Source: Siphonodentalium dalli (taxonomy: Eukaryota > Mollusca > Scaphopoda > Gadilida > Siphonodentaliidae). Taken from it: a stretch of 64,000 nucleotides of DNA. The stretch covers positions 63,766,609 to 63,830,608 of the forward strand of contig CP136066.1 of the NCBI GenBank assembly GCA_032622095.1. Reading direction: 5' to 3'. Position numbers and translations under genes: made by a program. The notes beneath the pieces are model-generated. The model was not told where the DNA came from and made no database searches. It saw only the letters and a program-made list of their open reading frames with translations. Numbering within the stretch: position 1 is the stretch's first letter; each line of letters begins with the position of its first letter. Below are positions 1-64,000 of this stretch, piece after piece.

Positions 1-468
1 GATTTGTTCTATCAGGGTCACCAGGTCAAGTAGGTGCAAGGCCAGCTACATTACTCTTTCTCTACATAGTAATTCATGATGTGTCTTCTATGCAATAATC
101 AAATGGCCTATTTTGCTTATATTTGGTATGAAATTACCTTTGTGAAAATGGGATCACAAAGTCAAATAAGGGCAGAGCCAGAGACTATTTCACTACATAG
201 TAATTCTTAAAATATGTTTGCAAGAACTGGTTGGCTTATTTAGCATGGAATGTTCTTCCTTGACTGCAATTCAGATTTTTTTTAAATGGGGTCACTTGGT
301 CAAATAGGGGCCAAACGAAGAACAGTTTCCCTCTTAATATGCTTCCTTCACAAGGACCATCAGGTCTATTTTACTGATATTTATCATATGTATGAAGGGT
401 TCTTTGGTGTCTGAGATTTAAATTTATTCAGATGGGGTCACCAGGTTAAATAGGGTGGGACCAGGGAC
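1..468. repeat. Degenerate tandem repeat of about 140 bp
   Basis: The phrase GGGGTCACCAGGTCAAATAG recurs near 15, 150, 287 and 434, and again (GAGGTCAATTTGTCAAG) near 1654 after the hAT insertion; CATAGTAATTCTTAAAAT also recurs. The array was one block before the element at 469-1521 inserted. It probably starts left of the window. Confidence 0.7.
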
Positions 469-1521
469 TAGTGATGTTCCGATAATGAAAAAGCTTATCG
501 GACCGATTTCCGATAACTGGAGGCACAATCGGCCGATTTCCGATTCCGATGTTTATATATATTGTGCGTTTGTTCCTATAATGGACTTATATACACCCAA
601 TGCACTCCATATCCCGCATAGTTTCAAAGCCAAATACATCAAAGAAATATATACACACTGTCGTGACAGTATTTCTGCCGACGTCGGTTGTGTGCTTCCT
701 TTGATGTATACCGGTAGTTGTTTTGACAAAGAGATCAAAGGTGCCGACTCAGAGTAACGTTATGACCATGTGTGGAACACTTGCATGCGGAGTAAAAGTC
801 TTGATTGAATACTTGTAAGTTGTAACAATGTATGGAATGGCGATGATTATTAACTAAATTTTGATTGATGGATAATAATTGCTGTCATATTTGTCTGAGA
901 TTTCCCAAGTTTCCATTGGTCACACCTTTTATCTTTTAACAACTCGGAAGCTTTTATAGTTCCGCCTGCTCAATTTTTGTTTCGCAAGTTCAACGTGGAG
1001 CTAAGCGTATTTCATAGCATACGCTGTACAGACGAAAAAGCTAATTATGCCCCTACTAACATTGATCGTTATTGAAGACAGTTCTGATAACAACTGTATT
1101 AATTCATTCAGTGTGTGCTTCAAGTTATTGACATAGCATGTGAAGAAGCCTCACTGTAATCAGGTCAGCTTTTTAATTAAAGCTTTCTTTGAATCTATTT
1201 CGTGTCAACGCGATTGAACCAATAACTTCATATTACACGGGATGTCGGGCATGTGTATTGCCATTCTTATAATATATCATCATATCAGACTGCTTTGATG
1301 ATGCCAATGGCTTCTTTTTAGGCTGTTACAACTGCGTTTTAAATTCAATACTACAGTTGTATTGCGTATGTTTATTAAAGCGTGCACATTGCGCTTAGAT
1401 ACTAGAACGTTTTTATTTATTTTGACAATCGGTAAAAGCCGATGTTCAACTGCGAGGTACGATTAATTTCCGATGGGCTATTATCGGCCGATGGCCGATT
1501 CCGATTATCGGAACATCACTA
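469..1521. mobile_element. Non-autonomous hAT-type element, 1053 bp
   Basis: Termini TAGTGATGTTCCGATAA and its inverse flanked by a perfect 8-bp target duplication CCAGGGAC (461-468 and 1522-1529). Subterminal copies of CCGATTTCCGAT lie at both ends. No transposase is readable inside. Eight-bp duplications and TAG/CTA ends are typical of hAT. Confidence 0.85.
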
Positions 1522-1529
1522 CCAGGGAC

Positions 1530-4500
1530 ATAACTATATGTCTCTATAGTAATTCTTAAAATGTCTTCTCAAGAGAGGTTGGACTATTTAGCTTACATAT
1601 AGTATGGAGCAATCAGGAGGATCCTTAAGTGACTGAGATTCAGATTTGTTAAAATGAGGTCAATTTGTCAAGAAATGGTGGGGCTATGGGGAGTTAACAC
1701 TTTTGTGTCTAATAAAATCATTGAAATGCCAAATTCATTAAAACATCTACCTTGGAACCACCTGACTGATTAATCTGACTTACATGTATTGTGTTTTGGA
1801 TAATTGGATAATTGGGCTTCAAACATGTCTAAATGGTTTTGGAAAAAGGCGCTTGTGAGATTGGAAATTTCCAACAATTGAGAAAGTTTGAGGTGTCAGT
1901 TGTGAAATTCCAACCTAAGACTTGGGAGTCTGTATACCGGTCAAAGGGGACTTGTTGAGCTGGAGGAGGAGGGGGTGATCAGTAGTGTACAGTTGGCAAT
2001 TTCAAGGTGGTTTTTTACCAAGCTACATACTTGAAGTCTCTCTAGCCACATATCCTGTTTAAATCTACTTCTTTTAAAGTGATTATGAAAAGTGCTCACT
2101 GTTTTGGTCTCCAGAGTCCCAGTCTTATCAGTCTTTGTAGTCTGGTGAGCGACCCCACAGTCATTGACTGTCTTGTTAATCAACATAGTTGCTAATAATT
2201 GTGACTGTTGTGTAACTATTATCGACTTACACTTCCATAAACGATAAATTTACTCAAAAATGTACAGTTATTGTTATAGTACAGGGCGGATTTTCCCCAG
2301 AATTTAATAAACGTACAGACCCGAATAACATCATACAGGGCGGATTTTTTCTATGAAATTAATAAACGTACAGGTACGTTTATTTGGCATGCGAGAGTAA
2401 CATGGCATTTGTTTACATAACACAGAGTACTAACATTACAATAACATGCTGCAATTTGCGCGATATTAAAGATCAATATAAGTTTGTATATATATATATA
2501 TGTGTATACTAGTAATATAATATTATTTCTGTTTATGGTGGTTTTAACAGATGTGACTATTTTAACAGAAATACCCACTGCCAACGCTTACTGTATACAC
2601 CCGTCAGTAAGCCCATCCTCGAAGATAAGCCCAGTCTGGGTTTTTTTTACCCTAAACAAAACATGGGGTGTCCTCGTAGATAAGCCCACCCCCATTTCTG
2701 AGCATTTGGAGGTGAATACAATCATGTCTTTCTATTCTGTAGAATAGGAATAGATACTCAAGCACATCTTTTATTATTTTTTCCAGTTGTTTTTCCTAAA
2801 TAATAAAGATGTATAATAGTATACACTTGTGTTAATATTGTTGTGAAGCATACACATCTTATTCTATTCTTAGTTGTTGGATCAATCAAAGAGGTATCAT
2901 ATCAATATTGTTCACACCTCCATCAGAGTAAATCCAATTGGATGTGGAGTAATAACTTGGGTGTTTTTGTAGGATCCTTTGATAATGCAGAAGGGTGACC
3001 TGCATCACACTGTTGTGTTTTTATAAGAATTAGCTTGATTAATATTAAAGCATTAGTGCTAGATTAACTTGTGAACTCATCATACAACCCTATTGTGTTT
3101 ACAAATTAATCCCAAAATTTACAACCTTATTCAAATTGATTCGAAATGTATATATTGGTCTATCACTGTTTTTGGTTATTATCATGTGATTTTATCTTTT
3201 TAATAATATAAATAAAACACATTTATTATCTTTATGCAATACAAAAATATGGTATTGGTATAAAACAACATGGTACATGTAGGTCGGCACCTGAAGGCTA
3301 ACTGAATTTTTGCACAGGGGGGGTCCTCATGATTAAGCCCAGTACCCACTTTTTGAGCAAAAATGTGCACGAGCACGAGACAGGATTATATATTCTGTCA
3401 ATCGTAAAACTATTTGTGAGCTGTGACGTCATACTGCAGGGTTTGTGTGCAGGAGATATTTATAGCGGCGAAATACGAATGGTAGCAAAATCTTTCACTC
3501 AGAACGCGTAGCTTGTTCAATAGTCTGTATTAGTCCAACAACTGATGACCACAGCTATAGAACCAAGTTTTAGCCAACGTGTTATAAAATGTAATTGAGT
3601 TTTTGGCAGGATATGTGAACATGTGCGTCGTTGATTGTGCTTGGGGAGTAATGGGGACCCAGGCGGGACAACAAAACTATTATTGACTGTACTTTGACTT
3701 TTACCATATTGGGGGGGGGGGGGGGGGGGTGGGTATGTGTTTGTGTTTATCCTCCATGCATGTAATATGGCTCAAATGAATGGTGTTGTCACTATGTATT
3801 CCCGCTATAAAGACTGATTTGGGACAGGTTCTGTATTATTGTGAAATAAATCATTTTGGGATGTTGTTAAGTATGCATGGCAATATACGCATAATAATCA
3901 ACACACGTAGAGAATCACATGTATTTTTCAGGAACTTCACTTACATCGAACTCAAAACAAATGATAATACAGCAATAAGATAAATGATCAACATTGGGTA
4001 GTTTCATCCACGAAAATCCCATGCATAAAAATCAGCAATTGGGCCTTTGATCCAATTGTGTAATCGTACGATAGCACGGGGTCTTCGAGCGTGAGTAGTT
4101 TCATTCATGGAATCCCGTGCACAAAAATATGCGCACTCAACAGTCCGACATTCTTTGATGTTACCGCGACATGTATTATATGCTGTATCTAATGTCGCTA
4201 TTTGACCCGCTCTTTCTTATTTTTTTTTCGGGAGATGGACTGTGTCAATTTCATTTTGTCAATATTAATGAAAATAAGTGTACATGTAGATATATAGCCT
4301 GTCGACACAGACAAGACTGAATAAATATTTATTTGTGTATGAGTGGGATTTCATGCAACGACCGACGGGGGGAAGTCCGTGTGACGGACCCGCAGCCGGC
4401 CTGGCGGAAACCCTGACTACAGTGACCATATGCTGCATGTAATACCGTGGTCATTACCGGGGTATCACCCCGTTTTTCATGTCAATTTCTTTGATTATAG

Positions 4501-4912
4501 TGGTACATGTATCTTAGGCTAGATAATGCCATTTAATCTCTACTCTGGCTAACGCCTGTAGAGATCATATTCCATCCCTTCAAAACCGGATTACATTTTG
4601 AAGTTTTGACAGAGAACCGTATAAAGACAAAGTCGAAAAAAATAATGCTTAAAATTTATACATCAGTGGGCAAAGGTCCCAAGACCCAACTCGAAATTAC
4701 ATTATTTACGTGACTTTTGAGAACCTATTCCGAGACAAACATATATTTTGTTCCCAGACAACAGTATCAACCACCTAATATCGTAAGCGACCTTGGAACA
4801 TTGTTCCAAGAATTTCTGATTGGTCAATCGCCAATAGTCCATGAAAAGTTTGAAAACGGGTCAAGATCTCCAGGGCTGTATATTTTTGGTCTGTCTGTAC
4901 ATCCGTCTGTTT
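1530..4912. other. No gene seen; scattered low-complexity repeats
   Basis: Holds the last unit of the 140-bp repeat to about 1700, a two-unit 60-bp repeat (TACAGGGCGGATTTT near 2280 and 2335), a TA/TG microsatellite near 2485, two copies of a GATAAGCCCA phrase (about 2600-2690), with a related GATTAAGCCCAG near 3330, and a 19-nt G run at 3711-3729. Short open frames here have no domain or splice support. Confidence 0.5.
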
Positions 4913-4920
4913 GTTTCCGA

Positions 4921-5939
4921 TAGAGGTGCCATGATTATTGATTTTGATAATCGATAATCGGTCGTCAATAATCGACTATAATCGATTAATCGTACATAAT
5001 AATAACATCAGTAGAAGTATTCCGTAATATGGCCTATTGCCATATTGGCTGGGTGCTGGTTAACTGCTATCGCTGCTTGTTTGAGGCATCGGCTGATGTA
5101 ATTTTTGTGTTAATAAAGTGCATCATAAACCACCGGTAATGACTAATGAGCACAATGTATTCAATACAAGCACAGTTCTCGGCGATGTCATGGTTATAAT
5201 ATTTGTGAGTTCATTGGAACGATCGTAGCGATTAATTTAACAGCCAAACATACAAGCACTATATAAGTAGGAATGCACTACTGACTGACGGTGGTTCCTA
5301 AAAAAAAGGAATCTAATGTTACGGAAACTATAATTTTCAGCAAACTTCCAGAGCATGGATAACAATTACAAAGGTGGGCCCCTGCCCGCAAATTTCAGGA
5401 CTCAGAACAAGTTAAGTATTTGGTAATAGTTAATTTCATTTAGCAGTCACCACACTATAAGCGATAGCCTGTACTAGTAACATCTAAGTATACTTATACA
5501 AACAAAGTATATTTGCTGCAAATGACACCGCCGAGAATATCGCTGATCAGTCAGCCCATTTCAAAGACGTAGTGCCGCCTTTCTTGTAGAAATATACAAC
5601 GAGGTCGGCATACGTGTAAGTTCAAAGCTGCAGTGCCGCCATGCAATTTGAAGAATATACAATGACTCGAAGAGTAACCATGTCATCAAATGAACTGCCG
5701 GCTGTTTGCAACATATACTAGTAGTACTCAAGTTGTCGGAATCTCTTTGATACATGATCAAATGTTGTTAACCCCTCGGTTGTATATTAAACTGTGTAAA
5801 ACAATCAGGGTATTCAACAATAACCGTCATTTTCCAACGTCCGAAATAAATAACGCAGATTAATCGACGACGGAAATGGTATTCGATTATCGGCTTTATC
5901 AACGGTTCATCGATTATACGATTAATCGTGGCACCCCTA
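4921..5939. mobile_element. Non-autonomous hAT-type element, 1019 bp
   Basis: Ends TAGAGGTGCCATGATTA and CGTGGCACCCCTA, with perfect 8-bp target duplication GTTTCCGA (4913-4920, 5940-5947). Subterminal arrays of ATAATCGAT/CGATTAATCG repeat near both ends. No transposase reading frame. Confidence 0.87.
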
Positions 5940-6103
5940 GTTTCCGATGAGAGTTTAGATAGTCTCGCCTGCATGGAATATAATTTGGTATGTGGGTTTA
6001 CGAGCACAAAATGCAGGTTATGTTCAAAAGGTTCCACCCGCCAATTATTACTAGAGTTATTGCCATTTGTTGCAAGTTTGTTGGAATTACCATGGGCACA
6101 TTT

Positions 6104-7344
6104 CAGGGTTGGTGATTTTTTTGATTTAAATCAAGATTTTTTTGATTTAAATCGATTTATTTGATTTTTTTTTCTAAATATTATGAAAATATATAATTGT
6201 GCAATTTCTCTGATAAATGAAGGTTCTGAAAGGTGTTGCTTATTATATCCAAGGTTGGATTAATCATAATTCTGTGATTTTTTTATTATTTTTTGTATAC
6301 CAATGAAACACATATCATGGCAGTACAGATATAGCGACCATGTGCTTTATGCATACACTTGGGTCCATGTGGGTTCCAATGTTGTGATATCTGGAAAGGT
6401 AGACCTGTGCTTAAACTTTTACTAATAAATTTAGTCAAATTTAGATGAAAACTGAATATTTTATTAATCACGTTTGCTCTCAGTGACTTGAGGACATACG
6501 GTAATCACACTATATATCAAGTATAGGCACTAGACAGCTAGAGTAGTTAGATGGCAGAGTATATGGTAGGGCTATACTCAGTTAGCAATTACATGTAGGC
6601 AATGAGAAAAGGGGGAAAGAAAATTAAACAGTGTATAGTGAGGCGTGCTGAATCTGAGTATACACTGTAGTTACAAACAATACGAACAATGATATAAAGT
6701 GGAACAGGCCATTGCTGGAACAGTAAATACGGTTCCATGCTGTATGCCTGTAATTACTGTACAGTTTCATATCTATTATCCAATTTTTATATTGTTTAAT
6801 CATACTCATGTTTTATATATTGGAGGCGACTAATTAAAGTCCTTCTTGTTAGTGCCTACTAGTGGTAGGGTGTGCGGAGAGTAAAGTTCTGCGCTATCTC
6901 TCTCTTTATTTGCGCGCTGAGGTGCTGTGCTGAGGTTTATTGTTCCAGATTTGTGCGTGTGCTTTTTGTTTCCCTTTGCAAGTTGTCTTCATGATTTACT
7001 ATAGTGAGGGACACGTTGGGTGTGGGGAAGTTGACGTCAATGGGTGTGACACTGATGAGAGATATGCTCGTGGCCATATTGCCTGTGATTGAGGTGTGAG
7101 TTAATAAATTCAAAAATGCAAGGATGATCCTCCAGGGAGGTATACTCAATCACTTGAATATCCTAAAAATTAGGATACTCATGTTTTAGTTTACAGAAAA
7201 CCTGTTAAATATTGCATTATTGACTCTTTATCATTATTTTTAAAAATTTGATTTAAATCAATGATTTATTTGAAAAAAATCATTTATTTAAATCTTGATT
7301 TAAATCAATGATTTAAATCACTTGATTTAAATCAGCCAACCCTG
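6104..7344. mobile_element. Non-autonomous hAT-type element, 1241 bp
   Basis: Ends CAGGGTTGGTGATTT and CAGCCAACCCTG with perfect 8-bp duplication GCACATTT (6096-6103, 7345-7352). Both ends carry several copies of GATTTAAATCA. It lies in the same older dispersed repeat as the element ending at 5939 and finishes 76 bp before the 5' UTR/exon-1 acceptor of the BTB gene. Confidence 0.87.
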
Positions 7345-7465
7345 GCACATTTTGCCATGCCCTGGTGATGCTCTTGTTAAAATTGATAATACTGAATGAC
7401 AGTTCTATTTACATTTGCAGATACATGCTTACGAGATAATAGATTAATGTGACATTAATTCCATC

Positions 7466-7591
7466 ATGCCGCACCAGGTCTACATGAATTATGTCCATCC
7501 AAGCTCACTCCTACAGCAGTTATCAGATCTGTGGCGTATGGACCAGTTATGTGATGCCGTTATCACTGTAGACAAAGTCATCATCGCAAAG
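7466..7591 (+). CDS. BTB-zinc-finger gene, coding exon 1 (BTB N-terminus)
   Basis: Encodes the first 42 residues, MPHQVYMNYVHPSS and onward, with the BTB/POZ opening LLQQLSDLWRMDQLCDAVI and a phase-0 end at the donor AAG|GTACCA. The next exon continues with AHRLLLF, which is the classic BTB core (KxxxAHRxxL), so the junction is well supported. A candidate acceptor (ACATTTGCAG, ending at 7420) suggests the exon begins at 7421 with 45 nt of 5' UTR. The ATG at 7466 is chosen because it is the first in frame and gives a normal BTB N-terminus. BTB domains dimerise and, in BTB-zinc-finger proteins, mediate nuclear transcriptional regulation. No promoter or upstream UTR exon could be identified; they probably lie further left, beyond the hAT element ending at 7344. 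Confidence 0.85.
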
Positions 7592-8090
7592 GTACCATTA
7601 GACTCATTGACTTACCCCTTAAGTTGACTGAATGCTCGGACATGAGTAGTTCACTGGGGAAGTGTCTGGGAATGTATAATAATCTCTGTCCATCTGTGGA
7701 TGCAACTTTGTCCGAGCTTATATTCCTTCAATTTTAAGTCAATTGTTTTGAAACTGGGCACATATATTTGGAACCTGCGATTATGAGGTCCCACGGCTTT
7801 TGCTTTAGTGGAGTTACCCCCCTTTTTCAACTTACCCCAGGTGTAATATTTCACAACATGCATAATGCATAATTTTGTCCGAACTTCTATTCCTTGTGTT
7901 TTTTTTCTTGAAAAATCAAGTTTGTGGCTACTAATAATGTAGCCCAATTTATTTCACTGCAGGGGTTGGGGGCATCATCCCATGGGGACAGTTCAACCTC
8001 TAGTTTTAAATAAAAAAAAGAAGTAACAACCAGTTAATTTATAGTGCTTGAATTGACAGCTTATCATCAAATTATTTTGGTACATTTCAG

Positions 8091-8857
8091 GCACACCGTT
8101 TGCTGCTTTTTGCTATTAGTCCCAAACTGAAAACAGATTCGAGTAACCCAAGCTTTCATTCATCTGTTCTTGACGTGAGTCTTCCTTCCGGCGTGAGCCA
8201 TAGATCTGCTCATGCATTTCTACAGTACATATACGAGGGCTTCCTATACATGACAGATTCTATAGTTCCCGATCTGATGAGGATCGCGGAAGCCCTCGAA
8301 ATCAAATGCCTCTATCAATGCTGCAAGGAATTCCACTTAAAGATGGTCGCTAAACCGGCTTCAAACTGTGATGTGTCAAAATGGGACAGCAAACCGGAAG
8401 ATTTTGGCCATATTAGAAAAACTGATGACCTCAAATTTGAGGTTCCGGAATCTGTGAAAAGAAAACACGAGAGTGAAAATGGGGCCGGTGCGAAGACTTT
8501 GAAAATTAACCGAGATTTTGGTAACAAAAAATCTGAAAATATTCATAAGTCTTCCACAACGTCAAAATTTACAGGGAGTGAGTTTTTAAGAACATCAAGT
8601 TCGAATAGAGATCTGAATTCTACGTCCGGTGGTGATCAAATCTCTGGTAGAACTGATAGGCCTAATGCTGAGTTACTGCGGTCTATAAAAATAGAGCGAG
8701 CGGAGCATTATGGTGAAGCAGAAGACGGTGGTGTGATGTTTTCGGAATCCAATCAACTCACTGCCTTTGATGTGAATCAGGACCATGATGCGTCTGAGGA
8801 TGACAACACCTACTCTGCTCAAATGGAGGAAGGCGTGTCGGAAGCTCATCCAAATCT
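8091..8857 (+). CDS. BTB-zinc-finger gene, exon 2 (BTB core and linker)
   Basis: Follows acceptor TACATTTCAG and ends at the strong donor TCT|GTAAGT, leaving two bases of a split codon. The first roughly 85 residues complete the BTB fold: AHRLLLFAISPKL, a VLDVSLPSGVS strand, then FLQYIYEGFLYMTDSIVPDL and LMRIAEALEIKCLYQCCKEF, matching the usual FLxYxYTGxxxL and AxxLxIxxLxxxC pattern. The rest is a hydrophilic, Ser/Lys/Asp-rich linker without a recognisable fold, expected to be disordered. It carries a KRKHE basic patch (possible nuclear signal) and SIKIERAE, a psi-K-x-E sumoylation consensus (Lys about 242 of the full protein). The exon is common to all predicted isoforms. The function, a nuclear regulator, is inferred from the family and from the fingers in later exons. 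Confidence 0.88.
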
Positions 8858-9146
8858 GTAAGTATCTTTGTCCTGAATCATCGGTACCATGTTGTGATGT
8901 ACTTTGCTTCATCTTTCTGTCCATTCATACATTTTATCTTATAAATTGGACATCGATAATCAAACTTGGGTTGTTCTTTGATACAATTTTGAAATTCTCT
9001 CATTGGTACCGGGGGTATATAATCCAAAATGAGGAATACCACCACAATGAAATAATACAAATACATATCAGAAATAATAATATTTGAGAATAATTGTGGC
9101 CTAAGATTAATAAAACCTGAAAGTCTTACTATTTATCATATACATG

Positions 9147-9296
9147 TACAGTAATGCCATCAATAATCGACTTCTTAACCACAGCATAATTATGGGTAAC
9201 TTTTCAGGCAACATGCCATATTTCCAACTAAATCCTTAAAAGTTAACCATAATTCTTCTGTGGTTAAGGAGTTGATTATTTAGGGCATTACTGTAT
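9147..9296. mobile_element. Family A palindromic MITE, internally deleted copy
   Basis: Ends TACAGTAATGCC and GGGCATTACTGTA with inverted arms CTTAACCACAGCATAATTATGG and its complement; the central loop part is missing compared with other copies. TA ends suggest a Tc1/mariner-type target duplication. Confidence 0.75.
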
Positions 9297-9375
9297 TTAT
9301 GAATGACTAGGATATAAGTGAATTGTGTTTCGTCAACATGTTGTGGATACCAGTCAAAAATATCCTATTGTTATC

Positions 9376-10728
9376 TAGAGCTGAAACGGTTAGACGGTTA
9401 ACCGGTTAGCATCCGGTTAGCGACGTAACCGGTTAGAAAAAAATGAACCGGACGTAACCGCATCCCGTTGTCAGTTGAATGTGAACGTGAATAATCCTCA
9501 AAATATTAGGTTAAATGATGCAAAACTAATACTAAATCCTGTGTCACCGATAGTAGAGTGCAATGCAAGCATTAATTGGTACACGCGGTAATATCAGATA
9601 CTTAGTAGCAATTCTCGAACTGTCTGGAAGTGTCGGCGACCTTCAATCAATTCCAACCCTTTGAAGTTTTCTTCCGACAAAAGCACGTGTGCAGTCACTG
9701 TGTATCAAGTCTGAATGCACACAAGGAAGTGACAACGTAAAAGTGGCGTTGTGTGGCAATGCGTGCTTTCGTAACTTAATAGTTAATACTGCACGAAGCA
9801 ACATGGATTCAAATTGGAATCACACCACGACATACTATATATAAAACTGTTTTACAGTGGGGTTTATAAAAACTATGTAAGTCGACAAAGTTTGAAGATT
9901 GAGATCAGCTGCACAATGTCTTCACTCTTCCCGTTCTTCCTCCCTGTTGTGATTTAATATGATCAATTCAATTGAGTGACCAAACAGACATCGTAGTTGA
10001 AGCAACCCAAAACTTCTTCAATAATCTTCCCTTTTATCAAGGAAATTTAATTGATGCTCCATGCTACTCTGTAACTGGTTGTGCCTGTGGGACTAATTAA
10101 CACTCAATTTGGCAGTAATTGCTATATGTTAAGTGATTGCATACTAAAACCGAAACCGAAATGTAAATTATATAACCTCCCAACACTAGTGTCCGCTATC
10201 ATGATACCGACGAATAGCTCGAATACTGAATAGGACTGCGAGTCTGACCTAACTGACCTTCCTTTTTGTTCTCTAGTTATTACTTTCTTGTCTTTATATA
10301 TAATGCATTGGAGGATATACCAATGATGATAATGATATATTACAGATCTTTAATATATAGTTTTGTTACTCGTTTTACCAATACCCATACTATTTTACTC
10401 GTTTTACAAATGCCCAAACATATGCTGATCACGGCAAATAAGCGATCTCCCCTGCCATTCACAAATTTCACTTGCTCATTCCCCATCACGACTCACGAGA
10501 GCCAGCAAAAGAACAGTGAATGCGTGTTTTTGAATAGCGTTAAATGCCGTGAATACGGTCTTTATTTCAGCTACTACTTCTCACCTAGGTTTGTCCCTGG
10601 AGCATGGCATAATGTCAACATAATTAGTGTGAGAGAAGTCCGCTAGAAATTTAGCGGTTAACCGGTTGAAATCCGGTTAACCCCGATGGTTAACCGGTTA
10701 GAAGAATGGGTCAACCGTTTCAGCTCTA
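9376..10728. mobile_element. Non-autonomous hAT-type element, 1353 bp, in intron 2
   Basis: Ends TAGAGCTGAAACGGTTAG and AACCGTTTCAGCTCTA, perfect 8-bp duplication TTGTTATC (9368-9375, 10729-10736), with subterminal runs of GGTTAACCGGTTAG at both ends. The open frame at 10266-10646 inside has no recognisable transposase motif. Confidence 0.88.
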
Positions 10729-11103
10729 TTGTTATCCATATAGATATCCATGAGCTAAACATTATCCCTGTAATTATTAAAATTTGGAATCACCTCTTTG
10801 ATAGCTTCCATAAGCTTTAACCTCTCAGTTATAAGTTTACAGCTTTCTAATATGAAATGTTTCTCATCATCACCAACTTGGGTTGTTCTTTCATGCATCA
10901 ACAAGCCAACATGGTTGGGGAGGGAGGTTATGCATGCAAGACATGTTGTGTCCCAACTTTCCTGCCAGAGTTATGGGCCATTCTGGAGTTACTGTTAGAA
11001 AATAATATGTTATTATTCTGTCAGTGCATAGACACATTTTAATTTGTAATTGAGGAATATATCACCACATTAAGTTGTAAATTGTAATTTGAGAGAACAG
11101 CAT

Positions 11104-11121
11104 GGGGGGGGGGGGGGGGGG
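11104..11121. repeat. G homopolymer run
   Basis: About 18 consecutive G. Length is likely variable or assembly-sensitive. Confidence 0.8.
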
Positions 11122-11504
11122 TCTACTCTTAAAATGATTCTGTTCACACTTGCTAGAGCAACATTTGAGCTTGGTGGAGTTAGAAATAGTGATATCTCAG
11201 ATTTAAGCTTGGTTTCAAGTCAGATTATGCTGTGCCCAAAATACGGAAGTTTGCCTAAAATGAACATGAGAAACCGGTTAGTACAGAAAAACAATGAAAT
11301 GATTCTATATTTATATCATTGAATGAAAAATATTCCGGAATCGATCATTATAAATCTTGAAATTTGTATCAAAGGATTTAAAGTTTTTCGGTCATAATTT
11401 CACAAATTTATCCTCCTACCAAGTTTAACCATAGTTTACCATGATGTGCCCAAATTACATTAATCTAAAAGCCTGATGGACATCAGAACAATTGGCTACA
11501 TAAA

Positions 11505-11983
11505 TAATAATAATAATATTTGTATAGCGCTTATCCCCAATAAGCGGGCCCTAAGCGCTTGACATAAACATAAACATGAAATATACACAATATCAAAGTC
11601 ATTTTCTGAAACGCCGCGCAAACAAGTAAGTTTTCAATGACTTTTTAAAGTTGTCAAGAGATGGTGACTCTTTTATATTCAATGGCAGAGGATTCCATGC
11701 ATTTGCGCATGTTACTTTGAAAGATCGGTAGCCAACCGATCAAATTAGCACCAGATGGTGTCAAAAGAAGTTTGTCCTCGGAACGAAGTGATTGGTGTGG
11801 GACATACGGAACAAGGATATCACTGAAGTATGCTGGAAGAGCTTTTGAGTCATGGGTTGCTTGATATGCATATGTAACAAGTTTATAAATAATCCTATCT
11901 GTCACAGGTAGCCAATGTATGTGGTTCAAGGCAGGACAGCTCAATGATCCATGTGATCTGTAATATTCAGGCCTGATTGACAT
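11505..11983 (-). pseudogene. 5'-truncated non-LTR retrotransposon, ORF2 C-terminus
   Basis: On the minus strand 11654-11983 reads NHIHWLPVTDRIIYKLVTYAYQ and YFSDILVPYVPHQSLRS, the familiar end of a CR1/L2/Rex-type ORF2 (hWLPVxxRIxYK, then LxxYxPxRxLRS). The expected following block (GxRAFxxxAPxLWNSLP) is degenerate and the frame stops, so it is not functional. Further along the minus strand it ends in an AAGCGCTATACAAAT stretch followed by ATT repeats, a common LINE/SINE 3' tail. All of the endonuclease and most of the reverse transcriptase are missing. Its 5' side merges directly into the 78-bp satellite, which copies its coding segment. Confidence 0.75.
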
Positions 11984-14900
11984 CAGAACAATTGGCTACA
12001 TGTATGTGGTTCAAGGCAGGACAGCTCGATGTGACCTGTAATATTCAGGCCTGATTGACATCAGAACAATTGGCTACATGTATGTGGTTCAAGGCAGGAC
12101 AGCTCAATGATCCATGTGATCTGTACTATTCAGGCCTGATTGACATCAGAACAATTGGCTACATGTATGTGGTTCAAGGCAGGACAGCTCGATGTGACCT
12201 GTAATATTCAGGCCTGATTGACATCAGAACAATTGGCTACATGTATGTGGTTCAAGGCAGGACAGCTCAATGATCCATGTGATCTGTAATATTCAGGCCT
12301 GATTTACATCAGAACAATTGGCTACATGTATGTGGTTCAAGGCAGGACAGCTCGATGTGACCTGTAATATTCAGGCCTGATTGACATCAGAACAATTGGC
12401 TACATGTATGTGGTTCAAGGCAGGACAGCTCGATGTGACCTGTAATATTCAGGCCTGATTGACATCAGAACAATTGGCTACATGTATGTGGTTCAAGGCA
12501 GGACAGCTCGATGTGACCTGTAATATTCAGGCCTGATTGACATCAGAACAATTGGCTACATGTATGTGGTTCAAGGCAGGACAGCTCGATGTGACATGTA
12601 ATATTCAGGCCTGATTGACATCAGAACAATTGGCTACATGTATGTGGTTCAAGGCAGGACAGCTCGATGTGACCTGTAATATTCAGGCCTGATTGACATC
12701 AGAACAATTGGCTACATGTATGTGGTTCAAGGCATGACAGCTCGATGTGACCTGTAATATTCAGGCCTGATTGACATCAGAACAATTGGCTACATGTATG
12801 TGGTTCAAGGCAGGACAGCTCGATGTGACCTGTAATATTCAGGCCTGATTGACATCAGAACAATTGGCTACATGTATGTGGTTCAAGGCAGGACAGCTCT
12901 ATGTGATCTGTAATATTCAGGCCTGTTTGACATCAGAACAATTGGCTACATGTATGTGGTTCAAGGCAGGACAGCTCGATGTGACCTGTAATATTCAGGC
13001 CTGATTGACATCAGAACAATTGGCTACATGTATGTGGTTCAAGGCAGGACAGCTCGATGTGACCTGTAATATTCAGGCCTGATTGACATCAGAACAATTG
13101 GCTACATGTATGTGGTTCAAGGCAGGACAGCTCGATGTGACCTGTAATATTCAGGCCTGATTGACATCAGAACAATTGGCTACATGTATGTGGTTCAAGG
13201 CAGGACAGCTCTATGTGACCTGTAATATTCAGGCCTGTTTGACATCAGAACAATTGGCTACATGTATGTGGTTCAAGGCAGGACAGCTCGATGTGACCTG
13301 TAATATTCAGGCCTGATTGACATCAGAACAATTGGCTACATGTATATGGTTCAAGGCAGGACAGCTCGATGTGACCTGTAATATTCAGGCCTTATTGACA
13401 TCAGAACAATTGGCTACATGTATATGGTTCAAGGCAGGACAGCTCGATGTGACCTGTAATATTCAGGCCTGATTGACATCAGAACAATTGGCTATATGTA
13501 TGTGGTTCAAGGCAGGACAGCTCGATGTGACCTGTAATATTCAGGCCTGATTGACATCAGAACAATTGGCTACATGTATGTGGTTCAAGGCAGGACAGCT
13601 CGATGTGACCTGTAATATTCAGGCCTGATTGACATCAGAACAATTGGCTACATGTATGTGGTTCAAGGCAGGACAGCTCGATGTGACCTGTAATATTCAG
13701 GCCTGATTGACATCAGAACAATTGGCTACATGTATGTGGTTCAAGGCAGGACAGCTCGATGTGACCTGTAATATTCAGGCCTGATTGACATCAGAACAAT
13801 TGGCTACATGTATGTGGTTCAAGGCAGGACAGCTCGATGTGACCTGTAATATTCAGGCCTGATTGACATCAGAACAATTGGCTACATGTATGTGGTTCAA
13901 GGCAGGACAGCTCGATGTGACCTGTAATATTCAGGCCTGATTGACATCAGAACAATTGGCTACATGTATGTGGTTCAAGGCAGGACAGCTCGATGTGACC
14001 TGTAATATTCAGGCCTGATTGACATCAGAACAATTGGCTACATGTATGTGGTTCAAGGCAGGACAGCTCGATGTGACCTGTAATATTCAGGCCTGATTGA
14101 CATCAGAACAATTGGCTACATGTATGTGGTTCAAGGCAGGACAGCTCGATGTGACCTGTAATATTCAGGCCTGATTGACATCAGAACAATTGGCTACATG
14201 TATGTGGTTCAAGGCAGGACAGCTCGATGTGACCTGTAATATTCAGGCCTGATTGACATCAGAACAATTGGCTACATGTATGTGGTTCAAGGCAGGACAG
14301 CTCGATGTGACCTGTAATATTCAGGCCTGATTGACATCAGAACAATTGGCTACATGTATGTGGTTCAAGGCAGGACAGCTCGATGTGACCTGTAATATTC
14401 AGGCCTGATTGACATCAGAACAATTGGCTACATGTATGTGGTTCAAGGCAGGACAGCTCGATGTGACCTGTAATATTCAGGCCTGATTGACATCAGAACA
14501 ATTGGCTACATGTATGTGGTTCAAGGCAGGACAGCTCGATGTGACCTGTAATATTCAGGCCTGATTGACATCAGAACAATTGGCTACATGTATGTGGTTC
14601 AAGGCAGGACAGCTCGATGTGACCTGTAATATTCAGGCCTGATTGACATCAGAACAATTGGCTACATGTATGTGGTTCAAGGCATGACAGCTCGATGTGA
14701 CCTGTAATATTCAGGCCTGATTGACATCAGAACAATTGGCTACATGTATGTGGTTCAAGGCAGGACAGCTCGATGTGACCTGTAATATTCAGGCCTGATT
14801 GACATCAGAACAATTGGCTACATGTATGTGGTTCAAGGCAGGACAGCTCTATGTGATCTGTAATATTCAGGCCTGATTGACATCAGAACAATTGGCTACA

Positions 14901-16565
14901 TGTATGTGGTTCAAGGCAGGACAGCTCGATGTGACCTGTAATATTCAGGCCTGATTGACATCAGAACAATTGGCTACATGTATGTGGTTCAAGGCAGGAC
15001 AGCTCGATGTGACCTGTAATATTCAGGCCTGATTGACATCAGAACAATTGGCTACATGTATGTGGTTCAAGGCAGGACAGCTCGATGTGACCTGTAATAT
15101 TCAGGCCTGATTGACATCAGAACAATTGGCTACATGTATGTGGTTCAAGGCAGGACAGCTCTATGTGACCTGTAATATTCAGGCCTGTTTGACATCAGAA
15201 CAATTGGCTACATGTATGTGGTTCAAGGCAGGACAGCTCGATGTGACCTGTAATATTCAGGCCTGATTGACATCAGAACAATTGGCTACATGTATATGGT
15301 TCAAGGCAGGACAGCTCGATGTGACCTGTAATATTCAGGCCTGATTGACATCAGAACAATTGGCTACATGTATGTGGTTCAAGGCAGGACAGCTCGATGT
15401 GACCTGTAATATTCAGGCCTGATTGACATCAGAACAATTGGCTACATGTATGTGGTTCAAGGCAGGACAGCTCGATGTGACCTGTAATATTCAGGCCTGA
15501 TTGACATCAGAACAATTGGCTACATGTATGTGGTTCAAGGCAGGACAGCTCGATGTGACCTGTAATATTCAGGCCTGATTGACATCAGAACAATTGGCTA
15601 CATGTATGTGGTTCAAGGCAGGACAGCTCGATGTGACCTGTAATATTCAGGCCTGATTGACATCAGAACAATTGGCTACATGTATGTGGTTCAAGGCAGG
15701 ACAGCTCGATGTGACCTGTAATATTCAGGCCTGATTGACATCAGAACAATTGGCTACATGTATGTGGTTCAAGGCAGGACAGCTCGATGTGACCTGTAAT
15801 ATTCAGGCCTGATTGACATCAGAACAATTGGCTACATGTATGTGGTTCAAGGCAGGACAGCTCGATGTGACCTGTAATATTCAGGCCTGATTGACATCAG
15901 AACAATTGGCTACATGTATGTGGTTCAAGGCAGGACAGCTTGATGTGACCTGTAATATTCAGGCCTGATTGACATCAGAACAATTGGCTACATGTATGTG
16001 GTTCAAGGCAGGACAGCTCGATGTGACCTGTAATATTCAGGCCTGATTGACATCAGAACAATTGGCTACATGTATGTGGTTCAAGGCAGGACAGCTCGAT
16101 GTGACCTGTAATATTCAGGCCTGATTGACATCAGAACAATTGGCTACATGTATGTGGTTCAAGGCAGGACAGCTCGATGTGACCTGTAATATTCAGGCCT
16201 GATTGACATCAGAACAATTGGCTACATGTATGTGGTTCAAGGCAGGACAGCTCGATGTGACCTGTAATATTCAGGCCTGATTGACATCAGAACAATTGGC
16301 TACATGTATGTGGTTCAAGGCAGGACAGCTCGATGTGACCTGTAATATTCAGGCCTGATTGACATCAGAACAATTGGCTACATGTATGTGGTTCAAGGCA
16401 GGACAGCTCGATGTGACCTGTAATATTCAGGCCTGATTGACATCAGAACAATTGGCTACATGTATGTGGTTCAAGGCAGGACAGCTCGATGTGACCTGTA
16501 ATATTCAGGCCTGATTGACATCAGAACAATTGGCTACATGTATGTGGTTCAAGACAGGACAGCTC
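11971..16565. repeat. LINE-derived satellite, 78-bp unit, about 58 copies
   Basis: The unit reads CCTGATTGACATCAGAACAA...TTCAAGGCAGGACAGCTCGA...ACCTGTAATATTCAGG. Copies are nearly identical and spaced exactly 78 bp. A few at the left edge are 85 bp (CTCAATGATCCATGTGATCTG in place of CTCGATGTGACCTG) and alternate with 78-bp units. On the minus strand the unit encodes the same RPEYYRSH..LSCPALNHIH segment as the LINE fragment next to it. It lies in intron 2 of the BTB gene. Confidence 0.95.
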
Positions 16566-17470
16566 AAGACCTCTAAATGAGTAAGGCCAAAACAAAAAAC
16601 TCCTCTGTTTCCGGTAACATTGGGATAATTTTCCAGACAGGCAGGAAGGGATTTTTCCTTTTTTTTTTAAACCTTTCAGCCATAAGCGATATGATAGTTC
16701 AGTCACGGCCCCATGGAATATGGTAGTTCAGTGTGTTTTGAAATTGAGCCAAGCATTGGATAAAAACATGCTGTCCCTTGAATTCATTTTCTCTGCAGTA
16801 AGATCTCTTTCAACGCTGAGCTTAATAACTGACTTATTTTTGCTTTTTGGATTGGGAAAAAAGATAAATATTCACATTGACACTCTAACATGTAAAGAGG
16901 TTTTTTTTTGGCCTAATCACTGTTTGCAGTCCTTCAATTTTGAAAAATGCAGATGCAGTTTATTTTGGATCCAGGTGCATAATTGTGGTTTGGTGCATCC
17001 CATTGGGGGAAATAACCAATGCATGTACACATAAACATGTTTATTACATGCTTGTTCCTAGAATTGTTATTACTGTTCCATACTTTACAAATCCGTATGG
17101 AAGATACATGTACATGTACGTTCGATATGCAGTGCCATACTCAGAACTATAAAATAAAAGCATCATCACACATGACAAAACAAGCCCTGTATTTGTGAAA
17201 GGATAGAACTTGAGTCTATGCCACTTGTTCTATCCTTACTCAATAGCACTCGTGCTATATCAACAAATCCATTGATACACTCATGTCGTTCTCTGTGTAT
17301 ATAATATACTCAAATAACATTGCTTTGTGCTATTTTAGTATTTAATAAAGCTTCTAACAAAATAAAAGTGTTCCCTGTTGGTTAGTTCACCAAAAAGTTC
17401 CTTTCAGGGATTGTTTTGCGCAGCACTAACTCCCAATCATATTGTCACTGTTAAGTCATTTTGGCAAACA
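16566..17470. other. Between two satellites; no gene seen
   Basis: AT-rich intron sequence. Short open frames (for example 16720-17034) have no domain. ATAGAACTTGAGTC and its neighbourhood carry no recognised signal. Confidence 0.4.
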
Positions 17471-19032
17471 CGGAATGCTCTTTATTTCTAACGATACATT
17501 GTATCAGGAATAGATTAACACGGAACGCTCTTTATTTCTAACGATACATTGTATCAGGAATAGATTAACACGGAACGCTCTTTATTTCTAACGATACATT
17601 GTATCAGGAATAGATTAACACGGAACGCTCTTTATTTCTAACGATACATTGTATCAGGAATAGATTAACACGGAACGCTCTTTATTTCTAACGATACATT
17701 GTATCAGGTATAGATTAACACGGAACGCTCTTTATTTCTAACGATACATTGTATCAGGAATAGATTAACACGGAACGCTCTTTATTTCTAACGATACATT
17801 GTATCAGGAATAGATTAACACGGAACGCTCTTTATTTCTAACGATACATTGTATCAGGAATAGATTAACACGGAACGCTCTTTATTTCTAACGATACATT
17901 GTATCAGGAATAGATTAACACGGAACGCTCTTTATTTCTAACGATACTTTGTATCAGGAATAGACTAACACGGAACGCTCTTTATTTCTAACGATACATT
18001 GTATCAGGAATAGATTAACACGGAACGCTCTTTATTTCTAACGATACAGTGTATCAGGAATAGATTAACACCGAACGCTCTTTATTTCTAACGATACATT
18101 GTATCAGGAATAGATTAACACGGAACGCTCTTTATTTCTAACGATACATTGTATCAGGAATAGACTAACACGGAACGCTCTTTATTTCTAACGACACATT
18201 GTATCAGGAATAGATTAACACGGAACGCTCTTTATTTCTAACGATACATTGTATCAGGAATAGACTAACACGGAACGCTCTTTATTTCTAACGATACATT
18301 GTATCAGCAATAGACTAACACGGAACGCTCTTTATTTCTAACGATACATTGTATCAGGAATAGACTAACACGGAACGCTCTTTATTTCTAACGATACATT
18401 GTATCAGGAATAGACTAACACGGAACGCTCTTTATTTCTAACGATACATTGTATCAGGAATAGACTAACACGGAACGCTCTTTATTTCTAACGATACATT
18501 GTATCAGGAATAGACTAACACGGAACGCTCTTTATTTCTAACGATACATTGTATCAGGAATAGATTAACACGGAACGCTCTTTATTTCTAACGATACATT
18601 GTATCAGGAATAGATTAACACGGAATGCTCTTTATTTCTAACGATACATTGTATCAGGAATAGACTAACACGGAACGCTCTTTATTTCTAACGATACATT
18701 GTATCAGGAATAGACTAACACGGAACGCTCTTTATTTCTAACGATACATTGTATCAGGAATAGATTAACACGGAACGCTCTTTATTTCTAACGATACATT
18801 GTATCAGGAATAGATTAACACGGAACGCTCTTTATTTCTAACGATACATTGTATCAGGAATAGACTAACATGGAACGCTCTTTATTTCTAACGATACATT
18901 GTATCAGGAATAGATTAACACGGAACACTCTTTATTTCTAACGATACATTGTATCAGGAATAGATTAACATGGAACGCTCTTTATTTCTAACGATACATT
19001 GTATCAGGAATAGATTAACACGGAACGCTCTT
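17471..19032. repeat. Satellite of 50-bp units, 31 copies
   Basis: Unit CGGAACGCTCTTTATTTCTA followed by ACGATACATTGTATCAGGAA and TAGATTAACA, exactly 50 bp, 31 full copies plus a partial, with T/C variants at one position of TAGAYTAACA. It contains the near-palindrome GATACATTGTATC and the motif GAACGCTCTTTATT that also occurs in the THAP/TTAA elements at 49.7 and 60.6 kb. Confidence 0.95.
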
Positions 19033-19281
19033 CTCTGTTATATGCCGTGCATGTGGCTGTTTTTTGTTTGTGTTCCAATTTCCCAAACATTATGTTCAAA
19101 GTTGTATTTTTTATGACTTCAATGCTCTTGCGGGAAAAAACAAATTCAAAAGCAAATATCATTAAGTGTATTGTGGAGCACAAACCGCCAAGTGGGTTTA
19201 ATAAAGTTCACATATAAACTATTCAGATTGTATAATGTAACCAACCCAACTAGAAGTAATGGAAATGTAATGCATTACTAT

Positions 19282-19466
19282 TTAACCCTTTACCCAACAG
19301 AACGGCCCTGTGCCAATGCATTCTCTTATATATGCGAGTCGACCATAGGTCGCCTCGCATATATAAAAGAATGCATTGGCTTAACACATATTAAAAATGA
19401 AATTGTCAAAGAATGTAGAAAAATATTATAAAAATTGTTAAAAAGATTTTTTTTAGGCCAATGCAG
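19282..19466. mobile_element. Truncated TTAA MITE, type i, with hairpin module
   Basis: TTAACCCTTTACCCAAC end, then the palindrome TGCCAATGCATTCTCTTATA...CATTGGC (about 75 bp), a T-rich spacer and the first bases of a second module before truncation. Fuller copies lie at 38.5 and 59.0 kb. Confidence 0.75.
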
Positions 19467-19585
19467 GCCCACAAGCGCAATTATGCTCCTCAAAATCGAA
19501 GGACTGTGTTTGCATGTCAGTTAGTCATTTAAAAAAAAAATGTTAAGCTTGAAAGTTTTACTTATTTTTTCACTCTTCTCTTTAG

Positions 19586-19949
19586 GTCCAACCAACTCAA
19601 ATATTACAATCGGCAAAACATAAAAGCTGAGCCTGAGGCTGAAGATGAGGAGGAGGATGAAGATATTGTTTTCACTGGTAGCAGTGGCATGACATTTATG
19701 GCCGCTAACGCGGACCTATCTGATGCACAAATGGCTTTATTACAACAAGGGGATGCTCAGCTGGCTGACTTTCAGTTTGATTCTGTAAATCATGAATCTG
19801 TGAATCCGCAGCAGTTCTCACAGTCATCACCATGGAAACATTCTCCTCAGATTCGGCATCATGGACCGAAATCAAGTCAGACGCAGCAGTCTCCCGATGT
19901 GGGTGCCCAAGCCGATAGTGACAACAGCTTCAATCAGTCCAACTCTGAA
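19586..19949 (+). CDS. BTB-zinc-finger gene, exon 3 (acidic and Gln-rich linker)
   Basis: Begins after the pyrimidine-rich acceptor CACTCTTCTCTTTAG; its first base completes the Leu codon left open by exon 2, and the frame then stays open for 121 codons to donor GAA|GTAAGT. The phase match across a 10.7-kb intron is the main support. The sequence holds NIKAEPEAEDEEEDED, a psi-K-x-E sumoylation site followed by an acidic run (Lys about 311), then a Gln/Ser-rich stretch. No folded domain is seen. The exon ends in phase 0, the same phase in which all three zinc-finger exons begin, so it serves as the shared splice donor. Reading past the donor meets a stop near 19980 inside a MITE, so an intron-retained short form without fingers is possible. 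Confidence 0.82.
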
Positions 19950-19974
19950 GTAAGTATTTTATCTCCTGGTCAGG

Positions 19975-20164
19975 TACAGTAATGCCCTAAATAATCGACT
20001 CCTTAACCACAGCAGAATTATGGGTAATTTTTCAGGATTTAGTTGGAAATAGCTCAGTGAGAGCTTTCCGATGAATGGCAACAAGCCATATTTCCAACTA
20101 AATCCTGAAAAATGACCCATAATTCTGCTGTGGTTAAGGAGTCAATTATTTAGGGCATTACTAT
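19975..20164. mobile_element. Family A palindromic MITE, 25 nt after the exon 3 donor
   Basis: TACAGTAATGCCCTAAATAA at the left, GGGCATTACTATA at the right, arms CCTTAACCACAGCAGAATTA and complement; one arm is shortened. It begins 25 nt downstream of the shared splice donor. Confidence 0.88.
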
Positions 20165-21666
20165 ATCAGTCCAAAATCTCAACATCTTCAAAATTCATGT
20201 GATCTTCCAACCTCAAATTAAACCTACCAGGTAGAAATTAACCCTTCCTATACTAAATGGGTTCTCCCATTCAGTTATAAAAGTATACATTGGAATGGTC
20301 TATTATTCATTTGGAGGGATGTTATGGATATATTAACAGATGACATCCAGACGAAATGATAATACAACTGTAGAAGAATTCATATTCATTGCTTGGAAAT
20401 GTTTAGATAATATGTTCAATCGTTTGTTGATCTTATTATCTTAATATATCCGAAGGGACCTACTCGTCAATGAGTGTTTAGTATAGAAAGTGATAAAGAT
20501 GTAATCAGGGTTCCCAACTAATTTTTACGAAACCTATTTTACTTTTATTTAATAGATTCTAGTGTATAAAATAACATGTTTGGAAGAAGAAGTGCTGCAT
20601 GAAAGACTCTATTTTGTTTGATATTGATTTTTTTTTTGCATTTATTTCATATTTTTTTGATGTTTTATAAGGACAACAAAAATTATTTTGTGAATTTTTA
20701 TATGCCCTTTTGATAAAAAGGTCATATTTTGTAATCAGTCTGTCCATCCGTCTGTCTAGCCATCTGTCCATTAACATTTGTGGTTTATGATCAATAACTC
20801 CAGTTTGGATTATTTTATCTAAACCAAAGTTGGTATGTGTATTTTTCAACTAAAAATACAGGTCAAGTTCGAATATTGGTTCTGTGCAATTATTTTTACA
20901 TGAGTTATGACCCTTTTTCGAATTAGAATTTGACCGATTTCATAACATTTCGGTTTCCGACTGATAACTCCAGTTTGGGTTATTTTATCTGAACCAAAGC
21001 TGGTATGTGTATTTCCCAGCTAAAACTACAGACCATGTTCGAATATAGGTTTTGTCTAATTATTTTCACATGAGTTACCTCCATTTTTCGATTAGAATTT
21101 GACTGCATTTTGGCATTGAAATTATCGTAGAGGTATATCAGATATTCTTTTGCAAGCTCAAATTATAATTTTATTTTGTGGTAGTACAATTTGAAATTGC
21201 TGAAGGGTGTATTTTGCCACGCCCTAGTGATGCTCTTGTTCAATAATAAAATATTCTTTTCTATTTATTGGTCCAGTTTACATGTCATATTTTGTTTTCA
21301 AAATTTGTTCAACAGAACAAAGCAGAAAACGATTAAAATTAGAATTGTTTATGTTGTTGAAACTGAAGATTTGGAACCCTGAATGCATCTTTAATTAATT
21401 TTGTAATATGTGGGTCAAAATAGGTTGATAAATGCATGAAAATACAGAATTTATATTCACTGAAAAGAATCACTGAAGCAATGAAATTATTAGCTGTTAT
21501 CAACTTTCCACATAAATATTTACAACATCAGTGAAATGGTAACAACAATCACTCTTTATTAATACATACTGTAGAAAATGGACCTTTTTGAAAAAAAATG
21601 GTTGTATTATCACAATTTTGTAATAAGTCCATCCGTCTCTATGTCTAGCTGTCCATCCATTAACAT
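20165..21666. other. Intron 3, dispersed repeat with an internal duplication
   Basis: About 20695-21250 is a dispersed repeat that starts with a GTCTGTCCATCCGTCTGTC run and ends GCCACGCCCTAGTGATGCTC. Within it the segment GATAACTCCAGTTTGG...AGAATTTGAC occurs twice (about 20790-20935 and 20960-21110). The same ending occurs at 7345-7375. No gene seen. Confidence 0.6.
20241..20350. repeat. Dispersed TTAACCCTT repeat fragment
   Basis: ATTAACCCTTCCTATACTAA ... CTCCCATTCAGTTATAAAAG ... matches 33936-34030. The TTAACCC start is piggyBac-like, but no right end is seen. Confidence 0.6.
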
Positions 21667-21742
21667 TCAGATTGGATTACTTGATTTGTGTTTATAAATA
21701 TAATCTATTATATATTTTGGAAGATCTGTGTGTTTGTGTGTG

Positions 21743-21773
<31 letters not shown>

Positions 21774-22593
21774 TCGTGATGGACTCGAACACGGCTGGAC
21801 CGATTTCGACCAAACTTGGTACGGACACGTAATTCGACCCGGGAACGAACATGGGCATATTGATTTTCAGATCCGATGTCAACTTTTCACGTGCCGAGGT
21901 CAAATCTGTTTTTACGCTGTGTTACGGGACTTTCATTTGAGTTCGGTGCTTACAAATCGATTCGAAACAGCGCGAATAATAAAATGCCAGTCATAATAAT
22001 GACACTGTGAGAATCTTTCGTGTTTCCTCTTTCCAACGATATATAATGCGTATGTATCCGTTTTAGTTATCTGCCTCAATTATCAAGAAGAAGTGGTACT
22101 ATCTTCCATCAGGATAAAAACAATGTGTAACTTCTATGACGTCGTTAGAGGTCATAACGTTAGATCACGTTAATGCTTAACCGGCCGATGCATTTGACTG
22201 TTTCAGACGATATCTCGGGCACCGATGGTAATTTATCTTTACGTTGAAACTTGATAATTAATGAGCGTGTGTATATGAGGCGCGTTTATATACTTGAGTG
22301 GAAATCAAATCGGGTTAAACTGGCGGATTTTTACTGACGAAATTTAATGCATAGGGTATCTCGGTATCCGCTGGGCCAATTTCCCGGTATCCGCTGGGCC
22401 GATTTCCACCATTTTTGGGGTGTTGGTGTTTGACCCCACCTGACCTTGACCTTCCAAATGGTCAATTCAAGGTCAAAGCCCGGACGAAGTCAGGTCACCT
22501 TCTAGTATATATATATATATATAAAAAAACGTAATATTACCGAAAATTTCCAAAAATACTAGAAATTCAGTAAAGGATAATGTTCGAAGCAGA
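21667..22593. other. Dispersed repeat with GT microsatellite; no gene seen
   Basis: A GT run lies at 21728-21772, followed by a GC-richer dispersed repeat with GGACCGATTTCGACCAAAC, a related phrase near 22370-22415 (GTATCCGCTGGGCC twice) and a TA run near 22507. Confidence 0.55.
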
Positions 22594-22652
22594 GGGAATT
22601 CGGTAAAAGAATAGACGAGGGCTTGCCCGAGTCTATTCTTTACCGAATTCCC
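22594..22652. repeat. Palindrome, about 27-bp arms
   Basis: GGGAATTCGGTAAAAGAATA pairs with TATTCTTTACCGAATTCCC around a GGGCTTGCCC centre. Confidence 0.8.
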
Positions 22653-25165
22653 GACGCTGAGAATATTATCTGACTTAAAACCCACTCATTGAATTGTTGT
22701 TGGAGCCACAGTTACTATCAATTGTGTCAAACATTATCTCTCTCTCTGCCTTGATTACCTGAGTACACGCCCACAGTTCAGCACGGACAGTTTGTGATGT
22801 CCGTGTTGTCCACGATGAAAAGCAACACATTTCAATTATTATTTAATTCGAATTGGGACTCGCCAGTTGAGGGACGTTTCTTCCGAAGTTTGTCGTTGCG
22901 CTATGGATTCGGACAGTGTATGTGAGCAATATATTACTATATTTCTTTCTTGATATAAAGTTGCCCCATCTAATTCGACATCAAATACGTTAACATTCCA
23001 TAATAATTTATCGGGCAATAAAACATGAAAAATAATGGTAATGATGTAAAAACGCTCTTTATTAAATGTGATTTTTCCAATATTCTGGCGCCAAACAACA
23101 CGATACCTGGTAAAACTGTCTTATTATTAATAAGTCGAAAGCACACAAGAATCTTGCATAAATGGGTTTACTGATTATTTCTCATTGTTGTCTTGTGTAG
23201 AATACGCATGAATAGAAGTATTATAGTGTTCAATCGTATGGGGTATTTTGAATTTTCAATTATTATCAGAAGGAAACCTACATGATGTACTTGCTTGAAT
23301 TTTAAGTATCATCCTATGGTTTATACACATGGGCGTGACCAGACGTGACTCAGAACAACATGACAATTTAGTTTCGCACACCCACCCCCTTCATGATGTT
23401 TCAAAAGGTATCATAACATTTCCTGTTATTGGACAATTCTTACATGACATGGGCCACCCCCGTTGTTAGCGATTTCCCATCGTATTTGCATGATTTCCAA
23501 ATATTCACTCACCACGATGACCTTACATGTACCTTTAAGTGTCGCCCACAGAAGTTAGCAAATGGTTAGTGCGCAAATGTATGACATGTATTATCTTTTC
23601 TTCGAAACGGCATACAATCGCGTAAATAGTGACTATATATATCGTTCCAATATATAATTGATTAGTCATCAGCGACGTGGCTAGAGGGCTCCTGTGATTT
23701 CCCGGCTGCATCCCGCCCCTTTTAACAAGACCGAGCTCGCAATGTCGTGTAATTTCATTTGCTTCCCACCCCGTGGTTTGGAATTTTCTAACTGTACCAA
23801 TTGTGGGGAGGAATCATGAAACAATTTGAGCCCGAAACCTGTAAAATCCTAGCATCTATAAAAAAAAGTCTAACTCCATGAAAACTCATGCCTCGATTAT
23901 TTTTTTAAAAATTCAGTTAATAATGGAATGTGGTATGCTAGCATTAACCATGGGGTTTTCGCAGTGAGTAAATGTGCACACAATTTTTTTTTCAAACACC
24001 AAAACCTCGTTTTAACTGGATCGCTGATGTTCAACAACGACACTTTCAATGCATTTTGCATACTTATGTGAACAGTATTGTAACATTGACAGTCATTTTA
24101 TCGCCAAATATTGCTTGAATCTCGGTTCTGTTGACCATTTACCCCTTGAGATTGTATCGATTGTAAAACGACTCGTGATTCAAGAAAAGTAAAAAAAATA
24201 AATCCATGTCTTATCGACAATCAACACAAGAACGAAACCAATCCATTGTTCAACATTTTCTCTTGGTGATAATGATTTTACAGACCAATGCGAACGCCAT
24301 ACGTACCTATAATGTTCTCCCTAAAATGTTCAAGTTCGGCACACGTGCTAGATCATGCCATGAATCTTTACTCTGGCTATATACCCCTGTATATATCATT
24401 TTCCATATGTTCAAACCCTGGGAACCATTTCTATTATCTTCTGATGGGGTTGAAGATTGAACAAACCACGCAGGGAATATATTTCTGTGTTAATACTTGT
24501 TCCTTGAATATAAATTCCCAGCTCGATGTTGCAAGATTTGTGTAGCTTTGTGAGCCAACATCAATGAAATTCCAAGCGACGCATAGTACAATCGATTAAT
24601 TCAAGTCCCCCAAACCATGCAAACTCGAGTTAGGACCTTTACCTGCTATAAAATACAATGCTATTACGGAACAGTTATAACCGAGCATTATATGTTAACT
24701 GCATTTTTTTTCAATGTTATAAAACTTCCCTGTCAGAGCAACAGAAAGTTACCATGTTTTGAACTAGTGGAGTATGATATCTTGGCGAAGCCAGAGTAGA
24801 TATGCATGACATGTCTATACACATGGATATACGCTATTCTGTTTCAATTTGATAATGGAAATGTTATATTTTTTCTATGCTTCACCATTGTATTAAAAAT
24901 AACCATGTGAGCACTTTCTCGTTCAATAAGTAACGTATAGTTAAAATCTGTGTTAAACGGTTTTGTGTTTATTTGACCGACTTAGGGACGTATTTAGATG
25001 TTATTTATATGCGTTTTAGCCTGTCTGCGGACTTTTCTAAATAGTTAGTCCAAATAGCTGTTGGTGTTTTTGTATCAAAGTTTGAAGAATTTTATTTTAT
25101 TTTTTGGCTTGGCAATATAAAATCAAAATCGCTAAATATTTGTGAGTTTTAATTAGCTCAGCAAA
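22653..25165. other. Intron 3, no gene seen
   Basis: AT-rich. One AAACGCTCTTTATT motif lies near 23050. The block 24350-24500 is a dispersed repeat (GATCATGCCATGAATCT) also found at 4525-4590 and 63898-64000. Open frames at 24206-24545 overlap it and have no domain. Confidence 0.45.
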
Positions 25166-25169
25166 TTAA

Positions 25170-25615
25170 AGGTACTCAATCCGATTAAGCACCCCTAAAA
25201 TTACTATTTCTGTGACTTCAGGGGTAAAAAAAAAAATTTGATTCGAGTCGAGTAACCCACCCATCAAAGCTCAGAGTTATTAGATATTAATTTTTGAAGT
25301 TTGCAATTATGCGTACTAATAATTGCCCCTAAGTTTGTAATTTTCTCGAGATGTATAATTTTCACAGAAACACTTATTCAAACAGGCGAAGCTGGATAAC
25401 TCTAAAATCAAGCGTATTAATAACGCAAATTTTACTGAGACCATCATTTTGACGGCGTGTTTCTGGGCCAGAAACAATAGAAATAACAAAACTTCAAAAA
25501 ACAATCTGATCACTATGAGCGTTGATAGGTAGGTTACTCGTCTCCAATCAATTATTGTTTATCCCCGAAGCCAAAGAAATCGTAATTTATGAGGGCCTGA
25601 TCGGATTGAGTACCT
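25170..25615. mobile_element. TTAA-target MITE, family E, 446 bp
   Basis: Ends AGGTACTCAATCCGATTAA and ATCGGATTGAGTACCT, flanked by TTAA (25166-25169, 25616-25619). It has the end pattern of a TTAA-target (piggyBac or Kolobok-type) element. A second copy lies at 36382-37060. Confidence 0.75.
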
Positions 25616-25923
25616 TTAAGTGTTCCGATTTAATGCAGCTTGCTGACACGCAATATTGACTCAACTTACATGATTGGGGGAGGAGCCACTCTATGACGTC
25701 ACTCAGTCGATTTAATCCCTCGTGTATTCGTAAAAAATAATGCCGGGCATTCTTAAAAAATAATGCCCACGGGCATTCTTAAAAAAGAATGACTGTTGGC
25801 GTTAAAATAATGTTCATGCGATCAAAACGCTTGAGCGTTCTGCCAGATAAGAGCCCTGTCCGGACAAAGGGATAACACGCCGGTGGGTTTTAACTTTGGA
25901 AAATGTATACGAACCCTGCTAGG

Positions 25924-26546
25924 TAGGGTCCGGCGAATCGGCGATTTTGTTCGAATCGAATCAGACACGCGGATTTCACATCGAATCGAATCTCGAATCG
26001 AATCTTACTCCCCGTGGTAAATCGACAAGAACTGGATTTATGTCGGCGATCCCGCTGCAGCGCGAGTGTCTCCCCATACCATCACCTGTGCGTGTTTGGC
26101 AGCTTGCCGTGTGGACCTGCGTCACAATAAAAAAATGTTGAGAACGGCACATGAAAATATGACGAGATAAATCGTACTCTGTCGTACTTTTTTTTTTGTC
26201 AACGCTGCATTCAAAATAACTTTTAATTTCCGCCATTATAACTTTGGATAAATAAAAAGTAGGGAAGGGCACAAGAGATTGATCGATGAGATGGATATTT
26301 CGCCGCCGCGACGACCCAAGAGCAATAATTTACTGAACGAAACAGGACCGCATCTCGTGCACCGACGGCGTTCGCAACGACATCTGCGTGCGTTTGTTTT
26401 AGAGCTTTTGTAGGACACGCTGTTCAACAAGTTCGTACATAATGAGGTTAATATGGTGATTCGAATCACACGATCGATTTCGAATCGAATCGAATCAGTA
26501 AGACGATTTCGAATCGAATCGAATCTCGAAGAGTCGCCGGACCCTA
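25924..26546. mobile_element. hAT-like element with GAATC subterminal repeats
   Basis: Ends TAGGGTCCGGCGAATCGG and GAGTCGCCGGACCCTA; subterminal arrays of TCGAATCGAATC at both ends. A clean 8-bp duplication is not visible, perhaps because it abuts another element at 26553. Confidence 0.7.
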
Positions 26547-26552
26547 CTGAGC

Positions 26553-26723
26553 TAGGGTCCTGCGAATTCATATCAAATAGTTGGAAGATAAATCGATTCA
26601 TTCACATTTTCATTTGATATGAATTGAAATGAAAGAGACAGCACCATCATTTGATTGAAATCTGGATTAATTTGATGTTTGAAATCTGATATTTGAGTCA
26701 AAACTTATAATCGCAGGACCCTA
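26553..26723. mobile_element. Small hAT-like MITE, 171 bp
   Basis: Ends TAGGGTCCTGCGAATTC and AATCGCAGGACCCTA. No clear target duplication; its left side touches the element before it. Confidence 0.6.
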
Positions 26724-26967
26724 GCAGCAGACCAACCTGAAATTGTGTCTTCATATTTATTTTTATTACATGATCTGACCCTTATTCCATTCATTAAACC
26801 CATTCTATAATAATGATATGCAACAGTCATTGTATAACAGGAAATAGTGCCAGGTGTACACAAATATACTTATAGTATCGTGAAACGTCATCGCACTACT
26901 TATAGAAGCCGCTGTTAGTTTCATATCCCATTTATTGATTTAAGTATGTTTAATGGAGGTTTTGGAT

Positions 26968-27371
26968 CTACCCTGCTGGACAAAACAAGTATCCACTTAA
27001 CTGCTTGTGCAGTTAGCGTTGCCACCGCGGCCGAAATGCAACTACACCGCGGCTCCACCGGCTAACTACAGTTGGGCCGCGGTGTACTTGCCATTTGGCC
27101 ATGGTGTAATTGCTGCGGTGTACGTTCATTAAACTGAAAAAATACGATACAAACCATAAATCTAACCAAGGTGTACATGCCATTCGGCCGCGTTGTAGTT
27201 GCCTTTCGGCCATGGTGTACTTGCCGTTTGGCCACAGTGTACTTGCCGTTCGGTCGCGGTGTACTTGCCGTTCGGCTGCCGGGCTCAACTGCAGTTACAA
27301 ACTCCGACACTGCGGCCGAACGGCAAATACACCGCGATGCCAATGGACACTTGTTTTGTCCAGCAGGGTAG
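26968..27371. mobile_element. Foldback element carrying a CpG-rich 22-bp tandem repeat
   Basis: Inverted ends CTACCCTGCTGGACAAAACA and its complement (27345-27371). Inside, GGTGTACTTGCCGTTYGGCC-type units of about 22 bp recur in both orientations, each itself nearly palindromic (GCCGTTCGGC). Base composition is far more GC-rich than the surroundings. Confidence 0.75.
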
Positions 27372-27483
27372 TAATAAATAGAGTCTACAACTCGTCCCCT
27401 GTTTATAGCCAAAGGCTTAGTCCAGACATAATTTACTGGACTCATTTAGTAAATTTCGCCTAAACTGGGGACTCTATTTATTA
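27372..27483. repeat. Inverted repeat
   Basis: TAATAAATAGAGTC and its complement about 85 bp apart; looks like a short foldback next to the preceding element. Confidence 0.5.
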
Positions 27484-28247
27484 TGTATTTATGATTCTCC
27501 CAAACCCAAAGTCTAATATAGTTCCGCCTCTGTTTAAATGTACAATCATGGACGTAAATGAGATGGACAGGCAACTCTCGAAGAGTAACGCAATATATCG
27601 CGGATTCTTTTGTTTGCCAATTAACGAGCGCCTGACTGCGAGATCGCCTGTTGCTATAACCACGGCGTAAAAAAAATGGCGTCTTTTGATTTCGTTTAGT
27701 GTTGGAACAGTGTCGATAGCACACAATGTTTCCTTTCTGACGCTAGCTTCTTTCATTTACCCGCTTATAATAAATACTTGTATTAACTTTACATTGAATA
27801 CATTTAGTTTATTGTTTATAGTGGCCTAATAAAAGTGGGAAAACACCTACTGGACATTAAAATAAAGCTTTGAAATTGAAGCATCATACTCAGTCATAGA
27901 AGGAGCATTGTTGTCATTTCCGCCGAATTAGTTCTTAACTAAAAGAGCGTAATTATGCAACTATATTAATGACATATGTTGGTGAATGCTCAATTAGCAA
28001 AACTTAATAGGGATTATATAACTAGGCTTGAATGAAGCAGGAAGTTTAATCTGCCCCAAAGCAATGAGAATTGAATATGATCACACTTCAGTTAATGCAA
28101 TGTTAACACATCGCGAAGAGGGCTAACCATCGCTAATTTTAACTGTTTTGTTTTAATCCACAACGAAGCCAATGACAATATTGTTTTATCTTGCGTGTGA
28201 CTTCAGTGCTCATATTGCGATTGTTCAATCAACTATAGCATGACATC

Positions 28248-29402
28248 TAGTGTTGTGAGGTTTTAGAATTTACGTTTCGGTTTCGTTTTTTTTCGGTAAA
28301 AAACCTCGGTTTCGGTTTCGGTTTTAGTAAGCAATCACTTAACATAATAGCAATTAGTCAACACAACTGGACAAAACAGGCACTACCAGTTACAGAGGGT
28401 CATAATAAGTTGGGCAAAAGCTTGCTCTGTTGCTAAATCATGAACTTTAATGAGAATGTGAGATAAAAGTCATATATTGAACCATAAAGTTTAAGCAAAC
28501 ACAAAATAGTAGTGCCCGACTGACCATATTTACAGACGCTGACTCAAACTTTTTTCCGACTATACACAAATATTTCCACTATACCAAAATCAAAACATAA
28601 AAGGGAAACGCAAATACAGCGACGTTTCATGCATACAAGATGAAGTCCCGTGCGACTTATATATTGGTACCGATATCGTTTAAAGACAAATTAAAGCTGT
28701 GGTAATCAATCAGTTACGGTGTAGCAAGTGCGACATGTGCCCAGTTCCTCGACAATGATGAAGTAATTACGCGTATGATGTTCCCGCTCAGTTTGTGGGT
28801 TAGAGATACCGTTACGCGCAAAAATAACTGCCACGATCAACAAGACGCTGATAAGTGCACGTACATGTATACACGGCAATTAGCCGGCTCAAATTCGTAA
28901 TATTTTGTTGAAAGTTCAATTTTATTGACCGATTAGCCGGGAGAATAAAGTTTCAGAAATTGCAGTTCTAACTACCGACTTTATTTCCGCACAGAACGAA
29001 ATGTTTCGTCAAGCACACGCCATCAATTCAAATAAAGTGCACACTTATTCTAAGACAGTTGACAATAAAGGTGACAAAAGTCAACGACCTACTGGACCAT
29101 TTCCCACGTGGTATAACATTTCTTTTCGTTCGCATTCTCATTTTTACAACGACATGCTTCCTCATTTCAGTTTCGTTTGGCAACTCAATGACGCTTACAA
29201 TATTATAACAACACATATCTGAGACGAAATGCACACATCCCGATATATAATTGATCATAGAGGTCGATTATTTGACAACGCTATCAACTAACAAGTCGAT
29301 TCAATTGAAAAATAAACATACACAAAAAAAAACGTTATGTCGGTTGGGGCAGAATCACGAAACCGAAACCGAGTTGTTTTCTCGATTAACCGCACAACAC
29401 TA
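28248..29402. mobile_element. Non-autonomous hAT-type element, 1155 bp
   Basis: Ends TAGTGTTGTGAGGTTTTAG and AACCGCACAACACTA, perfect 8-bp duplication ATGACATC (28240-28247, 29403-29410), subterminal TTTCGGTTTCGG motifs at both ends. No transposase. Confidence 0.87.
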
Positions 29403-29410
29403 ATGACATC

Positions 29411-31183
29411 CACAGTTTCTAGTAGCTATTATTAAGTATCTTCTTTTTAAGCAATGAGATACAAACAACTTTATAAGTATTTATGTAAGTGCAAAATATT
29501 AAACAATAAAGCGCCACCTCATAGAAAGAAAAACGAATGCATATTCACAAATTATAAATAAAGGTTATATTAATCAGATTGGGTATTGTGAATAATTTTT
29601 TGAGTATTAAAACGCCTATAAAATGGAAATATACCCACAGACTTTCACCAGTCTGAAAATGGCAAACGAAGATTTTATCCCATGGGATATGACCTGGACG
29701 ACCTGCTCTCTGAATGTACAGATAGTTATATTTTTATTGAAATTGATCAACAGTTATGCATGTAGTGTCTGATATGGCAGAAGGCACTTTTTTGGCGGAT
29801 ACACTTCCGTCTTGTCGCAGGCATACTGAAATAACAAAGTATGGCATGACTACTAGTATATGTTACTAATAATCAGTTTGTTTCCTAGGTTGATTCTATT
29901 TGGGGGCATGGGGACATGGGGGGGGGGTGAGAGCCCGAGACTGATATAACATTTAATATGATACACCATATACATGTACCAATATACATTTTAAATACAT
30001 TTATTCATTAACTCATGAATGAATTGGAAACAAAAAACTCAGACACAGCCTATTTTATTGGGTCCAAACAGAAAAATACAAAAAGTTGACAAACAAGGAC
30101 ACATGACAATTTAATTGTGTATATATCTTGTATCATGGAAATTCCTAATAATCATTAAGTATGAAGTCACTAAATAAGATTAAATAAAACAGGGTTATCC
30201 TGAAAATACTGTTGATGGCAATGAGTAAGAGTTTAGAGTTTAAAAGTTTAAAATGATATACATGGACATACATGTAGAATATAGAACGTAAAGCATTTTG
30301 ATGCAATAGGAAACTTTCTCAAGTTATATTTGACAATTGAACATGAAATACAGACACAGTACAATTTCCATGGACCGTATCCAAGCACGCCGATATACCG
30401 GTTGTACTTGTCAGATATTAATGAACTTTACTCAACTTTGAGATAAGATATTGGTAAAACATGGTTATTAATCCTTGTAAAATTTGCTAGTAGTCATCCC
30501 AAGACATATGCCAAATCAAAATTAAGTGATCATTTTATTCAAATTTTGGTTATATATGATTACATGCTAAAGTTCCCACCCCCATACTTGCAAATTAACA
30601 TTTCCAAGAAAATCCAACCAATGTTAATTCTACATGAAAAAAGTGTAAAAAAAATTAATAAAATATGATGAAATTAATTGAAGGACACAAATAGCTATAT
30701 TATGATTTTAAAATCACCACCCATTCCATTTTTGTCAGAGCCATTTTAGAAAACTTGAGAAAGTGGTAGCCCTCCCCCATAAAAACGAGAAAGGCTGTCA
30801 GTCTTAAAACAACACACTTACATGTACATTGTGATATATTTACACACTAAGTGTTGTCATCACTAAATCCAGCATTCTGATTGGTCGGCGCCCACGTGGC
30901 TAGTTGCAGTTATTTCTCGGTGAATGCGTAACGCCTCATAAAACCAAGCTAATAACACCATCGATACGTCATTAGGTTTGGAAAGACGAACGCGTAATGC
31001 TTTGGGCGCATTTTGACTCGCGCAGGATTGACTTAATACATCATCGGGTTTCAACATGAAGAGAAATTGTTCCTATTAACTTTTGCCAAGGGTGCTATTG
31101 GGTATTTTGGGCTGATCTTGTCACGATACACTTTTCGATTTAAATATATTTACAAAAGCGGCTTTTTCGCTAAATGTATATAA
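29411..31183. other. Intron 3, no gene seen
   Basis: AT-rich sequence with short homopolymers (G run near 29922). Nothing with domain, splice or repeat support was found. Confidence 0.4.
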
Positions 31184-31348
31184 ATATAAGGATTAACTGT
31201 CATGTGGACTATTTTTATGGAGATGTAACGGTGAGGTAAGTGGACATAACTTGTATGTAAAACCCTTCGGGTTTTACACAAGTTATGTCCACTTACCTCA
31301 CCGTTACATCTCCATAAAAACAGTCCACATGACAGTTAATCCTTATAT
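31184..31348. repeat. Long near-perfect hairpin, about 80-bp arms
   Basis: ATATAAGGATTAACTGTCAT ... pairs with ATGACAGTTAATCCTTATAT across an AAACCCTTCGGGTTT centre, with one mismatch and one 2-nt gap. It looks like a young foldback or hairpin-RNA source. Confidence 0.9.
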
Positions 31349-32700
31349 AACAAACAATTCCTGAAATAAAACTTTGCAAAGTATGCTGAAAGTCACTCAG
31401 GGATATATGAGAAAACAATCTAATGCAATGGTTTCATGCCACATCTGGTTATTTTGGAGGAGTTGTTGAAATTCGAACGCGAGTGTGCTAGATTGGGAAA
31501 TGTCCATTTTTAACAATTGATGCTCATTTCTTGTAAAGTTATGAACCGAAAAATAAAAAAAACAACTTCAATGCAACTGAAAGTCATCGCCTATTGTATC
31601 AGCAATATAAATATTGCAAGCTTTCTATTTTAGTTGCGGCCATTTTCATGTGGCTGCAAAAGTCGTAAGTCTGTTACACATAAATGGTATCAGACGTCCA
31701 CCCCCAATAGCTCGAATTTCGGAAATTGAAAAACATTTCCACGAAATTTCACCTTTAATGGACATGGTTGAAATACAACAAAAGCGTGTATAATAAATTG
31801 CTATTGGATGTGATCTTTAAGATATCCTTTCAATTTATATTGGATCCATGAACTCACGATTTTTCCCGCGGTATTTTTCTTGTGTTTTCTGTGTTGTTCA
31901 GTGTTCGTTACGGGAGAATCTAATGCTTTTAATTCGTCTACGAGCATCTTACGACGAACGTTATGATATTAGCGGTCGCTTAGTATGATTATTATGCAAA
32001 GTTTTATTTTAGAACATATAAGTATGTACAATACTCACGTTTTTTAGATGTAGATATCCTTTTAAAAGCAAAACACAAGGCAATCCCACATATGACGAAA
32101 ACAAGAGTGAAATGAGATCTCGCGAAGTCACGCGATCCGCGATATTTCATATACCGACGCTTGGCCGAGCACTGCGGCTTCTAATTGCCCCATATATACA
32201 TCGCTGGTACAATGTAAGCGAATGGCAGTGACATCTGTTTGATGCTTAAATCGCACAAATTCCAAATATTATAGTTTTGTATGAATCTGATTTCACCTTT
32301 GTAATTGGTGTGGCGTGTTCAACTTTCTTCATGTTAGAAATGTAAACAACAAGACAATAGAAATATTATTTATTAATGTTTACAATGCATGCATGTATAT
32401 AAGATTAGGAAGGACTTCGTTGGTCACTGCATGATTCACAAATATTAATGATAAAAAATTAACCCCCCCCCCCTTTTTTTAAAAAAAGGGTATAATATGA
32501 AGATACATGTAATCTAGGTACAGTGTATTTATCTTTATGGCCAAAAAAACAGTTAAATTTCCTTCCAATACGGCTCCTAAAATTATACTTTTAAGCTGAG
32601 TATTGAATTGACTAATTGATTAGTTGAATGTGGAGTGATAAATAAAAATTTATCATGTTATCATGTCTGATGAAAAGAGAGATTGAAACGTACATCTGCA

Positions 32701-33046
32701 CAAGCCTTGAAATAGTGTGTCTGTCATTTGCAGAGTGAGGACCCAGAGGGTAAATTTAGTGATGCTATCCTGCACTAGGCTTCTAGTGTCACCAAATTCA
32801 CCCTCTGGGCAGTTGGGAACCTCATTCTGCTGAGACCTCAACCACCTAAATTAGGGGAAAAGTAACTAAAACTACATGTATGTTAATTTGAGACTATAGA
32901 TACTGTCCAGAAGATGAGGTCTAAGCAGAATGACATCCCCAGTGGATGATTTTTTTTATGCTTGCCTGCTGTGCAGGGTAACGTCACTAAATTCACCATG
33001 TGGGGACCTCATTCTGTCAATGACAGACATACTATTTCAAGGCTTG
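32701..33046. mobile_element. Family C foldback MITE
   Basis: Ends CAAGCCTTGAAATAG and ACTATTTCAAGGCTTG; inside are paired arms GCAGAATGAGGTCCCCAGAG and TTCACCCTCTGGGGACCTCA. About seven related copies occur in the window. Confidence 0.75.
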
Positions 33047-33445
33047 CAAGTTGCATCTGAATCAAGAAACATTTAAGGTCTTTCCAGGCGGCATTGCAAA
33101 TGACCGTTATCTGAAAATTCTATGCCGGACCCTTTATCATTGATGAAAGCATCAAGCACAATAATAAGAATGAGGCATAACCTGCAGCCCATGAAACTGA
33201 CATTCTTCTTCTGCGGCATTGCTTTAGAATTGCATGAAAATATATATTGGCTTCTACAGCTTTTTCTATAGCGTTGTCTTTTGCCGTGGCTAAATTCGAG
33301 GGCTAAGCCTGTCAAGGCTGTTCGAGTACTCCTAGGTGCCTAATAATAGTGTCAGCACGATTATTAATTTTGGAGAAAATTCTCCAATCACTATTAATAG
33401 GCCATCACGATTATTAGGCACATGAGAGTAGTAGCGACATTGTGG

Positions 33446-33662
33446 TACAGTAACGCCCTAAGTAATCGACCTCTTAACCACAGCAGAATTATGGGTAACT
33501 TTTCAGGATTTAGTCGGAAATATGGCATGTTGCCATTCATCGGAAAGCTCTCAGGGAGAGCTTTCCGATGAATGGCAACAAGCCATATTTCCGACTATAT
33601 CCTGAAAAGTTACCCATAATTCTGCTGTGGTTAAGAGGTCGATTACTTAGGGCATTACTGTA
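33446..33662. mobile_element. Family A palindromic MITE, full length
   Basis: TACAGTAACGCCCTAAGTAA to CTTAGGGCATTACTGTA, about 105-bp arms that include TCGGAAAGCTCTC and complement. Nearly perfect palindrome. Confidence 0.92.
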
Positions 33663-33935
33663 GCTTCAAATTAACTGTTCATTGAAACGATCGATTATTA
33701 TCCCACATGGTGGCACATTTAAACAATAGTAACTTGAGGACCAAAGTATGGCGTAATTTAGCGACAATCAAATGAATCGACTCCAACATATACAATTCGC
33801 AGAAAACGCGTCACACGATCACGACGCTCATACAATAAAACATTCACATGCTCGCGACGCCGTCTGCACAGCCTATTATCAGATACGGTATGCAGCTAAG
33901 ATATTCCACAGGAGCAGAAGTCAATGAGCATGATG

Positions 33936-34030
33936 TTAACCCTTTCTTTACTAAATGGATTCTCCCATTCAGTTATAAAAGTATACATCGGAATGGTCTA
34001 TTATTCATCTGGAGGGGTTTTCAGGAAATA
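33936..34030. repeat. Second copy of the TTAACCCTT repeat at 20.24 kb
   Basis: TTAACCCTTTCTTTACTAAA and ATTCTCCCATTCAGTTATAA match the other copy closely. Confidence 0.6.
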
Positions 34031-34372
34031 TAAGCAGACAACTGATAATTCAAGTACAGAAGGAGTCCTACAGTGTATGTACATGTATTGTGTAATTAAC
34101 ACAATATATGTGTCGCCACAAATAATGCAGATGCATCACGTCTGGTTCATCATCACCATGTGTAAAAATCGCAACATTGTGACTATGATGAGGATAAATT
34201 GGATATTCGAAAATAATCGAAATCACCATTCTGGACTCTTGAACTCTAGGCATACTTTATAGAGACAGACGTGGTTTACCGACTCGACTGGTGGTAAACA
34301 CATGGGTGATGCAAAATGACCTACAAACAATAGAGTTATCCTACCTACTCTCTATTTTTCAATCCACATGGT

Positions 34373-34754
34373 CAAGTCTGAGTTTAGTGTGCCTGTCATT
34401 TGCAGAATGAGGTCCCCTGGCCTCATCTTTTCTGGAAAGTTTCTTTATTATCAAATTTCTATAGAAACTTCTTCCCATAGATTCTATTTCTTTTTTAGTT
34501 TAGTTTCTCCATATCCCCAAATTGGCAGACAACACATTGCATAATCGAGGTTCCCATTGGGTGTATATCACAATATTCACCATTTGGGAACTTCAATCTG
34601 AATCTATATCTCCCATAGCAGATGAGGCAATCTAGAATGATGTCCCCAGATGGTGAATTTGGTGATGCTGGCCCACTATGCGGGATAGCCGTCACTAAAT
34701 TCACCCTCTGGGGACCTCATTCTGCAAATGACAGGCACACTAAACTCAGGCTTG
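34373..34754. mobile_element. Family C foldback MITE, long form
   Basis: Ends CAAGTCTGAGTTTAGTGTG and CACACTAAACTCAGGCTTG with internal arms as in the other copies. Confidence 0.7.
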
Positions 34755-35320
34755 TTGGTTAATAGCAGCGCTAACCCTGCCACTGTGGATATGAAATATA
34801 TACCAATGAACAAGGAAAGCATGTTAGGCAGCAGTACTAGTAACCAATAGCGGTGATAGCCTTTCTGACATGACATCATAGAAATAAATTTGAGGTAGAA
34901 ATGTTTAGGCCAGTGCTCAAAATTGGAATTCTGTTTTTATCCTGGCTTTAGATTTCCAAAGTAGCCACATTTTATTTGAAGACCTGTTATAAATGGCTAT
35001 AAATTCATTAAATGAATATATACAGGTACCGGTAGTTGAGGTTTTGTTTTTGTGCCAAATAAATGTTATTTGGGCCAACATAAACTTTTTTTTATACATT
35101 TTATATGGGCTAACATAAACATTTTTGGGCTTACAGTATGCCATTGTACTGCCTTGAGTAGCCAAAATATATATTTATTGGCTATAATATACATGTATGG
35201 CAATGGATTTATTGAATGGATATAATATGTTGCTAAATTTTTGTTTTTTGTTTTGGGCTAAAATAATTTTTTTTGGGCTAACATGAACACTGCCTGACAC
35301 TGCTTTCCTTTTCGTTGCAG
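34755..35320. other. Sequence before terminal exon A; no gene seen
   Basis: AT-rich, with several copies of a TTTGGGCTAACATAAAC phrase between 35040 and 35290, then the pyrimidine tract and AG acceptor at 35320. Confidence 0.5.
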
Positions 35321-36124
35321 ATTGCAATTGATCGCCCCTTTTCATGTGGACTTTGTGGATTACGTTTTCGACAGAAACACGGTCTTTCTCGGCATGAAAA
35401 GAAACATTTACAAAGTAGGGACCACATTTGTGTTTACTGTAGCCGGGCTTTCTACAGAAAAGACAAACTCGTTGATCACATGGCTATCCATGCCTCATCA
35501 AAACGTCTGTGTTGTGATGACTGTGGCCAAACTTTCAAAACTCTTCAGTTGTTGCTTTATCATCAAAGTTACGCACATGGCGTTGTTCAACAGGAGAATG
35601 TATTACGATTCATGGAAATGAACACGTCAGCAAATGCTAGTATGAATACATGTCCGCCAGCTAGTTCGGTGACAAAACCACCCTCAGGACCTACTCCAAC
35701 CAAGATGACTTCGACTAGTCTTTTAACGTCTGCCATTCAAAAGGGAAAGAATTGGAGATTTGGAGTGGTACCAGATGAGAGTCCGGGACAAGACGATAGT
35801 TTTGGTGCTTGGTTGGCAAAGCCAGTCTCGCAATCTACCCCAACCAAGATGGCGTTTAAGAGTGTTTTAACATCTGCTAATCCCAATGAAAAGGATAAGA
35901 GTTTTGTGGTTGCAAAAGACGAGAGTTTGAGGGTCGGACAAGACAAGAGTTTGAGGGTAGGACAAGACGAGAGTTTAGGTGTCGGACAATTTAACGACGA
36001 GAGTTTGGGTGTTAAACAAGAAGAGAGTTTGGGGGTCGGACAAGACGAAAGTTTGGAGGTTGGACCAGATGATCATGAGGGTGTTGGACAGAACTTTATG
36101 TTTGCCGCTGTGGAGATGAGTTGA
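35321..36124 (+). CDS. BTB-zinc-finger gene, terminal exon A (three C2H2 fingers)
   Basis: Starts in phase 0 after acceptor TTCCTTTTCGTTGCAG and runs 267 codons to TGA. Three C2H2 fingers come first: CGLC...HEKKH, CVYC...HMAIH and CDDC...HQSYAH (the last with a four-residue His spacing), within about 80 residues. A Ser/Thr/Pro-rich tail follows, in which a phrase TPTKMxxxSxLTSA occurs twice (about 60 residues apart), then six to eight degenerate copies of DESLGVGQ. Spliced to exons 1-3 it gives a 686-residue BTB-zinc-finger protein, probably a DNA-binding transcription factor. ATTAAA at 36377-36382 and AATAAA at 37019-37024 are candidate poly(A) signals. The two other terminal exons downstream make it an alternative end. 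Confidence 0.85.
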   Translation: MAIDRPFSCGLCGLRFRQKHGLSRHEKKHLQSRDHICVYCSRAFYRKDKLVDHMAIHASSKRLCCDDCGQTFKTLQLLLYHQSYAHGVVQQENVLRFMEMNTSANASMNTCPPASSVTKPPSGPTPTKMTSTSLLTSAIQKGKNWRFGVVPDESPGQDDSFGAWLAKPVSQSTPTKMAFKSVLTSANPNEKDKSFVVAKDESLRVGQDKSLRVGQDESLGVGQFNDESLGVKQEESLGVGQDESLEVGPDDHEGVGQNFMFAAVEMS

Positions 36125-36249
36125 CCAATTTAGAGGGTGTTTACAACTCTACAGAACTTTATGTTTGCCAATATGGAGATGAGTTGACCGATTCAGAGGG
36201 TGTTGGACAGAACTTTGTTTGCCGCTGTGGAGATGAGTTGACCGATTCG
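36079..36249 (+). repeat. Tandem triplication over the stop codon of terminal exon A
   Basis: Three imperfect units start at 36079, 36134 and 36198 with GGGTGTT and end in GAGATGAGTTGACC. The first holds the last codons and the TGA; the other two are untranslated copies in the 3' UTR. Confidence 0.8.
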
Positions 36250-36381
36250 ATTTGATGGGATATCACATTGGGATATCGTCAGCCGGGCTTCTAAATATTG
36301 TATATGGCATTTTAATGTGAAAGTACTTTGATGTATATTTAGAATCTACATGTTCAATAACATAAGTTCATCAGATATTAA

Positions 36382-37060
36382 AGGCACTCAATCTGATTCG
36401 ATGGTCCCCATCAAGCCTTGAAATAGGCTGTCTGTCATTTGCAGAATGAGGTTCCCAGAGGGTGAATTTAGTGATGCTACCCCGCATAGTGGGCTAGCAT
36501 CACCAAATTCACCCTCTGGGAACCTCATTCTGCTGAGGTGAAATTTGGTGATGCTAGCCCGCTATGCGGGGTAGCATCACTAAATTCACCCTCTGGGGAC
36601 CTCATTCTGCAAATGACAGACACCCTATTTCAAGGCTTGGGTCCCCATATCATCAGATTCCAACAACAATTTTTTTTTTGAAATGCCTCTTCAATTATCA
36701 GAATCGATTAATTGCCCAAAAATAATGCTAACCACAGTCCACTATAGTATAAAATTGCCATAAACCTGTTATTTATCAACATTTTGTACAATGAGAATTT
36801 GCCGGTTTGTCAAAAATCTGACACAAGAAAGCCACATTATTTTAGAGTTATCCATCTTCATCCGCTATTTGGTCTTCTCATTGACTTTTACTGGACCACT
36901 AAATATTCCAGGTGGTGAAAAATAATAGATTTAAAAAATCAATATCTGATCACTCTGAGCCTTGATGGATGGGTTCCTCGACTCGAATCAAATCAAATAT
37001 ATTTTACCCCCTTAGCCAAATAAATAGTAATTGAGGGGTGCTTAATCAGATTGAGTACCT
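36382..37060. mobile_element. TTAA-target MITE, family E, split by family C
   Basis: AGGCACTCAATCTGATTCGA at the left after TTAA and ATCAGATTGAGTACCT at the right (target copy TTAG, mutated). Interrupted at 36412-36639 by a family C element. Confidence 0.75.
36412..36639. mobile_element. Family C MITE with 9-bp target duplication
   Basis: CAAGCCTTGAAATAG to CTATTTCAAGGCTTG, flanked by GGTCCCCAT on both sides (36403-36411, 36640-36648). Nine-bp duplication with long inverted repeats suggests a Mutator-like origin. Confidence 0.8.
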
Positions 37061-37823
37061 TTAGGCCAAAAAAAAAAGTGTTTTGGTTCTCGGGCAATTT
37101 TTTTTTCAAATCAATGAGGGAGGGAGGGAGGGTTTTATTTTTATTTTTTATTTTTTTCTGCGCATAGTAAGCATAGACAAAGATACCTTCCTCTGTCTAG
37201 TAATAACCAGAAAGGTAGAGGGAACTGTTATGCATATAAACTCATTTAGTCTTATATAAAAATGACATTGTACTACTAGTGTATGACTGGGATTACCTAA
37301 CAATATATAATGCCCCTGACATTAACTACTGTTATTGTTGTCTAAAAACTGATACCTCCCCATTCTAATATGTGATCCTGAATTTAGTCCTGTGCCTTTC
37401 AATTGTATAAAGTTACAATTAGTGTAAGTTGTTCACAATGACTAATTGTAAGAAGAGCATGAGGATCAGCTAATCATTTTCTTAATTGTAGTCATCTACT
37501 TCATGTTGTAAGCCTGCAAGTCACTTTTTAACATGTTAAACATTACATGTTAGAGCCCAATGCGCACTAAATATTCAACACATATCTGCTATGGACATGT
37601 TGATAAAATAAAAAAATATTTATTTTTTTTTCCAAATTTTTTTGTCATAACATCAGGCATTGCAATAAAAAGGCCTAATGCGGCCCTTTTTATTCAATGC
37701 GGCGGTGCCTGAGAACCAAAATTTTTGGCCTTAACTTGTCAATATTTCAAGTATAAATGCCATCGAGTTCTAAAATTTTGTATCTGAGTTTCCCCGCGAA
37801 ATAACTAAATGTTGTATCTCAGA

Positions 37824-38121
37824 CAAGCCTGAGTTTAGTGTGCCAGTCATTTGCAGAACGAGGTTCCTAGAGGGTTAATTTAGTGAAGCTATCCCGCATA
37901 GCGGGCTAGTATCACCAAATTCACCCTCTGGGGACCTCATTCTGCTTAAGTCTTATCTGCTATGGGGAGACATAGACTCAGATTGAAGTTCCCAAGTGGT
38001 GAATATTGTTATGTACAGTTGTACACCCATGGGGAACTTCGATTATGCAGTGTGTCGTCTGCCAATTTCACCCTTTGGGGACCTCATTCTGCAAATGACA
38101 GACACACTTTAATCAGGCCTA
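37824..38121. mobile_element. Family C foldback MITE
   Basis: CAAGCCTGAGTTTAGTG to AATCAGGCCT, with similar flanks ATCTCAGA on each side. Confidence 0.65.
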
Positions 38122-38173
38122 ATCTCAGAGATTTATTATTATTCCTTCTAAAATCATGTAATATGTTGTATAA

Positions 38174-38411
38174 CCCTTTGAGTGCCAGGTCCGATTTTTG
38201 TATCAACCCATATACCCTGTGCCAATGCATTCTCTTATATATGCGAGTCGACCATAGGTCGCCTCGCATATATAAGAGAATGCATTGGCCTAACAATTTT
38301 TTTGTTTTTTTTTACAATTTTTTACAATTTTAATAATTTATTCTTATATTCTTTAACAGACTTATTTTGTAGGTTTATTGCCGATGAGATCGGCCCCTGG
38401 CACTCAAAGGG
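38174..38411. mobile_element. TTAA-type MITE, type ii, with hairpin module
   Basis: Ends CCCTTTGAGTGCCAGG and CCTGGCACTCAAAGGG around one 75-bp hairpin module (38219-38292). The same structure lies at 63166-63399. Confidence 0.8.
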
Positions 38412-38506
38412 ATAACACCATAAAATCACACTTTTCTCATCATCTAGGAGATGTGAATATGATAGCAGCCCTCGAAATTAGGAAAAATGTCCCACGGCAA
38501 TTTTAA

Positions 38507-38950
38507 CCCTTTACCCAACAGAACGGCCCTGTGCCAATGCATTCTCTTATATATGCGAGTCGACCATAGGTCGCCTCGCATATATAAGAGAATGCATTGG
38601 CTTAACACATATTAAAAATGATAAAATTGTCAAAGAATGTAGAAAACTATTATAAAAATTGTTAAAAAATGTAAGAAAAAATTCTAAAAATGTTAAAGAA
38701 TGTAAGAAAAATGGTAAAAATGATTTTTTTAGGCCAATGCATTCTCTTATATATGCGAGGCGACCTATGGTCGATTCGCATATATAAGAGAATGCATTGG
38801 CACAGGGCATAACTGTAACCATCACGATGTGGTCAATGAACCGGTTCCAATGATATCCATATTTGTATGGTGTTATTGAGACAGACCGAAGATATTTTAG
38901 GCTGTTGAAGCTTTATTTGGGCGTTTTTGGCCGGTTTGTTGGGTAAAGGG
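38507..38950. mobile_element. TTAA-target MITE, type i, two hairpin modules
   Basis: Flanked by TTAA (38503-38506, 38951-38954); ends CCCTTTACCCAACA and TGTTGGGTAAAGGG. Two modules in opposite orientation, 38531-38603 and 38732-38808, each CCAATGCATTCTCTTATATA palindromes facing a T/A-rich centre. The CCC start plus TTAA is piggyBac-like. Confidence 0.85.
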
Positions 38951-39089
38951 TTAATGGTGTGGCATGTTACGACTCCAAATGTTGCCAAGGTGTTTCCCAC
39001 GCCATTGCTTATTCTTGTGGCCAATTTCGAGGACTGTGATAGTTTATCTTTTATAACATCTGTGATATAAAAGATTATTTTGAAAATTT

Positions 39090-39446
39090 ATTGGCAGATA
39101 CCAACTTGGTTACGATTTGATACGAATCATGATACATTTGTATATTATCAACGATATGTATCACGATACACTAAATTAGTGTTTCCAAATGAATACCACT
39201 TGAATTTTCAGAACCAACATGTTTATCACTGGAGAGTTCATTTTAAACTAAAACACAGTTTAGATTAATCAAATACACATAATATACATGTAAACTTGAG
39301 AGTATATTGCTGATTTTTCTCTTTTACACATCTTCAGAAATTACTTTATTCCCTGTATCGCGATTCACATGAGACGATATGATACACATATCATTTGAAA
39401 GTAAATTGTGATACATTGAAGTCACGATGAATCGTTACAGCCCTAA
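39090..39446. mobile_element. Truncated hAT-like element
   Basis: Right end AATCGTTACAGCCCTAA with subterminal ATACGAATCATGATAC/TGATACACATATC motifs; the left terminus is not found. Confidence 0.45.
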
Positions 39447-39471
39447 TGGAAGTGATTGGTAAACACAGATA

Positions 39472-39688
39472 CACAGTAGTGCCCTAATTAATCGACTCCT
39501 TAACCACATCAGAATTATAAGTAATTTTTCAGGATTTAGATGGAAATATGGCTTGTTGCCATTCATCGGAAAGCTCTCACTGAGAGCTTTCCGATGAATG
39601 GCAACAAGCCATATTTCCAAATAAATCCTGAAAAATTACCCATAATTCTGCTGTGGTTAAGGAGTCGATTAATAAGGGCATTACTGTA
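39472..39688. mobile_element. Family A palindromic MITE, full length
   Basis: CACAGTAGTGCCCTAATTAA to AAGGGCATTACTGTA with the full pair of arms. Confidence 0.9.
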
Positions 39689-39907
39689 GTTTGGCTGTCA
39701 GGTGGATATGTAGACTTTGTACAGTATTAATTGTTGATATATTTACCTTTACAAATTTAAACTATGAATGTGTCATACATGTATCTTGCATCAGAGAATA
39801 AAGAGATCAGACAATCTTTACAATTTGTTTATTTTGGACAAGGAAAATGGTCAGTAGGCGATATATTGGTTTGTTGTCAAAAGAGTTAGATATAGCTTGG
39901 GTTGGTG

Positions 39908-40273
39908 CAGGGGCGCCGGAAGAGGGGGCAGCTGACCCCCCTGCCCTTGACCAAGGGGGGCGAGCGGGGGCAGGACTTGCCCTTTTTCTGGAGACAGAAA
40001 ATGCTTTTTGTGTGTTTAATCTCGTGTTTTTATAGCAAAATGTGACTTTTTTGGTCCAAATACCTCCAATTTCACAAGGAATATTAATTTTTTGTCAATT
40101 TTATCACAAAACGGCCATAAAAACCGACAAATACCATTAAAATAGGGATTTTTGCCACAATGAATTTATGGTTATTTTCCCGAGTTTGCGGAGAAAATGC
40201 CCTTTTTTGTGGAAAAGTGCCCTTTTTGTAGGCTCTGCCCCCCCCCTGCCCTTGGATGCTTCCGGCGCCCCTG
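39908..40273. mobile_element. GC-rich hAT-type MITE, 366 bp
   Basis: Ends CAGGGGCGCCGGAAG and CTTCCGGCGCCCCTG, perfect 8-bp duplication GGTTGGTG (39900-39907, 40274-40281). C/G runs such as CTGCCCTTGACCAAGGGGGG lie near both ends. Confidence 0.88.
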
Positions 40274-40381
40274 GGTTGGTGTACGATTTCAATTTTTATC
40301 CATTTTGGGTATTTAAACTGATTTTCATGTGCCAGTTTAAAATAAATTATGTTTATGGTCTGTCTGTCCATCCGTCCATCC

Positions 40382-40505
40382 ATCGGAAATCTCTCAGTGA
40401 GAGCTTTCAGATAAATGGCAGCAAGCCATATTTCCGACCAAATCCTGAAAAATTACCCATAATTCTGCTGTGGTTAAGGAGTCGATTATTTGGGGCATTA
40501 CTGTA
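40382..40505. mobile_element. Family A MITE, right half only
   Basis: Starts in the loop (TCGGAAATCTCTCAGTGAGA) and ends GGGGCATTACTGTA; the left arm is missing. Confidence 0.8.
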
Positions 40506-40636
40506 TTTCCAGGATTGTTTTGTTAACTTCCAGATAATTATTAATGTTGCTGCAGCTCTGTCAATAATATTGCAATAAATATTTGAAAGTATTCGACGCA
40601 GGAATCAACTGACTGATGTTTTGTTTGGCTATCAGT

Positions 40637-41055
40637 TAGGGCCCTGCAAATCGGGTGTTTACATTTCGAACCGCATCTTGAATCGAATTAGGTAAAAGAT
40701 TCAAAATCGCATTGAATCTCAAATTGAATCATTGTCTCATGTGTATCAAGTCAGAAGAGATAGAGATAGTTTGTGTGATTCCCTTATGAATATTGGAGTC
40801 CAGATTGTGTTACGTCATTCTTATAAAGATTGGGCAATCTACTATAGATCATTTGTGACAGTGTTATCAGGTATCTGTATGTTCGATCATTCATTAGTAT
40901 TGCAAAGTTTCTTAGCACAGGAGCAGTGTGGTATGTACTCTGTAGTCTATAGAAACAATGGGAATGCAACTGGTGGAAAATATTCAGGGAAGCCGATATC
41001 GAATCAAATGAGACAAAATATTCCGAATTGCATCAAATCGATTCGCAGGGCCCTA
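40637..41055. mobile_element. Non-autonomous hAT-type element, 419 bp
   Basis: Ends TAGGGCCCTGCAAATCGGG and ATTCGCAGGGCCCTA, 8-bp duplication CTATCAGT/CTATTAGT (one mismatch), subterminal GAATCGAATT motifs. Confidence 0.83.
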
Positions 41056-42241
41056 CTATTAGTTCCTGGCAATGTACACATACCACTAACATGAACTGCA
41101 TGAAAGTCCTTTTAGGGCGAAACACAGACATTTCCCTGTGATAAAATGTTGTGTTGGAACGATAAGCGTAGTGAGCATATAATGAAGAAACACACAATTG
41201 AGAACAAGCATCTAATAGTTCTATCAGAGTTATATGTGCCATGTCTGTGGACTCAATATACGATTGATTGCTTCAGATCTCAAATGACATAATTATCTAT
41301 AGAAATATGATGCATGGTAATTAGCCACCTTGTAAATGTTTTTGAGAATGCAATAGTTCTGATGACCTGAACAGCCGTTAAAAATCACCTATATTCTATA
41401 TTAGCTTTGTGCCAGGTGGCCATGTTTTCATAATTGTTTTTTCTATAGCTCCCATCTAGAGGTGATCCTCTACATACCTGTAAATTATCAAAACAATTCT
41501 CCAATAAACTAGGTCTGCATGGTGTGCCGAAAGATTCAAATTTGAAATCCATGATGGCTGTTGGCAGCCAATTTTTTCATAAATTTCTGAATTATCAATG
41601 GCTCCAATCTGGAGGTCAGACCGAAGTTCCATATGAAGTTTGGTGATGATTAGATGAGGGATGTTGTCTGCAGGCTGTGTACAAGGATTTAGTCATACAA
41701 AGAGTAAATTACAGCCATATTTTATGGCCGAATGAGCCCAAAATGCTTTGTTCATGTCAAAGTTAACATCCATGACAAATTTCATGATGATCAGACAAAC
41801 AGTCCGGCCTGTAGCCCGTGCTAATGGATTGAATTTTGAAATCCAAGATAGCAGCTGGTTGCCATGTTTTTATGCTAAATGACTCCAAACTGACTCGTTC
41901 CCATCTACATGTACATGTCAATGTCAACAGCCATGACAAATTTCATAATGATTCGACCAAAGGCCATGTTTTATGGCTGAATGACCCCAAAAATGACTCG
42001 TTCCCATCTACATGTCAATGTTAACATCCATGAGAAATTTGATGATGATCTGACCAAAAGTACGACCTGTAGCCCGTGCTAATGGAAATTGTTGATGGAC
42101 ACACACACGGACGACGAATACCAAGGGACGGCATTAGCTCAAACTTTACAAAGTAAGGTTGAGCTAAAAATGAGCATATCAGTTTAACAAACGATTTGCT
42201 GTTGACAACTTTGATTATATCCTCACTTGGCCATAACTCAC
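41056..42241. repeat. Dispersed repeat region with a three-fold internal phrase
   Basis: From about 41500 a phrase ACATCCATGACAAATTTCAT plus GATGATCAGACAAA recurs near 41770, 41930 and 42030. It ends near 42165 with an inverted repeat TTAGCTCAA/TTGAGCTAA. A related copy lies on the other strand near 52470-52640. No gene seen. Confidence 0.55.
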
Positions 42242-42858
42242 AAAATTATAAATTTGAGAGTTTCTCTCAAATTATAGTTTTATGAGTAAATGCACTTATT
42301 AGTATTACAGACATTGGGAATTCCCGGATGGCTAAAAATAACTCGCCATGCTCTAAACCGCAGGTGAACTAAAAAGTTCACATGCTTCGCACGGACCACC
42401 ACAGCTGGGCTGTGTCACGTGGTCCACCGTGACCTTCACTCCTCACTTTCCATTTGGCGTTTTTCAACCGCCTGAAAGCAATACAACCAACCTCAAGCGG
42501 GGAGGTGGGAGGGTCTGTAATACTAATAAGTGCATTTACTCATAAAACTATAATTTGAGAGAAACTCTCAAATTTATAATTTTTATTTCGTAAATGACTT
42601 ATTAGTATTACAGACATTGGGAATATTACAGATTCCAAAGCATACCTATATATAGGAGGTGGGTAGAATGTTAACTGAATACAAATTAAATTTTTGTACT
42701 CACATTCTGTAGACTATCTTCTTGAAGTCCACACCAAAAAAGAATAAAATGACCTTCTACCTAAAGGTCTCTTGATCCACATCACCAATGTCCCTCTATA
42801 TACATATATGTACACTATCTGGGTTTGTAGCAACTCGCCAAACTCCGGTAACACATAA

Positions 42859-43920
42859 TTAGGAAGGAGGTGAACGACTTCTTGTCAGAACCTCCAACCC
42901 CACAGGCTTCAAATAATGTTTAATAAAGGTGGTCTCTTGAGACCAATCTGCTGCTGATAACACTTGATCCAAAGAAGCACCATTGAAGAGGGCCCAGGTG
43001 GGTCCGACACTCCTGGTAGAATAGCCCGAAACAGGAGGCGGAGTCTGCTGTTGATTCGCATAAGCAGTCCGAATACACTGGACAATCCATCTAGATATGG
43101 ACTGGCTAGACACCGGCTGATGAGGTTGCTTGAGACTGAGAAAAACAGAAACACTGGATTCAGAACCACTCGCCACTTGCCGCCAATCCGATGTCCGCTG
43201 AAGATATGTCAAGAAGGCACGTTTCGGATCCAAGGCAGGACAGTCTGAGAAGCTAGGAATGAAAATCTCCTGTGAGTGATGGGAAGGTCGATCCTGTTTA
43301 GCCAAGCCCTGACGTCGAAAAGAAATACCCTGTTCCATCACATTAACATAACCTTCGCCCAGCCTCAAGGATTTTAAGTCACTGCAGCGACGAAACGATG
43401 TAATGGCCAAAAGAAAAACCGTCTTCCACGTGACCATCTTCATTGATGCTTCCTCTAGAGGTTCAAATGGAGCAGCTGTTAGTCCTTCTAAAACAAGAGG
43501 AAGATCCCATTTAGGCAAGAGATTACGAACTGGTGGCCTTTGATTGAAAACGCCACGTAACATTCTAATAATACTTGGATGCTGTCCAACCAAATGACCA
43601 TCCAAGGGTGGTAAGACGGAAGACAACATAGACCGGTAACCAGTAATGGTCGCATAAGCTAAACCTTTATCAAATAAATGAGAAATGAAATTGGCGCAAT
43701 CGGTTAAAGTGACTCGAAACGGATCAATTTGTTGTGAACTACACCAGCGATTAAATTGTCGGAATTTACTGGTGTAGTCCTTTCTTGTCCCAGAGCGCCA
43801 AGAGGCCAGGAGCAAGTCTCGAGATTGTTCAGAAAAGCCTTTTGCAGTGAACTGTCTGTTGATAGCAGCCATGCAGCTAAGTTCAGATCGCCCGGTGACG
43901 GATGAAAAATCCGACCTTGA
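42859..43920 (-). CDS. DIRS tyrosine recombinase
   Basis: C-terminal half of a 784-codon open frame. The N-terminal SAM-like part reads SWRSGTRKDYTSKFRQFNRW and DCANFISHLFDKG; the catalytic part has the first Arg in TSFRRCSDLKSLRL, a box GYSTRSVG where the family normally has His-x-x-Arg, and the nucleophile Tyr in TTFIKHYL. The His is Tyr here, one C-to-T change away, which probably impairs strand exchange. The frame runs unbroken into RNase H only because the upstream pol frame has shifted; ancestrally this was a separate, overlapping frame. It would integrate the circular cDNA without target duplication. Confidence 0.85.
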   Translation of the reverse strand, partial: SRSDFSSVTGRSELSCMAAINRQFTAKGFSEQSRDLLLASWRSGTRKDYTSKFRQFNRWCSSQQIDPFRVTLTDCANFISHLFDKGLAYATITGYRSMLSSVLPPLDGHLVGQHPSIIRMLRGVFNQRPPVRNLLPKWDLPLVLEGLTAAPFEPLEEASMKMVTWKTVFLLAITSFRRCSDLKSLRLGEGYVNVMEQGISFRRQGLAKQDRPSHHSQEIFIPSFSDCPALDPKRAFLTYLQRTSDWRQVASGSESSVSVFLSLKQPHQPVSSQSISRWIVQCIRTAYANQQQTPPPVSGYSTRSVGPTWALFNGASLDQVLSAADWSQETTFIKHYLKPVGLEVLTRSRSPPS

Positions 43921-44135
43921 CCCTGCGAGAGAAGCGTTGGGAATAGTGGTAACCGGAGCGGAGCTGCTACCAGCAATCGGAGCAGATTGGGAAACCAGCT
44001 CTGACGAGGCCAAACCGGAGCTATTAGAATTAGCTGGCAATGGTACATTTCCATGTGTTTGAGACACCGAGAGATCAGACTGATTGGTGGAAACGCGTAA
44101 CGCAAATAGGTTTTCCCACGGTATTGACAGTGCAT
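43704..44135 (-). pseudogene. DIRS pol C-terminal block, displaced frame
   Basis: Contains YAFPPISLISRCL and LIAPVWPRQSWFPNLL, the conserved block that follows RNase H in DIRS pol. It overlaps the recombinase frame in a different phase, as in related elements, and is cut from the upstream pol by the shift near 44.1 kb. Confidence 0.7.
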
Positions 44136-45826
44136 CTATTTTCCACGCCTGTGGATGCGGTGTCCATGAGCAGAACTGTAGAGTCTGAGCATTCTCGGCC
44201 GAGGCAAACAGATCTACTGACGGACATTTCCAACGGAGAAAAAGTTGTTGTACAATCGACGGATGTAACAGCCATTCGTTGCGATCGATCGGTTTTCGAC
44301 TCAACCAATCGGCCAGGTGATTGTCGACGCCCCGCACATGAGCCGCTTTCAGCGTCATATTGTTCATGAGGGCCAACTGCCATAAACACCATGCCATCTG
44401 ACATAGTTCGTCGGACCGTGTTCCGCCTTGTTTGTTTATATACTGCGTGACGGTCGTATTGTCGGAACGAATTAATACATTCTGATGGCGCAACTGAGGA
44501 AGGAAATGTCGTACCGAACGGATCACGGCCTCCATTTCCAGACAATTGATGTGCCGTAACTTTTCCATCGACGACCAGGTGCCCTGAACCACGCGATGTT
44601 GCAGGACCCCGCCCCAGCCGACTGAACTGCTCGCATCCGTAGAGAGGGTTACCCATTGATACGGAGCAGCCAGAAACCGCCCTTGAAGAAGATTGCTCTC
44701 CCAAAGCCACCACTGAAGACAATGATGGATATGCAGTGAATGAGGAATAATCTGGCGTAAAGGCATGCGCAGAGGAGACCAATGTTGTCGGAGATAAGTT
44801 TGAACTGGTCGCATATATAGGCGAGCATTTGGAACTATCTCCAAAAGCGAAGCTGCCATACCCAAGAATACCAGGTATTGTCGGGCAGGGTTGGGTCTTA
44901 GACTGAGGTCGAGAGCTACGCGCTTCAAGTTTATCACCTGCTCCAGTGTTGGGTATACCTGACCTGTTTGAAAATTGAACTTGCAACCTAAGTAAGTGAT
45001 CGTTTGAGATGGTACAAGATGGGACTTTTCCTTGTTCACAAGAAATCCCAAATTTGTCAACAGATGTAGGACCAAACGTCGATGTTGACAAAGAACCGAG
45101 CGAGACGCATTGACTACCAACCAATCGTCCAGGTAATGACACACCCGTACCCCTTGATGATGAAGAAAAGCTATGATGACCGAAGTTACTTTGGTGAAAA
45201 TCCGCGGGGCCATTGTTGGACCGAAGCATAGCTTTCCACTGATAACTGACTCCTTGAAAATGGAATCTCAAGTATTTTCGGTGCGTGGTATGAATCGCCA
45301 GATGCATGTACGCATCGGTCAAATCGAGGGAAAACGCATGGTCGCCCTTGTGGACGGCACTGAGAACCATGGAGAGAGTGTCCATTTTGAAGTGCTTTTT
45401 CTTTATAAACTGATTCAGACTCCGAAGATTGAGAACGGGTCGCAACGTCCCGTTTTTCTTGGGAACCAGAAAGATGGTGCTGTAAAACCCCCTCTGAACC
45501 TCGCCCAACGGAACCAATTCGATAGCATTTTTGGACAGAAGATGTTGAATTTCTTGTTGAATAAGAGGGATCTGTCGTGTAGGAACTCGAGTTTCCCGCA
45601 CACCCGAAAACTTCGGATGTGTGTGAAACTCCAACTGGTAACCCTCTTTCACGAGGGCTAACACCCAAGTATCCGCAGTTATACGTTTCCAATTTGTCCA
45701 GAAAAGTGAAATCCGCCCCCCTACGGGGACGGTTGGCAAAGGAATAGTTACAGGCGTACTTACATAGTCATTGTGTCGATCTTCCCCGGCCACGACCGCG
45801 GCCACGGGAATAGTGTCCACCACCAA
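44091..45826 (-). pseudogene. DIRS pol: reverse transcriptase and RNase H, frameshifted
   Basis: The first part (45826 to about 45230) carries RT fingers and palm start: LVPKKNGTLRPVLNLRSLN and HAFSLDLTDAYMHLAI. At about 45221-45232 the frame shifts, and MAPRIFTK then YLDDWLVV (the YxDD box) continue in the frame that starts near 45213. RNase H follows: STDASSSVGWGG, NCLEMEAV, SDNTTVTQYIN, AHVRGVDNHLADWLSR. A DIRS-typical block starts at VDLFASAEN. A second shift at about 44091-44104 moves the continuation (YAFPPISLI..., then VWPRQSW) into a third frame, 43704-44135. Two shifts imply no functional pol is made from this copy. Confidence 0.88.
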
Positions 45827-47261
45827 ATCCTCTATTTGATTGGTCTCTGGTAAACTTCGGAATCCGAAAATTAGAGGGAGGCTGTTCTGGTACCAATCTA
45901 GTCACAGTAGCAGACGCCGGTTGCTTCTTAGGTTCCATGGGATAAGAAGCCTTACGCTTAAGTCCCTTCATGTGAGAATCTGGCGGAGGGGGAATCAAGT
46001 CCTCAACCTGCTTCTTCCGCTCTTTCCGAGCTTTCAACAAAGGTTCCAGACCCGGTCCAAACACACCCTCACCAGTGAGTGGCAAATTGGACAATTCATG
46101 TTTATGGTCAGAATTGAGTAGACCAGCATCATGCAGAGCTAAATATCTGCGAACAATGTGAAAGAATGCACCGGACCGGCCAATTTGGTCCATCCCGCGA
46201 CAAGTCATTGCAAATATGTCCTTAAGTAATTCCACACACTCAGTGGTATCGTGGTCATGCGACAACTTGAATAACAACCGTCCCAGTGCTTGCTGAACAT
46301 ATAAGTTTACCACCACTCCAAGTCGTGCAGCCTGCTGGCCTTTGTAAGCCAACTGTTCTGCTCGTTTAGCAGGCTGATTAACCAACGAAGTGTTGGCAGA
46401 AGAAAAGGCAGGCTTTTGCTTATAAACTCCATGCTTTTTGAACAAACATGAGTCTATAAAATCATCTAAGGATGGAACTTTCAAAAAAGTTTCTGTCGTG
46501 TCATCAATTGGAAATTTATCAAAAGTTTCCTCTGAAAATGCACTTAAATTGTATGGTGCCGACGAACGATACGAAGTCGCCAACACCGATTTCTGAGACT
46601 CGTCGATGCATAAACCAACCTGTTTGTCATCTTTTGGCATAGAACATCTTGCACCAAACAAATCTTGTAAAGATGTATGTTGAAAATCACGATCCTGGTG
46701 ATCAGGAGAGTGACTGTCAGGAACTAGCTGAACTTCAGAATTGCAATCGGAATCTGACAGCACTCCAGACTCTAAGTCCAAAATATCATGTACAATGTCT
46801 TCTGTTGACTTTGCTGAATTTTTGTCTCCAGTGGACTTGGACATAAAAAATAAGCGTAAGTTTCTCGACGCACCACGATTGTCGTCAGAATTCTCTAAAA
46901 CATGGTCTCCAATGGACCGAGAATTCGCCTGTGGCGCTACATGGACATGTGTATGCTGGCCTCCAACGGGCCGAGAATTCACGTTTACGTCACGCACTGA
47001 CGTGGAACTCCCAAGAGCAGCTGCCGACGTAGAAACGTTTGAACCCGCGATGGTCAACAACGCTTGCACAAAATCAGGAGACAGAAGATTGGAAAGTCGG
47101 TCAACCTTACCTTCTAATCCCCCCATTTTGTCAGTCCATTTCTCGTCGAGAATAGCATATTGTGAACGGCGTTTACAACGCTTTTTAGGCGGAGAAGGTG
47201 AATGAAGCAAAGACGTATCCGTCGTATCCTCGTCCGAAGAATTGCTTCCCACATCCGCCAT
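45768..47261 (-). CDS. DIRS element ORF1, gag-like protein
   Basis: Intact 497-codon frame. The N-terminus is Ser/Asp-rich with a basic block PPKKRCKRRSQ (likely nuclear signal); the middle is helical-looking with no named domain by eye; the C-terminus is RG-rich (GGGHYSRGRGRGRGRS), which suggests RNA binding. No CCHC knuckle is present. Position ahead of pol and overlap of about 60 nt with the next frame (45768-45826) fit ORF1 of DIRS elements, which is thought to play the gag role. The product identity is inferred from position. Confidence 0.75.
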   Translation of the reverse strand: MADVGSNSSDEDTTDTSLLHSPSPPKKRCKRRSQYAILDEKWTDKMGGLEGKVDRLSNLLSPDFVQALLTIAGSNVSTSAAALGSSTSVRDVNVNSRPVGGQHTHVHVAPQANSRSIGDHVLENSDDNRGASRNLRLFFMSKSTGDKNSAKSTEDIVHDILDLESGVLSDSDCNSEVQLVPDSHSPDHQDRDFQHTSLQDLFGARCSMPKDDKQVGLCIDESQKSVLATSYRSSAPYNLSAFSEETFDKFPIDDTTETFLKVPSLDDFIDSCLFKKHGVYKQKPAFSSANTSLVNQPAKRAEQLAYKGQQAARLGVVVNLYVQQALGRLLFKLSHDHDTTECVELLKDIFAMTCRGMDQIGRSGAFFHIVRRYLALHDAGLLNSDHKHELSNLPLTGEGVFGPGLEPLLKARKERKKQVEDLIPPPPDSHMKGLKRKASYPMEPKKQPASATVTRLVPEQPPSNFRIPKFTRDQSNRGFGGGHYSRGRGRGRGRSTQ

Positions 47262-47507
47262 AACTCAACAATAAAAAGTTGAAAGAATAGAGCTACATAA
47301 AAAAAACCGGCGTGTTGAAAAACGCCAAATCCGAGAAAGTGAGGAGTGAAGGTCACGGTGGACCACGTGACACAGCCCAGCTGTGGTGGTCCGTGCGAAG
47401 CATGTGAACTTTTTAGTTCACCTGCGGTTGAGAGCATGGCGAGTTATTTTTAGCCATCCGGGAATTCCCAATGTCTGTAATACTAATAAGTCATTTACGA
47501 AATAAAA

Positions 47508-48385
47508 CTCGTAAACCGGTTCCTAAAATTTCAATGCCAATCGCTCGAGTAGACAGACTTTATAATTGGAGAAAACACACCATCGATTCCAAACACAGAA
47601 TTACCGATAAAAATCTGCCGTTTGTCTAAATAAAACCTCAACATGCATTGACATATTCATAAGCTGCGGACCGAAGTACTGTACTGCCCTAACGAATGAC
47701 TCATTGAACCGGGTGGCACCCCAGTTAGACCACATTTCGGTTAGACTATAAACATGGTTATAAACCACAAGACAACCAGAGGATTGTGTTGTTATACCAC
47801 ATGAAATCATCATGGTATGAAATGGTAACTTTCAGTACAATTGCGGCTCCAACAAATTTATATTTATATTTATCATATGACTCAATCATTATTTACGTTG
47901 GAAAGTATGTCATAAATCAATTTCATATGGACTACTAGTTCATATCACCTTCCGATAATTTGATTGGTTTGTTGACAAAAAGTGTGTTCTGATTGGCTGA
48001 ATGGCAGCCTTGGCCGAGCCGCATCTCTATCTAAATGCAGGTCAAATTCGTGTGCGTCAATCAACGCGATGCCGAAATTCTCGCAATTATAATCTTGAAA
48101 TATATAGTTTTGGACATTGTTATACGATAAATAGAATATGTAATTCGTATTTATCTAATAAACATACGATATAATGTCACAAACTGAGAACAGAATAGCG
48201 CACTATATCTTCGCGTGCATATTATTTCTGCTAGTTCACCAGGTGTAATTGGGCTTCCGGTGCAATGAAGTGACGTCACATTAACCTTTTGCTGCCGATG
48301 TCATATAGCTATTTAGTTATGTGTGTGCGTTGTGGACATCATAATCAATTTATAGGTGTCATATGATAAATAGAATATGTAATTC
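47508..48385. other. No gene seen; short duplicated phrase
   Basis: GATAAATAGAATATGTAATT occurs at about 48127 and 48364, each followed by TCGT and a T-rich stretch. Otherwise unremarkable AT-rich sequence. Confidence 0.45.
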
Positions 48386-48505
48386 GTGTTTCTCTCATAT
48401 GATATTTATGAAACTCGTCACGAATTTTCAGTTTTCTCTCGCCGGAGGCTCGAGAAAACTGAAAATTCTTAGACTCGTTTCATAAATATCATATGAGAGA
48501 AACAC
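48386..48505. repeat. Long hairpin, about 55-bp arms
   Basis: GTGTTTCTCTCATATGATAT pairs with ATATCATATGAGAGAAACAC; inner arms CAGTTTTCTC and GAGAAAACTG around CGCCGGAGGC. Arms have few mismatches. Confidence 0.85.
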
Positions 48506-48856
48506 TCATTTCATATCCTCTATATATGTCATAGTCAGCTATGTACAGTTTATCGGCAGTCAAGGATTATAACCAGGGTTTCTTTCTGCGTTTAATCGCG
48601 GTGCCACAGCCATCACAAAACTGTTAACTAGGGTGCAGTTATAAACACATAATAACCCCAGTTACAGTAGGTCTCGGACCTATTTAGTAGTTTATGTTCT
48701 CAAAAGTCCAGTTCTTTCATGGTAAATGGACACCTACTGACTGGTAATTGGGCATATGGAATTCATTCTGGGTAAAGATTAAAAAAAATTACTAATAGAC
48801 TTATTTTAGTGCCATTTTCAGTCATTTTACTTTTAGATGTGTTTTCTGTCAAAATA

Positions 48857-49140
48857 TTAACCCTTCATGACTGGAGCTTCCTGAAATTTTGCGAAAACCC
48901 TGTGCCAATGCATTCTCAGCCTCGCATATATAACATAATACATTGGCCTAACAATATTTACCTTGACATTGTAAGCAAGTGCATTTTCTTATATATGCAA
49001 GTCTCCCATAGGGACTCCTGGGAGCCTTGCATATATATGAGAATACATTGGCCTAAAAATATTTACCTTTACCTTCTTAGCCAGTGCAGAGAATGTCATT
49101 GCACAGGATCTTTATGCTGCACCCTTCGTGAAATGGTTAC
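48857..49140. mobile_element. TTAA-type MITE, type iii, decayed hairpin modules
   Basis: TTAACCCTTCATGACTGGAG left end, two degenerate modules (CCAATGCATTCTCAG..., GTGCATTTTCTTATATATGC...), right end CACCCTTCGTGAAATGGTTA. It ends about 100 bp before terminal exon B. Confidence 0.65.
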
Positions 49141-49163
49141 ATTTGTTTACTAAAAAGCATGAA

Positions 49164-49228
49164 GAACTGACACAGTTTAACCTTTGAACTGACACTGTTT
49201 GACCTTTGAACTGACGCTGTTTGACCTT
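49164..49228 (+). repeat. Three-unit 22-bp repeat before the exon B acceptor
   Basis: TTTGAACTGACACTGTTTGACC occurs about three times just upstream of the acceptor at 49240 and supplies part of its pyrimidine tract. Confidence 0.7.
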
Positions 49229-49240
49229 CTCTCCTTGCAG

Positions 49241-49459
49241 ATGTTTGGTTACACGTGCCACGTCTGTGGAGTCAAGATCCGATGGCAGTCAGATCTAAAG
49301 CGTCATATGAGGAAGCACGCGGAAACACAGCCGTATCCCTGCCACTTGTGCGATAAAGCATTCTATCGGAAAGATAAACATCGTGAACACTTGATGAAAA
49401 AACATAAAATTATCCCGGACAACTTACTGGAGGAAGCTAGAAATATCTTGCTGAGCTAA
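49241..49459 (+). CDS. BTB-zinc-finger gene, alternative terminal exon B (two fingers)
   Basis: Starts in phase 0 after acceptor CTTCTCTCCTTGCAG and encodes 72 residues before TAA. Two C2H2 fingers fill most of it: YTCHVCGVKIRW...HMRKH and YPCHLCDKAFYRK...HLMKKH, joined by a short linker, then a 16-residue tail rich in Leu and Glu. Length, finger pair and position match the isoform-specific ends of lola-type loci. Spliced to exon 3 it would give a 491-residue protein. The ATG at 49241 is probably only an internal Met, since no 5' exon of its own is seen. A hairpin MITE begins 27 nt after the stop, so the 3' UTR must run into transposon sequence; AATAAA at 50000-50005 inside that insertion is a possible signal. 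Confidence 0.82.
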   Translation: MFGYTCHVCGVKIRWQSDLKRHMRKHAETQPYPCHLCDKAFYRKDKHREHLMKKHKIIPDNLLEEARNILLS

Positions 49460-49486
49460 TTGGACTTGTAGTCGAGTTAAAATATA

Positions 49487-51702
49487 TACAGTAACGCTCT
49501 AAATAATGGACTCCTTAACCACAGCAGAATTATGGGTAAATTTTCAGGATTTAGTCGGAAATATGGCTTGTTGCCATTCATCGGAAAGCACTCACTGAGA
49601 GCTTTCCGATGAATAGTAACATGCCATATTTCCGACTAAATCCTGAAAAGTTACCCATAATTCTGCTGTGGTTAAAGGAATTATTCTCTCAAAAAAATAT
49701 TTTTGTTATCGTCATAATAATAATAATATATGTCTAACAGACCCATTTCGCCAAGAAAATTCAAAATCGAGCAGATAGTATTTATATTATTATGATATTA
49801 AAAAAATCGCGGAAATATCCGAAGTCAGTCAATGAGTGCGATCACATGACCACAACGCGGTCACATGACCGATCATCTGCATCGACGCTTACCGATGACA
49901 GCGGTGGGTGGAGCTTGAAATAATTCCGCCAATCGCATAACGAGTTGATAAATTACGCTGGATAATTACCTAAGCCTTTACGATAAATAGCGCTCACGGA
50001 ATAAAACTGTTTGAATGTGCTGAATTATGAACTGGCTTTACTAGAATGTGGATTATATAACGAATAATGATGGCTAAAATGCACTTTGATGCGATAAAAG
50101 TTATTTGAAATGAGATTAATTTATGCAGAAATGCAATGAGCGAGCGGAATTTCGTGCAAAACTAATTTAACTGTTTCTGAAAGAATACAAGTTTGGCATA
50201 TACCGGTACTTCATTCTTCGTTGTATGGTACCAATTTCGGAAGCTAGTTTACACATTAGTGTCACCCCGTTGTGCGCTATATGCGTACAATTAATTACAA
50301 ATGGGTGTGATTAAAAAGGTGGTAGTTAATGTACTAGTACATGTATCATGATGGCTTGAATTCGTCATAATAATGTTCCTGTCTGTTTCTTCACACGAAA
50401 CATTTTGTGTGGAGAAGTGCATGACTGTGAACAGCTTGCTAAAATCCTTCCAGTCAAGATCGATAAGTGAGTAAACAAAATAATTCACTCGAATACACAA
50501 CAGACTGTTGAAACTACAATAATTATTAGTTAGGCTGCAGTTTGGCATAACGATATTTTTTTTAATTGAAGGCTAGCCTGGCATTGTTTTTCAGTTTGTT
50601 GTTTGTTTTATTTTACGTTTTGATGGCACATATTGACTTTCTAGAGAGGATTTTTTTTGAATTGTTAGCATAGAAAAACTCCAATGATTGCCTCTAATAA
50701 AGAGCGTCCATGTTTTCGTCGCGGTGTAGACAATAAAGAGCGTTCTCAATTATGAACGTGCTCTATTTCAATGTCATGGGTGATTTTGTATGTGGTATTG
50801 TGACAATTAAATATAAAGAGCGTCCATGTTTCCGTCTCCCAAAAGCGGTAGACAATAAAGAGCGTTCTAAATTACGCACTGTGTTGTCTTTTTGGAGGTA
50901 CTAAATAATGGATCGCTAGCCAGCCCACAACTGAACACACTACATCTACTAGCCATCTTGGAATATGTGGAGATGACAGATAATCGCGATATTTATATCG
51001 AAAGTAAAACAACAAACAAACACAAAACAAAGGCGCATAAATAGAGTTAACATTATTCAGCCCAGTGTTTATATAAATTTGGGCGCTTCTTATATATGTA
51101 TGATCAGAGAGATAATGTTCGAATTCTTTCTATTCACTTTGGGGCATATAGAGTGCAAACAAGTTCGCGACTGATGAATAGTCACTGAGTGATTACAAAT
51201 CACCGAGTGAATACGCGAGACAATCAAAGCACTATTACTGCCATCTATTTACCAAAAACAGACATGTGCCGGCATGTTAATTATTAATGGCTACAAAAAC
51301 AACAATCATTCTAGGGGCTATTAATTACTTTATTCACATAGCTATTGTCTTCTATTCCAGATAAACGGCCAAAGCGTAACGTAATCTATACACCACACGC
51401 GCACATACGCATTTTAGTATCGGCTGACTTACGATTACGTCCTCGTAGTCTGCATAATAAACTCCGGCTCCGAATCTGTGTTTTTAATTCGCTCCCCACA
51501 AGTACGTCACTCGTAGTTTAGTCACGGAAATCTCCGAATACCGGTGCTGGTATTATTTATTTATTTTACGGGTTATTTATTATGCGATCGGAATGGGACT
51601 TGGATCATTTTAATCACAACAGGGAGGGCTTTCCGATTGCGTTTTGTAGTTTCTAGAGCGAATAAATCCTTTAAGGAGTCAATTACTTAGGGCATTACTG
51701 TA
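49487..51702. mobile_element. Family A MITE split by a TTAA element
   Basis: Left part 49487-49675 (TACAGTAACGCTCTAAATAA to GTGGTTAA) and right part 51671-51702 (TTAAGGAGTCAATTACTTAG to ATTACTGTA) join exactly at TTAA to give a normal family A copy. It starts 27 nt after the stop of terminal exon B. Confidence 0.92.
49676..51670 (-). mobile_element. Non-autonomous TTAA element, Kolobok-like, 1995 bp
   Basis: Inserted at TTAA (49672-49675, 51671-51674). Inverted ends AGGAATTATTCTCTC and AGGATTTATTCGCTC. Its right 250 bp, reversed, match the left end of the element at 60644 (ATCCAAGTCCCAT, AAATAAATAAATAATACC, and neighbours). Four copies of AATAAAGAGCGTYC lie between 50689 and 50875. No transposase frame remains. 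TTAA duplication plus relation to a THAP-bearing copy favours Kolobok over piggyBac. Confidence 0.82.
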
Positions 51703-51961
51703 TCTTGCTGTGCTTTCACTTTGGATTTTACCAGAGTTATGGGCCTTCTGTGTCTTATGAATTTTATTTATCATGGTTTCCTGATGAATACTCCAGTTGT
51801 ATGTAAAATAATGGTCATGTTCAAATCGGCAGTCAGTCTGATGTACGTGTATTTGCTAGAGTTATGGGCCTTTTTCAACTCTAAAATATATGGGTCTATG
51901 GTCATTTGTTGAATTTATTATCTGAATATTTCCAATGGGAACTATTCGTCAATGATTATTT

Positions 51962-52190
51962 AGCCCTTCCATGACTGGAGCTTCTTCAAATGTTTTGAAA
52001 ACCCTGTGTCAGGGCAATCTCTTATATATGCAAGGCTCCCTATATATAAGAGAATACATTGGCCCAACAATATTTACCTGCACCTTGTAAAAAAGTGCAT
52101 TCCCTGTCGGAGACTCGCATATATAAGAGAATGCACTGGCACATGATCTTTAATGCTGCACCAGCACAGCTCCCATCATGAAAGGGCTAA
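51962..52190. mobile_element. TTAA-type MITE, type iii, decayed
   Basis: TAGCCCTTCCATGACTGGAG to CTCCCATCATGAAAGGGCTA with two shortened hairpin modules between. Confidence 0.65.
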
Positions 52191-53552
52191 TATAGAAAGG
52201 GATGGGTCTCAAAGCCTTCGAAGTGGGTTCATGCAAAATAACATAAAAGTCTGTAAAACAACTATCATCAACAAGTATATAAAAAATAGATTGACTTTGA
52301 GATAGTTATTTTTTATGTTATGTTGTACTGGGGTCGGGGGTCGGGGGTCGGAAAAAAATTCAGACACCATTTTTGGACACCCACCGCCTTTTAACACTAA
52401 AACAGAGATTTGCGGGGGGAAATTCACTGTAAACAGCTGTATATGAATTTCTGTGCATACTATTTGTCATGGATGTTAACATTGACATGTAAATAGGAAC
52501 GAGTCATTTTGGTGGTCATTCGGCCAAAAAAACATGGCTACCAGTGGCCATCTTGGATTTCAAAATTCAATCCATTAGCATGGGCTACAGGCTATACTGT
52601 TTGTCTGATCATCATGAAATTTTTCATTTATGTTAATATTGACATTCTTGTTTTAAGCCAAACTCATTGCAAAAACAGTCAAAAAGACTTGCAGGAAAAA
52701 AAAAAATTGTTTGTTGGTCCCGTCGACCACCCACCCACCCCGGCATACGTGCCCGGAAAAAAATTCCTCCCCCCCTGGTTGTACCATAAAAGTTGCTGAG
52801 CATCGACAACTCTAGATTTTCCTCCCATGGTCTACAGATGCAATTTTTACGTGACTGCTGATTTAAAAAAATTTAACCCGCATAAACGAAACAATCTCAA
52901 ATTTACTGAAAAATATAAGAAACAAAACAATTTTTATTTATCGTCACTTTTGTTCGGAAATCTTCCACATAGGTATGTTTTGAGATACCTCAAATGATGT
53001 ACACATATAAATAATGTTACGGTTCAAACGAGCCATTTCCGTTTAATATGACCAGTGTAAAGTAGTATTCAGATGAATCTGTTGTGTTTATAAGATCCGC
53101 TGTCTGTGTTTAACCGCTATGTGGCCCAGAAACACATGGTCAAATGGACGGTCTTGTGAACGAAGATGGATAACTCTAAAATCAAGTGGTTATTTTTACC
53201 ACTTGATTTTAGAGTACCTTTAATTCTATTATAATGTCAAACAGCTAAAAACTTTTTGACATAAATACAAGTCGATTTTCCATTGACAGTTGCCATCTTT
53301 TATCAATTGAAAACCAGAAACGTCACGAAGCACGCCATAAAAGGTATGTGCCTTACATCGCATTGAAAATAGAACCTCTCTTAACGGATACAATGTAACA
53401 GACTTATCGCAGCCGTCGAATGTCTTAGTGTTATAGCCTGTAATCCAATTTAAATGCAACATACGCAACAGACTTGTCTGTACACTACTTTATCATCACA
53501 GTGTTCTGAAAACCTGTGTGCCTATTCCGACTTCCTTTGGTGCGAGTTTTAG
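52191..53552. other. No gene seen; dispersed repeats
   Basis: A three-unit GGTCGGG run at about 52333, a minus-strand copy of the 41.8-kb dispersed repeat (52470-52640), C-rich stretches near 52730-52780, and a small hairpin ACTCTAAAATCAAGTGG/CCACTTGATTTTAGAGT at 53171-53214 related to the interior of family E. Confidence 0.5.
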
Positions 53553-53556
53553 TTAA

Positions 53557-53798
53557 CACTTTCATGATGGGAGCTGTGCTAGTGCAGCATTAAATATCTT
53601 GTGCCAGTGCATTCTCTTATATAGGAAGCCTCACATATTTTAGAGAATACACTGGCTTACAAGGTCAAGGTAAATATTGTTAGGCCAATGCATTCTCTTA
53701 TATATGCAAGGCTCTCTATGGGAGACTCGCATATATATAAGAGAATGCATTGGCACAGGGTTTTCACAAAATGTCAGCAAGCTCCAGTCATGAATTGG
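53557..53798. mobile_element. TTAA-target MITE, type iii, two hairpin modules
   Basis: Flanked by TTAA (53553-53556, 53799-53802); ends CACTTTCATGATGGGAGCT and AGCTCCAGTCATGAATTGG; modules at about 53600-53655 and 53683-53755. Confidence 0.78.
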
Positions 53799-53802
53799 TT
53801 AA

Positions 53803-54514
53803 TCAAGCATGGAAACTTGAACCGTTGATATGAGTTTTTAAGCATTTATCAATTTGTGAATACATCTATATTAATATTATTTGTAATATAACGTACATTT
53901 GACTTCCAATGTTCTTTGTGTGATATAAATTCATATATTATAATTGTTTGTCTGCTTTTTCTTGTCAAAATTGTCTGCGTGTAATCCCTGGCATAGTTAC
54001 TTCCCATCCTGTCAATGGCGTTCACCCATAGGAATGAGTCGAGAAGTGCCTTCGTGGTTTTAGCGACAGGAAGGGGATTATCACACTACCCCCAACTTTG
54101 GTCAAAACAATTTTTCAACAGTTGGAAATTTCACATAAAATTTGTTTCGCATTGTTCAATTTTCAACCCGTATTTAGTGGGGAGTTTGTTGTTTTTAGAC
54201 GACAATCGCATATTTTAAAATTTTCGGTCAAATTGTAGGACTAAAATATCCATCAGTGGGAAATTTCAAACCTTAGTCAGGATGTTGGGGGGGGGGGGGG
54301 GGGGGGGGGGGGTGTCATGTTAGAAATTTCCAACAGTTGGAATTTTATGTGTGGGGAACCAGTTAGAAGAGGCTGCACATGCAAATGTAATTTTGGCAGA
54401 ACTTTGACATGGATTTTCAAGTTATCCACACCAAGACATGTGGCCAGATACATACCAAATGACCCATTCTCTTGTATTTAACAGTATCATTATATTCTAT
54501 ATACATGAGGGTGA
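53803..54514. other. No gene seen; 26-nt G run
   Basis: AT-rich sequence with a 26-nt run of G at 54287-54312 and two GTTGGAAATTTC-like phrases. Confidence 0.5.
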
Positions 54515-55045
54515 CATAGTGTGTCTGATAGTTGCAGAATGAGGTCCCCCAGAGAGTTAATTCAGTGACGTTATCCCACACAGCGGATTAGCATCACCAA
54601 ATTCACCATATGTGGACCTCATTCTGCTTAGGTCTCATCTTCTAGGAAATATCTATACATGTAGTCTCAAACTAACAGATTTTAGCTACTTTTTCCATTC
54701 TGTTCAGTTTCTATATCCCCTAATTTGCAGATGATGAAATGCATAATCGAGGTGGGATAACATAACCAACATCAACTGGGGAACTTCAATCTGATCCTTG
54801 GTCTCCCATAGCAGAGGGCTAAGCAGAATATCAGAGGTTCCCTTACATGTACTTTAAATATGCAGTTGGAATATATGCATACTGGTATATCCGAGAGTAG
54901 TCACTTATCCCTGGGACGACAAAAATAGGGAGAAGTGGCACATTTTTGGGTGACAGATTTGTCCCAAGTCGCCCTCTAGACTGGTTCCTGATTCACCAAT
55001 GGGGACCTCATTCTGCCAATATCAGAAACACTATATCCAGCCTGA
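54515..55045. mobile_element. Family C MITE, long and interrupted
   Basis: GTGTGTCTGATAGTTGCAGA with GAATGAGGTCCCC at the left and GGGGACCTCATTCTGCC near the right; the interior between about 54840 and 54985 carries unrelated sequence. Confidence 0.55.
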
Positions 55046-55063
55046 ATACTGTATGTCACTAAT

Positions 55064-55197
55064 GGGTGTGGAATAAATACACAGAACAACACAAGTGTGT
55101 TAATGGGTTTGTTGATAAGGCATGAGTGCTAGCGCGGAAGGTGCACAGTACCAACAAACCAATTAACACATGTGTCATTCTGTGTTTATTACACACC
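55064..55197. repeat. Foldback, about 45-bp arms
   Basis: GGTGTGGAATAAATACACAG and complement (CTGTGTTTATTACACACC), then CACAAGTGTGTTAATGGGTT and complement. Confidence 0.75.
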
Positions 55198-55282
55198 ACT
55201 CGTCCTGGAATCCGTAAATAAAAAACGAAGGCTTACAATACAAGGCTTGTTTTGTCATGTATGGTGTTGCTTTTATTTTATA

Positions 55283-55550
55283 ATTTCACCCATACAGAGC
55301 CCCAGACAAACATGAGCAGACGACACTCTTCTATGTGCTTCTATATATGTGTGGGGCTCCCTGCAGGTTAATGGATGTTTTTTTATTTTATGTCCTTTAA
55401 ATTGTAAGAAACATTTATTTAAAAAACATGATAACAAATTGTTAAGCCAATGCATTCTCTTATATATGCGAGGCGACCTATGGTCGACTCGCATATATAA
55501 GAGAATGCATTGGCACAGGGTAAAAAACTTCCGACTGGATTTGATATGGT
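55283..55550. mobile_element. Partial MITE, type iv-like, with hairpin module
   Basis: CACCCATACAGAGCCCCAGA ... GGGGCTCCCTGCAGG block followed by a hairpin module (55446-55520). The same order is found inside the element at 57760-58218. Confidence 0.7.
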
Positions 55551-55654
55551 TTCATGTTTGAGGGGAATGTTATTTACATCATGTGACATCAACAGGATGC
55601 ATATGGAACACGTTTTCCATATGGATTTGTAAATATAGAGCAGCAAGAACACTG

Positions 55655-55867
55655 TACAGTAATGCCATAAATAATCGACTCCTTAACCACAGCAGAATTA
55701 TGGGTAACTTTTCAGGATTAAGTCGGAGATATGGCTTGTTGCCATTCATCGGAAAGCTCTCAGAGCTTTCCGATGAATGGCAACAAGCTATATTTCCGAC
55801 TGAATTCTGAAAAGTTACCCATAATTCTGCTGTGGTTAAGGAGTCGATTATTTAGGACATTACTGTA
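55655..55867. mobile_element. Family A palindromic MITE, 36 nt before terminal exon C
   Basis: TACAGTAATGCCATAAATAA to ATTTAGGACATTACTGTA with full arms. It ends 36 nt upstream of the exon C acceptor junction. Confidence 0.92.
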
Positions 55868-55903
55868 ATAAATCCTGATATGTGTCTGCCATTTTACTTT
55901 CAG

Positions 55904-56110
55904 GATCGCCCTCATGTCTGCGACATTTGTGGAAGGTCCTACATTCAGAGATGTAACTTGATTCGACACAAATGGACTCATCGGTCCACAGTGAAATTCA
56001 AATGTGCAACATGCGGAAAGCCGTATTGGCGAACTGATCTGTATTACTTGCATCTGCGGACACATCTTAAATATCCCAACAAACCAGAGATCGAGCCCCC
56101 AAAAGAATAG
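55904..56110 (+). CDS. BTB-zinc-finger gene, alternative terminal exon C (two fingers)
   Basis: Starts in phase 0 after acceptor GCCATTTTACTTTCAG and encodes 68 residues before TAG. Two C2H2 fingers, CDICGRSYIQR...HKWTH and CATCGKPYWRT...HLRTH, have the standard C-x2-C-x12-H-x3-H spacing. The last 15 residues (KYPNKPEIEPPKE) lie in the first unit of a 60-bp tandem repeat that continues into the 3' UTR. Joined to exon 3 it would give a 487-residue isoform. A palindromic MITE ends 36 nt upstream of the exon. AATAAA at 56795-56800 is a candidate poly(A) signal. The fingers differ from those of exons A and B, so DNA specificity should differ between isoforms. Confidence 0.82.
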   Translation, partial: DRPHVCDICGRSYIQRCNLIRHKWTHRSTVKFKCATCGKPYWRTDLYYLHLRTHLKYPNKPEIEPPKE

Positions 56111-56296
56111 AAGCATCTACGGACACTTCCTTAAATACCCCAACAAACAAGAGGAGCCCCCAAATTACTTTAAACATTTACGGACACACCTTAAATACAC
56201 GAACGGACCAGAGAAGCCCCCAAAAGAATAGAAACCTGTACGGACACACATTAAATACCCCAACAAACCAGAGGCGCCCCCAAAAGAATAGAAATT
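56051..56296 (+). repeat. Four-unit tandem repeat over the end of terminal exon C
   Basis: Units of about 60-63 bp start near 56051, 56114, 56175 and 56235 (CATCTACGGACAC...AAATACCCCAACAAA...GCCCCCAAAAGAATAG). The first encodes the finger end HLRTH and the stop; the later ones are 3' UTR, partly open in another frame. Confidence 0.85.
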
Positions 56297-56306
56297 AGAT
56301 GAGAAC

Positions 56307-56694
56307 CAAGCCTGGATTAGTGTCTGACATTTGCAGAATGTGGTCCCCAGAGGGTGAATTTAGTGACAGCGGGCTAGCATAACTAGCGAACCTCATTCTG
56401 CTTAGGCCTCATCTTCTGGGAAGTATCGATAGTCTCAAATTAACATTTATTTTAGTTACTTGTACCCTTCTGTTCAGTGTCTATATCCCCTAATTTGCAG
56501 AAGATAAAATGGGTAAATTGAGGTGACTAATGGCTGAACATCACCAACTTCAATCTGATCCTTGATCTCCCATAGCAGTTGAGGCCTAAGCAGAATGAGG
56601 TTCCCAGAGTTTTTAATTTGGATAGCATCTCTAAACTCACCATCTGGGGACCCCCTTCTGTAAATGTCACACACTCCAGGCTTGTTCAAGGATT
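56307..56694. mobile_element. Family C foldback MITE, long form
   Basis: CAAGCCTGGATTAGTGTCTG to CACACTCCAGGCTTG with degenerate interior; lies in the presumed 3' UTR of terminal exon C. Confidence 0.65.
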
Positions 56695-56794
56695 TATACA
56701 TACATGTATATACACACAACATGCATCTTAATCGAGAACCTTTTATCAAATGAATTGCAGATGATACAAGGATATATTACTACTCTCATAGTTC

Positions 56795-56800
56795 AATAAA
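56795..56800 (+). promoter_or_regulatory. Candidate poly(A) signal for terminal exon C
   Basis: AATAAA about 685 nt after the stop, followed within 40 nt by a T/G-rich stretch. Position only; no transcript evidence. Confidence 0.35.
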
Positions 56801-57623
56801 AGATTTTGAATTATGATGCAAGTTGTGTTCTGTATTTATTCCACACCATTATGTCAGATAAGTTTAATCAATGGCTACCATTGATACTATAACTACCTTT
56901 ATTCAGGTTATTGTTACTTTAGTCAAATAAAAAAAAAACGGTATTTATATGTGCATCAAGCAGATCTTGAATACATGTGCCTCATGTCAACAAGTGTGGA
57001 ATAAAACTTTATAATTTAATCATAAATCCACGGAATACTGTAAAACAATTGGCTGACACACACTTTGCCATTCAGTTTATTTCTCGATAGCCTAAATGTC
57101 TTGATTACTTTCCCTGCTACAAACATGACAACAGCGCCGAATGACCATACCTATACCATTGCCTAAAATGTACATGGAAACTGTTTGATACTTCCTACCA
57201 GTTAACATGAAATTTCGGCATCATAATTCCCTCGGGTATGACTGTATTGACAATAACCATATTAGATGCTAATATTCAGTGCACAAATAACCAGACAAAT
57301 CAACAAGATGGAGCATTTGCAAAGAAATGAAACACTGAAATTAAAACTAACAAGGGTTTGTGCCACCACGGTCGAATATCAATCTCACGTGCAACTACAG
57401 CTGTCCGGTGCCACGCGATGCGTGATCAGTTGTTGACTAGCTAATAAAAAAATGCTGAAATGCCGACCTGATGTGATCAATCAATAAGCACAAGTTTTGA
57501 GTGACAGGTGTCTCTTTCAACTTCACTTGTCTTTTTCTTCAGAAATAGTCTCAATGTTGTACACTCATTATACTTCAAACTTCTACTTTTGGTGGTTCTC
57601 TTGTGAAATGAAGGATTAAATTA
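56801..57623. other. No gene seen downstream of terminal exon C
   Basis: AT-rich sequence without domain-bearing frames, acceptor-plus-finger exons or recognised repeats. Confidence 0.4.
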
Positions 57624-57756
57624 TAAGAAATAATTCTTGTTTCGATTAAGGTTATGAGTTATAACCGAAAAGTTTGAAGATAAATTTTACAGAATTTATC
57701 TTCAAACATTTCAGTTATAACTGCATAACCTTAATCGAAACAAGAGTTATTTCTTA
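57624..57756. repeat. Long hairpin, about 60-bp arms
   Basis: TAAGAAATAATTCTTGTTTC pairs with GAAACAAGAGTTATTTCTTA; inner arms GAAGATAAATTTTA and TAGAATTTATCTTC-like. It abuts the next element. Confidence 0.85.
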
Positions 57757-57759
57757 AAT

Positions 57760-58218
57760 GTGACCCGCCATATCAAATCCAATCGTAAGTCGGGATTTGT
57801 TTACCCTGTGCCAATGCATTCTCTTATATATGCGAGTCGACCATAGGTCGCCTCGCATATATAAGAGAATGCATTGGTCTAACAATTTTTTACAATTTTA
57901 ATAATTTTTTCTTGTATTCTTTAACAATATTATAATTTCACCCATGCAGAGCCCCAGACAAACATGAGCAGACAACACTTTTCTATATGCTTCTATATAT
58001 GTGTGGGGCTCCCTGCAGGGTAATGGATGTTTTTTATTTATGTCCTAAAAAATTTAAGAAACATTTATTTTTTAAAAATGATAAAAAATTGTTAGGCCAA
58101 TGAATTCTCTTATATATGCGAGGCAACCTATGGTCGACTCGCATATATAAGAGAATGCATTGGCACAGGGTAAAAAAAATCCTGACTTACGACTGGATTT
58201 TTTGATATGGCGGGTCAC
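57760..58218. mobile_element. Foldback MITE, type iv, two hairpin modules
   Basis: Ends GTGACCCGCCATATCAAATC and GATATGGCGGGTCAC, then complementary GTAAGTCGGGATTT blocks. Modules at about 57810-57880 and 58098-58170. Ends are unrelated to the CCCTTT-type families. Confidence 0.82.
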
Positions 58219-58251
58219 AAATACATCATTTTGGGGTTAATTCACAGCTAT

Positions 58252-58470
58252 AGTAATGCCCTAAGTAATCGACTCCTTAACCACAGCAGAATTATGGGTA
58301 ACTTTTCAGGATTTAGTTGGAAATATGGCTTGTTGCCATTCATCGGAAAACTCTCCCCAAGAGCTTTCCAATGAATGGCAACAAGCCATATTTCCTATTA
58401 AATCCTGAAAATAATCCTACTAAATAATTCTGCTGTGGTTAAGGAGTCGATTATTTAGAGCATTACTGTA
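58252..58470. mobile_element. Family A palindromic MITE
   Basis: TATAGTAATGCCCTAAGTAA to TTAGAGCATTACTGTA; right arm carries a small insertion (AATAATCCTACTAA). Confidence 0.88.
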
Positions 58471-58659
58471 TGTGGTCTTTGTTACATCATACCTAATAGA
58501 CGGTCTTAGATTGAAAACTTTGAACTTAAAACGCTGCAATCTACCAACTGTCTGATGATGCATGTGGTCACCAAACTTGCTTGCATATTCTTTTTTTTTT
58601 TCAATCAGACAGAAATGGCCATCAATTTTCCAACCACAGGAGGTGTGTGATTATGGCCT

Positions 58660-58990
58660 GAGAATAGGGTGCCAGATATTTTCAGAATGAGGTCGCCAGA
58701 GGGTGAATTTTGTGACACTACCCGCACAGTGGGCTAGCATGACTAAATTCACCCTCTGGGGACCTCATTCTGCTTAGGCCTTATGTTCTCTGGAAAGTAT
58801 CCTTATTAACAAATTAACAAGTTTTTTAGTTTCTTTAGAAACTTCCTCACAAAGATTATTTCCTTTTTTTAGTTTAGTTTCTCTATATCGCTAAATTGGC
58901 AGATGACACAATGCATAATAGAGGTGCCCAACGGGTGTACAAAATGACAATATCCATATTCAACTATTATAGTTGAATTCAGGCTGTGCC
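58660..58990. mobile_element. Family C MITE, decayed
   Basis: TCAGAATGAGGTCGCCAGAG with AAATTCACCCTCTGGGGACC arms; later part resembles the 34.37-kb copy, and the right end is not clear. Confidence 0.55.
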
Positions 58991-59002
58991 TGACCTGGTT
59001 AA

Positions 59003-59391
59003 CCCTTTACCCAACAAACCGCCAAAACCGGCCAAATAAAGCTTCAACAGCCTAAAATATCTTCGGTCTGTCTCAATAACACCATACAAATATGGATATC
59101 ATTGGAACCGGTTCATTGACCACATTGTGATGGTTACAGTTATGCCCTGTGCCAATGCATTCTCTTATATATGCGAGTCGACCATAGGTCGCCTCGCATA
59201 TATAAGAGAATGCATTGGCCTAAAAAAAACCTTTTTTTAACACTTTTTACCATTTTTTCTTACATTCTTTAACAATTTTATAATTATTAATGTGTTAAGC
59301 CAATGCATTCTCTTATATGCGAGTCGACCATAGGTCGCCTCGCATATATAAGAGAATGCATTGGCACAGGGCCGTTCTGTTGGGTAAAGGG
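59003..59391. mobile_element. TTAA-target MITE, type i, two hairpin modules
   Basis: TTAA at 58999-59002 and 59392-59395. It is an inverted copy of 38507-38950: CCCTTTACCCAACA ... GGTCTGTCTCAATAACACC ... TGTTGGGTAAAGGG, with modules at 59150-59220 and 59302-59370. Confidence 0.85.
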
Positions 59392-59461
59392 TTAAGGGAT
59401 CGATGCTCAAATCTTACCAGTGTGTGAGGCGGACATAACATCTTTTTTTGTTCATATACAT

Positions 59462-60300
59462 TAGGGCTCTGCAAATCGATTTGATACAATGCGATTCGAA
59501 TTCGTTCATCTGATTCAATTTTATTCGAAATCGGCTATCATGATTCGGATTTTGTCGAATCTTTGGTGACAGGTGCATTTTCTTTCTACAGATCACAATG
59601 GTCTTACCAGAAAAGAAAATTCACTATAATAATGTAGTAAACGACTTAAACGTATACACGTACCATTATATCCAATGGCAGGACATGTAGTGTTATTGCA
59701 AACTAATCTATAGTTAATTGACCCAATCTGTAAGAATACATAAGTGAACAACAAAATTGCCATACAAGGCTGTGTGCTATAGTGTCGTTCCAGGAATTAT
59801 GGGAATTCCGTAACACACACACATGTATGCCAGATTTTAGGTCTTTTTTATTTGTGTAAATGCGAATCTGAATCTAGTCCTTAGTATTTTTGTAAACATT
59901 GTCCGGTAAGTCGGTCAGTTCAAGCGACAGACAACACAATCATTGCAAGTGTAGGGAAAAATACTGTGCTATTCAACGAAATGAAACAGGCATCATTCGG
60001 TATGCTTGTCCGTATTTACGTCAACATTGGTTCTGTCATGCATGTATGATCTTTATATCTGTACTCAACGATTGAGGTGTGTAGATAAGCACATAATAAT
60101 AATATGCTCATATTACACTACATCGACCATCACCAGGCGGTACATCGACCATCACCAGGCGGTTTTCGCCAGGCAATTTTAGGTGTTTCCTTGAAGTATT
60201 TGAACTCGATTGGCTCAGTAACACTGATTCGATTTGATCATTTGCCTGATTCAATTCTAGATTCGATTTGAAATGAAAACACCCGATTTGCAGGGCCCTA
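59462..60300. mobile_element. Non-autonomous hAT-type element, 839 bp
   Basis: Ends TAGGGCTCTGCAAATCGAT and CGATTTGCAGGGCCCTA with perfect 8-bp duplication ATATACAT (59454-59461, 60301-60308). Same family as 40637-41055. Subterminal GATTCGAATTCG-like motifs. Confidence 0.88.
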
Positions 60301-60643
60301 ATATACATTATGTGTCAGATAACACATACACATTAAAAGTATTTTCATTTTCTCAAATTGACATTGTTTACATGTAGAATTCTGTTTTTATTTTAATCAT
60401 ATTTATCTATCTATGATACCATTACGATTATTGAGATAATCACCTTGCATATCTTTGACCCCGTTTATGAGAATTAAACTCTTATTTAACAAATTACTTG
60501 TGTTTACGTCATAATTCCACTTATGTGTTCATGAATTGTCAAATATGTACACTCTGGGATCAATGGGAAGCGAAAACTTTGGGGAGAATGGGAAGACCAC
60601 CCCCCCCCACAATAGGTCTATTAGTCTGTGAGTCTGGTCTTAA

Positions 60644-62831
60644 AGGATTACAATGCTCATGAAGCAACAAAACTATATCGGAAAGCCACCCCTATTGTGA
60701 TCACAATAATCCAAGTCCCATAAAAATCGCGTAATAAATAAGCCGAGAAATAAATAAATAATACCGCCACCGGTTGTCGGCTATCTCCGTCGCAAAACCT
60801 CGCATGACGTCAAGCGAGGTAAACTAATTAAAAACACGGAATCAGAGTCGGAGTTAATTGTGTCTACCTATATGACGATGGAAAATCCGGAATAGACATC
60901 AGCGCGTGAACGTGATGGAATTACTGCGGGGCATATCAATAGCATTGTGTACACATTTTCATCGCGCGGTGAGTTATATTCACGCTGTTTGAAAAGTTAT
61001 TGTTTTGACCAAAAAAAACTATAGAAGGCCGATTGAGCGGGGTAGGTAACTCTTTCGTGTCAAAAATAAAGCTTATAAAACACGAGCAGGCATGTGAACT
61101 CTATTCGGGCGCGTGTTCACGATGTTGTTTTAATTTTCCGTATATATGCCCCGATTGTCCCGTATTTACAATCATTCATTCGTAACAATGCCATATAAAT
61201 GCAGTGTTTTCGGCTGTGGCCGGTCTAGTGACTCTCAGTTAGGTATAATGCTGTATTCATTTCCAAACGATGTTCGTTTACGTGCCATTTGGCGGGATTT
61301 CTGTGGGAAACCCGTTGCGCAAAATCAGAAACAGATTACGTATACCAAATAAAGAGCGTTTAATATGACAAGTCAGTCATGGTTACGAATACATACAATT
61401 GCAGTTAAAGTGGAGAGTATGTTGAATAATTCACGATAACAACTATTCTAAGTCGATTCTCGATTCCCCATTTCCTTCACCATGGCTCAATAAAGAGCGT
61501 TCCATGTTAAGAGTTTTCCTAATATGGTAGGAATAAAAAGAGTTTAATAAAGCGGAAATTGCTATGACTTGGAAGGATATATAAAGCATGCATATCGGAA
61601 GTTCGTGTACATGTATTGACCTGTATTGGTGTAATCAGTAAAAAATCACGACAAATGTTCTAAGTCCAGTCCCTTTACCTTGACGCAATAAAGAGCGTTC
61701 ACTATTACGATATATTGCGAATAAAGAACGCTTGTATATGTGCTTACATATTAAACCGGATTATTATCCCTCCTACAAAAAGTGTTATATATGATTGGAT
61801 GTTTAAACGAACCACGGTGAACGTTTATATATTTTATAATCCTATTGTTATGCGATAATTGACACATAGAGGTCGAGTTCTAACCTGCATATTCAATAGA
61901 GCAATGCTAGAGTGTTAATTTTATAGGCAATAACCACGCATAAACGCAGTGATTTCATCAGTGACAGTCGGCAAGATAGTTTGGGGTAGGGGAAGCAATA
62001 TTCCGAAATATATATAAACACCATATTGCCCTAATATATACATGATTCATAACCAAGAAAAATTAACTTATCATATCATATTGGTAATAAATGACTTGAT
62101 TATAATTGATTAAATCCGACAGCAATAAACCGATTTTTTTAGTATTACCGCGTTATGATAAATTAAAACGAAACGCTCTTTATTGACACAAGGCAAAGGT
62201 CATCTGGAAATTGGAATGTTTACGAGATGATACTTGCCTAATAACTAGTGTGCAAGTCTTCGCATATATATGCAATCTTTATATGAATATATAATATATA
62301 ATATAACTTGGACTATTCCGGTAACGGAAAAAAATATATAAACACGAGCACGTGTTTATATAGATAAATGCGCGCAAAACTGAATAATATACGGGCATGG
62401 CTTTATAGTAACAACACATCGCGATACATATAATAATAATAACACGATAAAGACATTTAATTACGAGAACGGCGATGTTTTCGGCAAAGTTTTGCATTCG
62501 TAGTGTGATAACGCGACAATCTTCAAAGGCCGAGATCGACTACATGCAAACTTAAAATACTGCCGTAGCGTATCTATGCGTTGTCGATGGGTTACCACGT
62601 GATCGATCACGTGCTCTGCTTCTGTTTACATGTGACAATCACGTGATCGGGCCGATGATCACGTGACTTCGTCTACAACAAAATCTTCGGCTAACTTCGG
62701 AATTTTTTATAATCGTTATAAAAATAACGAATGGCGGCCGAATATTAGATTATATGCGCCCAATGGACATTATATATATATTATCGGTATATTGAAAGAA
62801 AATATTATTGTTTTTTCAGCACCCTATTCCT
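60644..62831 (+). mobile_element. TTAA element with THAP remnant, Kolobok-like, 2188 bp
   Basis: TTAA on both sides (60640-60643, 62832-62835); ends AGGATTACAATGC and, inverted, AGGAATAGGGTGC. The left end is homologous to the reversed right end of the element at 49.7 kb. It carries five or six AATAAAGAGCGTT-type motifs (near 61348, 61489, 61687, 61720, 62167) and a THAP-domain start at 61188. Near 62600-62680, ACGTGATCG motifs recur. Confidence 0.8.
61188..61352 (+). pseudogene. THAP domain N-terminus, transposase remnant
   Basis: The frame from the ATG at 61188 reads MPYKCSVFGCGRSS, then SFPNDVRLRAIWRDF: a THAP zinc-finger start with C-x4-C (Cys 5 and 10), the Phe-Pro at 25-26 and Trp at 35. 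It stops after 54 codons, before the second zinc pair (C-x2-H) and the AVPTIF-type box. A splice donor inside the last codons cannot be excluded. THAP domains bind DNA and occur in host regulators and in P and Kolobok transposases; the surrounding TTAA element points to Kolobok. An in-frame upstream ATG at 61146 would add 14 residues not typical of THAP starts. Confidence 0.7.
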
Positions 62832-62835
62832 TTAA

Positions 62836-63161
62836 AGACCTACAACTGCTGGCAATAATACAATATTCCTGCACTAATTTTCAATTAAAATATTCCATGG
62901 GGCTTATTTATATTAGAGTAGCCAAATTGGGAGATGAGATATTCCATAGATCTCAAAGTTAAGATTGTGATCAGCAGATTCACTGTGGTCAGGGTTTTTT
63001 ACCACAAGAAAAAGTCTGCAAACATTGGTGTTCATATAGTTGGAAGGACTTCATGCTTCATGCAGCTTGCTGAATTTTTGCGAAAACCCTGTGCCAATGC
63101 ATTAAAGGCACTGTGATTGCTGGGCACTAAATGTGCTCAAACGACCACAGCCCCGTATCCC
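62836..63161. other. No gene seen; fragment of a hairpin MITE
   Basis: TTCATGCAGCTTGCTGAATT and CCCTGTGCCAATGCATTAAA near 63055-63105 are remnants of a type iii element. Confidence 0.5.
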
Positions 63162-63165
63162 TTAA

Positions 63166-63399
63166 CACTCTGAGTGCCAGGGGACGATCTCATCGGCCCT
63201 AAACCTACAAAATAAGTCTGTTAAAGAATATAAGAATAAATTATTAAAATTGTCAAAAATTGTAAAAAAAAAAAAAATTGTTAGGCCAATGCATTCTCTT
63301 ATATATGCGAGGCGACCTATGGTCGACTCGCATATATAAGAGAATGCATTGGCACAGGGTATATGGGTTGATACAAAAATTGACCTGGCACTCAAAGGG
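63166..63399. mobile_element. TTAA-target MITE, type ii, with hairpin module
   Basis: TTAA at 63162-63165 and 63400-63403; ends CACTCTGAGTGCCAGG and CCTGGCACTCAAAGG; inverted relative to the copy at 38174. Confidence 0.83.
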
Positions 63400-63403
63400 T
63401 TAA

Positions 63404-64000
63404 TAAAACACACCCAAACTACATTCATTTTTTTATATTTATATACCTTTCTCCTTATTTATTTCCGTAGTTTTGGAAAAATTATTATTCTAGTTTTTTT
63501 CAAAATCTGTATGCAGTATGGAGATGATATAATGGGGCATTGTAAGTTAGCCCGATATTCTACCCGTGATTTACCGATTAATTAGTCTATCATAGTCTGC
63601 TTAACAAGTACACCTATTTAGTATACCAAAATGTTTTTGTGATTTACGTCAACAAGATGTGATGTCTGTTCCTGTTATGGTGTTTATTGGGGTATACCAC
63701 ACATGACCCAATTGACAGTAAAAAAACTGTTGACCAATCAATAAAAAGGATTTAGTGAAATTTAAATATAATCCTATGACCACATTTAATCCACCATTCA
63801 TTAAAGCAACTCATAATCTTCACACATCCCCAGCAAAATAGACCTTCAATGATTAGCACAGTTTAATGTCAGACTTTGCAGGCAATCAATCACATGGATC
63901 ATGCCATGAATCTCTACTAGAGATCATATTCCACCAGTACAAAACCTTGGCGGGAAATATATTTCTTATTATGTATTCCTTAATAATGTATTTCACTGTA
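63404..64000. other. No gene seen; dispersed repeat at the end
   Basis: The last 100 bp (GATCATGCCATGAATCTCTA ...) match the dispersed repeat near 24350 and 4525. Confidence 0.45.

Follow-up and report, generated by a model that had tools for sequence, protein, structure and literature searches.

The DNA analysed here, a window of 64 kb, carries on its plus strand a gene with the layout of a lola-like locus: shared 5' exons that encode a BTB domain, followed by several 3' exons that each encode C2H2 zinc fingers and a stop codon. Exon 1 (7466..7591) starts with ATG and contributes 42 codons, covering the N-terminal part of the BTB domain, before a phase 0 donor (AAG/GTACC). The remainder of the domain is encoded by exon 2 (8091..8857; acceptor TTTCAG, phase 2 donor CT/GTAAGT), which continues into a charged/serine-rich tail that includes the motif F-x-H-[VI]-R. 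Exon 3 (19586..19949; acceptor TTTAG, donor GAA/GTAAGT) is entered in phase 2 and left in phase 0 and encodes a linker with a IKAEPEAEDEEED motif. When exons 1 to 3 are joined, Pfam detects the BTB/POZ domain (PF00651) with an E-value of 4.4e-12 and a score of 46.6 bits, against a cut-off of 20.5.

The zinc-finger exons are located further downstream on the plus strand. Terminal exon A (35321..36124; phase 0 acceptor TTCGTTGCAG) encodes 267 amino acids with three C2H2 fingers and a repetitive acidic tail, and two fingers each are encoded by terminal exon B (49241..49459; 72 amino acids; phase 0 acceptor CTCCTTGCAG) and terminal exon C (55904..56110; 68 amino acids; phase 0 acceptor TTACTTTCAG). 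Their Pfam zf-C2H2 E-values are 4.3e-11, 3.0e-7 and 1.6e-7, respectively. The acceptors are pyrimidine-rich AG sites, and all three exons have their own stop and are compatible in phase with the donor of the BTB part, as are all 62 such exons found in the gene family described below (with one tie). The arrangement given in the initial annotation, a BTB part in three phase-compatible exons and three phase 0 C2H2 ends with their own stops, was confirmed to the base by direct reading and by a script. A scan of both strands of the window for open reading frames with at least two fingers returned A, B and C only. The suggestion that further terminal exons might follow beyond the window is not supported for this locus, as no finger exons occur in the next 30 kb. 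A THAP-like open reading frame at 61194 may represent the next gene.

In the mechanism that we propose, exons 1 to 3 would form a common 5' part that encodes the linker and the BTB domain, which most likely dimerises, and alternative splicing together with alternative polyadenylation would join this part to one of A, B and C. Each end would bring its own stop together with two or three C2H2 fingers that differ from those of the other ends, and a single gene could in this way produce factors that have a common partner-binding part and differ in DNA specificity.

A family of related BTB loci

The genome contains 25 related BTB loci, the window gene included, when exon-1-type or fused hits are grouped by the analyst. 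The split between exons 1 and 2 is kept in all 23 copies that were read, again with the window gene included, 22 of them having AAG/GT and one AAA/GT at this position (the pattern searched by script was K, then GTN). Exon 2 counterparts have a phase 2 GT[AG]A donor at the end of the open reading frame in 16 of the 22 other copies scored. A protein search with exon 3 matched only itself, and its counterparts were therefore located through the DNA of two duplicated paralogs; in these, exon 3 measures 283 nt each (C4:170608415-170608697 and C4:171101138-171101420) and has the same phases, 2 in and 0 out, so that exon 3 is confirmed in the window gene and these two paralogs only.

Terminal C2H2 exons that match in layout, strand and phase are found at 12 of the 25 loci; for the other 13, the downstream DNA was sampled to only about 1 kb past exon 2. 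This recurrence, along with the exon 3 phase 0 donor that is kept in the two paralogs, argues strongly, within this genome, for the initially proposed reading of A, B and C as alternative terminal exons. It is very probable that the window gene is a BTB gene with alternative ends in a 25-locus family, in which at least 12 loci possess such exons and one, at C4:170.596 Mb, possesses at least 27 candidates, with acceptors between C4:170645607 and C4:170835726. The best non-self matches of exon C are terminal exons of this last locus (57% and 52% identity). Duplication, both of entire loci and of individual terminal exons, most likely accounts for the growth of the family.

Terminal exons were assigned by position, each to the family locus that lies closest upstream of it on its own strand. 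The distances reach 227 kb, the separation between exon 3 and the most distal terminal exon seen at C4:170.596. Such large distances would suit trans-splicing, by which finger exons from separately started transcripts would be joined to the BTB part, and for this there is a precedent in Drosophila, where trans-splicing has been reported at lola and mod(mdg4) (excerpts of PMC11426971). Against this stands the position of all 62 exons in cis, on the sense strand and downstream of a BTB part, an arrangement that is compatible with trans joining too. We consider trans-splicing unlikely and prefer joining in cis.

Phase, strand and possible constraint of the candidate terminal exons

The 62 candidate terminal exons were found in DNA sampled downstream of the 12 loci, and the best acceptor is in phase 0 in every one of them (with one tie). 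None is antisense to its BTB part in the 255,573 bases scanned; one opposite-strand finger hit, a frame of 278 amino acids at C6:208678930, is situated between two family loci, about 279 kb upstream of the next one. Nine of the 62 have a single strict C2H2 finger and one variant finger. A Met codon between the acceptor and the first finger is absent in 47 of the 62, and these need an upstream exon. Six exons start with ATG.

These six could be taken to indicate that a single terminal exon works at each locus, the remainder being leftovers of exon duplication or small zinc-finger genes in their own right; one further, decayed-looking open reading frame (L031:7810) also speaks for this. The open frames and phase 0 acceptors in 62 of 62 exons point the other way, as do the many exons without a Met codon before the fingers and the dN values, which are below dS in five out of five terminal-exon pairs in a raw comparison of pairs picked for similarity, two of them with dS above 2, near saturation. 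That only one end per locus works appears very improbable.

Finger-encoding frames at 11 loci outside the family served as controls. An acceptor score of 2.9, a threshold set after the scores were seen, is reached by 49 of the 53 finger frames at BTB loci versus none of the 16 control frames, and an HTGEKP-type linker is present in all 16 controls versus none of the 53 (the latter searched with a slightly narrower pattern). For splice sites the controls are weak, because most of them are pieces of broken poly-finger arrays, in sequence stretches about 800 bases long. Phase, strand, the missing start codons and the contrast with the control loci make it unlikely that the terminal exons are separate zinc-finger genes or parts of ordinary poly-finger arrays.

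Since all exons are in phase 0, the reading frame would be kept if internal donors existed, and the finger exons might then act as cassettes that are spliced in series to give one many-fingered protein. Each exon has an in-frame stop, though, and none of 53 terminal exons has a donor scoring above 4.0 in the segment that follows its last finger and precedes its stop. The scan is crude, as this threshold would also miss the true donors of exon 1 and exon 2 (0.0 and 1.6 with the same matrix). Serial splicing of cassettes is accordingly judged extremely improbable, and use as alternative ends remains the preferred reading. Poly(A) hexamers follow 31 of 51 stops versus 1694 of 3200 random windows, which is no clear excess over background. 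The signatures of predicted DNA-contact residues are distinct in all 62 exons. The entropy at these contact positions shows no clean excess over other positions, and diversifying selection is for this reason not claimed.

BTB subtype and host lineage

Exon 1 starts with YMNY[IV]HPSSLL... or near variants in 23 copies and so differs from the tramtrack BTB query, which starts with FCLRWN. The solved sequences nearest to the window BTB are a ZBTB17/NACC1 fusion, BACH2, BACH1 and a ZBTB17/BCL6 fusion. The structure of the TTK-type protein CG6765 aligns to residues 41-116 only (7.1e-5), a weaker match than the top hits of the ZBTB and BACH types. A tramtrack BTB query, used without a positive control, gave 27 weak matches (best 1.6e-9, 36%), none of them at the 25 family loci. 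Membership of the TTK-type BTB group was rejected on these three grounds: the different exon 1 start, the weak CG6765 match and the absence of tramtrack query matches at the family loci.

Hits to a Hox cluster with Lox5, Lox2/Lox4-type, Post1 and Post2-type genes lie at C7 77.0-79.1 Mb; the gene names are assignments by signature residues rather than by a tree. Homeobox loci were read for 12 of the 14 fetched, 11 of them in the cluster, and one has KLTGP after the homeodomain. A cluster of this composition points to Lophotrochozoa and, with the lack of strong hits to the tramtrack query, supports the placement of the locus outside arthropods in the initial annotation. The molluscan haemocyanin domain PF14830 has no match in the genome, and likewise none in any of 14 control genomes, which makes its absence uninformative on the probable molluscan origin given in the initial annotation; the lineage evidence reaches as far as Lophotrochozoa.

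The origin of the design had been left as either independent or ancestral. Because the BTB domain is not of the TTK type, an independent origin is better supported than an ancestral one (see also excerpts of PMC11426971), and the resemblance in design to lola, built here on a BTB subfamily unrelated to that of lola, is probably convergent. With some reserve, we lean towards the view that a lophotrochozoan lineage, independently of the arthropod TTK-type genes, evolved some 25 BTB loci as libraries of splice-selected zinc-finger ends, well over 62 in number, for combinatorial DNA recognition.

Comparison with known systems and significance

Both broad and tramtrack combine a TTK-type BTB domain with alternative zinc-finger ends. 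Like fruitless, they have few alternative finger ends and in this respect resemble the window gene with its three; unlike the window gene, all three are arthropod genes with another BTB subtype. The isoforms of fruitless differ in their C-terminal zinc fingers (excerpts of PMC3852243), and in Drosophila lola, which also has a TTK-type BTB, 17 of 20 isoforms have different C-terminal C2H2 fingers (excerpts of PMC11426971). The present loci share with lola a common 5' BTB part, many alternative 3' ends and few C2H2 fingers in each, and their isoforms would likewise differ in the DNA-binding end. They are unlike lola in BTB type, in that their exons have mostly two or three fingers, and in the recurrence of the design at no fewer than 12 paralogous loci of one genome.

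Vertebrate ZBTB and BACH-type genes contribute the nearest solved BTB sequences. The BTB domain of the window gene is interrupted by an intron, which is not known to be typical of ZBTB genes, and no ZBTB or BACH-type gene in vertebrates is known to have a series of last exons that each carry fingers of their own. PATZ1 is a vertebrate BTB gene whose isoforms have different ends. Alternative terminal exons are mentioned in a paper on Bach2 (excerpts of PMC2635362), and mammalian BTB factors are described as having a BTB domain with on average five fingers (excerpts of PMC11426971). The Crassostrea clusters BTBGC1/2 are, like the present family, clustered and expanded BTB genes in a lophotrochozoan; unlike here, alternative finger ends are not mentioned for them in the excerpts consulted (PMC12111275). 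In the open-licence literature, as far as the excerpts covered go and with subscription papers and preprints outside the scope, no report was found of alternative zinc-finger ends on lophotrochozoan BTB genes.

The best-known BTB zinc-finger genes with multiple ends are those of the arthropod TTK group, and the non-TTK BTB-C2H2 proteins of Drosophila are listed with one isoform each (excerpts of PMC11426971). If the proposed reading is correct, it suggests that the same solution, a common pairing part with swappable DNA-reading ends, was reached twice in evolution, here at large scale and at many loci of a lophotrochozoan, on a BTB domain of the classical type. It would also offer a second system for asking why such genes arise, what selects the end and whether trans-splicing must accompany them. 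The layout would be comparable, for DNA, to that of the clustered protocadherins or Dscam: with free pairing through the BTB domain, hundreds of dimer specificities per locus would be conceivable, 27 ends giving 378 pairs. Ordinary gene prediction likely misses such exons or splits them into separate models. The exon arrays would furthermore constitute a record of exon birth and divergence, the predicted contact residues being different in every exon read.

Anatomy of the window gene

The exon anatomy proposed in the initial annotation was confirmed when coordinates, phases, fingers and stops were re-read. The window corresponds to C6:63766609-63830608 of its genome. On the forward strand, exon 1 (7466-7591) opens with an ATG and ends in phase 0 at AAG|GT, exon 2 (8091-8857) carries the rest of the BTB domain and has its donor in phase 2, and the first base of exon 3 (19586-19949) completes the split codon, with GAA|GTAAGT at its phase-0 end. 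Three terminal exons follow on the same strand, A (35321-36124) with three C2H2 fingers and B (49241-49459) and C (55904-56110) with two each, all preceded by a pyrimidine-rich AG in phase 0 and each with its own stop. Besides these, no ORF with at least two fingers was found on either strand of the 64-kb window; an ORF with a single finger (32377-32448) looks like a product of chance or decay.

A family of BTB loci

Searching the genome (2.23 Gb, 9 contigs) with a BTB query gave 53 matches, which in our own grouping comprise 24 exon-1-type, 23 exon-2-type, one fused and five weak matches, the last to other BTB genes; the first three groups represent 25 family loci on contigs C4, C6, C7 and C8, the window gene included, and at C7:29845687 exon 1 alone was matched. 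In all 23 copies in which both BTB exons were read, again including the window, the split lies at the identical position, between a K and the AH[RK] that follows it, and exon 1 is followed by a GT in phase 0; the donor, searched as K followed by GTN, is AAG|GT in 22 and AAA|GT in one. The exon-2 frame leads directly to a phase-2 GT[AG]A donor in 16 of the 22 other copies scored, the fused copy being among the remaining six, and such a donor is also visible in the copy on stretch L016, which lies outside the pattern-scored set. The fused copy (C4:236451650-236452012, stretch L040) has BTB exons 1 and 2 without an intron, and 57-163 kb downstream of it lie four or more finger exons whose acceptors are in phase 0, with a tie in one case. 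Lola-like alternative ends had been proposed for one gene; the main point of that proposal stands, as far as can be judged from sequence, but its scale was too small, since a family of loci was found.

With exon 3 of the window as protein query, only exon 3 itself was matched in the genome. The loci at 170.596 and 171.092 Mb of C4 are duplicates (exon 2 dS 0.17, dN 0.06), and comparison of the 10 kb downstream of each revealed a conserved block that in both reads as a 283-nt exon 3, entered in phase 2 and left in phase 0 (C4:170608415-170608697 and C4:171101138-171101420). The exon 3 of the window and those of both duplicates have in common an [IM]K[AP]EP...ED motif: IKAEPEAEDEEED in the window (19610-19670), and MKPEPGEED and IKPEPGEED in the duplicates (about position 8290 of stretch L080 and about 4465 of L081). 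This motif ([IM]K[AP]EP..ED) is reminiscent of a SUMO-attachment site with acidic residues behind it.

Terminal exons across the family

Exons B, C and A and newly found exons served as queries for further genome searches, in which 150 of 12,079-16,374 candidates were scored, so that absence from these searches means little. They returned short finger ORFs downstream of family loci on the same strand, and many matches to ordinary zinc-finger genes elsewhere. In the stretches read, around matches and in some neighbouring DNA, an exon was counted if it contained one or more strict fingers and two or more under a looser definition, thus chosen by fingers and not by phase, and was assigned to the nearest same-strand family locus upstream. 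This gave 62 candidate terminal exons, distributed over 12 of the 25 loci: at least 27 at C4:170.596 (contig:Mb), nine at C6:170.488, five each at C6:59.493 and C6:167.496, four at C4:236.451, three each in the window and at C6:78.829, two at C6:208.958, and one each at C4:170.544(-), C4:171.092, C6:105.354(-) and C6:59.658. Two single-finger ORFs were omitted, at window 32377 and at L031:7810, where the first Cys of finger 1 is missing.

At least two strict fingers occur in 53 of the 62 exons, and one strict plus one variant finger in nine. All 62 have their best-scoring acceptor in phase 0, with a phase-2 site scoring equally in one (L100). No antisense terminal exon was present in 255,573 bases scanned, the finger-free stretches L005, L006, L049, L051 and L052 included, and no donor scoring above 4.0 followed the last finger in 53 exons scanned. 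An opposite-strand finger match between two family loci (C6:208678930-208679079 (-), 278-aa frame) may belong to an unrelated zinc-finger gene.

In 47 of the 62 exons no Met codon stands between the acceptor and finger 1, and these are thus not easily seen as independent genes; six exons open with an ATG. Most likely, each transcript would have the common BTB and linker part spliced to a single terminal exon and would be polyadenylated after whichever end is chosen; splicing, joining in cis, dimerisation and differing DNA targets are what we infer. Poly(A) signals follow 31 of 51 stops, not clearly more often than they occur in random windows (1694 of 3200).

As a control, the same rule was applied to 11 loci outside the family that contain short finger ORFs, drawn from the search matches, and it selected 16 ORFs. 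HTGEKP-type linkers occur in 16/16 control ORFs versus 0/53 at BTB loci, and acceptor scores of at least 2.9 in 0/16 versus 49/53, a contrast that is only supportive because a somewhat broader linker pattern served for the controls, the threshold was chosen post hoc and the controls are mostly fragments of poly-finger arrays.

Selection and finger diversity

In the five similar terminal-exon pairs tested, dN was nominally lower than dS throughout (dS/dN 2.36/0.16, 0.90/0.23, 0.24/0.13, 0.48/0.20 and 2.96/0.32; the dS values of 2.36 and 2.96 are close to saturation). With the four DNA-contact positions per finger that we assume for C2H2 fingers, the predicted residue sets differ among all 62 exons, with 135 distinct quadruplets among 150 fingers. 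Contact positions showed no clear excess of variability over others in these exons, and diversifying selection is therefore not claimed.

Relation to known systems and lineage

By sequence, this BTB is nearest to ZBTB17/NACC1 and BACH structures and has no TTK-like N-terminus; the layout is like that of lola, whereas the BTB domain falls outside lola's (TTK) group. A tramtrack BTB query, run with no positive control, gave 27 matches, all weak (the best at 36% identity and 1.6e-9), as would be expected outside arthropods. The accessible part of a study of oysters describes BTB gene clusters, most members being among testis-related factors, and mentions no alternative finger ends (PMC12111275). 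In the open-licence papers searched, no report of a BTB design with alternative finger ends in a lophotrochozoan was found.

A Hox-class homeodomain query revealed a cluster on C7; of 14 homeobox loci selected, 12 were read, 11 of these in the cluster. By their signatures, the loci read presumably include Lox5 (KLTGP tail), Lox4/Lox2-like, Post2, Post1 and Hox1, 3, 4 and 5, a set that points to Lophotrochozoa. Within Lophotrochozoa, a mollusc is a candidate only: the molluscan haemocyanin model (PF14830) had no match in this genome, and none in any of 14 control genomes, and so does not discriminate. Two homeobox exons in the cluster (C7:77673389 and 77720567, stretches L068 and L069) have identical translations, either because they duplicated recently or because the assembly contains one of them twice.

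Surroundings of the window gene

Upstream of the window, about 15 kb from the start codon of the window gene, another member of the BTB family stands head to head with it on the opposite strand (C6:63755300-63759130; L013, L084). Two long, nearly perfect satellite arrays, of 59 78-bp units (11951-16565) and 31 50-bp units (17467-19032), occupy part of the intron that separates exon 2 from exon 3. Further on, a retroelement (42859-47264 (-)) is inserted antisense to the BTB gene in the interval from terminal exon A to B; it has matches to reverse transcriptase and, weakly, to RNase H and a phage-integrase-like domain, and we take it to be DIRS-like. A short ORF starting with MPYKCSVFGC (61194-61352 (+)) has a THAP domain match (8.7e-6); the next gene may begin with it as first exon, in which case it would mark the end of the BTB locus.
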